Part shown: one piece after another, positions 1 through 47,072 of the stretch
How positions within the stretch are numbered: position 1 is the first letter of the stretch
Layout: each line of letters opens with the position of its first letter
Source: Enterococcus diestrammenae
Lineage (GTDB): Bacteria; Bacillota; Bacilli; Lactobacillales; Enterococcaceae
NCBI RefSeq assembly: GCF_009933255.1
Contig: NZ_MAEI01000003.1
Span: 1 to 47,072, forward strand
Length of the DNA stretch: 47,072 nucleotides
Direction of reading: 5' to 3'
Made by a program: the position numbers and the translations under genes
Notes under the pieces: generated by a model
The model's database searches: none
Told to the model about the DNA's origin: nothing
What the model saw: only the letters and a program-made list of their open reading frames with translations

Positions 1-2
1 CA

Positions 3-227
3 ATAAATGACGAACAAGTTATCTTTTCAAGTACTATTGTTGGTGGTAAACCAATTTCTGACGGACCTGAAACAAGATTAATAAAATACTTTCCACTAGA
101 TTCTCTTCCATTACTGATGATTCCTCACAGAAAAATTCAAATTAGTTCTATTAGTAATTCTCAAAAAAAAGATATATATTATGTTAAGGATTCTTTGTTC
201 CTTACAGTCTTAAGAAAAATTTTTTAG
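3..227 (+). CDS. C-terminal end of a Nudix hydrolase-like protein (partial)
   Basis: An open frame runs in from the left edge and encodes 74 residues before TAG at 225-227. The visible part has a glycine-rich turn (VGGKP), then PETRLIKYFPLDSLPLL and an arginine-rich IPHRK segment. This resembles the last third of Nudix hydrolases, where a ...W(F)PLDELP... strand follows the Nudix box. The Nudix box itself would lie outside the window, so the family call is an inference from the tail only. The gene points rightwards, against nearly everything else here, and its last 18 bases overlap the end of the convergent XRE regulator gene. Confidence 0.45.
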   Translation: MNDEQVIFSSTIVGGKPISDGPETRLIKYFPLDSLPLLMIPHRKIQISSISNSQKKDIYYVKDSLFLTVLRKIF

Positions 228-449
228 TTTTTTTCTTTTTGGTGGTAATTTGTTGGAATAATCTGTTAAATCCAAAATGTATTCCAAATTATAACCATAT
301 AGTTTCCTAAGATCTAATAAATACCTGATTGGTATTTCTCTTTCACCCCTTTCATACTTTGAATATAGTGAGTAATCACAATGAAGATAATTTGATAACT
401 CTCTAATGGTGAGATCATAATCCTCTCTGAGAGCTCGTAATCTCGTCAT
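210..449 (-). CDS. XRE-family (Cro/C1-type) helix-turn-helix regulator
   Basis: This is a small DNA-binding protein of 79 residues. The N-terminal half has the typical five-helix Cro/C1 pattern: LRALREDYDLTIRELSNYL is the first helix plus turn, CDYSLYSKYERGEREIP is the recognition helix and following turn, and LLDLRKLYGYNLEYIL closes the fold. The ATG at 449 is preferred over the one at 455 because GAGGT lies about seven bases before it. The C-terminus is short and very basic (KLPPKRKKLK). It overlaps the end of the Nudix-like gene tail to tail. It is the only XRE protein in the window and a candidate, unproven, for controlling nearby promoters. Confidence 0.75.
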   Translation of the reverse strand: MTRLRALREDYDLTIRELSNYLHCDYSLYSKYERGEREIPIRYLLDLRKLYGYNLEYILDLTDYSNKLPPKRKKLKNFS

Positions 450-455
450 AGGCAT

Positions 456-1199
456 TACCTCAAGTTTTTAGTGGTATTCTTTTGAGTTGATTTTACATCA
501 AAAAAAACTAAAAACTTTCTCCGTGGACGATAAGGCCACAATTTTTTATACAGTAAGAGCCGAAGGGGCTTATTAACTCTTAATATTTCATAGTATCCAT
601 CCTGCATATAGATCCCCACACAAATATTAGTTAACTTAAAGATTCTTAGATGGTTTTTACGCTTAATTTCATTTCTAGATAACTGCTGTTTGAGAATGTA
701 CCTTCAATTTTTCATCCTTACTAATAGCAATAACATTCTTAATATTTCTTCTAATCCTCAGTACACCACCTTTTACTCTATGCCACGTCTTTCTATTTGA
801 TATATCGTTCTTATATAGCTATTGGACTCTAGTTCATTTGGCAGCTTCACTATTTCACTATTCATCTTTCAAATTCCTATTTCTAAGTACATAGTTTATC
901 TTTAAACTTCCTTATCATATCTCCTTAATGATGATATCTTCTCATACATTTCATCTACTACCGACCTCGTAGTGAACTTTCGCCACTAAACTACTGCCCA
1001 TGCAGTAAAAAAAGCCTAATCACTTGGACAAGGCTTTTTATACTCCAGTTATTTACATTTGATAAAGTAATAAGAGAGTAATTTTGAAAACTCGTCGAAT
1101 AAAAAACTATTACTTTAATAACTTATATCTTAAAAGTTATTAATCGGATATGCTTCGGCTCATGAATTACATATCATAAAGAAACATAGATAGCTTATA
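456..1199. other. 744-bp gap with no convincing gene; possible decayed coding sequence
   Basis: No frame here has both good length and a clear start. On the minus strand 865-773 holds a 30-codon frame (MNSEIVKLPNELESNS...) with AGGAA before its ATG. An overlapping frame continues for about 43 codons in another register down to about 680. The two together look like a small protein broken by a frameshift. The only firm element is the terminator at 1007-1039. Confidence 0.3.
1007..1039 (-). terminator. Rho-independent terminator of the coupling-protein unit
   Basis: A 9-bp stem (AAAAAGCCT / AGGCTTTTT) with a 13-nt loop is followed on the minus strand by seven Ts. It lies 160 bp beyond the end of the coupling-protein frame and closes the leftmost transfer operon. 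Confidence 0.8.
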
Positions 1200-4034
1200 T
1201 TAGTTTTCTTTATCAATTAGCTTCTTACGTTTGTTCAAAACTGGTACACGGATCATATTGTCTCCATTCACTTTAAGCTGATTTTTCCATTGTTTTAAAC
1301 TATCAAACGCATAACTAGGATCCACCGCAATTTCACGTAGGTTTAAACCACGATGGGCACTTGTTACTGGTATATCACTCAAGGTCATTGACTGATCAAA
1401 TTCTTCGTTTAAGAACATATATCGATATGGTAATTCCGTTTGGTTGCTTGCAAAAATAGGATCTGTGGTAATTTTTCTACCTTTAACGTCCTGTGCTTTA
1501 ACACCACGTACGATCACAACTTCGCCTGCTTGCAGTTTTAATAGCTGTGTTGCCGTTAAAAGCGGCTGTTCAGGATTTGTGGTATTAATATTTGGATTTG
1601 ATTCGTTCAAAACGTTAGTTGATTTTGTTCGTTTTGTAATTGTTTTAAATCCTAGCATTTTACTATATTTTTCAGCTGTTGCTTGAGAGAGAGTTTTGAT
1701 TAGAGCATTAATTGAGCAATTTCCAATCATAGTTGACGCTTTTTCTTTTCCATATTTATCTTCAAGTTGCTCCAAATTTTGAACAATCAACATAAACTGG
1801 ATATTTTGACCGAGACCAATGGACAGCTTTTCATCCATTTTGGGGATAGCCGGTATGTTAGCAAATTCATCTAAAATAAATTGAATTCGATTTGTCGTTT
1901 TTCTTCCGGCATTTAGTGCAATTTCATAATTGGCATTAAATAGTTGATTGATGAAAAAAGAGACTATTTTATTATACTCGCTTCTATTAGGCGGCGTAAC
2001 AAGAAAAATGGCTTTTGGACTATCCGAATAGACAAAACTCGCTTCAACAAAACATTGGTCTGGTTTCTCTAGAATCTTGCATTGTATGCCATCGACGATT
2101 TTTTGGTGTGTAAACTTATCCTTTAATTTACGAATCCCATTCATTTTATAGGTTTTATGGCAATCAAAAGTTACCGTAACACCTCGCACGTCTGAGTGTA
2201 CATTTTCATTATCCGGAAATGTGACTGTCATTTGAAAATGATTGGGCATTTTCGGTTGTATGACATAGTTCAGATAACCTTCACCGTCAACTAATGCAGA
2301 ATCGTTTTTTACAAGAACTTCCTCTGTAACTTTCATACCCATACTTTTTATTGCAGTTAAGCTGACTTTTACAGGTTGGTGTTTATATGGATTCTCCACA
2401 AGATTGCTTGTACTTTTAGAAAATCGAATAGAAGCCCTTCGAGGATTTCCTACCGAACCCAAATCAATGGAGTTTTTTGAAGTCAATTTGGCGATATCGT
2501 CTTGAAGATACAGCTGAAGTTCTGCCAACATACTTGAATAAACATTTCCCTTAGTTTCTTCAGATGCAAAATCTGATGATCGAAAATTAATATCTGCCAT
2601 TTCCCGAAACTTAGAAAATAATTCCCGATTTGATTTACGCAAGTTGTCGAAGTATAGTGTCAACTTCGATTTTTTAATGACCTCCTGACCTTGTTCAGGT
2701 TCGTCAATAATCTGGCCATCCGTGTCAACCATAACTTCTTCTGATCCGAGTTCTGTTAAGAAGGTGGTGATATTTCTGATTGTAATGGTATCCCAGGCAT
2801 CTTTTTCAGTTCCTTAAACTGTTTCATGCGCTCGATCAATTAGAGCCATAGCAATTGCATTAAATAGGCTAATTGACGAATTAATCCAATAATCTTCGTT
2901 CCCACTACTACGTCCTTCTTTTCGATAGATGGATTCAGCTACAGCGTTGACTTCTGTTTGAGTTTTTTCGTAATAGCCTTTCTTTGCATAGTCTACCGCT
3001 TGTGCCAATGGATTATAGCTCATGCTCCAATCCATATTTTGAAAACTTAATACATCGACGTCAAAGCCTCTTTTTCTCAACGTTTTATATGAAGATTGAT
3101 ACAATTCACCTTTTGGGTCAGAGATGATCATCGATGAAGGAACTTTCGATCGACTAATAATATCAATTGTTGGATTCACAAAGGTTTCACCTTTCCCTGA
3201 TCTAGTCATACCAACAATTAAGGTATTAACCGTATCATCTTCAATAAGGTAATACCCTGAGGATTTATTAGCTATACCCAACACTTTCTCTGATGCTAAT
3301 AAAAGTTTTCCAAATTTTGGACTTCGCCATTTCATTTTTGACTGTAATGCCCAACCTTGTAATGTATTGTTTGAAATATGTGCAACTGGAATACCCGGAA
3401 AACCATCATAAGTTTTCGCCTTATCAGGGATTTTCTTATATTGTTGTATCAGTTGTTTCTCATCAATAAATCGATCATCACCTGATTCATTTGCGTTGTA
3501 GTCACGATATTGTTCGAAGTTAATCCAAGCTGATTTCCACCCAATTACACTAAATAAGATAAATAGAGGAACAGCTAGAATTGGTGCCAAATGAAAGACG
3601 TTAAAATTGAAGAGATTTCTAGCTAATAGCACGCTCCAATCAAACACTGGTAGTTGAGGAGTAGTACTGGCCTCTGATAATAAATCATTTAACCTTAACG
3701 AATAAACCAGTTTGTAAATATACCCAAACAATTCTCTTACTATCGTGACCAGATAGCTCGATAACATCGCAGATAGTGCCATACCAATAGCTCCCATTAC
3801 TGCTATGCTTTTAACAGATTTAAATCTAAAAAACGGTTTGGATTCTTTTTCAAATCTTTTTCTCTGCCGATTAACAAAAGGCAAAGCATACACTAGTTTG
3901 AAAAGTGCATTACCAATGGTTAGTAGAGATAGAGAAGGGATAAATAATAAGATTCGTTTACACCAATAAACGATTATCCTTATTGATTTATACTCATATA
4001 ATTTTCTTATTAACGGTTTTAAGGATTTAAACAA
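1200..4034 (-). pseudogene. VirD4/TraG-type conjugative coupling protein, interrupted by one in-frame TAA
   Basis: The coupling protein is the membrane ATPase that brings the relaxase-DNA complex to the transfer channel. The frame spans 944 codons from a TTG at 4034. N-terminal hydrophobic segments (about 25-45, 75-100 and 148-168) are followed by Walker A GMTRSGKGE at 275-283 and, after the interruption, Walker B FILDEFANIP at about 719-728. Codon 407 (2814-2816) is TAA. The 27 codons after it and the rest of the gene stay open in the same frame, so one base change, for example CAA to TAA, explains the break. As written, the product would be a 406-residue protein with Walker A and no Walker B. 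The second half (ATG at 2732) has no good ribosome site. The gene overlaps the preceding small gene by 16 bp. Possible alternatives are sequencing error, readthrough or a genuine null allele. Confidence 0.9.
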
Positions 4035-4285
4035 TACGATTCCACTCCTATCTGTTGCTGTTCTCTCAACTGCTTAATAAATTTTTGGAGTCTTGGCAAA
4101 GTTAAGCCGTATCGAAGCCAGATCGCAAAAGCAAGCCAAATTTCAGCAGCGCAATAACGTTCGGTATAATTAACAACTTCCTGGTATACATCAAAAGAAA
4201 AATAGGCTTTTGAATGATCTATCTGTTGCATCCAATCCCTTATTTTTGCTGATTCTGTTAATAGTTCATCTTCTCTTGAATTCAT
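4019..4285 (-). CDS. small hypothetical protein ahead of the coupling protein
   Basis: The frame has 88 codons and I do not recognise the product. The ATG at 4285 has AAAGGAGGAAC upstream, a very strong ribosome site. The sequence is amphipathic, with a central WLAFAIWLRYGL stretch that is hydrophobic but probably too polar for a clean membrane span. It is the first gene of its operon, behind a TGTCCC-N27 promoter, and its last 16 bases overlap the coupling-protein start. This suggests coupled translation and a role with that protein, for example as an accessory or adaptor. That role is inferred from position only. Confidence 0.7.
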   Translation of the reverse strand: MNSREDELLTESAKIRDWMQQIDHSKAYFSFDVYQEVVNYTERYCAAEIWLAFAIWLRYGLTLPRLQKFIKQLREQQQIGVESYCLNP

Positions 4286-4327
4286 TTTTTGTGTTCCTCC
4301 TTTTCTTTTCTAACAGTTCACAACAAT

Positions 4328-4366
4328 AGTTTAGTTTGGAAACAAAAAAAACATCATTTAGGGACA
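4328..4366 (-). promoter_or_regulatory. TGTCCC-N27 promoter (copy 1) for the coupling-protein operon
   Basis: On the minus strand TGTCCC (4366-4361) is followed by TAAA. Exactly 27 bp separate it from a -10-like TAAACT (4333-4328). The first gene starts 43 nt downstream. No TTGACA-like -35 is present at the usual 17-bp distance. The terminator of the previous unit ends a few bases upstream. Confidence 0.65.
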
Positions 4367-4369
4367 ACA

Positions 4370-4421
4370 AAAAAGTTACATACAATCATACGTAATTGCG
4401 TATGATTGTATGTAACTTTTT
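4370..4421. terminator. bidirectional terminator, perfect 23-bp hairpin after ssb
   Basis: The arms at 4370-4392 and 4399-4421 are exactly complementary over 23 bp around a 6-nt loop, with A and T runs at the stem ends. This gives a terminator in both directions. It lies 14 bp beyond the end of ssb and just before the promoter of the coupling-protein operon. Confidence 0.9.
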
Positions 4422-4434
4422 ATTCGATAAATAT

Positions 4435-4875
4435 TTAGAACGGAAATTCTTCGTCTAATTCATTTGGAAAACTATAATCCTCTTCTAAGTTATCATCAAT
4501 CAGGGGTTCCTTTTCATGTTTCTTTTTACGTGATTCTGAGTCTTCTTTTGTTTCCAGTAACGCAATACCTCCCTGTTTATCTGGTAGAAGGAAACGATAC
4601 CCTTTTTGTTCGCCATCTTCTGAAACATAAGGTCGATCGATGATTTGACCTTTGACAAGGATTAGTGATCCCACTGATAAAGCTTTTGAAAGAAATTCTG
4701 CCTGTTTACCATAGGAGACAACAGTATGGTAAGTTGATAGCATGCTGCCGTCATCTTGCTTGTAAGTTGAACTACAAGCAAACCCAAATGTTAATGTGGC
4801 CGTACCTTTTGCCGTTTGTGTTAGCCCTTTACTAGAAATAAATGTGACTCTACCATCTGCAATATAAGTTTGCAT
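4435..4875 (-). CDS. ssb: single-stranded DNA-binding protein (SSB)
   Basis: The product (146 residues) binds single-stranded DNA during replication or after conjugative entry. The N-terminal 105 residues fit the OB fold: a GRVTFI strand, TLTFGFACSSTY, the VVSYGKQAEFLSKALSVGSLILVKGQI core and a YRFLL strand. A polar linker leads to an acidic tail ending DEEFPF, the tip that usually recruits repair and replication partners (DDDIPF type). The protein is shorter and more divergent than chromosomal SSB, as expected for a plasmid copy. The ATG directly abuts the TAG of the upstream gene, so translation is coupled. It is the last gene of the 7.5-4.4 kb operon. Confidence 0.85.
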   Translation of the reverse strand: MQTYIADGRVTFISSKGLTQTAKGTATLTFGFACSSTYKQDDGSMLSTYHTVVSYGKQAEFLSKALSVGSLILVKGQIIDRPYVSEDGEQKGYRFLLPDKQGGIALLETKEDSESRKKKHEKEPLIDDNLEEDYSFPNELDEEFPF

Positions 4876-5352
4876 CTACTCTACCTCTTTTCCATCAGTT
4901 GTAACCACTTTGCCAACACCTGTAAAGTATTGGCTTGGCTCGATTGGTGTTCCCCCGGTAACAATCGGAAAGGTGATTGGTTCTCCTGCAGCTGCGCCTT
5001 CTGCTTGTTCCTTCAACTTCTTAGTTTTCTTGTCAAAGTCTTTAACATCATTGCTAAGCTTTTCAACTTGTTCCCTGGCTTCTTTTAGCTTTTCATTATT
5101 TTCATCAGTTGCGACAGTCAGAGTCAAATTTTTTCTTTGTAGTTCATTTTTTGTTTCAACAAGTTTATTGATCTGAGTCGATTGAGTTACTGTTAATTTG
5201 TCAATTTTCTTATTTTGATTCAAAAGTGTCCATGTAATTCCAGTTATCAAAAGAAGAAATAACGCTGCTAGTAGTGGCCATTTGATAACTTTTTTGGTAT
5301 TGCTGATGGGCTTCGTACTAGGTTCACCAGTTAATGTCGCCGCATCAACCAT
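4876..5352 (-). CDS. membrane-anchored coiled-coil protein
   Basis: The 158-residue product starts at an ATG that overlaps the TGA of the preceding gene (ATGA). One membrane span lies near residues 27-44 (LLAALFLLLITGITWTLL). Residues 50-115 form a charged, heptad-rich coiled coil. The C-terminal 40 residues are glycine- and proline-rich. The expected layout is a short cytoplasmic N-terminus, one span and an extracytoplasmic coil. I do not recognise a family. Its place between the large coiled-coil gene and ssb in a transfer operon suggests a structural part of the transfer apparatus (inference). Confidence 0.7.
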   Translation of the reverse strand: MVDAATLTGEPSTKPISNTKKVIKWPLLAALFLLLITGITWTLLNQNKKIDKLTVTQSTQINKLVETKNELQRKNLTLTVATDENNEKLKEAREQVEKLSNDVKDFDKKTKKLKEQAEGAAAGEPITFPIVTGGTPIEPSQYFTGVGKVVTTDGKEVE

Positions 5353-7187
5353 CAACTGGCTAGTGCTTTTTTTTCAGTTTGGATATTCTCCCAACGAGCT
5401 AAGAACTGTTCTTTTTCATCTAGTGATTTTTTCTGTTCTTCATGTAATCGTTGTTGCATTTGTGCTTGTTGATTGCTTAACTCTTCTTTCTCATTTAACA
5501 AAAAATCGACTTGCGTTCTAAGTTCTTCCATATACTTAACCACTTTTAAATCTTGTTGACGTCGCATTTCTTCCTCTTTTTGAACAAGATTTACTCGTTT
5601 TGCATAATCATGTTCTCGCAAAAATTTCAATTCTTGCGTATCAAGAATAGTTTTACTTTGTTCGAACAACTTGTTTCCAACTTCGAGAGCTAATTTAGAA
5701 AAGTGGTTATCTAGTTCAACTTGTTTTTGCTGTTTCAATTGCGTTACACGCTGCATTTGCTCATCAAGCAATTCCTGCAATTTTCCTGTTTGATCATAAT
5801 AGGCTGCTTGATAATTTGATTGAGCTTGTTTCAAATATTTGGACTTAATCATTATTTCATTTTTTTCAATATTCTGTTCAAAGTCTTTTTGAATTTTACG
5901 TAAAGCATCTTCATACCGTTGTTTTTCCAGGGCGATTGCTTCCTCTTTTTCTGCTTCAAAATGTCTTTTAACAGATAGCCATTCAGTTTCTCTCTGACTT
6001 GCAGTCTCAGTTAAAATAGTGTCTTTAAGAGTATCTCGTTTATCTTGTTTTTCTACTTCAGACTGTACTTTTCTTAATAATTCTTTCTCGTAGTCATATA
6101 GTTTATGAGTAATCGCTTGGTGGATCAATACATTATTTGTAGTTTCTTGGTTGGTAATTTGAGAATTTAGTTCTTCTTTTAGTTGATTCAACTTCCAAGG
6201 AACATACTCAGTCTCGTATGGTTCATAATATTGTTTTTCAAAAGTTATCCGCTCAAATTTTGGAAAAGAAACTAAATATTTTCCTTCCACACTTGCAGGT
6301 AGTGGGGCAACTTTCGGATCAACAACATATTCATCTGTAACAGTTTGTCTTTTAGATAATGGTTCTTCGAAGATTGATACATTGTCATTGTCTTCATTGT
6401 AATCTGAGCTATCAAAGTAAGAAGTATCAACGCTATCACTCACTATTTCAGAATCATTCAACAGGTTATCTAAAATTGAATTCGAAGTAGGAATCGAGGT
6501 TTGATTAGATTGTTTATCTAAAACAAATTCATCACTAACGCTCAGTGTTTCTTTTTTGATAACAACAGGTGGAACGACAGATTCATCTTGTACTTCTGTT
6601 TTTACTTGATTTTCCTTACTAAAAGCTGGAATAACCACCTCAAAATTCCCATTTTCTACTTCAAATTGACTAGGAAATACAGGTAAAACCTCTTCAGTTG
6701 CCTTAACACTGTTTAAATAACTCGGATAGATAGCATCCATGAAATAAGTTCTTTTTTGATCGTAAGAATACCCACTAAAGGACTTATTACCTAAAATTGA
6801 CTCAACAAGTGGCTTAAGTAAGTTTTGGTAATTCCCATCAATAATAAATGGTTCCGAAAAAACTTCACCGTCTGTTGTCGGTTCTTCTTCGTCTTCTCTG
6901 TGTGCCACAACAACCTTTTTGATTATAATCTGATTGATTTTTCCTGTATTTACAAAAGTTTCTTTAAAGCGTAAGAACATTGCCTCGGCTTGGGCAAAAG
7001 TGATATATGGGAGACTTTCACTTAATTGTGCCCAATCTTTTGTCACTTCATCCTGATCGATTTTTTCAATAATCGCCTGGACTTCAGCATTACTAGGTGA
7101 AAACTCTTTATCCCATTCAATCTTCAAAAAATTCTCATCATGAATGGGACAAAGCTTTTTCTTCTTAAAAAAGCGTCCGAACTTCAT
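5352..7187 (-). CDS. large acidic, coiled-coil protein of the transfer operon
   Basis: The product has 611 residues with no signal peptide or membrane span. It begins with a basic MKFGRFFKKKK patch. Residues about 20-170 look globular, about 170-330 are acidic, serine-rich and probably disordered, and about 340-600 form a long glutamine- and glutamate-rich coiled coil. AGAAAGGAAGG lies ahead of the ATG. It follows the VirB2-like gene in the operon and overlaps the next start. I cannot assign a family. A cytoplasmic scaffold for the transfer machine is plausible but inferred. Confidence 0.7.
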   Translation of the reverse strand: MKFGRFFKKKKLCPIHDENFLKIEWDKEFSPSNAEVQAIIEKIDQDEVTKDWAQLSESLPYITFAQAEAMFLRFKETFVNTGKINQIIIKKVVVAHREDEEEPTTDGEVFSEPFIIDGNYQNLLKPLVESILGNKSFSGYSYDQKRTYFMDAIYPSYLNSVKATEEVLPVFPSQFEVENGNFEVVIPAFSKENQVKTEVQDESVVPPVVIKKETLSVSDEFVLDKQSNQTSIPTSNSILDNLLNDSEIVSDSVDTSYFDSSDYNEDNDNVSIFEEPLSKRQTVTDEYVVDPKVAPLPASVEGKYLVSFPKFERITFEKQYYEPYETEYVPWKLNQLKEELNSQITNQETTNNVLIHQAITHKLYDYEKELLRKVQSEVEKQDKRDTLKDTILTETASQRETEWLSVKRHFEAEKEEAIALEKQRYEDALRKIQKDFEQNIEKNEIMIKSKYLKQAQSNYQAAYYDQTGKLQELLDEQMQRVTQLKQQKQVELDNHFSKLALEVGNKLFEQSKTILDTQELKFLREHDYAKRVNLVQKEEEMRRQQDLKVVKYMEELRTQVDFLLNEKEELSNQQAQMQQRLHEEQKKSLDEKEQFLARWENIQTEKKALAS

Positions 7188-7220
7188 AGAATCCTTCCTT
7201 TCTAGCTTAATCTTATAACC

Positions 7221-7514
7221 TTATTTAAATCCGCCATTTTGGACAAAGGACACAGCAAATGTGATAATCATTGTCCCACCATATACAGCAACAATCGCAA
7301 TTAAAATATCAACCCATTTCTTTTTAATCGCTTGTTTCAGCTCACGGCCACCAAAAGAATAAGCAAGCCCAGTAACGACAACGACTAATGCAAAAATGGC
7401 AGTAGCAATAAGCTGCACTTTTTGAACGCCATTATTCGCCAAGGTGTTGGTCGATTGAAAAGGATCACCGGCTGCAAGAAAGGTTGGTAAATTACTAAAA
7501 ACTGATTTCAACAT
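7221..7514 (-). CDS. small two-span membrane protein, VirB2/TrbC-like
   Basis: The product has 97 residues from the ATG at 7514, which has TGGAG eight bases upstream; the GTG at 7523 is a less likely start. Two hydrophobic segments (about 36-54 and 71-92) flank a short basic loop (GGRELKQAIKKKW). A hydrophobic N-terminal stretch could be a leader. This two-helix hairpin with a positive loop is the shape of VirB2/TrbC pilin-like subunits and of small Gram-positive transfer membrane proteins. The assignment rests on topology and context, not on a sequence motif. It is the first gene behind its own TGTCCC-N27 promoter. Confidence 0.6.
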   Translation of the reverse strand: MLKSVFSNLPTFLAAGDPFQSTNTLANNGVQKVQLIATAIFALVVVVTGLAYSFGGRELKQAIKKKWVDILIAIVAVYGGTMIITFAVSFVQNGGFK

Positions 7515-7551
7515 ATAAAACACTCCATTTCGTTTGTTTTCTTACACGCAT

Positions 7552-7590
7552 ATCTTAGCCCGAAAAAAATTTTTTTATTTTTTCGGGACA
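7552..7590 (-). promoter_or_regulatory. TGTCCC-N27 promoter (copy 2) for the VirB2-like to ssb operon
   Basis: TGTCCC followed by GAAA lies exactly 27 bp before TAAGAT. The start codon is 38 nt further on. In this copy the spacer is almost pure A then T and its ends (CCCGAAAAAA / TTTTTTCGGG) can pair. The element may therefore also act as the terminator of the Clp-type gene that ends at 7600. Confidence 0.65.
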
Positions 7591-7599
7591 TCAAAATTA

Positions 7600-9450
7600 T
7601 TAGCGTAGACTGACATCAAAAACTAATTCCCTTCGATCAACTAGCTCATCAACCATATTAGGGGCTTTCCCCGACACAGAAATTTCAAACAACCAGGTTT
7701 TCCCTTCATATTTAGGAAGTTGTATCAGTTGTTCAGCAATGGGTGCCAATACCTTCCGATTAATTAGCCGAGCAAGTGGTCTGGCACCATTATTGGCATC
7801 CGTCCCATTATCTGCTAAATAATCTAAAACTTCCTCAGAGTACAGAATACTTGCTTGTTGGCGTTTCATTCGAATATTAAGTAATTCTAGGTTTTTCTCT
7901 GCAATCTCTTTAATGACATCTCTACCTAGCATTTTGAAAATAATCTTATATTCAATCCGATTAATAAATTCTGGCCGGAATTCTGATTGCAATTCAATTT
8001 CCATACCTGCCATAAATTGTTGAAACTCACGTTCGCTGAGATTTTCTAAATCACCTTTTAACTCGGCATTTGTTTTAATTTTTTCGGCACCAATATTGGT
8101 TGTCATAATTACCAGTGTATTTTTGAAATTTATCAGTCGGCCCATTCCATCAGTCAATCGCCCGTCATCCAAGATTTGTAATAATAAATCATGTACTTCT
8201 TGATCAGCTTTTTCTAGTTCATCAAAAAGCACAATGGAGTAAGGATGGTGTTTTACTTCTTCGGTCAAAGTACCCTTTTCTGTTTGTGTTCCAAGCAGCT
8301 TAATACTTGATCCTGGTTGTGAATACTCCGACATGTCAAAACGAATCATTGCTCGTTCGTCATCAAAAAGTACCTCTGCTAAAGCTTTCGCTAGTTCAGT
8401 TTTCCCAACACCTGTCGTTCCCAAAAATAAAAATGTGGCTAATGGTTTATTTTCATCTTGAAGTCCAGCTTTCGATATAGTGACAGCATCTGATACAGAT
8501 TCAACTGCAAAATTTTGCCCTTTTACACGCTTTGTAAGCCGTTCTTCAACATCAGTGAGTCGGGTAACTTCATCCTTTAAAATCGTTGTCACAGGGATAC
8601 CCATGCGTCGCTTAATCACTGTTGCAATATCTTTTTCAGTCACGTGTGATTCTGTGCCATTTGCCGAAACAATCGTAGCTGCTTCATCCAACAGATCAAA
8701 TGCTTTATCTGGTAAAAAGCGATCCGTAATATATCGAATGGATAATTTAACAGCTTGTTCAATGGCGTCTTTATCAATTATTACCTGGTGAAATTTTTCA
8801 AAGGTAGGCTTTGCACCATCGAGAATGGCGATTGCTTCTGTTTTATCTGGTTCATTAACTTGAATTTTTTGGAATCGTCTTTCTAAAGCTCGATCACGCT
8901 CAATCGATAAATGGTACTCATCTAAAGTAGTGGATCCAATAATTTGTATTTCACCACGAGCTAAGGCAGGTTTAAGTACATTTCCTGCATCTAGAACATC
9001 ACCATTTCCACCTGCCCCCATAATCGTGTGAATTTCATCAATAAAAAGAAGGTTTTGTCCTTTCGTCTGCATCATTTCCTCGATTATTTTCTTGAACTTA
9101 AAGATAAAGCCGCCATCTTGATCATTCATTAGACTCGATAGTTCCAACGATCTGATGACTAACCCTTGAAGGCCCTCTGGTACATTTCCCTTCAAAATAT
9201 TAAAGGCTAACCCTTCAACAATTGCTGTTTTCCCAACGCCGGCTTCACCAATAAGCAACGGACTATTTTTTGTCTTCCTCATTAACGAAACACCAACATC
9301 TTCAATCTCTTGATCTCTTCCAAAAACCTGATAGTCTTCCGGCTTATGGGAGACTTTTTCGGTTAGATTTTCTGTATATTGATCTAGAAACGGTGTGTCT
9401 GATTCCTGGACAATAACAATATCTGTTTCATCTAATTCAGAAAGAAACAT
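7600..9450 (-). CDS. Clp/Hsp100-type AAA+ ATPase lacking the N-terminal and middle domains
   Basis: The product has 616 residues and two AAA+ modules. Module 1 has Walker A GEAGVGKT (68-75), Walker [11 protein letters not shown] (about 134-143) and the arginine-finger region [10 protein letters not shown]. Module 2 has [14 protein letters not shown] (about 345-360), VLFDELEKA and the C-terminal Clp small domain with [10 protein letters not shown]. Chromosomal ClpC and ClpB have about 810-860 residues. Here the N-terminal substrate domain is replaced by about 40 residues, and no long coiled-coil middle domain separates the modules. I see no ClpP-binding loop I can trust. It follows an acidic protein and TopB in one operon. 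A role in unfolding or remodelling transfer proteins is inferred. Confidence 0.85.
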
Positions 9451-9453
9451 AGC

Positions 9454-10215
9454 TTAGCCTTCTTCCTCTTCTGTTTGATTTTCACCATCATAAAATGGAC
9501 TTCTCCATTCACTTTGGGATTGAAAATTTCCATTTTTATCGCCTTCTTTAAATTGATTAAATTGGCTTTCAATAGATTCAGGTGTTTTTGTTGATTCATC
9601 TTTATCTTCAGCTGACAGTGGCTTAGATTCTTCTGTTACACCCTGTTTAATATTCATTACCGGACGTTTACGTTCCAACTTATTTTTTTTCGGTTGTTCA
9701 GCTGTACTCTCCTCTACCTTTTCCGGTTCTACAGACATTTTTTCTAAGTCATCCATGGATACCGTATCCAATTCAGTATGGATTTTTGGTAATTCAATAG
9801 GTGTTACAAGGTTTTCGTTTGGCACCTGATATAATTCTTTTAATTCTTCAGCTGAAACTTCAGGAAGCTCGTAGTCTTCTGTTAATAACGCATCATCCTC
9901 GACTGGTTCGACAATTGCAGTCTTAGGTACAAAAGGTTTCGCCCACTCTTTAGTAGATTCTGTCAAATCAACGTCTTCTAATGATGGCAAATCAACGGAA
10001 AATGGTTTAACTAATTGTTTAGTCTCTTTAGCCTCGGTTGTTGCTGAGATTTCAAGTTTAACCATTTCACCAATGCTAATATGAGATATGTCATTCACTT
10101 CCATTGGAAAGACAAACGTGGTTTCGGAACTTTGAATGGTGACAACAAGCATACTTTCTCCCCACTCCCCAACTTTAACTAGTTCTGCTTTTTTAACTCG
10201 TCCTGCAATTTTCAT
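9454..10215 (-). CDS. acidic, largely disordered protein between topB and the Clp-type ATPase
   Basis: The product has 253 residues. The first 70 could form a small beta domain (MKIAGRVKKAELVKVGEWGE... TTFVFPMEVND). The remainder is rich in Glu, Pro, Ser and Thr with no clear fold. AGGAG precedes the ATG. It is separated by three bases from both neighbours, so topB, this gene and the ATPase are one unit. I do not recognise it. An adaptor or substrate of the ATPase is one possibility from position alone. Confidence 0.7.
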   Translation of the reverse strand: MKIAGRVKKAELVKVGEWGESMLVVTIQSSETTFVFPMEVNDISHISIGEMVKLEISATTEAKETKQLVKPFSVDLPSLEDVDLTESTKEWAKPFVPKTAIVEPVEDDALLTEDYELPEVSAEELKELYQVPNENLVTPIELPKIHTELDTVSMDDLEKMSVEPEKVEESTAEQPKKNKLERKRPVMNIKQGVTEESKPLSAEDKDESTKTPESIESQFNQFKEGDKNGNFQSQSEWRSPFYDGENQTEEEEG

Positions 10216-10218
10216 TTT

Positions 10219-11994
10219 CTATTCTCCTGTTCTTTCCGTTTTTAATGTTTTATTTTTTAATTTTGCTTCATTTACGAATTTTTCAATTTTTTCTTTAATC
10301 GCATCGATAAAAACCTCTTGTGACAATTCTCCAGTCCCTATTTTAGATAGAAAATACTCCCAACTAGCAGTTGTTTCTGGATTGACAAACTCATTATCAG
10401 CTAAATATTCAACCAATAGGAAAGCTCGATCTGTTGGAAATAGTTCATCTGTTTTCTTATTTTTTGTTACGTATCCACGACGTTGGATATTTTCAATGAT
10501 CGAAGCTCGTGTTGCCGGTGTGCCCAGCCCATACTTTGGGAAAACTTTTCCCATCAATACTGATTCTGTCAGACGTTTAGGCGCTTTAGTTTTATCTTCT
10601 TTTATGCTGGTGTTAACGTTCAGAATCTGGTTCTCAACATACTTGGGTAAAGCTTGATCCATCTTATCTTCAGTTAATTCAAATTTTTTAAAACCTAACT
10701 CTACTACTTCAATGCCATTTGTTGTGTATTCCACTTGATTATCGACAACAGTAACAACCGTCGAATTGTACGTATAGTTTCCCTCAAACATCAATAATGT
10801 CCGCTTCGTTACAGCCTCATATACTCGTCTTTCAACTGATGATAAATCCTTTACTAAATCAGGAATTACTTCAGTAGGAACAATTGCAAAGTGTTCCTTT
10901 ACTTTTTTGTCATTTACATATTCTTTTCGCGGCTCCGGGTGAACAACATCAATCGTTATACCAAGTACATTCTGATAATCTTGCACATGTTTTTTTAAGT
11001 ATTCAAACTCATAGTGAGTAATATAGGGCAAATCGGTTCGGGGATACGTTAGATATTTCTTTTCATAAAGGCCCTGTACAATTTTTAGTGTAGTAGCAGA
11101 ATCCTGTTTCCATTTTTTTGAGCAGAATGCCTGTAAAGAAGTTAAATCAAAAAGTTTTGGCGGGTTTTTCTCAACCAACTTTGTAGCAACGGTTACAACC
11201 TGGGCCTCATTCGTTTGTCGATCCAACACTGCTTGTGCCTCATCTCTATCGAAATATTTTGTTTCATTAACAAATTTTATTTCGTGGTCATTATCAAAAA
11301 GCTCAAGTTTCCAATATGGTTGAGATTGAAAATCCTTGATTGCTTGATCATTGGCACAAATTAGTCCCACTGTAGGTGTTTGAACCCTTCCAACGCTCAT
11401 TGCATTTCCTTTTTTCCTATCTAATCGATGTTGACTCTGTAAATCCAACGTAACTAAGGGTGAAAGATTAAATCCGACAAACCAATCACTTTGAGATCGT
11501 GCTTCTGCCTCATGATAAAAATTTTTAGTTTCGTAAGCTTCTTTCAATTCACCAAAGGATTTCCGAATCCCCTCTGTTGTTAATGAATTGATCCAAAGTC
11601 TTTTTTTAGCTTTATTCAACGAACCAGGAACTTTAGATAAAATCGTATAAGCAATTCGTTCACCCTCACGATCAGCATCAGTTCCAATTATGATTTCATC
11701 GGCTTTTTTTGCTTCATTTTTGATAGCGTTAAATCGTCGTGATATATCTGCATCACCTTTTTTCAGACGCAGCTTTAAATCAACATTTGTTATGGGCAAA
11801 TTCTCCATTTTCCAATCAATTTTTGGATAATCATATTCTAGTAAGTGCCCTCTTGCAGCGACAATATGGATTTCTCCGTCAAGATAGGGACTTTCCTTAA
11901 TTACCAGTGTTCCGTGGTGATTTTCAGAATTACCAAGCGCTTTGGCATATTCCCTAGCCTGATCTGGTTTTTCCGCTAAAACCATAGTTATCAT
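10219..11994 (-). CDS. topB: DNA topoisomerase III (type IA)
   Basis: This enzyme nicks and reseals one DNA strand through a 5'-phosphotyrosine and can decatenate or relax DNA during plasmid transfer or segregation. The 591 residues begin with a Toprim domain (VLAEKPDQAREYA, IIGTDADREGERIAY at 102-116 with the acidic metal ligands). They continue with SVGRVQTPTVGLI (200-212) and the active-site block YLTYPRTDLPYI, in which Tyr317 is the nucleophile. The C-terminus lacks zinc-binding cysteines and ends in a basic tail, as in plasmid TopB/TraE-type enzymes. The ATG has AGAGAGG nine bases upstream. It leads an operon behind a TGTCCC-N27 promoter. Confidence 0.93.
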   Translation of the reverse strand: MITMVLAEKPDQAREYAKALGNSENHHGTLVIKESPYLDGEIHIVAARGHLLEYDYPKIDWKMENLPITNVDLKLRLKKGDADISRRFNAIKNEAKKADEIIIGTDADREGERIAYTILSKVPGSLNKAKKRLWINSLTTEGIRKSFGELKEAYETKNFYHEAEARSQSDWFVGFNLSPLVTLDLQSQHRLDRKKGNAMSVGRVQTPTVGLICANDQAIKDFQSQPYWKLELFDNDHEIKFVNETKYFDRDEAQAVLDRQTNEAQVVTVATKLVEKNPPKLFDLTSLQAFCSKKWKQDSATTLKIVQGLYEKKYLTYPRTDLPYITHYEFEYLKKHVQDYQNVLGITIDVVHPEPRKEYVNDKKVKEHFAIVPTEVIPDLVKDLSSVERRVYEAVTKRTLLMFEGNYTYNSTVVTVVDNQVEYTTNGIEVVELGFKKFELTEDKMDQALPKYVENQILNVNTSIKEDKTKAPKRLTESVLMGKVFPKYGLGTPATRASIIENIQRRGYVTKNKKTDELFPTDRAFLLVEYLADNEFVNPETTASWEYFLSKIGTGELSQEVFIDAIKEKIEKFVNEAKLKNKTLKTERTGE

Positions 11995-12028
11995 TTCTGA
12001 ATCATCCTCTCTTTGTTTCTACGGATGT

Positions 12029-12067
12029 ATAATCCCATAAGCTAGTAACTTTTCAGATTTCGGGACA
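12029..12067 (-). promoter_or_regulatory. TGTCCC-N27 promoter (copy 3) for the topB operon
   Basis: TTGTCCC followed by GAAA lies 27 bp before GATTAT (12034-12029), a four-of-six match to TATAAT. The topB start is 35 nt further on. It sits directly behind the terminator at 12086-12127. Confidence 0.6.
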
Positions 12068-12085
12068 AAGATATTAATAAATTCA

Positions 12086-12127
12086 AAAGAAAAAGAGCTG
12101 CTAATCAGCAGCCCCCTTTTTCTTTTG
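12086..12127 (-). terminator. terminator of the interrupted secreted-protein gene
   Basis: GCTGCT and AGCAGC pair around AATC and are extended by A-rich and T-rich arms. On the minus strand the hairpin is followed by CTTTTTCTTTT. It lies 20 bp past the end of the 12147-12770 frame. Confidence 0.8.
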
Positions 12128-12146
12128 GTTAATGGTCTTATTGTTT

Positions 12147-12770
12147 TCAATCTGTTCGAATCTGTGTTTTTGTACTCACCAAATTTTTTCTTTGTTTGTC
12201 TTCATAATACTTCGTGACAACTTTTGTTTGAGCGTTGTTCTTACCGCCGCGGTAAATTTCAACCTTGTAATACTTCGCTGGTGCTCCCTTCGTTAGCTGA
12301 TCTGTGATTAATGTGGCTATACCCGACACTACTATGTTACTAAGTGGTGCAGTAGCTAAGAACACCAATACCTTAGCAATAGTATTAGCCCATGCCATCG
12401 GTCCTGTATCAGTCTGACCAGTATATGAGGAAACTAATTTTCATGATGTCGTTTTAGCAGCAGCAAATGTAGAAATTGCTGAATCAGCGTTAAGTCCTCC
12501 AATTTCTTGCCGATTAACAGGTACACTTGTTTCAGTTCCATCCGCAAATACTGCTTTTACCTCAGTGCTACTAATTGTTATCTTGGTACGAAGATTTGGA
12601 TCATTTTCCATCAGATAAAAAGTATAATCATCTTCTGATTGCTCTGTGGTAGTCGAAGCTGTTACGGCTGCAAACGTAACGGTTGGTACTTGCAACAACA
12701 TAAATCCTGATAAAAATGCAGTCATCCCTAAAGTAACAATTTTCCCCTTCTTCACAATTGATTCCTCCAA
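12147..12770 (-). pseudogene. secreted protein of 207 codons, interrupted by one in-frame TGA
   Basis: The frame opens with a basic start and a signal peptide (hydrophobic ILGMTAFLSGFMLLQVPTV-like core ending TFAA). A mature acidic domain follows. Codon 110 (12441-12443) is TGA. The same frame then stays open for 97 more codons, with a hydrophobic stretch (WANTIAKVLVFLATAPLSNI) and a basic tail rich in Lys and Tyr (KYYKVEIYRGG, KYYEDKQRK). TGG or CGA to TGA would explain the stop. The internal ATG at 12398 has no convincing ribosome site, so I read this as one gene with a nonsense codon. The family is not recognised. Its start lies inside the end of the preceding membrane-protein gene, and both follow a cre-type promoter. 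A secreted-effector and membrane-partner pair is one reading, not proven. Confidence 0.7.
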
Positions 12771-13192
12771 ACTTCAATCTTCAAAATTCTTTTCAAGAAG
12801 CATAGAACAAGTATTAGTACTATCTCACTTAGAGTCAGTACTAAATAGAATAGTGACGGACATTTTACATAGTCATTCCACATTAAAATTACAGATAATA
12901 TGAAAATGACAGTAGGGACAGTCAATATGATAATGGTTGGCCAACCAATATATCCAGTCTTTCTTGGTTTCTTACTCATAAAAGGAATTATTTCCCAGTT
13001 ATGCGAGTTATAGTGGGAAAATCTTTCAAGTACTATAAGGACAGCAGCAATTTTAAAGAAAATAAAACCAACTAATTGGAAAAACCAGTCGCCTCTAAAT
13101 TCTGCATTAGTAACATAGAATAGGATGAACAGAGATTCAGGAAACAGAACCGGTAACAATAAAAGTGTATTTACCTTGAATAATTTACTCAT
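12752..13192 (-). CDS. four-span membrane protein paired with the secreted protein
   Basis: The product has 146 residues with hydrophobic segments near 8-28, 35-56, 85-105 and 112-135. There are short basic loops including SKKPRKTG, and the C-terminus is basic. GAGGG lies seven bases before the ATG. The last 19 bases overlap the start of the downstream secreted-protein gene, so the two are translationally coupled. I do not recognise a family. Small polytopic proteins encoded beside a secreted protein are often immunity, export or sensing partners, which is only a suggestion here. It is the first gene behind a strong promoter with a cre site. Confidence 0.65.
   Translation of the reverse strand: MSKLFKVNTLLLLPVLFPESLFILFYVTNAEFRGDWFFQLVGFIFFKIAAVLIVLERFSHYNSHNWEIIPFMSKKPRKTGYIGWPTIIILTVPTVIFILSVILMWNDYVKCPSLFYLVLTLSEIVLILVLCFLKRILKIEVWRNQL
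12882..12920 (-). promoter_or_regulatory. possible intragenic TGTCCC-N27 element
   Basis: Inside the membrane-protein gene TGTCCC (12920-12915) is followed, after exactly 27 bp, by TTTAAT (five of six matches to TATAAT). The bases just after the box (TACT) do not match the intergenic copies. The next start is 112 nt away, longer than elsewhere. It may be chance. Confidence 0.25.
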
Positions 13193-13620
13193 ATAATCCC
13201 TCGTTTCGTTGTACTAGTCCGTGTCATTTATAGCGAGATTATAAATCATTACAAGTCGTTTTGCAAACGCTTACACAGGTTACTCATTCGTAACTTTCCA
13301 ATCAAATTCATCTTATTTTTTCATAAAATCTCATTCATGAATATTTGTAATAAAACTACCCAGCTATATCACCTAAAATCAAAAAAATTTTTATAGAAAT
13401 TGAAAAGTAAAAAGTCTCCTCGCTTTTTGGTTTTTACGATAGTCCTGACTCTTTCTCATTTCAGTAATCACTCCTGTACATCAACTATTTAATAAGAAAA
13501 TGATGGTAATTTCATATTTTTTTAGTAAGAAATTATTTCTATCTATTGTTTTTAGTCCTTTAATCAAGACCTTAAAAACACAAAAGTTATTCGGCTTAAT
13601 TTTTCCACCAACCTTTTAAC
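13193..13620. other. 428-bp intergenic region with promoter; otherwise empty
   Basis: The right-hand end of the 13.2-12.1 kb unit has its promoter and cre site at 13238-13275. The remaining 345 bp towards the end of the giant gene is AT-rich. I see no reading frame with a ribosome site and no clear terminator for the 2418-codon gene. Confidence 0.5.
13238..13275 (-). promoter_or_regulatory. sigma-A promoter overlapped by a cre (CcpA) site
   Basis: On the minus strand TTGCAA (13266-13261), a 17-bp spacer and TATAAT (13243-13238) form a good vegetative promoter 46 nt before the 13192 start. TGTAAGCGTTTGCA (13275-13262) overlaps the -35 box and matches the catabolite-responsive element consensus TGWNANCGNTNWCA at all but one position. 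Repression by CcpA when preferred sugars are present is the expected effect. Confidence 0.75.
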
Positions 13621-16600
13621 TTATCTAGATAATCCTTTTGACGGTCTTTTCTTATCATTATTCAACGATCTATTGATATTACGATTGTGCTTATATGGTT
13701 TAGTTTGTGCTTCAATATCTTTGATCAACTCTTTTGAAACCTTTTGAATCCTTGTCATTGATTGGCTTAGTTCCTTATCAGAAAGCCCTTGAAACCCTTT
13801 CGTAATTTTTTGCGTATCTTTTGTTGTACCTAGTGAAAAATGCTTTAAGATGATTAGACTTGCCACTTCTGATTCAGTTTGACGCAATGATTCAGGACGT
13901 GTGCTAGCTAGCGAAGAACTGTTAATAGTCGCCTCGCATAATCTATTGATCGATGCTTCAACATTTTCAGAATTCGTATTTTTCGGATTTAAAAAGATTT
14001 TTCGATTCGAAAAATCAATGTGCGAAGCTTGATCTATTTGATCACTTTCTGCAAGATTAATAGTAAATCCAATCTTTTTGGCAAAATTACTTAGTCCCTT
14101 GGTAAAGTCAGCGTAATGTGCCTCATTCGTTTCAAAGCGAAAATTCTTAGATGGCAGCACCAAATTTTTTGCCTCTTCTTTGAGGTTAGTTTGAGATATT
14201 TCAAATACTTTATAGGTGGTGAATTTTAACTTACCATTTGAATTCTTCAATTGCATTGAACACTTTTCAATCTTTCCAGAAGAAAGAAGTTTTAAGTCAG
14301 CCTTCGTTGCTTGTTTAAAAGGTTTGTACTTCAACTGCTTCTTATCGTTATATGTTAGTTGTCCATGTTCATCGACTACTGGTATAACATCCTCAGTTAT
14401 TGGCCGTAAAAGCGTAATTTGTGAATGCTCCCCTGCCTTCACTGATAAGTTTGAAGTAGTTATCGTTTGTTCCTTTCCGGTCTTTTTATTAATAAAAGTT
14501 TTTGACGCTTGATGAACGTCTTCTGGAGCTAATTGTAACTGGCTTCCAATTTTTTGCCATTGTTTAAATGTAGCAACCGCCTCTGCACCTGCCCATTGTT
14601 CCTGGATTAGGGCAACATTTCTAGGGGACAGATGAGGAAGTGTACTCATTAAGCTTACGTAATTTGTAAAACTTTCTGGATTACTGATAGTCCTTCGAAT
14701 AATCTTTATCGCTTGATCGTTTAATTGTTCAGCAGAAGCTTTAGTGTAGTCATACTTTTCAGGGACATTATCTAAGGATTTATCTATTTCTAGCATAAAT
14801 TCGTCAACTTCATTTTGAGTGCCTAGCTCATTAACTAATTCTCCTCTTTGGATCCATTTTGAAAGCTTTTGAATCTCATCATCAATATCAAATTCTGTTG
14901 ACCAATCTTGTCCATATGCTAGAAAACCAATAGATTGGTTATCTTTTAATACTTCTATCAGCCAAGGTGATTGCTCATTTTCAGCAAGACTATCGACAAT
15001 TTTATCACTATGAACTTGTAATGATAAAGCGTAGTTCTCGCCAATTTCAACTTGGTTTTCATAAAGGACGTTACCTGGTGTATCATTAACTATTTCCAGG
15101 TTAGACTCTTGTGACAAATTATCTACAATGTTTGGTAATTTTTCGTTTAAATCCCTAACAAACTGATACTTGGAAAATCTATTTTCTAGATCTTCATAGT
15201 CAAAATCGTTGCCTCCACTAGTAAAAGCTTTCTCAAATATACTTCTTTGAACATCTCCACCAAGGTACCAATCATCAATGAACTCGCTTTTAGAATGAAA
15301 TTCTCCCCCTGATCTACGGTTTTTATAAAACTCCCCTTTCCCATCAATTTGACTTACCCAATCTAATTGAACTCTTTGCCGATCAACACTAGTGATCTTC
15401 GCAACTTCATTAATCTGATGGTCATCTATTTCGATTTTTCGAAAGATTATTTGATCCACTTTAAGCGTATCCGTAGTTAGCCTCATTTTCTTCTCTGAAA
15501 TATCAATGTTATCAAAAGCTTCCTTCGCTTGTTTAGCTGTTTCTCCATATCCGATATAAGTCAAATTATAGTTCTCAATCTCTTTTTCAAGTAAAGAAGA
15601 CTGATAACCAATAGCTCCATATTGTCTACCGTTTGGATTAATAAAACTGGAATCCACGAACAAAACAGGATTATCATCATTATTTGGATGTGTACCAACG
15701 CTTACAGGTCGAAGATCAAGAGCATACCAATATTTATTGGAATTTCCAGTAGTATTTTTTTCTACTTGATTATCATTGTGTCCATCGACAACAGATACAA
15801 TTGATTCATTAGAATAATCAGGACTATCGTTGGTAGTGATATCACTTTCTAGAATACGTTTATTTCCGTTTTCATCTTCAAATGTCACACTCATTACAAC
15901 TGATTCATCTCGCTCAATAAACATGTCTAAGTCCATTAGATTTTCAAAAATCTTTTCTGAATTATTGGAAACAAAATATGGAATTCCCATTTTTTCGTCT
16001 GCATCAAAAATTACAATAGAATCTTCTGGAGCATTCATAATTTCACTATCAAGTTTGAGTGAAGGATCCTTGATTTGAACATCCTGAAATGCCTTTAAAT
16101 AATCCTGTTTAGTTAATAGACTATAGTTAAATCCACCCAGGGACTCTGATAATGTAGCAGTCTCCAAAGTACCATCATTGTTCTTATATTCCACCAATGC
16201 GTTTGATACTTTAGTATAAAGCTTTTCGCCTTTAGAATGCTGCGCCTCTTTATCTTCACCAGTAATGCTAGTAATATTTTCGATAAAACTATCAATTTTA
16301 CTTAATTTTGTCACTCCTGCCTCTCTACTTGCTTTTAGAAAGGCAGTGGCTATTCCACCAGGATCATCAGTTGTAATGCCAGTCAAATCGACTTTAATAT
16401 CTTTATAAAATATTAGCTGTCCAACAGTTTGGGTATCAGTAATTGGTATCTGCAAGAAATTGTTTAAGCATATCGCTTGTCTTTCTTGTTCTTTTAGAAG
16501 AACTGATTCTCGCTCAATTTCTGTCCAAGATTCTAAAAAGATATCTACGCTGTCAGTTAGATTACTATTTAACATTAATAATCTTGGATCCTCTCCTTGA

Positions 16601-19600
16601 TTATGTGTATACATCGCAATAACAGAATTTTTTATGGGAATATTAGATAATCTTTTATTATTTGTTCTTACGGAAATATTTGTTACCCAAGATAAGCCCC
16701 CATCTTCAAGCATTCGGAAACCTTCCATAATCCCTTCGTCTGATTGCATTATCGCTTTATCCATTTTTAGATTTTCTTTATAGCCCTCTGTGAATGGGTA
16801 GATTACATGATCGGTATTTATATTTTTCAAAAATTCATTCATCAACGAAATTTTTTGAACAGTTCCTCCCGAATTTAAAAGGAGTAGGCGATCTAAATCA
16901 ATCGATTTTCTCAGTAAATCATTATACAAGTCGATTTGAGGCGAAACCGATCCATTATCTTTGTACCTGAGTCCTACTAAATGGCCGAATTGCTCAGGAC
17001 GTACATTCACTGTATTGATAGTAAGTGTACCTAATCCCATAGTTCCAACTATGCTCCAGTTCCTATTTGCAAAGAGATTATCAAATTGGGCTGCGCTTTC
17101 ATATAATTTTGGTAATCTTGATTTGAACTTTGAGTCTTCGTTTGATATTTCATGAAATTTTTCTATATACGTGTTACTATTAGTGTACTGTTGAGAGAGA
17201 ATTAAAGCGGAGGAAGCTCCGAGGTTTGTCGGCACTTTCCATCCAATAATGTTATTGGTAAAAAGGTTTAGCTTGTCGAACTCAGCCTGTTGGCCGTCCA
17301 GACCCTGACGGTCTTTTTTTTGTTCGTTTTTTACATAATTTTCACTGCCGGGTTCAAAATCTTCCCCTAAATAATAAGTCCCTCTGCCATTCTCATCCGT
17401 ACCAAAAGCCCAATAATCATATGGATTATTAACCTCGTCTGACAAATCATTCCAGGTTGCTTCAATTAATAAATTGGGAATAGCTTTTGATTCAGCTAAT
17501 TCTTTTACTTTAAAGAAAGCTTCTTGTAATTCTTCATAGGAAGTATAGTTCCGAATACCGTCGCCAAGAATCTTTTCTACTTCACTAGCAATAGGTAGCT
17601 TATTTGCCTCTGGTACTTCCCACTTTTTTATTGATTCATCTGACAGGTCAACATTTACTTCAGAAAGCTTTAATGTATACACGTCATCCTGTTTAATAGC
17701 TTTAAAAAGAGAATCAATATCAATATCAGCCAAAGTGCTTGCTACATTACTATATCCATGAGAATCAAGTACTTCTTTCAGAGAAATAAGGTCAGCCCCA
17801 CCACCATCAAAAAAGTTATTTTTATTTATTGTATCCAACATTTCTTGAGTCATAGGATCATCAACTGGGTAATCATAGTAACTTTCAATTATCGTTTCTG
17901 GAGCAGCTGGAAATGTAGGTTCTCCTGTTTCTTCATCTATTTCGTAAACAACATCGCCAATTTCTTCATGAACTAAATCCACTAATGTACGTAGTGAAAT
18001 CTTATCTTGTATTGGGCTTTCTAAGTTTTCTTGTTGAGTGATTAGATATTGATTCCAATCAACTTTAGGTTCATTGTTTGGATTAGGAGGTAAGTCAGAC
18101 CGAATAGGAATATTTTTGATATCGGCAAACTTATTAATAAAGTCTTTCCCACTCTTATCGTTGTCAACAGCAAAGACAATTTCAATTCCTTGTTTTTCAA
18201 ATACGCTCATAGGATCTTCGTACTTTTCTAAGACCTTATCCATCTGTTGTACAAATGTTTCTTCTTTCACTTGTTCCAAAGGCGTTCCAGGGAAAAATGT
18301 ATCATGAAAATATTGACTGACAACAGCCTCTTTTAACCCTTCCATTGAGATTAGTTTGGAATCTGATAAACCATCTTGATGCAACTGGTAGTAGCTCATT
18401 AGATCAGTTGCAGATTCAAAAAAGATCAGTTTCTTAGGCTCACCAATAGTGACACTTGGGCCAAAATTACCATCGCTATTTCGAATGATTTCTTTCAATC
18501 TCCCATGTTTTGGGTATTTCTCATTGTTTTCAGTAATCCCTTGTAAGCTTGCACCCACAAGTTGTTTTTCTTGATTGAAGTATTTGAAAACGACTACCGT
18601 CTCACTTGGACTGTCTTTGAAATAACGAGTAGCTTCCGCAATCATTCCTTGTTGTCCAAAGAAGGCGATAGTATTTTCATTTAAGCCTCTAATATCATTT
18701 AAATAAGATTCTGCTTTATTCATTGATTTATGATCTTTCAACAGATAATCGAAGGGTTCCTTCACAGTATTTAGACTTGATGGGTCTACTTCTTGTAAAT
18801 TTGGATCATTTAAAAAAGATACAGCGTCTTTAAACTTCAGTTCCTTGATCTGACTAACAAGAGAAATGACATCACCTTGCATATCCTTTGAAAACCACTT
18901 AAACGTATTAGTATTTGGGAAAATAGTAAGGCTATCATGTTCAACCCATTTATATGTCCTACCCGTCTTTACTAAATCCATTCCAAGTGCATTTGCGACA
19001 TCTAAAATATTACGGTTTTTAGCGTATGCCAACTTATCTTCAAATGGTTTATCCTTTTTTCGAGTTGCTACCTTATCGGCTTCAACATCAGCTGCAACTA
19101 CTGTTTGTTCATTAGTTTTACCATTCTTAACTTGGTCGTCAATTTTTTCAGCTTGTTTCATGATTTGTGGCGACTCGACACTGATTGTATTAAACTTTAG
19201 AATATTTTCTTTGTAAATTGGGAAATGCAAATCAAAGTACTCATTTAGTTCTACTCTCATCTGTTGGTTAAAACATTTATACTGTTCTGCATCTATATAA
19301 ACATCAGAATTTTTGATAAAACTTGTTTGTAATCCGGCATTAGAAGAGTAGATTTCAAATGCTCTTGCAAAAACTTCGGTTGGAGTGCCATAATAATCAG
19401 CTTTCATTTTTATTGGTGATTTCTTTGATAACCGTTCGATATTCTCTCGGTATTGACGGATTAACGATTTAAAGTCAGGCTGCATGCTGAGACTACCATT
19501 ACTAAAATCCAAAAAATGCCCATATTCGTGAATAAAGGATTGAATACCCACTCCACCTGGGGCATATTCAGCTCCCTTTGAAGTGTCTCCCCCATTTCGA

Positions 19601-20877
19601 AAGTCAACTGCAATCGTATTTGTTGCAGGGTGGAACAAACCAAGAGCATGGTAATTACCGAGTTTTCTTAACCGAAGGGTTGCTTCGGTATCCGTTGTTG
19701 GTAACACCTCATGAATTCTTTGCATTTCAGACTCAAACTGATGAAATAGATTTAGATCCACTTCATTATCCAATTCTACATACTTAAAATTTTCTAGAAG
19801 TGAAGTTGTTTGCATCATCTCTAGCGTTTCTTTATTAATATTTTTCTTTGTTTGCCACGCACTAGCCCTTGTCAATTTATCTATTGCTTTTTCATATTCC
19901 GTCTGAAGGATAATATCGTAAGTTTCCTCAAAATAATTTTGTAAGAAATCATAAATAGCGTTTTGCTTTCTGCCATCACGAATTCTTTCTGGTGGGATAT
20001 GATAGGTCAACCCATCACTTGGAATAAGATATGGTGCTTTATCAAGATTCAGTTTATTTTCACTGTTAGGAAACTCAGTTAAATCTCGCCAATTAAAATG
20101 CTTGTAATATTCACTATCATTTGGATCATAATCTTCCGTTAATTCAGGGGGAACAGCCCAATACCGACTATTTTCATCACGATCAAAGCTATTCAATTCT
20201 TCATCGGTAAACTCACCAAAATAGCTTTTTGTAAATAAATATTCCCATTTTTTTCCCGAATAACTTCGACTGGCAAGTCGATTCAAGTGCTTCTCCAAAT
20301 CTTTTGCTGAAACATTCTTTGCTCTCAGTTCATCTTCATGTGCATAAAAATGGTTCATAATATCATGTTCAAGCTTATCAAAACCAATTGCTCGATTGAT
20401 ATTTGCATAACCAAAAGTCTTCTTAATTTCCGACTTTTGGTCTAACCACCAATGTTGATTGTGCTTCGTTCCCGATTTGTTTTGTTCATCTAACATCATA
20501 TATCGTATGCGTTTTTTATCCTTACCGGTTCCATTGTTTATCGTTATTTCAGCTGCGTAAGCAGGCATATCTTCAATGTGACCTTCCCCAACTTCGAGTC
20601 TTTCCAAATCGGTCATTTGGTGGACAGATACCATTGCATTTGGTATCTCTTTCGTTCCAACTGGAAAACTTTCTCGATTACGTATGAGCGTGTCCACTGC
20701 ATTGATATAATCTTGTTCTTTCCAATCCCCATTTTTATAAATATTTTCACCTAATTTTCGAAACATCGTGTACTGAGTATCTTTTTCAGTAAATTTTAAT
20801 GGTGATGATTTTGTAACACCATATTTGGTTTTCATTAACGATAATAGTTTACTTTCATCATTTTGATTTTCCGGCAT
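13621..20877 (-). CDS. giant polyvalent protein (zincin, Toprim and ArdC-type domains), 2418 residues
   Basis: Polyvalent proteins of phages and conjugative elements fuse many domains and are thought to enter recipients with the DNA to modify it or counter defence. Here a large N-terminal region leads to a zinc-protease-like domain with H450-E-Y-G-H454 and a downstream ARAFE glutamate near 510. Residues about 620-695 resemble the zinc-finger/DUF3991 region of plasmid primases. They are followed by a Toprim-like domain (LIFFESATDLMSYY near 812, VFAVDNDKSG near 899). Residues about 900-2050 are unassigned. The C-terminus (about 2065-2300) has an ArdC-like single-stranded DNA-binding module (LSPRNVALI, ATFKQWQKIG) and a degenerate second zincin in which the HExxH is lost. 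AGGAGGAG precedes the ATG. It resembles LtrC/PcfD-type proteins of other transfer systems but is far longer. The whole frame is intact. Confidence 0.85.
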   Translation of the reverse strand: MPENQNDESKLLSLMKTKYGVTKSSPLKFTEKDTQYTMFRKLGENIYKNGDWKEQDYINAVDTLIRNRESFPVGTKEIPNAMVSVHQMTDLERLEVGEGHIEDMPAYAAEITINNGTGKDKKRIRYMMLDEQNKSGTKHNQHWWLDQKSEIKKTFGYANINRAIGFDKLEHDIMNHFYAHEDELRAKNVSAKDLEKHLNRLASRSYSGKKWEYLFTKSYFGEFTDEELNSFDRDENSRYWAVPPELTEDYDPNDSEYYKHFNWRDLTEFPNSENKLNLDKAPYLIPSDGLTYHIPPERIRDGRKQNAIYDFLQNYFEETYDIILQTEYEKAIDKLTRASAWQTKKNINKETLEMMQTTSLLENFKYVELDNEVDLNLFHQFESEMQRIHEVLPTTDTEATLRLRKLGNYHALGLFHPATNTIAVDFRNGGDTSKGAEYAPGGVGIQSFIHEYGHFLDFSNGSLSMQPDFKSLIRQYRENIERLSKKSPIKMKADYYGTPTEVFARAFEIYSSNAGLQTSFIKNSDVYIDAEQYKCFNQQMRVELNEYFDLHFPIYKENILKFNTISVESPQIMKQAEKIDDQVKNGKTNEQTVVAADVEADKVATRKKDKPFEDKLAYAKNRNILDVANALGMDLVKTGRTYKWVEHDSLTIFPNTNTFKWFSKDMQGDVISLVSQIKELKFKDAVSFLNDPNLQEVDPSSLNTVKEPFDYLLKDHKSMNKAESYLNDIRGLNENTIAFFGQQGMIAEATRYFKDSPSETVVVFKYFNQEKQLVGASLQGITENNEKYPKHGRLKEIIRNSDGNFGPSVTIGEPKKLIFFESATDLMSYYQLHQDGLSDSKLISMEGLKEAVVSQYFHDTFFPGTPLEQVKEETFVQQMDKVLEKYEDPMSVFEKQGIEIVFAVDNDKSGKDFINKFADIKNIPIRSDLPPNPNNEPKVDWNQYLITQQENLESPIQDKISLRTLVDLVHEEIGDVVYEIDEETGEPTFPAAPETIIESYYDYPVDDPMTQEMLDTINKNNFFDGGGADLISLKEVLDSHGYSNVASTLADIDIDSLFKAIKQDDVYTLKLSEVNVDLSDESIKKWEVPEANKLPIASEVEKILGDGIRNYTSYEELQEAFFKVKELAESKAIPNLLIEATWNDLSDEVNNPYDYWAFGTDENGRGTYYLGEDFEPGSENYVKNEQKKDRQGLDGQQAEFDKLNLFTNNIIGWKVPTNLGASSALILSQQYTNSNTYIEKFHEISNEDSKFKSRLPKLYESAAQFDNLFANRNWSIVGTMGLGTLTINTVNVRPEQFGHLVGLRYKDNGSVSPQIDLYNDLLRKSIDLDRLLLLNSGGTVQKISLMNEFLKNINTDHVIYPFTEGYKENLKMDKAIMQSDEGIMEGFRMLEDGGLSWVTNISVRTNNKRLSNIPIKNSVIAMYTHNQGEDPRLLMLNSNLTDSVDIFLESWTEIERESVLLKEQERQAICLNNFLQIPITDTQTVGQLIFYKDIKVDLTGITTDDPGGIATAFLKASREAGVTKLSKIDSFIENITSITGEDKEAQHSKGEKLYTKVSNALVEYKNNDGTLETATLSESLGGFNYSLLTKQDYLKAFQDVQIKDPSLKLDSEIMNAPEDSIVIFDADEKMGIPYFVSNNSEKIFENLMDLDMFIERDESVVMSVTFEDENGNKRILESDITTNDSPDYSNESIVSVVDGHNDNQVEKNTTGNSNKYWYALDLRPVSVGTHPNNDDNPVLFVDSSFINPNGRQYGAIGYQSSLLEKEIENYNLTYIGYGETAKQAKEAFDNIDISEKKMRLTTDTLKVDQIIFRKIEIDDHQINEVAKITSVDRQRVQLDWVSQIDGKGEFYKNRRSGGEFHSKSEFIDDWYLGGDVQRSIFEKAFTSGGNDFDYEDLENRFSKYQFVRDLNEKLPNIVDNLSQESNLEIVNDTPGNVLYENQVEIGENYALSLQVHSDKIVDSLAENEQSPWLIEVLKDNQSIGFLAYGQDWSTEFDIDDEIQKLSKWIQRGELVNELGTQNEVDEFMLEIDKSLDNVPEKYDYTKASAEQLNDQAIKIIRRTISNPESFTNYVSLMSTLPHLSPRNVALIQEQWAGAEAVATFKQWQKIGSQLQLAPEDVHQASKTFINKKTGKEQTITTSNLSVKAGEHSQITLLRPITEDVIPVVDEHGQLTYNDKKQLKYKPFKQATKADLKLLSSGKIEKCSMQLKNSNGKLKFTTYKVFEISQTNLKEEAKNLVLPSKNFRFETNEAHYADFTKGLSNFAKKIGFTINLAESDQIDQASHIDFSNRKIFLNPKNTNSENVEASINRLCEATINSSSLASTRPESLRQTESEVASLIILKHFSLGTTKDTQKITKGFQGLSDKELSQSMTRIQKVSKELIKDIEAQTKPYKHNRNINRSLNNDKKRPSKGLSR

Positions 20878-20920
20878 ATCTAATTCTCCTCCTGATCAAT
20901 ATTTAACAGTGTTGTGTAGC

Positions 20921-21124
20921 TTACTTCTCTTCTACATCAACTTCTTGTTCCTCCAACATGTCAGCGACTAATCGGTCAAACTCGATATACACGGTATTCA
21001 AAACACGCATAGCAACTTCTTTCTCTTTCTTTGAATCCAACTTTCTATAGTTTTCACTAAGTTCAACTAAAAACCGTCTATATGCCGCTGTATTGAATCC
21101 AACTGCATTTCCTTCTGATTCCAT
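20921..21124 (-). CDS. small acidic protein ahead of the giant gene
   Basis: The product has 67 residues from the ATG at 21124, with GGGGGGAAG upstream; longer starts would lie inside that ribosome site. The ATG overlaps the stop of the preceding gene (TAATG), so translation is coupled. The sequence is helical and acidic, ending DMLEEQEVDVEEK. I do not recognise it. It belongs to the unit that ends with the polyvalent protein. Confidence 0.65.
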   Translation of the reverse strand: MESEGNAVGFNTAAYRRFLVELSENYRKLDSKKEKEVAMRVLNTVYIEFDRLVADMLEEQEVDVEEK

Positions 21125-21504
21125 TAGTCTTCCCCCCAAAGCTCTGCATCATCAATTAATCGAGTTTCAGGCTCATATTCTAAAAACATTTCAGGCGGGA
21201 AAAACTCGATGACTTCGACAGGCCCATTAGTTTCATCAATTGAGATTTTCCCTTCACGAAATTCATTCATTCTCTGATCACGCATAATTTTTTGAGTTGA
21301 ATAATAGCGAAATACGGTATCATTAAAGACCCCTTGTTCATATTCAAGATTCAAAATAAACTCAAGACTACTATTTCTCCCCAATCCCTGGTACTTTATC
21401 CGTTGTCCTTCATAATCAATCCCTGCAACTGTCCATCCTTCATCAAAATCAAAACTTTTTGGATTGAAATCCGGAAATACTAGTTTTCCATCAAAACTAT
21501 TCAT
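21124..21504 (-). CDS. hypothetical protein, first gene of the polyvalent-protein operon
   Basis: The product has 126 residues. The ATG at 21504 is chosen because AAAGGAGGG lies seven bases upstream and the mapped -10 ends 30 nt before it. A longer frame to 21573 would start upstream of the transcript. The protein is acidic with alternating beta-type strands (GKLVFPDFN, WTVAGIDYEGQRIKYQGLG, EFILNLEY) and no signal or membrane segment. The family is unknown. Confidence 0.65.
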   Translation of the reverse strand: MNSFDGKLVFPDFNPKSFDFDEGWTVAGIDYEGQRIKYQGLGRNSSLEFILNLEYEQGVFNDTVFRYYSTQKIMRDQRMNEFREGKISIDETNGPVEVIEFFPPEMFLEYEPETRLIDDAELWGED

Positions 21505-21533
21505 GTGAAGCCCTCCTTTGTGTTGGTAGGCTA

Positions 21534-21572
21534 ACCGTAAAGGAAAAAATGTTTTTGAAAGAATTCGGGACA
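21534..21572 (-). promoter_or_regulatory. TGTCCC-N27 promoter (copy 4) for the polyvalent-protein operon
   Basis: TTTGTCCC followed by GAAT lies 27 bp before TACGGT (21539-21534), the weakest -10 of the set (three of six). The start codon is 30 nt further on and the relaxase terminator is directly upstream. Confidence 0.5.
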
Positions 21573-21573
21573 A

Positions 21574-21610
21574 ACAAAAAAAGCCCTGATTAATTGAAGC
21601 TAATCAGGAC
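21574..21610 (-). terminator. terminator of the relaxase gene
   Basis: CCTGATTA (21585-21592) pairs with TAATCAGG (21601-21608). On the minus strand the stem is followed by a run of seven Ts. It lies about 100 bp beyond the relaxase stop and just before the next TGTCCC box. Confidence 0.85.
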
Positions 21611-21706
21611 TCAAGATTTTTATTTTAATAATTTTTTTGAAGGGCCTTCAGGGGCCTTACGATTTAAGTCGGCCATATATTTAAGCCCTTATTTTTATTT
21701 CTACTG

Positions 21707-23866
21707 TTACCTTTCTCTATTCCGTTGTTCTTGTTCCTCTCTTTCGTCATCATAAACTTTCCTCATAAATGCATCCATATTTTCCTTATTTCCTGATTTT
21801 ATCGCTTGAGATAAACCGCTAAGAAAAGATTTTGAGGCTCTTATCGTTTGATTTGAGTGATTTATTGCTGCATTACTTGTAGCTTGACTATGTGTATTGC
21901 CCCTCGTAACTGAAGCTGTCCCTCGACTGGGCTTCATCGTCCACTTCAGTTGACCAGGTTGATAACTATCTTCAATTGGCTTCTTATTATCCGTTGATAA
22001 TACTTGATAAAGTTCTTTCAAATTGGAAAAGGCAGCACTATTTTGCTGTTTATACTTCTTTTTTTCATCAATATTTTGAGTACTTGAAATCAGCTTGTTA
22101 CGATTATAAATCCCATTTTTTATTATCATGACCTGAATCTTATTCTCAACTAACTGAGTGTACTGTTGCTTATCCATACCTGTAATCAATGGAACTAATG
22201 ACCCATCCTTAACGCTCTGCATCGTTTCTATTTCAGTCTTAAACTGTTTCACACTTTGATGAACACAAATATCAGTCGCTTGCGTTATAGGCAATGTCAC
22301 GGGGTCAGTGTATTTTTCTTCTAAATCCTTTTTCAGTTGTTTTTCTACTGCGGTTAGCTTCCTAGAGGGTTTTAACTGCAATTGAACAAGTTGTAAATAC
22401 TCCCTACTTTCTTGTATCTTTAAATTTACATATGGTTTATCAGATGGAACTGGCGTGATACTACTAAGTATTTTCATTTGATTTTCAACAACATATTTTC
22501 GTATTTCTAAGTTTTTTTTTCGTAAAGCAGCTCGATACATACCAAGTTCTTGAACCGATTTTGCATCATTTGTCGGTTCATTTTTCATAGACTCAATAAG
22601 CTGACCCAGGTCATCGACACTTAAATACCGAATTTTGGGAAAATGTGGCATGGAATCGTCTGAATTACTAACGATAGGCGGTGTTTCCTTCATGTATTTT
22701 AAGACTTGATTTCCGATTCTTTCTCGAAGCTCGACTACTCGTTTTTGGAATAGATCATCTTTATTGTAACCTTTTTTTCGGCTGAGCTGTTTATGTGGGT
22801 TGTTGTTTACATACCTAAGTTTTTCATATATTTCACCGCCATTTTTACTTGTATACGCCGTTTCATATTCATCCAAAAAATTTTTTGTTTCTTTTTGAAA
22901 ATTATCAAAGTACTCCTTTCCCTCTGTTTCCAGGTAATGGTCTATAAACTTATTCAAGTAGAACTTTGATACAGCAAAGTTTTTAGCATTTGATCCAAAT
23001 CGCCATCTCGTATCAGTCGGTAAATGAGTATAAGCTTCTTCCAAATAGAACTGACTTTCATTTTTGGTCGCCTGGTTTTCAAACTTAATATGGCTAATCA
23101 AATCTGTTTTGAGATTAGCAATAACTTGTTCCTTCCTAAGAATCTTTGCTTTAGTAAGATCATCTAGCAAACCATTATAGACATTACTTTTGAAACTCTT
23201 CATCGACTTTTGCGAAAAAGTACCCTTTCTTTCTTCTTGATGACTAGATTCGTTATAAATGATATCTCTTGCTGACTGAACTTCAGATATTCCCAGATGG
23301 ACATGAATGTTATCTGTATTCAAGTGAATGTTTCCCCACCAAAAGGCAGTATTCTCTATCCCTTCAGCTTTTAATAATTTCGGCATATTATCTCGAATAA
23401 CCGACTTTATTGTTTTCTGATCTACTTTCTTAGAATCCTTATCAAATAGTCCCTGAGAGGCTAAGAACTCGTTATCAAACGAAATAACAACTTGCCACAA
23501 TAATGATTGATTATTATAAGCAGTCTTCAGTTGATCCTTATACAGTTCTACAGTATCCGTGGTAAGATGATCATCAGTTTTGTCAAATGCAGCGGTTATC
23601 CCATCTTTCACCTTTGACTTTGTTGCATAATCACGGTTCATATAATCAATGTATTGGCGAAAATCCATACTTTGCTCGGGAACGTGGAAAAAAATTTCAT
23701 TGAGTTGATCTTCCGTCATATCTTCATATTGGATTTTACTTTCTTCATTAGACAACTCATTTTCAATATCCACAGCTTCATCACGATTCGTGTAACTAAT
23801 AAAGTCATAGGGTTTAGCAAATTTAAGCATCAAAGTAATTGCAGGTGAATCTGTTGAGTCTTTCAA
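21707..23866 (-). CDS. MOBP-family (MobP2-like) conjugative relaxase
   Basis: The relaxase nicks one strand at oriT, stays bound to the 5' end and pilots the DNA into the recipient. The N-terminal 260 residues hold the nicking domain. In the full frame numbering (from 23884), H187, H194 and H196 in NIHLNTDNIHVHLGI give the three-histidine metal site. Tyrosines in RQYIDYMNRDYATK (about 76-89) are candidates for the nucleophile. The long C-terminal part is helical and charged. I place the start at the TTG at 23866 because AAAGGGAG lies about eight bases upstream and the -10 box ends 23 nt before it; the TTG at 23884 would leave almost no leader. The product is then 719 residues. It is a single-gene unit with its own TGTCCC-N27-type promoter and terminator. 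Confidence 0.85.
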   Translation of the reverse strand: MKDSTDSPAITLMLKFAKPYDFISYTNRDEAVDIENELSNEESKIQYEDMTEDQLNEIFFHVPEQSMDFRQYIDYMNRDYATKSKVKDGITAAFDKTDDHLTTDTVELYKDQLKTAYNNQSLLWQVVISFDNEFLASQGLFDKDSKKVDQKTIKSVIRDNMPKLLKAEGIENTAFWWGNIHLNTDNIHVHLGISEVQSARDIIYNESSHQEERKGTFSQKSMKSFKSNVYNGLLDDLTKAKILRKEQVIANLKTDLISHIKFENQATKNESQFYLEEAYTHLPTDTRWRFGSNAKNFAVSKFYLNKFIDHYLETEGKEYFDNFQKETKNFLDEYETAYTSKNGGEIYEKLRYVNNNPHKQLSRKKGYNKDDLFQKRVVELRERIGNQVLKYMKETPPIVSNSDDSMPHFPKIRYLSVDDLGQLIESMKNEPTNDAKSVQELGMYRAALRKKNLEIRKYVVENQMKILSSITPVPSDKPYVNLKIQESREYLQLVQLQLKPSRKLTAVEKQLKKDLEEKYTDPVTLPITQATDICVHQSVKQFKTEIETMQSVKDGSLVPLITGMDKQQYTQLVENKIQVMIIKNGIYNRNKLISSTQNIDEKKKYKQQNSAAFSNLKELYQVLSTDNKKPIEDSYQPGQLKWTMKPSRGTASVTRGNTHSQATSNAAINHSNQTIRASKSFLSGLSQAIKSGNKENMDAFMRKVYDDEREEQEQRNRER

Positions 23867-23888
23867 TTCTACACTCCCTTTCAACGTT

Positions 23889-23927
23889 ATTAGACCATAA
23901 ATACTTGAAATAAGTTTTTTGGGGATA
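23889..23927 (-). promoter_or_regulatory. TGTCCC-N27-type promoter (copy 5, TATCCC variant) for the relaxase
   Basis: TATCCC followed by CAAA lies exactly 27 bp before TCTAAT (23894-23889), a five-of-six -10. One base of the box differs from the other copies, but spacing, position behind a terminator and short leader are the same. Confidence 0.55.
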
Positions 23928-23987
23928 GGCTAACAGACATTCCTACAGCCTAATTATTATCGTGTACTCCTTTTACTTAGGCAAAAT

Positions 23988-24020
23988 AAAAAAAGCAGTC
24001 GTCAAAAGAAAACCGCTTTT
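23988..24020 (-). terminator. terminator after the HTH gene
   Basis: AAAGC and GCTTT arms with partial internal pairing are followed on the minus strand by a T run of seven. The stem is weaker than the other terminators here. Confidence 0.5.
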
Positions 24021-24032
24021 CTCACAATATAA

Positions 24033-24521
24033 TTAAGAAACAGAATGGGCTAATTCCGTATACGCCGGAATCTTTGGAAGACTTGAACGATAATACACCT
24101 GTCGTTGAGTCCGTTTATTTAAGTCACTTCGCCGGAAACCTTTATTTCGGATCGTCTTTTCAGAATACCCGACATGTTGTGCTACAAATTTCATAGAGAA
24201 GCCTAATCTAATCAAGGCCTCGATTAATTCTTTTTGTTCTGCTATCTGATTTTCATCAACGATGTAGCCTGTACGTTCAGCAGAACCATCCAGATGGCTC
24301 TGAACTTCTTTCTGCCAATCGATAAAAATTGAACGCATTTCTTCAATGATTGGCCACCATTTTTTTGCGTATGGATCACCACTAAATTTATTTGTTAAGC
24401 TAGGTACAGGTTCTTCAAATTTTAGTAATCGATAATTAAATGAACCTAAGTCAGAAAGAGGATCAATAAACACACTAGGTGCCAATTTGCTCATTTTTTC
24501 AAAATACTTATTATTATCCAT
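24033..24521 (-). CDS. helix-turn-helix protein upstream of the relaxase
   Basis: The product has 162 residues from the ATG at 24521, with GAAGGG nine bases upstream (a TTG at 24530 overlaps that site). Residues about 90-125 (LIEALIRLGFSMKFVAQHVGYSEKTIRNKGF region) look like a helix-turn-helix with AQHVGYSEKT as the turn and recognition helix. The N-terminal half is not recognised; the C-terminus is basic. It has its own probable promoter and sits between relaxosome-type genes and the relaxase. It could regulate the mobilisation genes or bind oriT. Confidence 0.6.
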   Translation of the reverse strand: MDNNKYFEKMSKLAPSVFIDPLSDLGSFNYRLLKFEEPVPSLTNKFSGDPYAKKWWPIIEEMRSIFIDWQKEVQSHLDGSAERTGYIVDENQIAEQKELIEALIRLGFSMKFVAQHVGYSEKTIRNKGFRRSDLNKRTQRQVYYRSSLPKIPAYTELAHSVS

Positions 24522-24530
24522 TTCAACCAA

Positions 24531-24586
24531 CCCTTCATAAATAACCTATCTTTATTATACAAAAATCAATACGCTAAAGTCTTGTC
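24531..24586 (-). promoter_or_regulatory. probable separate promoter for the HTH gene
   Basis: The short gap contains a perfect TATAAT at about 24556 on the minus strand, about 30 nt before the ribosome site. The -35 is poor (no TTGACA at 17 bp), and there is no TGTCCC box. Confidence 0.35.
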
Positions 24587-25060
24587 TCAACCATTTTTCA
24601 AATGAGAATTTTTAACAACCTGCCCCCTCGCTCGATCTTCAGAAATCAATTGATCGATGGTTTCAATTAGTTCAACTTGTTCGATGTCCCTCGAAGAATA
24701 AATACTTTGAAGATATTCAGGTTTCCAATTTGGGTTCTTACCGAGCTTTTGATTTAGAGCCAAATTTTGATATGTGATTCTGTCATTTTGCTTTTTAACT
24801 ATTGCCAAATCCGCAAGTATTTTTTGAGAATCCTTAGGTACAATCCCTTTAATCTGATTAATTCTTGTTAGAAAATCAACTTCATCTGGCTGAGATTCTA
24901 TAAATATTTGATGAAAAGCCATAAGAGCCTCAAAAACCGCTTCTGAGGCATTCTGGATACTTCCGTTTTCTAGTTTTCCCATATAGTTCAGTATCTCATC
25001 ATACTTATCTCTGTAACCTTCTTTAATGTATAACGTTACTCTCGTTCGATTTTTTACCAT
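24587..25060 (-). CDS. small DNA-binding-like protein, paralogue A
   Basis: The product has 157 residues. The start RTRVTLYIKEGYRDKYDEIL has the strand-helix pattern of ribbon-helix-helix proteins that act as relaxosome accessories. It shares with the next gene upstream a core of VPKDSQ(K/E)IL, VVKKQNDRI and YQNL.L.QKL (about residues 70-110), so the two arose by duplication. AGGGAG precedes the ATG. Binding to oriT is inferred from fold and position. Confidence 0.6.
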   Translation of the reverse strand: MVKNRTRVTLYIKEGYRDKYDEILNYMGKLENGSIQNASEAVFEALMAFHQIFIESQPDEVDFLTRINQIKGIVPKDSQKILADLAIVKKQNDRITYQNLALNQKLGKNPNWKPEYLQSIYSSRDIEQVELIETIDQLISEDRARGQVVKNSHLKNG

Positions 25061-25116
25061 TATTTTCTACTCCCTATAATCTTTTTTGAATTAAGTCCGA
25101 TATCTTAACAATGGTT

Positions 25117-25587
25117 TTACTTCGGTACTTCATTAATAATAATTTCAATGTTGACAGGATAAGTATTCATTAGTTCCAGGTCATCCAAATTTGGTTCACT
25201 TAAATTTTCATCGCTTGATTTTGAATCGCTTCGAAGATCATCACCCCTCCAATTCGTATCATTCCTAAGTTTTTGCATTAATACTAAATTTTGGTATAAG
25301 ATCCTGTCATTTTGCTTTTTAACTACTTCCAAGTTCTCAAGTATTTCCTGAGAGTCTTTGGGGACAATTTCTTTTAGTTGAATAACTCTTGATCCAAAAT
25401 CACACCCTGAAGGCGATGACTCAATAAATAAATCTGCAAAAACATTTATTATTTGGTTTAATACACCAGAGTATGATTTAATTCCTCCGTTTTCGGGTTT
25501 ACTGAAGTAGGAAATAGCTTCGTTTAAATTATTTTTAGCCGTGTTATCCATACTTATGGTAATTCTATTTTTATCAATTTTTTTCAT
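25117..25587 (-). CDS. small DNA-binding-like protein, paralogue B
   Basis: The product has 156 residues and is the diverged twin of the following gene (shared VPKDSQEILENL, KKQNDRILYQN block). The first 20 residues (KNRITISMDNTAKNNLNEAI) again look like a ribbon-helix-helix strand and helix. The C-terminal 45 residues differ and are acidic. AAGG lies nine bases before the ATG. Two unequal copies in one operon may form a heteromeric oriT complex (inference). Confidence 0.6.
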   Translation of the reverse strand: MKKIDKNRITISMDNTAKNNLNEAISYFSKPENGGIKSYSGVLNQIINVFADLFIESSPSGCDFGSRVIQLKEIVPKDSQEILENLEVVKKQNDRILYQNLVLMQKLRNDTNWRGDDLRSDSKSSDENLSEPNLDDLELMNTYPVNIEIIINEVPK

Positions 25588-25643
25588 TTCAAGTAACCTT
25601 CCCTTTTCTTCAACTTCTGTACTTTTGATTTTTCCGTATTCAT

Positions 25644-26426
25644 CTATTTTGAAACTTTTGATGAACCATCTAAATAATTAATTTTATAATTTGGCTGTAC
25701 GTTAAAAATGTAGACACTAAATGATACTGAATTATCCTCGATACTTTGTGCCTGCATCCAAATGCCTCTCGCAACCAATTCAACACCTTTAAAAACTGGA
25801 GTTACTTGATAACGAACATGATTCCCAGTTTCTTTGATATATTTTGAAATTAAATTTTCGTAGTAGACCATTGAATCTTTTTCATTATCGAAATTTGCAT
25901 TTAACGCCCGAGTTCCAGTAAATAAATTTTTGGGGTTAGCATTTTGTCCAGTTAATTGAAAGCCAATGAGGTGTGAGCGATTATAAAGATAATCATCTTT
26001 TCCATTAAACTTAATTTTTTTATTTTTCCATCCGGTTGGCTTTACATCACTAATACTTTCTCGTTCTTCTGTTGGCATCAAATCCACACCAAGCATTGCA
26101 TTCGCAACACCAACTCTATTTAATAAATCTAAAGACGAATATTTCTCCCAGGTTCCTTTTTCTAAAGCTAGTTCTGATTTAGAAAAATTTGGTTCATCAT
26201 TATTAATCTTGATAACTTGTTCTCCATCAAATTTTAGATTTTTGAGTTCATTTATTTTATCCTTATTGGAAATAGATTTGCTTGTCGTCGTATTACTTTC
26301 AATACCTAACTGACTTAAAATGCTTTGAGAGGTTGTAGCAGATACCACAAAATTTAAAATTTTTGGTTGAACTAAGATAATCACTAAACCAATAATTAAT
26401 AGAACAATAAATTTATTTTTCTTCAT
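25644..26426 (-). CDS. secreted or membrane-anchored DNA/RNA non-specific endonuclease (EndA/NucA type)
   Basis: The product has 260 residues with an N-terminal signal or anchor (IVLLIIGLVIILVQP, 7-21). The beta-beta-alpha metal nuclease domain carries YNRSHLIGFQLTG at 148-160. H152 is the likely general base, in a DRGH-type motif with Asn in place of the usual Asp. NLFTGTRALNANF (167-179) holds the metal-binding asparagine. It is closest in layout to streptococcal EndA-type nucleases. AAGGAG precedes the ATG, which overlaps the end of the preceding gene. A nuclease outside the membrane in a mobilisation operon is unusual; it might clear extracellular DNA, act on cell-contact DNA or have been captured. 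Confidence 0.8.
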   Translation of the reverse strand: MKKNKFIVLLIIGLVIILVQPKILNFVVSATTSQSILSQLGIESNTTTSKSISNKDKINELKNLKFDGEQVIKINNDEPNFSKSELALEKGTWEKYSSLDLLNRVGVANAMLGVDLMPTEERESISDVKPTGWKNKKIKFNGKDDYLYNRSHLIGFQLTGQNANPKNLFTGTRALNANFDNEKDSMVYYENLISKYIKETGNHVRYQVTPVFKGVELVARGIWMQAQSIEDNSVSFSVYIFNVQPNYKINYLDGSSKVSK

Positions 26427-26763
26427 TCAATTTCTCCTTACCCAAATCCGCAACTTCAGTAATTTCTAAATATCTAATCCAATTTGTCACTAATGTCTCA
26501 GTTTCAGAAATCAAATTTATTAACTTTATTTCATGAAGTTCAATATCGTTTAGTTTTTCAATAATTTTGCTTTGATTTCTTTTTACATCTACCAAGTCCT
26601 CCACTAAAAAATTATTGTAAATATTGGCCGAGCCATTAACAGATATCGAAGAGATTTGGCTTAACAAAAATTGATTAATACTTGGATAATTAAACCGTTG
26701 GACAGCATCCATGATCCGTCTTTTATCCTCAGTATCCACATTTCGAATATGGATTTCTTCCAT
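26413..26763 (-). CDS. small ribbon-helix-helix-like protein (second of pair)
   Basis: The product has 116 residues from the ATG at 26763, which has GAGGTGA upstream. EEIHIRNVDTEDKRRIMDAV is the strand plus first helix of a CopG/Arc-like fold. A helical C-terminal half (about 55-105) may be an oligomerisation coil. It follows another such gene by 10 bp and overlaps the nuclease start. Relaxosome accessory function is inferred. Confidence 0.6.
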   Translation of the reverse strand: MEEIHIRNVDTEDKRRIMDAVQRFNYPSINQFLLSQISSISVNGSANIYNNFLVEDLVDVKRNQSKIIEKLNDIELHEIKLINLISETETLVTNWIRYLEITEVADLGKEKLNEEK

Positions 26764-26773
26764 TTTCTTCACC

Positions 26774-27082
26774 TCAAAACTCGTTGTAGTCTAACCATCT
26801 TGCGGTCAACATGTTCATTCGATTAATTCGATCTTCAAAATCTTGGAGTGTTTTTTCTTTTTGGTTTAATTTTTCTAACAGGAGCTTTTCTGTTTCAATC
26901 ATTTCTTTTAAATATACTGTGTACAAATCTGCACTTGGTGCTAAACTATCTTCCTTTAAAAATTCTTCTATGATATTCAAAAGAAGATCATTTCTAGATT
27001 TAAAGCCACGCTCTTTTGCAATTGATGATAACGATTTGATTTGGTTTTTCGAAAGACCTTGGATTTTTATTTCTGTTTTCAA
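26774..27082 (-). CDS. ribbon-helix-helix-like protein next to the oriT candidate
   Basis: The product has 102 residues from a TTG at 27082, with GAAGGAGGT eight bases upstream. TEIKIQGLSKNQIKSLSSIA followed by KERGFKSRNDLLLNII fits the strand-helix-helix of CopG-type DNA-binding proteins. The C-terminal half is a coiled coil ending MLTARWLDYNEF. It leads the mobilisation operon and lies beside hairpin-rich non-coding DNA, as oriT-binding accessory proteins usually do. Confidence 0.65.
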   Translation of the reverse strand: MKTEIKIQGLSKNQIKSLSSIAKERGFKSRNDLLLNIIEEFLKEDSLAPSADLYTVYLKEMIETEKLLLEKLNQKEKTLQDFEDRINRMNMLTARWLDYNEF

Positions 27083-27112
27083 CAGTTTTTACCTCCTTCA
27101 ATAATTTCCTAA

Positions 27113-27151
27113 ATTATATTGGAAAAATTTTAGTTTTATATTTTCGGGACA
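27113..27151 (-). promoter_or_regulatory. TGTCCC-N27 promoter (copy 6) for the mobilisation operon
   Basis: TGTCCC followed by GAAA lies 27 bp before a perfect TATAAT (27118-27113). The start codon is 31 nt further on. No -35 box is present. This is the clearest copy of the set. Confidence 0.7.
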
Positions 27152-27457
27152 TTTGAAATCTCTATAAGTAGTTGTAAGTTCTCACCATGCAGGCACACTT
27201 TCTGAATGTAAGTAAACATATGTCTTGGTATATGCAATCATAAGCGAAGCGAGAAAATTATGGCCACAATGAAACGTTGATACTATCAACTTTCCACCAT
27301 AGGTGGGAACAGTTTCCCTTATGCTCTTTTTTAGCAAGTGTTACAAGTATAGTGCCAGGCACGTCCTACTTGTTAACGGCGAAGAAAATCCGCAAAAACA
27401 GAAATCTTTTAATTTCGTCGTGTTGCGAGATATATTTGTTTTTGATTTTGAAGAATC
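27152..27457. other. candidate origin of transfer (oriT): non-coding, hairpin-rich DNA
   Basis: About 300 bp without a plausible gene carry a cluster of inverted repeats: GTTGATA/TATCAAC (27276-27290, 1-nt loop), CCACC/GGTGG (27294-27306), GTGCC/GGCAC (27352-27362, 1-nt loop), and a longer imperfect pair at 27340-27349 with 27367-27377. Short direct repeats include TGTAAGT twice and GCGAAG twice (27243 region and 27379 region). The region lies beside four ribbon-helix-helix-like genes and 3.3 kb from the relaxase. I do not recognise a known nick site, so the exact nick is open. Confidence 0.5.
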
Positions 27458-27489
27458 AAAAAAACTCTATCGTTTTCAGATAGAGTTTT
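27458..27489 (-). terminator. terminator after the small-gene operon
   Basis: AAACTCTAT and ATAGAGTTT pair around a 9-nt loop, followed on the minus strand by seven Ts, 10 bp beyond the stop of the 27498 gene. Confidence 0.85.
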
Positions 27490-27497
27490 CACCTTAT

Positions 27498-27758
27498 TTA
27501 ATTTTTCATTTCAATTTCTTCAAGTTCTTCTTTTACAGAAATTTCACTTTCGTTAATTTGGGTTTCTTGAATTTCATTTTGAAGAAGTTCATAGATTTCA
27601 TCATAAGTTAAATCGCCATTTTTATTTTTTGCTTCACAATATAGTTTTCCAATTCGAACTAGCTGCTTATTTTCTTCCATCACTTTTGCTTTTTTTAATT
27701 TACTCAATTTTGCTTCTACCTTCTTAATTTCCATTTCATATTTTTCTACATTTGCCAT
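27498..27758 (-). CDS. small coiled-coil protein
   Basis: The product has 86 residues. The ATG at 27758 follows TTGGAG by nine bases, so the longer frame to 27788 is not used. The first 40 residues form a charged helix (VEKYEMEIKKVEAKLSKLKKAK) and the C-terminus is very acidic. I do not recognise it. It is the last gene of the 29.2-27.5 kb unit. Confidence 0.6.
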   Translation of the reverse strand: MANVEKYEMEIKKVEAKLSKLKKAKVMEENKQLVRIGKLYCEAKNKNGDLTYDEIYELLQNEIQETQINESEISVKEELEEIEMKN

Positions 27759-27780
27759 GTTGTTTTCTCCAATCTTTTTA

Positions 27781-28146
27781 TTAATCAAATTCTAAATCCG
27801 TTATATAGCCCGTAGCATCATAGCTTAGTATTGTTTCAAAACAGATACCACGAGAAAGCATCTTTCCGATTGAATCTCCTAATTTAATTTTTTGCGAAAC
27901 AATTTCTTCTCCGTTTTCAAAAATTGTTTTACAAAAAATAAATCCAGTATAGAATTTGTTTTCAATAATTTCCTCAGTTGATGTAATAAAGTTACTTCCG
28001 GTTTCAAACCTAAGTAATTTGGTTTTACCAGTCTGTTCATTTTCGAAAAACCATTGCCATTTACAATTAGGTTTTAATGGCTCTGCCTTTAAAATAAAAT
28101 GACCATGATCTCTATCTTCAAAATAGCGGATAGCAATTACTTTCAT
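27781..28146 (-). CDS. hypothetical cytoplasmic protein
   Basis: The product has 121 residues from the ATG at 28146, with GGAG close upstream; the longer frame start at 28176 lacks a ribosome site. It looks like a mixed beta protein (MKVIAIRYFEDR, GHFILKAEPL, WQWFFENEQTG) without signal or membrane parts. No family recognised. Its end lies within the leader of the next small gene. Confidence 0.55.
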   Translation of the reverse strand: MKVIAIRYFEDRDHGHFILKAEPLKPNCKWQWFFENEQTGKTKLLRFETGSNFITSTEEIIENKFYTGFIFCKTIFENGEEIVSQKIKLGDSIGKMLSRGICFETILSYDATGYITDLEFD

Positions 28147-28200
28147 CTTCACTCCACACCACCTTTGAGTTCCCACAGAAAAAAATTTAAACTCAACTGC

Positions 28201-29166
28201 TTATTTTAACTCCACAGTTTCTATTGATTCAGTAAATATAAAATTACCATTTTTGATATCCTTTTCTTTTTTTAGAAGCATATCCGATCGTTTTTTCAAT
28301 GTATCAATTGTCTGTTTAGCATTGTCAATAGTAGTTGTTTTAGATTCAATATCATTTTTTATCGAGGTAATATCTTTGTCATTAGTTTCAAGATCTTCTC
28401 CTGAAAGATACTGAGCCTTCAATTGTAAATCTGATAAAGTAGACTCGTCATTTTTGATTGACTCGGTTAATTTATCAATCGACGTTTCTAATTTTTTGAT
28501 ACCATTAGTTTGATTCAGCATCTCTGCATCGAGTTGTTGAATCGCAAACTCTTCCCTGGATACATTTCTAATTTTCTTATTTTTAATTTTGCCACTCCGA
28601 GGTGTAATAAAGAACGTCACAGATTTTTCATCAATAGAGTCATTGGATTTAGACTCTGAAGTGGAGTTTTCAGTGTCTGATAAAGTTACATTAATATCAT
28701 CTGTTCTAACAGTTTCATTGGTAACTTCGACAGCTAAAACTTCAAAATCTTTTTGAACGTTTTTTACAACTACTGAAATTTTATTATCAATTACAGGAAT
28801 TACTTGCATCGACGTTTTTTGGCCTATTTCTTTTTCTTTCCCATACAAATTCCATTTCAACTTGTCTGAATCGATTCCTTTGTTAACCGAGGAAGTCATG
28901 TCCTCTGTTTCAAACTGCAAAACTAAAATTCCATTTTTTTCAGAATACGTTTGCGAAACCAAATTAATTTCACCAGTTCCATTAGAAAAATTTTGTTCGG
29001 TGGCAAGCTGTTGTGGAGAATAAATCTGTCTGTCTTTTGATAGTAAACCTGATAGAAGCAACCCTGTCCAAATAGATAACAGAAAAAGTAACACAATAAA
29101 CTTACGCATGATTACTTGTCTATTTAGATAGTCGATTACTGATTTTAAAGTTCCTAGTTTTCCCAT
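28201..29166 (-). CDS. membrane-anchored extracellular coiled-coil protein
   Basis: The product has 321 residues. One membrane span (about 23-43, FIVLLFLLSIWTGLLLSGLL) follows a short basic cytoplasmic tail. Residues about 60-165 look like a beta-rich extracellular domain, about 165-190 are Ser/Asp-rich, and 210-305 form a long coiled coil (DKLTESIKNDES, TTTIDNAKQTIDTL). The family is not recognised. The layout suits a cell-envelope part of the mating apparatus. It leads the unit between the pilus operon and oriT. Confidence 0.65.
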   Translation of the reverse strand: MGKLGTLKSVIDYLNRQVIMRKFIVLLFLLSIWTGLLLSGLLSKDRQIYSPQQLATEQNFSNGTGEINLVSQTYSEKNGILVLQFETEDMTSSVNKGIDSDKLKWNLYGKEKEIGQKTSMQVIPVIDNKISVVVKNVQKDFEVLAVEVTNETVRTDDINVTLSDTENSTSESKSNDSIDEKSVTFFITPRSGKIKNKKIRNVSREEFAIQQLDAEMLNQTNGIKKLETSIDKLTESIKNDESTLSDLQLKAQYLSGEDLETNDKDITSIKNDIESKTTTIDNAKQTIDTLKKRSDMLLKKEKDIKNGNFIFTESIETVELK

Positions 29167-29199
29167 TTATCACTCAGCCTCTCTTTCTTTTACTCGTTC

Positions 29200-29238
29200 A
29201 ATATAATCTAAAATATGATTATCCAAATTTTAGGGACA
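29200..29238 (-). promoter_or_regulatory. TGTCCC-N27 promoter (copy 7) for the 29.2-27.5 kb unit
   Basis: GTTGTCCC followed by TAAA lies 27 bp before TATATT (29205-29200, five of six). The start codon is 34 nt further on. No -35 box is present. Confidence 0.65.
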
Positions 29239-29481
29239 ACAAAAATAAATGAAATTTTACGAAAGATGATTGTATCTGAGCAAAATTTTTTCGGTTGATA
29301 TATTAACAAAATGAATGAACTTAATTTTAACGCTTAGGTAAATTCATATTTTCGTATTATCAGCAATGTCCATATTCAAAAAGCAAAAAAATTCTCTTAA
29401 ACGTCGTTCATCATTAACGTCAAAGAGAATTCTTTCATATTTATTTTAATTGAGAAGCATGTATCGTTTTTTCTGTGATCT
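29239..29481. other. rest of a 315-bp gap; holds the pilus-operon terminator
   Basis: Between promoter copy 7 and the pilus operon I see only the terminator at 29384-29431 and AT-rich DNA without a reading frame with a ribosome site. Confidence 0.5.
29384..29431 (-). terminator. terminator of the pilus operon
   Basis: AATTCTCTT (29390-29398) pairs with AAGAGAATT (29423-29431), with ACGT also pairing inside. A T run follows on the minus strand. Confidence 0.8.
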
Positions 29482-30450
29482 TTATTCTGCAAAGTATATT
29501 CGAAGGGTCGATACTTCACCTGTTCCGTCACATGTTTGCCAAGTAATCTTAGCTTGCTTTTCCTGAATCACCTCATAAGTGTTTTCATCATTCGGAACAT
29601 TAGCTTCAATATCAAAGATTGAATAATTTTTTCCATTCACTACAACCTGATCTCCAATATTCAAATTTAGCACCGCTTGTCCTGCATCAGATTGTCTTTC
29701 AAAGAGGAAGTGTGAGGGGTCATCTGCCCATTGATACACGTATGGTGTCCAATGTGGCACACTTCCACTTCCTTCGAAAGTATCTAACGGAAAAGAATAT
29801 CCCAAAAAACAAAATCCGGAATTTTTATCTATCACTTGTTTATTGGTTTTCGAGTTTATTATTGAATTTTTATCAGTTGTTTCAACTTCTTCTGATTCAA
29901 TAGTTTCTGGCTCTTCAATCGGCTGTTCTCCAATTTCATTCTGATCATCAATAAAATCACTGTCATTCGTCTCTTCATATTGTTGGCTTTGAGATGTTGT
30001 TGTAACAGCCGGTACCTCTAACGAATCACTGGTTTGTTCAGTAAGTTCGGGTTCTTCCGTTACTTGTGTCTTTGCGTCAGTTGAAGAACCCATCACCGAC
30101 TCTTCTCTTTTAGTAATTCTTGATACTTTCTTTGCTGCTTTAGAAGTATCTTTTCTAATCGCTTTTTTTGGAGAATTCTTTTTTTCTTCCAAATCACGTT
30201 TAACTTGTGTATTGTCATCTTTATTTTCTTTGGTATTTTCGCTTGAAATAAAACTATTGGTGGCCTGTTTTGATTTTGGCTTTTGATTTTCATCGTGAAT
30301 TTTCTTTGTCTCACGTTGCTTTTTTTGAATCTTACTAACTAAGTTTTGTTCCTGTTTAAAAGATGCATGAACTTCCACACCCTTAATTGAAATACTAATC
30401 AAAACGATTGCCAACATTACTGTAAGCATTATTTTCTTAATTGCTATCAC
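29482..30450 (-). CDS. cryptic sortase-like protein with a long disordered stalk
   Basis: The product has 322 residues. An N-terminal hydrophobic anchor (about 6-24) is followed by about 180 residues of charged, Glu/Ser/Thr-rich, probably disordered stalk. The last 105 residues resemble a sortase beta-barrel: SHFLFERQ (His247), LNLNIGDQVVV, and ITWQTCDGTGEVSTLR with Cys307 and Arg317. The His to Cys distance of 60 residues and the TC..D...LR pattern fit class A sortases. Similarity elsewhere is low, so activity is uncertain. A GTG start is assumed; it overlaps the upstream sortase gene by 14 bp. It is the last gene of the pilus operon and may anchor one of the unusual sorting signals encoded there. 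Confidence 0.6.
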   Translation of the reverse strand: MIAIKKIMLTVMLAIVLISISIKGVEVHASFKQEQNLVSKIQKKQRETKKIHDENQKPKSKQATNSFISSENTKENKDDNTQVKRDLEEKKNSPKKAIRKDTSKAAKKVSRITKREESVMGSSTDAKTQVTEEPELTEQTSDSLEVPAVTTTSQSQQYEETNDSDFIDDQNEIGEQPIEEPETIESEEVETTDKNSIINSKTNKQVIDKNSGFCFLGYSFPLDTFEGSGSVPHWTPYVYQWADDPSHFLFERQSDAGQAVLNLNIGDQVVVNGKNYSIFDIEANVPNDENTYEVIQEKQAKITWQTCDGTGEVSTLRIYFAE

Positions 30451-31375
30451 CCCATTTTGGTTTAACCAATACGATGATTTGAAGAATGAAAAGTAAACTT
30501 GTAATCGTTATTCCAACTATCAAAAGTCGTGGATTTGTTTTGACTTCAATTGACACAAATTCAATTGTTTTCATAACTGTTCGTGTACTTGTATTTTTAA
30601 CTTGTAATGGTTCAGATTCTATTTCTTGATTTGAATTTCCCTTAGAAGAAACAGAAATACTCAATCCCTCTAATTCGTCGTTTTTAGCTTCCTTAAGAGG
30701 TTTTACTTTTTCTAGCTCTCCTTGTACCAAATATCGTTTAGAACTTCCTACAACGTCTCCTGCGCAGCGATACATCGTTAGAACTGGTTTTTCATTAAAA
30801 TTTGGCACAGCTACATAGGATAAATCCGTTTGATCGACAATTCCGGAATAAGTTACCTGGTAAATATAAATTTGATTAAAATCAGTAATATAGATCAGAT
30901 CACCCATCTTAACTGTATTTATTTTTCGCATTGGGGATTGACTGCCATACGGATTATTATGTGACACAAGTACATAGTTTTGTTTCCCCATCTGCTGATT
31001 AGCTGATACAGTTGCTGCACCCATTAACATATTCTCATCTGAGGTACCTGCTAAAATTGGCATGGAAATCTGTCGGTTTGGAATAACCAAGTTACCAATC
31101 ATTGAATCTCTCATAAATTCTCCATCTGCAAGCAAAACTTTATTCTGTGTATCAGAATCAACTTCTTTAACGATATTTCCAAACAAACCAGATTCAAGAG
31201 CTTTCTGATTATTCTTCTTGACCCATCCTGCTGTTCGATCAGAAACTGATACATGATAGGAAATCTGTGGTACCAAATTTTTCTTAACAAGTAATCCACC
31301 TGACATGGTTACTAGTGCTACCACTAACAACAGTAGACTACAAATTACAAATATCCTTTTATTTAGCTTTGTCAT
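30437..31375 (-). CDS. sortase, class A-like with a C-terminal membrane span
   Basis: Sortases join surface proteins to the wall or to each other by cleaving LPXTG-like signals. In the frame numbered from 31384, an N-terminal anchor (11-33) is followed by the catalytic domain with LVSHNN (His142), MYRCAGD (Cys207) and SSKRYLVQGE (Arg217). A second hydrophobic span lies near the C-terminus (about 285-307). A tail span is more typical of pilus sortases than of housekeeping ones. The start is placed at ATG 31375. The gene overlaps both neighbours within the pilus operon. Confidence 0.85.
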   Translation of the reverse strand: MTKLNKRIFVICSLLLLVVALVTMSGGLLVKKNLVPQISYHVSVSDRTAGWVKKNNQKALESGLFGNIVKEVDSDTQNKVLLADGEFMRDSMIGNLVIPNRQISMPILAGTSDENMLMGAATVSANQQMGKQNYVLVSHNNPYGSQSPMRKINTVKMGDLIYITDFNQIYIYQVTYSGIVDQTDLSYVAVPNFNEKPVLTMYRCAGDVVGSSKRYLVQGELEKVKPLKEAKNDELEGLSISVSSKGNSNQEIESEPLQVKNTSTRTVMKTIEFVSIEVKTNPRLLIVGITITSLLFILQIIVLVKPKWGDSN

Positions 31376-31949
31376 GCAATCCACTCAGCTTCCAAATGAT
31401 TGTTCCAACACCTGTAATAGTTAAAAGTATCCAGGTTGCAATTAGGCCTTTATGAATTTTTAAATCCTTCGCACCAGTTTGAAGTAGTTTTTCTTTTGTT
31501 GGATTGACCCCTGTAACAATAGATTTCTTTACTTTTTTAGGGTAAAGTGTCACGTCATACTGTACTTTGCCATCTTCAACAACTGGCAATGAAATATAGT
31601 ATGGTTCTTGTGCAGGTTTTCGACTCGAATCAAGCGGAGTAACACGATAATACCCTTGTTCCAATTTGGTTAAATGTTTAGTTAAGTGGCCAGACATATC
31701 AATTTCTTGAGAATTTTCTATACTAAATGTAGAAGCATCTTTCTCGTCAAAGCTTTTTTCAACATTTACTTTCAAAAGGTCAACTTGATATGCGTTAACC
31801 GAATCATTTTCAGATTGTTCAATTGTTAATGAAACGGGCTTTTTCGAATCTATTTTTGAAGAATTTCCCCCATCAGCCAGTGCGATGCTACTACTACTAA
31901 AGAGACCTAACAAAATCCCCAAACCAAATATAACTTTTTTTAATTTCAT
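31359..31949 (-). CDS. small wall-anchored pilus protein (minor pilin or base subunit)
   Basis: The product has 196 residues: signal peptide (to about 25, ALA|DGG), a beta-rich domain of about 120 residues, then KEKLLQTGAKD followed by a membrane span (167-187) and a basic tail. LLQTG is a non-canonical sorting signal. Size and layout resemble FctB/SpaB-type base pilins, but I see no clear isopeptide lysine motif. Its ATG overlaps the stop of the class C sortase gene (ATGA). Confidence 0.75.
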   Translation of the reverse strand: MKLKKVIFGLGILLGLFSSSSIALADGGNSSKIDSKKPVSLTIEQSENDSVNAYQVDLLKVNVEKSFDEKDASTFSIENSQEIDMSGHLTKHLTKLEQGYYRVTPLDSSRKPAQEPYYISLPVVEDGKVQYDVTLYPKKVKKSIVTGVNPTKEKLLQTGAKDLKIHKGLIATWILLTITGVGTIIWKLSGLHDKAK

Positions 31950-32956
31950 ACATTTCTCAACCCCTTCTTTTGGTTTTGTTTCTGTTTTTGACCAGAAATG
32001 AACTGACAGAAACTCATTAGAAAAAATGTTTGCCCAATGGCCAATACCCAGGTTTTCTTATCAATAACTATCGGGGCAATTAATTCCAATGGATCCTTAA
32101 GACTAGAAATTCCCTGAATGATTGAAAGTATTATGGTAATCACAATCAGACTATTGAATAGAAAGAAACAAGTAAGAAAAACCAAAGCCGCTTTCTTAGG
32201 ACGATATACTTTAATAAAGAGTGTTCTACCTTTCTTTTTCTTTAAAAGAAATACCGCAAATAAAGATAACGATACCGCCCCCACTACTGCTGAGCTAATA
32301 ATTATTTTTTTTGAAAGTGTGGTTCTTTCAATCGTTCGCTTTGATTCAAGAGGAACTCTTGATCCACGAACTAACCAACGATGAGAATTAACGTATAAGG
32401 GGGTACACGTAAAAAGAGTGACATAATCTCCAGATTTTGATACTTCAAAATATTTTGAAGAGTTTCTTGATAAGTCTTGTGCGTCAACTTCTTGTATGAG
32501 GTCAACTTGATACTGTCTTCTACTATTTCTGTCTTCAATGGTGAAAGAGTCCCCTTTTTTAACATCTGGTAAATCCGTAAAAAGTTTGGCAATAGACAAC
32601 CCTCTATGACCTGAAAGAACTGCATGTTTTCCAGAACCTCCAAGAACATCGGACGAACCCTCTAAGTGACCGATACCTTTTTGTAATACCGTCTCCGTCG
32701 TGCCCTCATAAATCGGAACTGTAAGCTCAATTGATGGAACATTTAAAACAGCAAGCGGTGCACCTAGCACCGCCTTTCCAACATCAACTGAATTTTTCTC
32801 GATATGGTTATTTTTCAAAATTGATTCAATTGCTGTTTCTTGCTGCTTAACTAAAATGTAGTCTGAAATAAAAGGCAAACTAAGGATCAACAATCCCGTT
32901 AAAACCACCAAACACCCAATAGCAATGCCATAATAGTTTATTCGTTTTAATCTCAT
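31946..32956 (-). CDS. class C (pilus-polymerising) sortase with extra C-terminal membrane spans
   Basis: This enzyme links pilin subunits through lysine isopeptide bonds. From ATG 32956 (AAGGAG upstream) it has 336 residues. There is an N-terminal span (about 9-31), VLSGHRGL (His117), TLFTCTPLYVNSHRW (Cys184, Arg193), and the LFTDLPDVKKGD helix typical of the class. The DPF/DPW lid that usually covers the active site is not seen before the core. After the catalytic domain there are three hydrophobic segments rather than one (about 215-237, 255-280 and 305-325). It sits between the major and minor pilin genes. Confidence 0.88.
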   Translation of the reverse strand: MRLKRINYYGIAIGCLVVLTGLLILSLPFISDYILVKQQETAIESILKNNHIEKNSVDVGKAVLGAPLAVLNVPSIELTVPIYEGTTETVLQKGIGHLEGSSDVLGGSGKHAVLSGHRGLSIAKLFTDLPDVKKGDSFTIEDRNSRRQYQVDLIQEVDAQDLSRNSSKYFEVSKSGDYVTLFTCTPLYVNSHRWLVRGSRVPLESKRTIERTTLSKKIIISSAVVGAVSLSLFAVFLLKKKKGRTLFIKVYRPKKAALVFLTCFFLFNSLIVITIILSIIQGISSLKDPLELIAPIVIDKKTWVLAIGQTFFLMSFCQFISGQKQKQNQKKGLRNV

Positions 32957-32983
32957 CCTTGTCTCCTTCCTAGACATAAAATA

Positions 32984-34936
32984 CTAGGCATTTCTGCGGT
33001 GCTTAATTGCAATTGCAGCCGCTGCTACGGTTAATGTTCCTAAGCCAATGCTAAGTGTAAAAATCATCTCTTTTGATCCTGTTCGTGGAATGACTGATTT
33101 CGCATCATTCTCGATTTTCACGGTTTGATCATCGTTATATGAATCTTCATCAATGGTAAAATTAACCGGTTCACTTAGCTTTTGGTAACCTTCGGGCGCT
33201 GTTACTTCAATGAGCTGATAGTCACCCATTTTCATACCACTAATTTCGAATAGCCCCTTAGAATCACTCACTAGAAGTTCTGCTTCATCTTTCTTTTCTG
33301 TCCACTTCACTTCAGTCACACCATCTGAATCTTCATCAGTTTTACCTGCATAAAACTGATTTTCATTATTTTTCAAAACAAATTCTGCGCCTGCTAAAGG
33401 TTCTTCAGCAACTCCTGATCCGAAGACACCAGAGCTTTCTTTCAAAAATTTGGCCCCATAAGTATAAACTGGTACTTGTCCTGTAATTACTTTGGTCTCT
33501 CCAGACTCGCCATTTTTGTAGGATAGGCTAAAACTATTATCAATTTCTGACTGTACAACAGCATCCTGTGTGATCGTCATATCGTATTCAACAGTAAGAT
33601 TTTGTCCATGCAGTGTAGCGATTTTATCTGTTGGTTTCCCATTCAAAATAAAATCAATTAAGAAACCTTCTAGATCTCCGTCCTTTGCATTCGTGATAAC
33701 ATAATCTTTATTCGCTTCTAAGGTATTTCCTTCCGAATCCTTTACAACAATGTCTGCTTTTGACGGGATATACTTCAAGCCTTCTTGCGGAATATCCTTC
33801 CAATTCAATACCGTATAACTTGATGTCGTTTTTTGATCCCCAACCATTTCAATTCCAGTTGATCCATTGACATCCTCCGGAATATGCACTGTTGCTTTAT
33901 AATGCGCTTCATCACCTACAGAATAGCCGTCCTTGTCATTTGTTACTTCCTTTTCCCCGGTTGGTGGCAAATAGTTTACATACGTCCCCACCAAACTATC
34001 CGCATCGATCCCATCAGGAGTAATTTCAAACGTTAATTTATTATTCGTATCGTTTTTCGCATCTGAACCTAAAAGGTATTTCCCTACTTCAGAATTCCCA
34101 TCAGTCGTAGTATCTCCAACTACATTATCAGATGGGACTTCTACCCAATAGTACGCTCCAACTTGTAACCCTGTAGCTTTGACGATACCTTTAGCATCTG
34201 CCTCCACAGGCGTTTCTGTTAGTTTCTCACCTTCACCAGGTTTTCCTCTATACAAATCAAACTTTGCACCGGCAAGAACAGATCCATCTTCAGCTTCTTT
34301 AGTCAAAGAAAATTCCAAATCTTGCATGATATTTTTAGGATAAAGATTAATATCCTTAAAGAAATTCTTCCCATCCGATGTAGTCATTGGAGTAACAACA
34401 ACAGCCGGTTTTGCTTGTTGTGAGGTAAATCCTTTTGGCGATTTTGTTTCAACTACAAGATAAGCATAACGATTTCCCTTTGAATAAGCCGGCATATCTT
34501 TGAACATAATATTCCCTGTTTCATCTACTGCTGCTTTTTTTCCGGTGATTCCAGTGATATAGGTACTTTCCGCTCCATTCGCTTCTACATCAGCGACAAT
34601 TTCATTAATTTTTTCATCCGTAAAACTGCCATCAAATTTGCTCGTCACATCGTAAATTGTAAATTCAATGTCACCATATTTTGCTTTATTGTAGGCGGTA
34701 ATTCCATCTGGCAGTTGTTGTTCATGACCATTATTTACAATGCCATTTGTAGCTACATCAAACTGAAAGGACTTATCATACATTAATTTATGAACATTTA
34801 TATTTACTGTCGCAGGCGGCGTTTCTTGTACTGACTCAGCTGCAAAACTAGTCGTCATATTTAACGGAAAATAAACCGCTCCTCCAAGTAAACTTGCAGA
34901 CAATAAACTTACACTAATTGCCTTTTTAAAATTCAT
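32984..34936 (-). CDS. major pilin, SpaA/FctA type, with an IPRTG sorting signal
   Basis: The product has 650 residues from ATG 34936 (AAGG upstream). The signal peptide ends SFAA|ES. The pilin motif LYPKN lies near residue 200; its lysine is the usual site of intersubunit linkage. LEFSLTKEAEDGSVLAGAKFDLY and QLIEVTAPEGYQKL, the E-box, mark Cna-B-like isopeptide domains. The C-terminus has VIPRTGSKE, a membrane span and KHRRNA. IPRTG replaces the usual LPXTG. It lies directly before the class C sortase gene, which is expected to polymerise it. Polymerisation into a shaft is inferred from these motifs. Confidence 0.88.
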   Translation of the reverse strand: MNFKKAISVSLLSASLLGGAVYFPLNMTTSFAAESVQETPPATVNINVHKLMYDKSFQFDVATNGIVNNGHEQQLPDGITAYNKAKYGDIEFTIYDVTSKFDGSFTDEKINEIVADVEANGAESTYITGITGKKAAVDETGNIMFKDMPAYSKGNRYAYLVVETKSPKGFTSQQAKPAVVVTPMTTSDGKNFFKDINLYPKNIMQDLEFSLTKEAEDGSVLAGAKFDLYRGKPGEGEKLTETPVEADAKGIVKATGLQVGAYYWVEVPSDNVVGDTTTDGNSEVGKYLLGSDAKNDTNNKLTFEITPDGIDADSLVGTYVNYLPPTGEKEVTNDKDGYSVGDEAHYKATVHIPEDVNGSTGIEMVGDQKTTSSYTVLNWKDIPQEGLKYIPSKADIVVKDSEGNTLEANKDYVITNAKDGDLEGFLIDFILNGKPTDKIATLHGQNLTVEYDMTITQDAVVQSEIDNSFSLSYKNGESGETKVITGQVPVYTYGAKFLKESSGVFGSGVAEEPLAGAEFVLKNNENQFYAGKTDEDSDGVTEVKWTEKKDEAELLVSDSKGLFEISGMKMGDYQLIEVTAPEGYQKLSEPVNFTIDEDSYNDDQTVKIENDAKSVIPRTGSKEMIFTLSIGLGTLTVAAAAIAIKHRRNA

Positions 34937-34963
34937 TACTAACAACCTTCTTTTCATCATCTT

Positions 34964-36871
34964 TTATTTGCTCTTTACTTTTTTTCCATAAATAAGATAA
35001 GCACTACCAAGTAGAACAATGAAACCACCAATTACTAATGAAAACAGAACTTTATTTGATCCTGTATTCACGATTCCAACATTTACCATAGTTTTCGGTT
35101 GGATAATCACTTGGTTCGTATCATTTGAATTTTCACCAATATTCGTGTGTCCTGTGTTTGGTATATCCTTCCAGACCGCTGCTTGTTCATTAATTTTTAC
35201 ACGAATAAGAAGCGTGTAAGTTTCACCATTCATTGGCATGTTCTGAAGAAAAGACGAGTCTCCAGTAAAACTTACTACTCTTGTCGTTTCATCAAAATTG
35301 ACGGTCTCATTGAGTTTTGTCTGGTCTCGATAAATTTCGGCTGCTACAAAATCTAAGCGAGTATCAAGGGTATCTAGAATTTGAAAGGATTGATATGGGC
35401 TATTAATATCTTTCCCCTTTGTATGAACGGATTGTGAAACGATATAATCAAAAGTTTCATTGTAGTCAATTGCTTCTCCATTAATACTTGGTACAGCAGC
35501 TTCCGGAAACACACCATCATTTAAAATTTCTTTTCTTGGAACTAAGGGTGTGGGTTCTTTTACAGTTGTATTAACCGGCGGACTATTTTTAGTCTCACCA
35601 TCTTTAATAACTGACACAATATTTTTACAGCTAATAGGGGCTTTTACACCCTCTTTAATTTTTACCTCAACCTCTATGCGATAATAGTGGCCATAAAAAC
35701 TTGCTGATTTTAATGCGTTGGCCGTTGCAGAAAAGCTAATAACAGAACTGCTTGATCCATTTGTAAACCAACCACTCCGATTCGTACCTGTTTCATCAAT
35801 AACCTTTATTTTAGAAACGTTTAGTGCTTCTATTTGTGATGGCAACGTATCCTTCAGTTGATAAGTTTTTGCATAAAAGTTTGATGTTTCCTGTGGGACA
35901 AAATGAGTCAGGGTATAACTCTGATGCTCATATTTATCTAAAAGAGTATTTGAAACTACTTCTTCCTCATCCGAATCTGTCACAGTTTTTGTAGGGACTA
36001 CCGTCTCTGACCGAACTAATTTTGCGCCAGTATATGCCATATACTCTCCACCAGAATTAATGTGGTCTTGTGTTGAAGTTGATGCGTGGGATTGCTTCAC
36101 CATGCCCCAACGGAATCGAATATTATTTCCATCAATTCCCAATGTCATTTGGGCGGTTTGATCTGTATTTGAACTTGTTATACCCGCTTCATCACCAAAT
36201 CGATGATAGCCACCCGTATGTGTGTAACCTACACGAGTATCAGAGGTGATATACATCTTTGCGATTTTCGCTGAAAAACTATCCGAAAAGAAAACTGCTT
36301 GATGTGCATCTAAATCGATAAACGTCATATTAATTCCTGGGATAGTAGTTGCGTTTTGATGATTATCCGTCCAAACATATTGCCAAGTTTGATCAATCCA
36401 ATTAAAGCCTGTTTGGCCATGACTGATGTTGTTTAGACCATAACTGATACGTTCTTCGCCAACTGTGTTGTATCGTGACCAATCATTAATCGTTACTTTG
36501 ATAGAAATTTCTCGTCCTTGATACTCACCTACATGCTCAAAATAGCCACCAATTTTGCCTTTCAAACTATCTGAAGGATGAAGAATTGTATAGGCATTAT
36601 AGCCACTAGTTGCTGTCGGTACGGTCTTGTACCACTTGCTATTTGTAGGACTTGTAGAAATACTCGTACCAAATGGAACAAAGGTTGTTTTACCACTAAT
36701 AAACCGGCCAATTGTCGAATATTTATTTGGCATTACAACACTACTCGAAGCAATTTCAGCCTTTGGGTAGGTCTTAGCACTAGCTGCTTCCGTCTTCATT
36801 GGTATTGAAAATCCAACCATATAACTTAAAAGCAAAACCATTAGAATAATGAACTTTTTTTCTTTTTTCAT
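34964..36871 (-). CDS. wall-anchored surface protein, probable pilus tip or adhesin subunit
   Basis: The product has 635 residues with a signal peptide (ending near TEA|AS). A large beta-rich N-terminal domain (about 60-270) resembles adhesin or lectin-like folds (GYFEHVGEYQGREISI, FIDLDAHQAVFFSDS). Two fibrillar isopeptide-type domains follow (about 300-430 and 445-590). The C-terminus has VGIVNTGSNK, a span and KKVKSK. IVNTG is again a non-canonical sorting signal. It is first in the pilus operon, ahead of the major pilin, which suits a tip protein. AGAGAGGG precedes the ATG. Confidence 0.75.
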   Translation of the reverse strand: MKKEKKFIILMVLLLSYMVGFSIPMKTEAASAKTYPKAEIASSSVVMPNKYSTIGRFISGKTTFVPFGTSISTSPTNSKWYKTVPTATSGYNAYTILHPSDSLKGKIGGYFEHVGEYQGREISIKVTINDWSRYNTVGEERISYGLNNISHGQTGFNWIDQTWQYVWTDNHQNATTIPGINMTFIDLDAHQAVFFSDSFSAKIAKMYITSDTRVGYTHTGGYHRFGDEAGITSSNTDQTAQMTLGIDGNNIRFRWGMVKQSHASTSTQDHINSGGEYMAYTGAKLVRSETVVPTKTVTDSDEEEVVSNTLLDKYEHQSYTLTHFVPQETSNFYAKTYQLKDTLPSQIEALNVSKIKVIDETGTNRSGWFTNGSSSSVISFSATANALKSASFYGHYYRIEVEVKIKEGVKAPISCKNIVSVIKDGETKNSPPVNTTVKEPTPLVPRKEILNDGVFPEAAVPSINGEAIDYNETFDYIVSQSVHTKGKDINSPYQSFQILDTLDTRLDFVAAEIYRDQTKLNETVNFDETTRVVSFTGDSSFLQNMPMNGETYTLLIRVKINEQAAVWKDIPNTGHTNIGENSNDTNQVIIQPKTMVNVGIVNTGSNKVLFSLVIGGFIVLLGSAYLIYGKKVKSK

Positions 36872-36922
36872 TTACAGTACCCTCTCTTTTTAGTTTTCTG
36901 GAAAGGAACGTTTTCCATTCAC

Positions 36923-36961
36923 AGATTAACTGGATAAATCAAAATCTATTTTTTCGGGACA
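36923..36961 (-). promoter_or_regulatory. TGTCCC-N27 promoter (copy 8) for the pilus operon
   Basis: GTTGTCCC followed by GAAA lies 27 bp before TAATCT (36928-36923). The start codon is 52 nt further on. The T run of the adhesin terminator begins five bases upstream of the box. Confidence 0.65.
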
Positions 36962-36965
36962 ACAG

Positions 36966-36996
36966 AAAAACGAAGTAGACAATTTTGTCCACTTCG
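36966..36996 (-). terminator. terminator of the giant adhesin gene
   Basis: CGAAGT and ACTTCG flank an inner GACA/TGTC pair with one mismatch, followed on the minus strand by five Ts. It lies about 30 bp past the adhesin stop. Confidence 0.8.
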
Positions 36997-37026
36997 TAAT
37001 CCTGATATTTATCTAAATACCATTAC

Positions 37027-40000
37027 TTATTTAGAAGCCTTTGATTGTTTCATTCGTTTCCAAAAAGCAACGCCTACACCAGAAATCATTGCAATACCCA
37101 TTGCAACTACACTGAGTTTTGTAGCACCTTCGCCTAGTTTTGGCAAAACAGCCATAACACCCTTTGGATTAGGTTTAGAGGCTTCAGGTTTCTTTGGTTC
37201 TGATGTAGAAGGTTTTGTAGCTTTTTCTTTCACCTTATTCACTCGTTTTTCAGTGACATGCTTACTTTCCAGATCATTCGAGTCTTTCCATGATTGATTT
37301 GCGACATTTACAATTTCATACCCATCTTTTAGACCATCTTTAACAGTCATTGGCATTTCGATCTTGTAAAAATCGCCTAATGGAATTTTTTTAGTATCAA
37401 TTATAGATACTTCTTTCCCTTCAGAGTTTTTCGCCTTTGCAAAAACATTTGCAGTCACAGTAACTTTCGCTCCGTCAACTTTAATTCTGAAATTATCAGT
37501 TACATCTTTACCTTTCGCATTGTAAACCCGGATATCGTCAACAGAAACTTTTAATGCCTTCGAATCAAACGTATCTGTCATTGTTAAATCTGTCAGCTCA
37601 CTGGTTTCGTCAAATGGTGTAGTGTCCATCCACAATTGATAATGGATTTTACTTCCACTTTTAACGTTATCAGTATTCATGTTTTCTTTCTCGTTATTGG
37701 TCTTCTTATCAGCGTAAGGATTTTTATTTGTCTCCTCGTAACGATCCTTCATTTCTGAATCATCGTCTAGAAGCTTGTTACCTTCTAAATCATATTTTCC
37801 CTTAGACAGATCAAATTTATGGGGTGTTGGCGTTGGAGTACTTGTTTGTACTTCATTGGATTCTTCATCATGATCATTGATTGTTTCAACAAACGTGTTC
37901 AGCACTTTATCAGAATCCTCAAACCGATAGAAATCAGCATGAATTGAAAAGCCAACTTCTTGGCGACTATTCTCATTTACAACTTTCAAAAAAGTATCTT
38001 GTGCTGTAAAGAGTACCTTTCCATCTCTATCTTCAGCTTTGAAGAATTCAGATGGTAATTTATCTCCTGCTTTATACTCACCAAAATCACGAGTTGCATA
38101 TGCAGCAAACGTTCCTTCAAAACGGTCAAAGTTTTCATCGTAATCATCAAGAATTGTCCATTTTTCAATCGGTTCTCGATCGCCAGGTTTAACCGATGAA
38201 TCTAACTCATAGACAAAACTAGAAGACAAAGCAACACGATTTCCATTAATGGAATCCCCACCATCCGTTTTCGTTACATCTTTCTGTGGTTTTTGAGGGT
38301 CACCTACAGGGTTCACACGACTCTCAGTCGGATGATCCAGTTGTGAGTGATTTGAATCAACTGTAATTTGTTTAGCCGAGTTAACAATATCACTACCTGG
38401 TTCAATATCCTCTTTCACTTTCGTAAGAAACTCAATTTTGTAATAATCTCCTAAAGGTACTTTTTAAGTATCAACAACTTTTACTTTTTCGCCTTTAGTA
38501 TTTTCGACTTCCTTGAACACATTTGCAGAAACTTTTAAAAGACCTTTATCAATTTCTACTTTAAAGTTCTCGGTTACATCTTTTCCCTCAGAATCATAGA
38601 CTTTAACGTTTTTAGCATCAACATCAAGCTTCGTCTCATCAAAATCATCTTCCATAGATAAAACGGTCAACTCACTAGTTTCATCAAACGGTGTGGTATC
38701 CAACCATAATTGATAATTTAGTTCGTCTCCTGGTAATACTGTTTTGGTATTCCAGTTCTCAGCCTGGTTATTATCCGTTTGATCTACATAAGGATCTTTT
38801 GCGGTGTCAGCATACCGATCATCGAGTTCAGAATCATCATCTAGTAACTCATCATCTGTCAAATGAACCTCATTACCCTTCAAATCAAATTTGTGTGGGA
38901 TTGGTTCTGGTGTTTTTGTATCAACGACGTTGGAATCTTCTTCATGATCATTTTTCGTTTCAGTAAAGACGTTTTCAACTTTGTCAGAAGGTTTTTCCCG
39001 GAAGAAATCTGCACGAATTTCATATTGAATTGTGACTTCCTTATTTTCGTTGATTGCAGTTAAGAAATCATCGGTTGCTTCAAAATTAACCTTTCCGTCT
39101 TTATCTTCTGCTTTAAAGTACTCGGCAGGCAACACGTCCCCGGCTTTGAATTCACCAAAATCAGTCAACGCATACACGTCATAGGTACCATTAAAACTAT
39201 CAGTCGTTTCATCGTAATCATCGAGAATTGACCAGTTTTTAGCTTCCGATTCCCGAGGCCCATGCATTTCACTTGAGCGTAGAACATAAACGAAATCTGA
39301 GCTTAACCCAACGTCTCCATGATTAATGGAATCTCCACCATCTGTTTTCGTGACATCTTTTTCAGGATCTTTTTCAATATTTGGAGTAGTCTTGTCAGTG
39401 AAAGTCATTTTAGATAAGCTGATAACTGCTTTATCTGAACTAATATCTCCAATACTGCCAGCTTCCTCGCCATTTGGATTTTGTTCGACAACATTATCTG
39501 TTATTGAGAATGTACGTTTTGAAAATGGTTGTGTGAAATCTTTATTATTACTTGCAGAAATAGTCAATAAGTCTTTTTCAGTATCAGTAACCATATGGAT
39601 ATAAATATCTTTAATATTATCGTAGCCTGGAATACCTTTTGTTTCTTGCACAATATAATCACCATACGGCAATGTGGCCATCGCATAACCATCTTCATCT
39701 GTTGTTGGGTTAACACCCGTCTTCATAGTGATAGGATCGCCTACCGTGCCCTCTAGTGGCGTTACGGTAAATTCAACACCGTTATAACCACTCTCAGCAC
39801 TTTCACCCAAAATCTCAGCTAATTTTTGGATTGTAATTTTTGCTTGAATGATTTGTTCTTTGGAATTGGTTTCAGGTGCAACGATATTTTCTGTTTTATC
39901 ATCTTTTTTCACTAGTTCAAAAGGATGTTCCGTTTGATCCAGAACGTAACCTTCAGGGGCATTGATTTCTTTCCAGAAATATTTCCCTAATGATAAATTC

Positions 40001-42606
40001 CCAATAGCAACGTTTAATTTGTCATCATCAACATTGATTACAACATTATCACCATGTTCGACAACCTCACCATTGATCAACGATTCAGTAACTTTCTCAC
40101 CCGAAAGCAGCTCTGCTTTTGGAATGTCAGACCACTTAACAGGATCGCCTTTTTTATGGGCCCTTGAACCTGTCGCATCGTCACCGTAATACAACGCATA
40201 TTCGGCATTGACCATATCAGCTTTCCCGTGTTGGTCTTTACCAGTATCCTTATCCTCTTTTTCTAAGGTGTTTTGCCCTTTAATTTCTTGGTTCGTCCCC
40301 GTCGCATCATCAAAAACTAACGCAGTCGTATTATTTTTCCAGGTTAATTCGACTGTCGTCTTTTTAAACGTATTCACAAAGCCATCACTGGATTTAATTT
40401 CTTCAATTTCATACTTACCTAATGGCATTTTGTCATTCGTTTTAGCAATTCCTTGTTCGTTGGTAGTGATTTCATAGGTCTTACCATCAGTCAGGCTAGT
40501 CAGCTTAAAGACATTGCCTTTCAATGAATATCTTTCGTTCCACAAATCAGTACCAGATTCGACACCTTTTTTCTCAATGGTAATTTGACCTAAGACTGGT
40601 GTGTTTACCACGTCACTCGTATCTAGAACAATTTCTGTTGTCTGATCCTTATAGGTTAGTTCAGCATTATAAGTCTTAGTATTCGTAATTTGGCCGGTAT
40701 CTTTGTCAACACTGGAAGCAATCTCTTCAACCTTGTACTTGCCTAACGGCAACTTCTTAGTTGTGGCTTTCCCATTTTTATCTAAAGTAATCGTATCTGA
40801 GTATTTCCCATCAGCTGAAGTAACCTTGAACTGGATTCCTTCAAATCCGTATAAGCTATTAGGCAGAGTTTTCCCATAATCCGTTAACGATTTGTTTACT
40901 GTAATTTGCCCCATGACCGGTGTATTTACTACATCACTCGAATCGAGTACAATCTCTGTATTTTGATCCTTATAGGTTAATTCAGCTTCGTAAGTTTTTG
41001 TGTTTAACAGCTGACCGGTACCTTTATCGACACTGGAAGCCACTTCTTCGATTTTATATTTACCTAGTGGTAACTTTTTAGTCGTGGCTTTACCGTTTTT
41101 GTCTAAAGTAATCGTATCTGAGTATTTTCCATCAGATGAAGTGACCTTGAACTGAATTCCTTCAAAACTATACGATCCATTTGGAAGATTTTTGCCAAAG
41201 TCTTTCAACGATTTATTGATAGTAATTTGACCTGTAACGGCAGTATTTTCAATATCGGCCTTAATGGTCTCCCCTGGTTTTACAGTAACAGTTGTGTCAT
41301 CTCTAACTGTCTGTCCAGTGCTTGACCAATTACTAGATTTTTCACGCAATGTGTACTTACCTGAAGGAATCTGTTTTGATTTACCTTTCCCATTTTCATC
41401 TAATGTAATGGTATCTACTACTTTGCCGTCTGCATCGACTACATCAAACTTAATTCCTTCAAAGCCATAATGTCCGTTCCATTCATCTTTCCCATATTGG
41501 CTAGTAGATTTATCAATTTCAATATAACCACCCAAAATATCCGATAAATTCCAAGGTGTATTCCCAAACATACCCGTTACAATATCCATATGGTTATCAA
41601 TGTTATCCGTGTATTGATATTGAACAGTATTTTTGTTCCATTGTTTTAGGACAAGATAACTATTTTCTGTTAACTTGGTGGAATCTTCTTCAATCGCACC
41701 GTTTGATGTAGATTTAAACCCATTACCTGACTGTGAAAGTGCCGTATCATTTGAGAGAATATATCCAAGGGCACCTTCACCACCCATCGTCGCCAACTGA
41801 GAAGCATCAATATCTGACATTTTAATTGGCATTAAAGTATCATCCGGAAGCGCATCACCAGTATCAGAATTAATCAATGAAACACGATAAGAAACTTCTC
41901 GAATCCATCGCATAGCCGTGTCATCTGTTGAAGATCCACCAGTGCTCCCGCCTTCAGAACCGCCTTCACCTTCAGCATCGCCTTTAGTTGCATTAGATCC
42001 CCAAGCTAGAGTAATAACCCCACCTTGTGATTTAGCACCTAGCAATGCGTGTGGTAATGCATTTCCTGCTGGTGACTTGGCGCCCATAAATGTAATTCCT
42101 AGTGATAAAGGGATATCTTTATTTGTTTTGGTATCCAATGCAGACCCAACATTTTCAATATAAGCTGTTTCACCAGGGAGTAATTTAATCGCTTTATCTG
42201 TTGGCAAAAAACCGTCTGCCCCAAAAATGTCTCTTGGTGATTCTCCGAAGGATTCCAAATTCGAACCATTATAAAGCGAGGTCTTGCTGTTCCAAGAAAC
42301 CTGGTTTACCACTACTGGGGGTGTTTTCATTTCCTCAACGAGACTGCCAATAATATCCGTAAACTCTTTACTACTTAAATTGTTTGTAGTAGCTTTTAAG
42401 ACTGGGGCACCATTTATTGTCCCAACTTGTTCTACACCACTTGGCAATGTGAGCGCATAGGCAATGATATCACCTGCATTTGGAAGTAAAGTAATTCCTC
42501 CACCCAAAGTACCTAGTATTGCGGCACTATACAACAAACGTTTTCCTGTTCGAGAAAAAAATTTTTTACTTCGAACATGTGAAGCTTTTGAAGGCTTATT
42601 CTTCAT
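37027..42606 (-). pseudogene. giant wall-anchored adhesin (1859 codons), interrupted by one in-frame TAA
   Basis: The frame starts at ATG 42606 (AAAGGAGAG upstream) with a long signal peptide. An N-terminal region of about 360 codons precedes four Cna-B/SpaA-like repeats (about 370-770; two are nearly identical) and another such domain with an E-box-like EINAPEGYVL. Two tandem modules then begin DVTKTDGGDSIN and contain DDYDE and LWLDTTPFDETSEL, like the C-terminal domains of antigen I/II and aggregation-substance adhesins. The end has LPKLGEG, a membrane span and a basic tail. Codon 1381 (38464-38466) is TAA. The next codons (KVPLGDYYKIE) match KIPLGDFYKIE of the second module, so a lysine AAA probably became TAA. 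The truncated product would lose the last module and its wall anchor and be released. LPKLG is an odd sorting signal. Confidence 0.88.
40567..41250 (-). repeat. two nearly identical tandem Cna-B-like repeats inside the adhesin
   Basis: Two adjacent units of about 105 codons share long identical stretches such as YSDTITLDKNGKATTKKLP and LGKY(K)(I/V)EE. The two DNA copies differ at scattered, largely third-position bases, so the duplication is not brand new but is kept similar. Flanking units are more diverged. Confidence 0.75.
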
Positions 42607-42654
42607 AATCCAACTCTCCTTTAACCTTATTTGTTTTCATTAAAATACAGGCTA

Positions 42655-42693
42655 ATTGTATTCAAAAAAAAAATTATCAAAGATTTAGGGACA
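42655..42693 (-). promoter_or_regulatory. TGTCCC-N27 promoter (copy 9) for the adhesin gene
   Basis: GATGTCCC followed by TAAA lies 27 bp before TACAAT (42660-42655, five of six). The start codon is 49 nt further on. The spacer contains ten consecutive Ts on the minus strand. Confidence 0.65.
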
Positions 42694-42711
42694 TCCAAAT
42701 TACGGCAAAAG

Positions 42712-42739
42712 AAAAAGAGGCTATCAAACGATAACCTCT
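42712..42739 (-). terminator. terminator after the 43.4-42.8 kb gene
   Basis: AGAGGTTATC and GATAGCCTCT pair (one G-T pair) around GTTT on the minus strand and are followed by TTTTTC. Confidence 0.8.
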
Positions 42740-42763
42740 CATGAGTATGATACTATATTGACC

Positions 42764-43396
42764 TCACTTGTATTTTGCATTTTCATCAGCATCTTTTGAT
42801 TTTGGAAATTCTAATCTCGAAAAATTCTTATTGAAGATTAGAGTTGTCAAGTACCTCCTGCCATCTACTTGATAGTAGTTAAACGTTATACGTTCAAATA
42901 CACTCGAAAAGAAGTTGAGAATATACGCGATACTGTCTACTGTCATTATTATTCCAGGTATCCCTAAAAAGCTTAATCCATATTCAGATTGGTAACAATC
43001 TTCCAGTCTATTTGAAGCTAGTTTCCCTTTCTCACAACTACTAAAATCATGAGTTATACAGTATGTGACTTGTTCAAAGCAATCAATGAAATAATCTCCG
43101 TCCATCTCATAAGAAGCTTTTTTTGCGTTCAATAAAAATTGAAAAAAGTCCCAACAGTCCCGATATAATAAATGATTCTGCTGTAACTCACACATTATTT
43201 CTTCATTTAGATTTGTGGCAATTATTATATCTTTAGATTCTTCAACATTCAAAAAAATACCTGAGAGAAGTTCCCTAGAATATTTTGAACGATCAAAATT
43301 CATAGAAATATAGTGATTGTTTTGCAAAGATTGTGTAATGAACATTTCATAAACTAAGAAAAATAGTTCATCATTTTCTTTAAGGATATCCATCAT
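42764..43396 (-). CDS. hypothetical cytoplasmic protein
   Basis: The product has 210 residues (a second ATG follows at codon 2) with GAGGGGAA upstream. It has no signal peptide. It is rich in aromatic residues and has six cysteines (for example in CELQQNHLLYRDCWDFFQFL). The segment GIPGIIMTVDSIAYILNFFSSVF is hydrophobic but broken by charges. I do not recognise the family. It lies 42 bp after the secreted-protein gene and probably shares its cre-controlled promoter. Confidence 0.6.
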   Translation of the reverse strand: MMDILKENDELFFLVYEMFITQSLQNNHYISMNFDRSKYSRELLSGIFLNVEESKDIIIATNLNEEIMCELQQNHLLYRDCWDFFQFLLNAKKASYEMDGDYFIDCFEQVTYCITHDFSSCEKGKLASNRLEDCYQSEYGLSFLGIPGIIMTVDSIAYILNFFSSVFERITFNYYQVDGRRYLTTLIFNKNFSRLEFPKSKDADENAKYK

Positions 43397-43438
43397 AACA
43401 CTTATAGTTCCCCTCTAAAAATATATCCAGATAGATTC

Positions 43439-44074
43439 CTAGGAAATCTCCCAAAAGGACAGGGCCTGTGACATAGCTGGTTGAACAGTCCCAATTCCTC
43501 CATCTGTTGCTACAATTTGGCCGGTTAATGTAAAGATATATGTTCCTGGGTAAGCCGACTTAATATAAACATACGTTTTACCTGATAAACTGTAACCTGT
43601 ACTATTTATTTGCCCAGTTCCATATTCTGTCTTTTGGGCACCTCGACAATAAGCCTTAACCCGATAGTCAATTTTCTTCATCTTTTTTGAAGACTTAAAA
43701 TTTACTTTACAGCTAGCTACCCAAGAATCGGTTTTTGAAACAGAAACTGTTCCTAGCACAACAGCAGCTGGGCCACGCAGTTGGATTTCTTGATTAGGCA
43801 ATGTTGGATAAGAAAGATTCACTACAAAAAATGAATATAATCCATTTTCCTGATAAGTGCCCCCTTCAATTACATCTTGTTTTTGTTGTTCACTTAATTC
43901 ACTAAATTCGTAAAAATCCTGCGTTTCATCGATATCAACACTGAAGCTGTTTCTACTTGGAACATCAATAACTTCATTTGTTGAATCCGCATAAGTTAAT
44001 TTAGGAGCCCCAATAAAGACAACCACAACCAGTGTAACCATAACTAGACAAAATCTATTAATACTCTTTTTCAA
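43439..44074 (-). CDS. secreted protein under a cre-type promoter
   Basis: The product has 211 residues from a TTG at 44074 (GAAGGG upstream). A signal peptide (VMVTLVVVVFIGAPKL, ending TYA|DS) leads to an acidic segment (about 40-75) and a beta-rich domain with two cysteines (VASCKVNF, VKAYCRGAQ) that may form a disulphide. There is no wall-anchor motif, so release or non-covalent attachment is likely. The family is unknown. The leader is long, about 175 nt. Confidence 0.65.
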   Translation of the reverse strand: MKKSINRFCLVMVTLVVVVFIGAPKLTYADSTNEVIDVPSRNSFSVDIDETQDFYEFSELSEQQKQDVIEGGTYQENGLYSFFVVNLSYPTLPNQEIQLRGPAAVVLGTVSVSKTDSWVASCKVNFKSSKKMKKIDYRVKAYCRGAQKTEYGTGQINSTGYSLSGKTYVYIKSAYPGTYIFTLTGQIVATDGGIGTVQPAMSQALSFWEIS

Positions 44075-44234
44075 TTATATCATCCCTTCACTCTTTATCG
44101 TTTCATCCATCAGTAATTCCTTTTTAAAGTGTTCACTGAAGTTTATTAATCCATACAATCAAACTCCTTCCATATTTCTATACAAGAAGATTTAACATGC
44201 TAATTTTAGAATTTCAAAAGTTACTTCCAGCGTT

Positions 44235-44282
44235 TGTAAACGTTTACATGGATATTGTAGGTTATTAACATAACTAGGTCAA
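44235..44282 (-). promoter_or_regulatory. sigma-A promoter with a perfect cre palindrome at the transcription start
   Basis: On the minus strand TTGACC (44282-44277), a 17-bp spacer and TACAAT (44259-44254) form a good promoter. The palindrome TGTAAACGTTTACA (44235-44248) begins about six bases after the -10 and matches the CcpA-binding consensus. A site over the start region normally blocks transcription, so glucose repression of the secreted-protein gene is expected. Confidence 0.8.
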
Positions 44283-44330
44283 TACAATCTATAACTTATA
44301 CGTAAACGCATAATAAACAAGTCACACATA

Positions 44331-44359
44331 TTGAGATAGACATGATTGTCTCTTATAAT
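44331..44359 (+). promoter_or_regulatory. strong plus-strand promoter with a palindrome in its spacer
   Basis: TTGAGA, a 17-bp spacer and a perfect TATAAT read rightwards. The spacer holds AGACA-TGAT-TGTCT, a dyad centred between the two boxes that could be an operator. Nothing with a ribosome site follows, so the product is probably an RNA. Confidence 0.65.
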
Positions 44360-44365
44360 ACAATG

Positions 44366-44568
44366 ATCAAAGAAATTTTCCTAAAAGTCTGTTGTTCCAA
44401 AGATCTATTTGATGCCGTCTGACTAATAACACACCATTTAATAACCAACAGATCCAATAATAAATATAAGGAAATATTTTGTATTCCTTAAAGTGTGATT
44501 TTGTCACAATAAGAATATTTTGACAAAGCGCCAAAAAAAGCCTCTCAGAAATACTGAAAGGCTTTTAT
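44366..44568 (+). ncRNA. putative small RNA of about 200 nt
   Basis: The plus-strand promoter at 44331-44359 would start RNA at about 44366. The hairpin at 44536-44566, ending in four Ts on this strand, would stop it near 44568. Inside, CTGTTG (about 44388) can pair with CAACAG (about 44447). No frame has a ribosome site. The 3' end is exactly opposite the 3' end of the 45.9-44.6 kb gene. Transcription is predicted only. Confidence 0.4.
44533..44566. terminator. terminator shared by the surface-protein gene and the putative small RNA
   Basis: AAAAGCCTCTCAG (44536-44548) pairs with CTGAAAGGCTTTT (44554-44566) with one mismatch around a 5-nt loop. On the minus strand seven Ts follow; on the plus strand the stem itself ends in four Ts. 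Confidence 0.8.
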
Positions 44569-44578
44569 AAAAACTATT

Positions 44579-45871
44579 CTATTTTGCCCATGGACTATTT
44601 GGATCATCGTGTGGATCAAAGTTTTCACGTTCGCTATTGTCTAATTCTTCCTGAGTCATATGACCATCACCGTCTGTATCCCCAAATTGTTTACCACCGT
44701 TATTTTGTGGTGTTTCTTCTTTAGGTGTCTCCGGAGATTCTTGTACCGGTGTCTCATTTTGCGTTTGAGTTTGTCTTGAAGAATTATCACTACTTGCACC
44801 TTGACTAGATGATGCTTCATTATTGCTTCCAGTTACCGCTTCCTGATTTGATGTTGATGAAGCATTAGAACCTGATTCATCATAACTTGGGACAACTGCA
44901 TCATTTGTTTCTTCTACACTCTGTTCTTCTTGACTTGCCTGAACCTCGGCCTCATTTTGTACTACTTCTGCATTCGCTTGGTCAGCAGCTTCTTTTTCTG
45001 CTTGAGCTTCGGCTTCTTTTTTAGCAGCCTCAGCTTTCTCTGCCGCCTCTTTTTCTGCTTTGGCTTTTTCTTCAGCAAGTTTTTTTGCTTTTTCTTTTAC
45101 TTGTTTATCATAAGCTCCTTTTACTGTTTTAAGTTTTTTGTTTAGTGCATCTTTATCTGATTTTCTTTCCAAATCATTGGTAGCTTTCACAGCTACGTCA
45201 TAGTCTGCTTTTTTAATCTCTTTTGATTTCAGCTTCCCATCAGAAAAAAATCCATTCACTAGTTTGGTTGCATTATCAAGTTTTTCAAATTGATTTTGTG
45301 CCTGATTGATAATTGAGTCTACTTTCTTCTGCCATGCATCATCAGACGAAGTTAATTCGGATAATTCATTCGTAATTTTCTTCAGCGAGTCTGTTGTAGC
45401 TTTTTCCGCTAAAACAAAAGTTTTAGGGTTTGACTCGGATATCCACCCATCATATTTTTCAGACAAACTACTCTTAATTAGGTTTTCAATACTAATTTTT
45501 TGCTCGATTACTTTTAACTGATTTTGAAGACCTTGTAAATTATCAAGTTTTATCTTTTCATTACGAATTGACACAAACTCTTTTGTGTCATCGGATAACT
45601 CACTTAGTGCTACCTCTAGTTTAGTAATTACATCTGGAGTAACAGATGTTTTAATAAACCCATTTTTATCTGTAAGGGCCTCAATCTTGTTGGCCAAACT
45701 TCCATCATCAGAAATAGCAGCTAATTTTTTTGTTAAATCCGCTTTTTGATCTTGATACATATTTTCAGCATGTACCTTTGATACTCCGAATCCCCCTGCA
45801 ACTACAATAATTGCAGCACCACTAACCAAACCAATTTTCACCTTTTTAGTTAAATCATTCCATTTTTTCAT
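44579..45871 (-). CDS. secreted coiled-coil protein with a C-terminal EF-hand-like loop
   Basis: The product has 430 residues. A basic start and hydrophobic segment (14-31, IGLVSGAAIIVVAGGFG) anchor or export it. Residues about 40-240 are helical. About 240-300 is an Ala/Lys/Glu-rich coil (KEKAKKLAEEKAKAEKEAAE type). About 300-395 is disordered and rich in Ser, Gln and Asn. The end has GDTDGDGHMTQEELDN, a canonical EF-hand calcium loop, and DPHDDPNSPWAK. There is no sorting signal. GAAGGGGGAAG precedes the ATG. Similar tails occur in secreted Firmicutes proteins; the function is unknown. Confidence 0.7.
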   Translation of the reverse strand: MKKWNDLTKKVKIGLVSGAAIIVVAGGFGVSKVHAENMYQDQKADLTKKLAAISDDGSLANKIEALTDKNGFIKTSVTPDVITKLEVALSELSDDTKEFVSIRNEKIKLDNLQGLQNQLKVIEQKISIENLIKSSLSEKYDGWISESNPKTFVLAEKATTDSLKKITNELSELTSSDDAWQKKVDSIINQAQNQFEKLDNATKLVNGFFSDGKLKSKEIKKADYDVAVKATNDLERKSDKDALNKKLKTVKGAYDKQVKEKAKKLAEEKAKAEKEAAEKAEAAKKEAEAQAEKEAADQANAEVVQNEAEVQASQEEQSVEETNDAVVPSYDESGSNASSTSNQEAVTGSNNEASSSQGASSDNSSRQTQTQNETPVQESPETPKEETPQNNGGKQFGDTDGDGHMTQEELDNSERENFDPHDDPNSPWAK

Positions 45872-45897
45872 CGTACTTCCCCCTTCAGTGTAATCAC

Positions 45898-45916
45898 TGA
45901 TAAATTAATTTTATCA
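45898..45916. promoter_or_regulatory. palindrome upstream of the coiled-coil surface gene
   Basis: TGATAAA and TTTATCA pair around 5 nt, 27 bp before the start codon. Position suggests an operator or a hairpin in the leader. No terminator T run follows. Confidence 0.3.
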
Positions 45917-45939
45917 CTTACGTCCTTTTTTGACTTGTT

Positions 45940-46374
45940 TTAATCTACATTATTTTTAAATGCTTTTTCAATTTCTACCCTATTTGGGACAACTCTTCCT
46001 TTTTTCTTAAGTGCGTATGAATATTCTTGGTTAATACCTTTACGCAGAGTAACTATTGTCGAGGCGTATTTTACACCATAGCGTTCTTTAAGTAACTGCC
46101 CCTCTTGTGTATCAAGATTAATCCAAAAGGTCTTATAATCACTATTCTGGCTTTCTTCCTCGACTGTACTTCTAGCAGCTTTACAATAGGGACAATCTTT
46201 TTTATAGAACACAAGATTATAGTTTTTGTTTAAAACTGTCTCAGTAAATGATATTTGGTCATTCGATTGATTTACTGAATCAACTTTCGTTCCACCAAAT
46301 AAATAGCCTATTACAAAAATGGAACCAAGAATCAATAATTTAAGGATGGGTAGTTCTACTCTTTTGTTAGCCAA
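45940..46374 (-). CDS. membrane-anchored thioredoxin-like protein
   Basis: The product has 144 residues from a TTG at 46374 (GAGGTGAT upstream). One N-terminal span (about 9-27, PILKLLILGSIFVIGYLFGG) places the rest outside the cell. The thioredoxin fold shows NLVFYKKDCPYCKAARS with active site C61-P-Y-C64 and YGVKYASTIV, where the usual cis-Pro before the strand is not obvious. It could make or break disulphides in exported proteins such as the two-cysteine secreted protein nearby. It lies 68 bp before the coiled-coil surface gene. Confidence 0.8.
   Translation of the reverse strand: MANKRVELPILKLLILGSIFVIGYLFGGTKVDSVNQSNDQISFTETVLNKNYNLVFYKKDCPYCKAARSTVEEESQNSDYKTFWINLDTQEGQLLKERYGVKYASTIVTLRKGINQEYSYALKKKGRVVPNRVEIEKAFKNNVD
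45953..45991 (-). promoter_or_regulatory. possible intragenic TGTCCC-N27 element before the coiled-coil surface gene
   Basis: Near the end of the thioredoxin gene GTTGTCCC followed by AAAT lies exactly 27 bp before TAAAAA (45958-45953, four of six). The next start is 82 nt away. It would give the surface gene the same control as the transfer units. Being in coding sequence, it is less certain. Confidence 0.35.
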
Positions 46375-46413
46375 AATATCACCTCGATCCTCTCTAGCTT
46401 TTACATAACAGTT

Positions 46414-46442
46414 TTGTCATGCCAGATAATTCTTAATATCTA
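46414..46442 (+). promoter_or_regulatory. possible plus-strand promoter for the 25-residue peptide gene
   Basis: TTGTCA, 17 bp and TATCTA lie 36 bp before the peptide ATG. The -35 is good and the -10 is poor. The gap also must hold the leftward promoter of the thioredoxin gene. Confidence 0.3.
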
Positions 46443-46477
46443 TTTGCTAATATTTCAAATAGATTGGAGTTGATTAT

Positions 46478-46555
46478 ATGTTAGAAGGACTTGCTAACCT
46501 ATTTGCTGCACCATTTGATATTTTCTCAGAGTTTATTTCAAATCTTTTCAACTAA
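46478..46555 (+). CDS. 25-residue amphipathic peptide
   Basis: ATG at 46478 has TTGGAG eight bases upstream. The frame ends at TAA 46553-46555 and a 13-bp hairpin follows after 15 bp. The peptide (MLEGLANLFAAPFDIF, then SEFISNLFN) alternates hydrophobic and acidic residues and would form an amphipathic helix with net negative charge. It resembles small membrane-active or signalling peptides in size and pattern, but I do not recognise it. It is one of very few plus-strand genes. Its ribosome site and terminator support it; conservation is untested. Confidence 0.5.
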   Translation: MLEGLANLFAAPFDIFSEFISNLFN

Positions 46556-46570
46556 ACACTTTTTCTCTTC

Positions 46571-46601
46571 AAAGGTCATTTCCAGAATGGAAATGACCTT
46601 T
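46571..46601. terminator. perfect 13-bp hairpin between two converging genes
   Basis: AAAGGTCATTTCC (46571-46583) pairs perfectly with 46589-46601 around AGAAT. The stem ends in AAA/TTT, which gives short T runs in both directions. It lies between the peptide gene and the convergent 76-residue gene. Confidence 0.65.
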
Positions 46602-46628
46602 GACTTAGAATCATTATTTTATTGGTAG

Positions 46629-46859
46629 TTAGCGGACAACTGTTTTAAAAACAGCAATGGAGTGTTCGTAACCATTTGTCTCTTTCCATGAAGCACTCGT
46701 GCAGTCTTTATGTTCTTCTATTTCCACCGCTAACCCTCTTTCTTTCACATATTCCACCACGTCATCAAAGCGGGACATAGCTTTCTTTTTTGACGAAAAC
46801 AGATTAGGAGCCATATTAGGACCATCCTGAGCTTCGTAAAGAACCCAAACATATTTCAT
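46629..46859 (-). CDS. small hypothetical protein
   Basis: The product has 76 residues with AGAGGGGTGAT five bases before the ATG. It has a beta-alpha-beta look (MKYVWVLYEAQ, RFDDVVEYVKERG, EHSIAVFKTVV) and no signal peptide. The family is unknown. It converges on the peptide gene across a hairpin. Confidence 0.6.
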   Translation of the reverse strand: MKYVWVLYEAQDGPNMAPNLFSSKKKAMSRFDDVVEYVKERGLAVEIEEHKDCTSASWKETNGYEHSIAVFKTVVR

Positions 46860-47013
46860 TTCATCACCCCTCTATTTCCATCTTTACAGTTTTGATTGAT
46901 AGTGTACTCAATCATGTTGTACCTAGTTCAACAACATCATATTTTTCGTTATATCCCAACCAAGGTTCTTCGCATCTTTCTCCACCAACTGTTTGATGTT
47001 AGGATGATTTCAT

Positions 47014-47072
47014 GGACACGATTTGGTAGAATCTAACTACTAAGAAAAGGACGTGTCCACGATGGCAAAAGT
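47014..47072 (+). mobile_element. possible left end of an insertion sequence with the first codons of a transposase
   Basis: TGGACACG at 47013-47020 is matched by the inverted CGTGTCCA at 47052-47059. ATG GCA AAA at 47062-47070 opens a plus-strand frame with AAAAGGA about ten bases upstream and runs off the window. A start codon about 50 bp inside a TG...-type terminus is the layout of IS3-type elements. The family call is a guess because the rest is missing. Confidence 0.35.

Follow-up and report, generated by a model that had tools for sequence, protein, structure and literature searches.

The separate transfer operons of an element in Enterococcus diestrammenae probably have one kind of promoter in common, that is, class II activator-dependent sigma-A promoters without a −35 hexamer. 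The window, which is the whole stretch of DNA analysed here, is the entire contig C3 (NZ_MAEI01000003.1, 47,072 bp) of the genome GCF_009933255.1 (3.16 Mb in 54 contigs). In the window, nine sites consist of the box TGTCCC (TATCCC in one case), exactly 27 bp, and a −10-like hexamer. A sequence-only reading had reported these nine sites, and all of them were found at the reported places with the reported hexamers. As the window is one complete contig, the element continues elsewhere.

All nine sites are located on the minus strand, and each box is named below by its higher coordinate. The site at 4328-4366 (−10 hexamer TAAACT) precedes an 88-aa gene and the coupling-protein ORFs, the site at 7552-7590 (TAAGAT) precedes a unit with a TrbC/VirB2-like pilin, the site at 12029-12067 (GATTAT) precedes a unit for a topoisomerase, a 253-aa protein and a ClpB-like protein, and the site at 21534-21572 (TACGGT) precedes a unit with a 2418-aa polyvalent protein. 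Ribbon-helix-helix-like genes and a nuclease unit follow the site at 27113-27151 (TATAAT), and a 321-aa gene follows the site at 29200-29238 (TATATT). The sites at 36923-36961 (TAATCT) and 42655-42693 (TACAAT) precede an adhesin, pilin and sortase unit and a large adhesin, respectively. The site at 23889-23927, with TATCCC and TCTAAT, is weaker and odd; it precedes the MobL relaxase and reaches 24 bits in the first profile described below, but it is a training site of that profile. Eight of the nine boxes are directly followed by GAAA, TAAA or CAAA, as had been reported, and the exception is GAAT at 21572. According to the listed ORF starts, the distance from the −10 hexamer to the gene is 28-51 nt at seven sites. 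The distances at 21572 (29 nt) and 23927 (22 nt) were counted by eye to a start codon after a Shine-Dalgarno-like sequence. The site 21572 is counted as intergenic only if translation starts at the ATG at 21504, and the longest ORF there begins at the TTG at 21573.

The box occurs 22 times in the window, and 18 of the occurrences are on the minus strand. Eight lie between genes, each of them on the minus (gene) strand, and NANNNT is present at +27 in all eight, whereas it is present in one of the 14 genic occurrences (24685, plus strand, CAGGTT); in the gene list behind these counts and behind the intergenic stretches used below, one gene boundary (21124-21500) is off by a few bases. TANNNT, with a background probability of 0.031, lies 27 bp after the box in 7 of the 22 occurrences, and the next best distance gives only 3 when distances from 8 to 44 are allowed. 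The spacers of 25, 26, 28 and 29 bp are represented by at most one case per stretch. The box is present in 9 of the 17 intergenic stretches of at least 60 bp. Over these 17 stretches, the top pair of a word and a distance is TGTCCC with 27 bp, found in 7 stretches, whereas in 300 dinucleotide shuffles the maximum for any pair was 5 stretches, reached in 2 of the 300. A blind count of words and distances before start codons also ranks TGTCCC with 27 bp first among the 6-letter words, both in the window and in a 20-kb piece of contig C12.

The sequence-only reading had proposed a matrix scan of the rest of the plasmid and of related plasmids. A sequence-only profile (R1) was made from the nine window sites and run on the whole 3.16-Mb genome. 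At E ≤ 10, 16 matches were obtained, namely the nine training sites, five new sites on contig C12, all with a spacer of exactly 27 bp, and only two others. The two others, C51:2898 and C7:50979, are weak, and C51:2898 lies within a gene that is encoded on the other strand. The five C12 sites, at 107,493 to 115,350, lie within 8 kb on a single strand in a type IV secretion gene cluster. The boxes are four TGTCCC and one TGTCCT, and TANNNT is present at the end of the spacer in all five. The genes behind them encode an 808-aa VirB6-like protein, a 136-aa protein, DUF5592 followed by VirB4-like ORFs, a CHAP/glucosaminidase protein and a 118-aa protein. In the 20-kb piece of C12, TANNNT is found at 27 bp after five of the nine TGTCCC, and four of these five are the promoters; the fifth, on the opposite strand within an ORF, is read as chance. 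These results support the earlier view of a regulon over transfer, mobilisation, pilus and adhesin units, and extend it to the type IV secretion genes.

The relaxase and coupling-protein ORFs are located on C3, and the VirB4-like and VirB6-like genes are located on C12. Because of this distribution, we infer that C3 and C12 belong to one element. C12 was read from 60,000 to the contig end. Its GC content is 0.45 and 0.40 over 60-100 kb, compared with 0.34 at 100-120 kb. The part at 60-100 kb may be chromosomal, and the element could therefore be integrated or could be a plasmid.

With the window and C12 sites together, the probability that the sites arose by chance, or by the spread of one promoter through duplication, is practically negligible. 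The small number of conserved letters would suit such an origin, but the shuffles and the new sites in one narrow region argue against chance, and the flanks and spacers differ between sites outside the motif.

The anatomy of the promoters was examined with the 14 enterococcal sites (nine in the window and five on C12), where the final base of the −10 hexamer was numbered −7. TGTCCC spans −45 to −40, and AAA spans −38 to −36. TANNNT is at −12 to −7, with T at its position 6 in 14/14 and A at its position 2 in 13/14. Outside these elements, A is found at −29 in 12 sites and T at −18 in 13. T is also found at −51 in 13/14, which may partly reflect the T-runs of terminators. At the predicted start, T is present at −1 in 10/14 and a purine at +1 in 13/14; these start positions are not included in the profiles. 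The spacers have on average 2.43 of 6 matches to a −35 hexamer, compared with 2.67 for shuffled spacers, in agreement with the earlier statement that no −35 box is visible. A spacer of 27 bp instead of 17 bp puts the box one helical turn above the usual −35 position. This geometry also supports the proposal that the box, at about −45 to −40, is in the position expected for a class II activator.

According to the reading that we prefer, one activator would bind T-R-T-C-C-Y-N-AAA between −45 and −36, a helical turn higher than the position of a −35 hexamer. There it would contact RNA polymerase as a class II activator and recruit the sigma-A polymerase, and 13-14 separate transfer operons would thereby be switched on jointly. 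We infer the protein binding, the activation and the encoding of the activator by the element from the DNA sequences. Our confidence in the class II reading is lowered by two observations. Two of the Ligilactobacillus salivarius sites described below are weak, and the same blind count of words and distances did not raise TATCC to the top in the stretches L115 or L014.

Five of the nine window boxes have a terminator-like hairpin on the minus strand whose end is no more than about 25 nt upstream of the box. The hairpin at 4373-4418 (20 pairs) abuts box 4366, and the hairpins at 21581-21612 and 36970-36997 abut boxes 21572 and 36961, respectively. The hairpins at 12090-12119 and 42715-42740 are upstream of boxes 12067 and 42693. 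Such hairpins are also found at two of six boxes in L115, and none was found upstream of the five C12 boxes or of the four remaining window boxes. Several units thus start just behind a terminator, and read-through from a single master promoter is therefore unlikely. The hairpin and T-run shortly before five of the window boxes could also suggest that the conserved stretch acts in RNA, as a leader or read-through element behind a hairpin (for example, in antitermination), and not as a promoter. This is very improbable in our estimation, because a fixed −10 hexamer with an initiator at a constant distance is characteristic of promoters, and no such hairpin was found at the other boxes.

The sites were also sought in relatives of the element. 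In G098, a genome of another genus of the same family, a 6,233-bp contig is 98.7% identical to positions 3498-9730 of the window, and both sites there (4366 and 7590) are intact. As the two sequences are almost the same, this says little about conservation. A third match in G098 (C69) has no DNA in common with the element, and this 85%-complete genome yielded no match to the 2418-aa protein.

A distant relative of the element is CP104730, the 530-kb plasmid of L. salivarius H1. The identities are 68% for the ClpB-like protein, 59% for VirB4, 48-51% for the coupling protein, 45% for VirB6 and 33% for the relaxase. A second profile (R2), from the 14 enterococcal sites, was run over all 530 kb of CP104730. 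On the gene strand it gave matches that are individually weak, the full-length ones at E 0.02-0.7. The sites, at 5931, 12454, 13510, 23952 and 264878, have TATCCC or TATCCT, an A-rich part, exactly 27 bp and TANNNT, and the site 264878 has a copy at 507530. A scan by letter for T-R-T-C-C-Y at 27 bp, which covered 135 of the 530 kb, added the sites 20600, 527474 and 288629 (TGTCCC). A third profile (R3), from 23 sites, was run over 1.07 Mb, and 27 matches of at least 16.9 bits were obtained: the 23 training sites, three copies of these, and one new site at 21853 (TGCCCT). The best match of this profile in other, unrelated sequence is 14.7 bits. The site 301182 (TACCCT) has 13.5 bits, below that best unrelated match, and was accepted because of its exact geometry and its gene. 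In total, L. salivarius has ten candidate sites at 27 bp with a changed box (seven TATCCY), and two of them, 301182 and 21853, are weak. According to the sequence-only reading, a lack of conservation of the box and spacer in related plasmids would refute the proposal; the 27-bp geometry recurs in L. salivarius, with the box altered, so that the proposal withstood this check.

Six of the ten sites are directly before an annotated start (12454, 23952, 264878, 288629, 301182 and 527474), and 288629 overlaps the end of the preceding gene. Three sites (5931, 13510 and 20600) are before an unannotated start codon, and no clear start codon was seen behind 21853. In 11 L. salivarius sites, a purine is present at +1 in 8/11 and T at −1 in 7/11, so that the purine rule is weaker than in the enterococcal sites. 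Three kinds of genes are boxed in both elements: the TrbC-like pilin (7590 and its ortholog at 527474), DUF5592 (C12 110846 and the weak site 301182), and the nuclease unit (27151 and the related unit at 264878). In pMP1046A, the ortholog of the gene behind 264878 has TACCCC, 27 bp (counted by eye) and TATACT. The word T-R-T-C-C-Y-N-AA has TANNNT at 27 bp in 13 of 28 occurrences in the window and the C12 piece. The corresponding counts are 9 of 40 for the stretches from CP104730, where one duplicate is counted, 2 of 19 for other stretches of the E. diestrammenae genome, and 3 of 103 for the 13 stretches from wider relatives.

The rigid 27-bp geometry and the absence of a −35 hexamer would also fit a promoter in two parts for a sigma-like or polymerase-appropriating factor of the element, which would itself read TGTCCC in place of −35, and box letters that vary by lineage would be expected of such a dedicated factor. 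We regard this explanation as improbable, because the −10 hexamer and the start resemble those of ordinary sigma-A promoters and no sigma-factor domain was detected in the scanned proteins of the window and C12. The single "Sigma54_activat" match falls on the AAA portion of the ClpB-like protein. We know of no sigma factor with a 27-bp spacer. A further proposal, which we hold as doubtful, is that the sites represent a new promoter class. A factor of an undescribed family, encoded by the element, would replace the −35 contact by reading T-R-T-C-C-Y-N-AAA one helical turn higher. Entire transfer regulons of Gram-positive elements would then stay hidden from the host polymerase as long as the factor is absent, and the factor and the box would co-evolve (TGTCCC in enterococci, TATCCY in Ligilactobacillus).

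No set of sites of this kind was seen in the 13 stretches of wider relatives, and the relaxase has no match at E ≤ 1e-30 among 104 other genomes of the family. With the second profile, 30 of 105 family genomes match at E ≤ 0.05, and below E 0.001 only the E. diestrammenae genome and G098 remain. Among 395 genomes of the order, 83 (the own genome included) match at E ≤ 0.05; the best other match has E 0.001, and the matches are mostly partial and were taken as background. With the third profile, 9 of 76 genomes of another family have one weak match each, and the best of these, in G355, is beside genes unlike transfer genes. Scans of the genome contig and viral contig collections returned no relative.

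The closest known logic is that of SetCD of the SXT/R391 ICEs and AcaCD of the IncA/C plasmids. According to the accessible part of PMC4542580, these activate 11 and 19 promoters, respectively, with a poor −10, no −35, and a class II site over the −35 region. As in those systems, many transfer promoters here have a common site and no −35. Unlike those Gram-negative systems with an FlhDC-type activator (PMC4542580, same part), the element here is Gram-positive and the box is very short and non-palindromic. The best reading is that the regulon would work like SetCD/AcaCD, a likeness in operation. RinA and ArpU are late-gene activators of Gram-positive phages. The likeness to them is that of activator-driven late promoters in Gram-positive hosts. 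No description of the TGTCCC-27-bp site was found in the open-access literature.

In the available portions of PMC6540685 and PMC8014075, the regulators of Gram-positive conjugation are mostly repressors that act on one or few promoters. On pLS20 of Bacillus subtilis, Rco represses one main conjugation promoter, Pc, and Rap/Phr relieves the repression (PMC8014075, in the portion available). The conjugation machinery is related: relatives of the C12 VirB6-like protein carry the pLS20_p028 family annotation in many records. Unlike the single main promoter described in that portion of PMC8014075, nine boxed promoters are predicted in the window, five of them with hairpins just upstream. ArtA of pSK41 is a ribbon-helix-helix repressor with six sites on the plasmid, as far as the available portion of PMC6540685 describes it. 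The likeness to ArtA (PMC6540685, same portion) is that several sites are located ahead of transfer operons, with one plasmid protein in the case of ArtA.

The box could also be the operator of a repressor, as in the ArtA precedent, and polymerase alone would use the promoters once the repressor leaves. The mobilisation unit here encodes ribbon-helix-helix-like proteins, and this also suits a repressor, as does the predominance of repressors in those portions of the literature. However, an exact distance and the loss of −35 are both observed, and a repressor needs neither. The box is also outside the core promoter. We therefore consider a repressor unlikely; unlike ArtA, which represses from its six sites (PMC6540685, in part), the geometry here points to activation. 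If the activator reading is correct, transfer would be controlled in a different way from those repressor systems, by an activator that drives at least a dozen operons, with a logic close to that of SetCD/AcaCD. Because the site is so regular, it could be used as a simple marker to detect such elements and would lead directly to the activator.

A search for the activator among the scanned proteins of the window and C12 identified none. In addition, no box is present directly upstream of the window genes 42764-46859 and 12147-13192 and the HTH gene 210-455. The earlier description of the box as the master switch of the whole element is thus too strong. No FlhC/FlhD-family match was obtained with Pfam among 40 window proteins and 10 C12 ORFs, and no ArpU/RinA match was obtained with Pfam (the same proteins), PHROGs (10 proteins) or NCBIfam (10 proteins). 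The sole Pfam HTH match among the 40 window proteins is an 81-aa Cro/cI-type protein, encoded by that HTH gene on the minus strand.

Several other proteins were rejected as the activator. The 251-aa HTH protein of L. salivarius, encoded between Rep and thioredoxin, has its only homolog here on C53 (37% identity, residues 3-128), without the HTH half. The C53 homolog, near the start of the 102-kb contig and beside a putative cytosine methyltransferase (by eye), was dropped. A 188-aa HTH-like protein of C12 has homologs in 33 plasmid records, but a comparison with three stretches of L. salivarius gave no homolog at E ≤ 0.1. Three of the 33 records were inspected; each has one TRTCCY-27-TANNNT match, read as background. 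Two site matches in 40 of the 56.8 kb of the Rep contig C15 were read in the same way.

The 165-aa protein encoded before the relaxase (24033-24530, minus strand) has an HTH-like stretch, as judged by eye, and is 33% identical to an L. salivarius protein. It has one database homolog (98%), and the AlphaFold model has a pLDDT of 43.6 and is unusable. By-eye look-alikes precede the relaxases of box-less L. brevis and L. plantarum plasmids, so that it was set aside as the regulator; it is more likely a relaxosome accessory protein.

The first gene behind box 27151 encodes a 102-aa ribbon-helix-helix-like protein (26774-27082, minus strand), an unproven candidate for a DNA-binding regulator or a relaxosome protein. 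The model of one ribbon-helix-helix-like protein has a mean pLDDT of 79.5. Foldseek gave no match to this model at E ≤ 0.001, although ribbon-helix-helix proteins occur several times among the matches without significance. In L. salivarius, the gene that follows box 264878 is related, in its end part, to the first genes after box 27151, and for this reason a self-activating regulator behind box 27151 is possible, as a speculation.

A segment of 6.2 kb on contig C13 of G098, a genome of another genus in the same family, matches 3498-9730 of the window at 98.7% identity, which points to recent spread of the element. At 42780-44177, 1.4 kb of the window shows about 85% identity to an Enterococcus dispar plasmid. 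The window also encodes a polyvalent protein of 2418 aa (13621-20877) with DarA_C, LPD1 and toprim-like parts, and its N-terminal part is about 40% like proteins from many enterococcal plasmids.

The coupling protein is encoded by two ORFs in the window (1200-2732 and 2814-4034), whereas it is a single protein of about 1011 aa in the distantly related plasmid of Ligilactobacillus salivarius H1 (CP104730). The gene in the window is probably broken or frameshifted. The large adhesin of the window likewise seems to be split between two neighbouring ORFs (37027-38418 and 38464-42606).

The box, TGTCCC at 27 bp before a -10 hexamer, is absent from two long intergenic stretches of the window, 13193-13620 and 456-1199. 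These stretches adjoin three small genes (12147-13192) and an HTH gene (210-455), respectively. The products of the three small genes, as judged by eye, may in part be membrane-bound or secreted. Immediately upstream of the box at 4366, a perfect inverted repeat of 20 bp is located at 4373-4418, and it reads as a predicted terminator on either strand.

On other contigs of the source genome, two further proteins were found. The 163-aa protein of contig C53 (1519-2010 of the analysed stretch L129), encoded beside a methyltransferase-like gene, is related to the N-terminal half of an HTH protein from an L. salivarius plasmid. Homologs with 39.5% identity to the 188-aa HTH-like protein of contig C12 (4941-5507 of the analysed stretch L038) are encoded by many plasmids of E. 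faecalis, including several with a size of 36,331 bp. The plasmid examined among these carries optrA and fexA.
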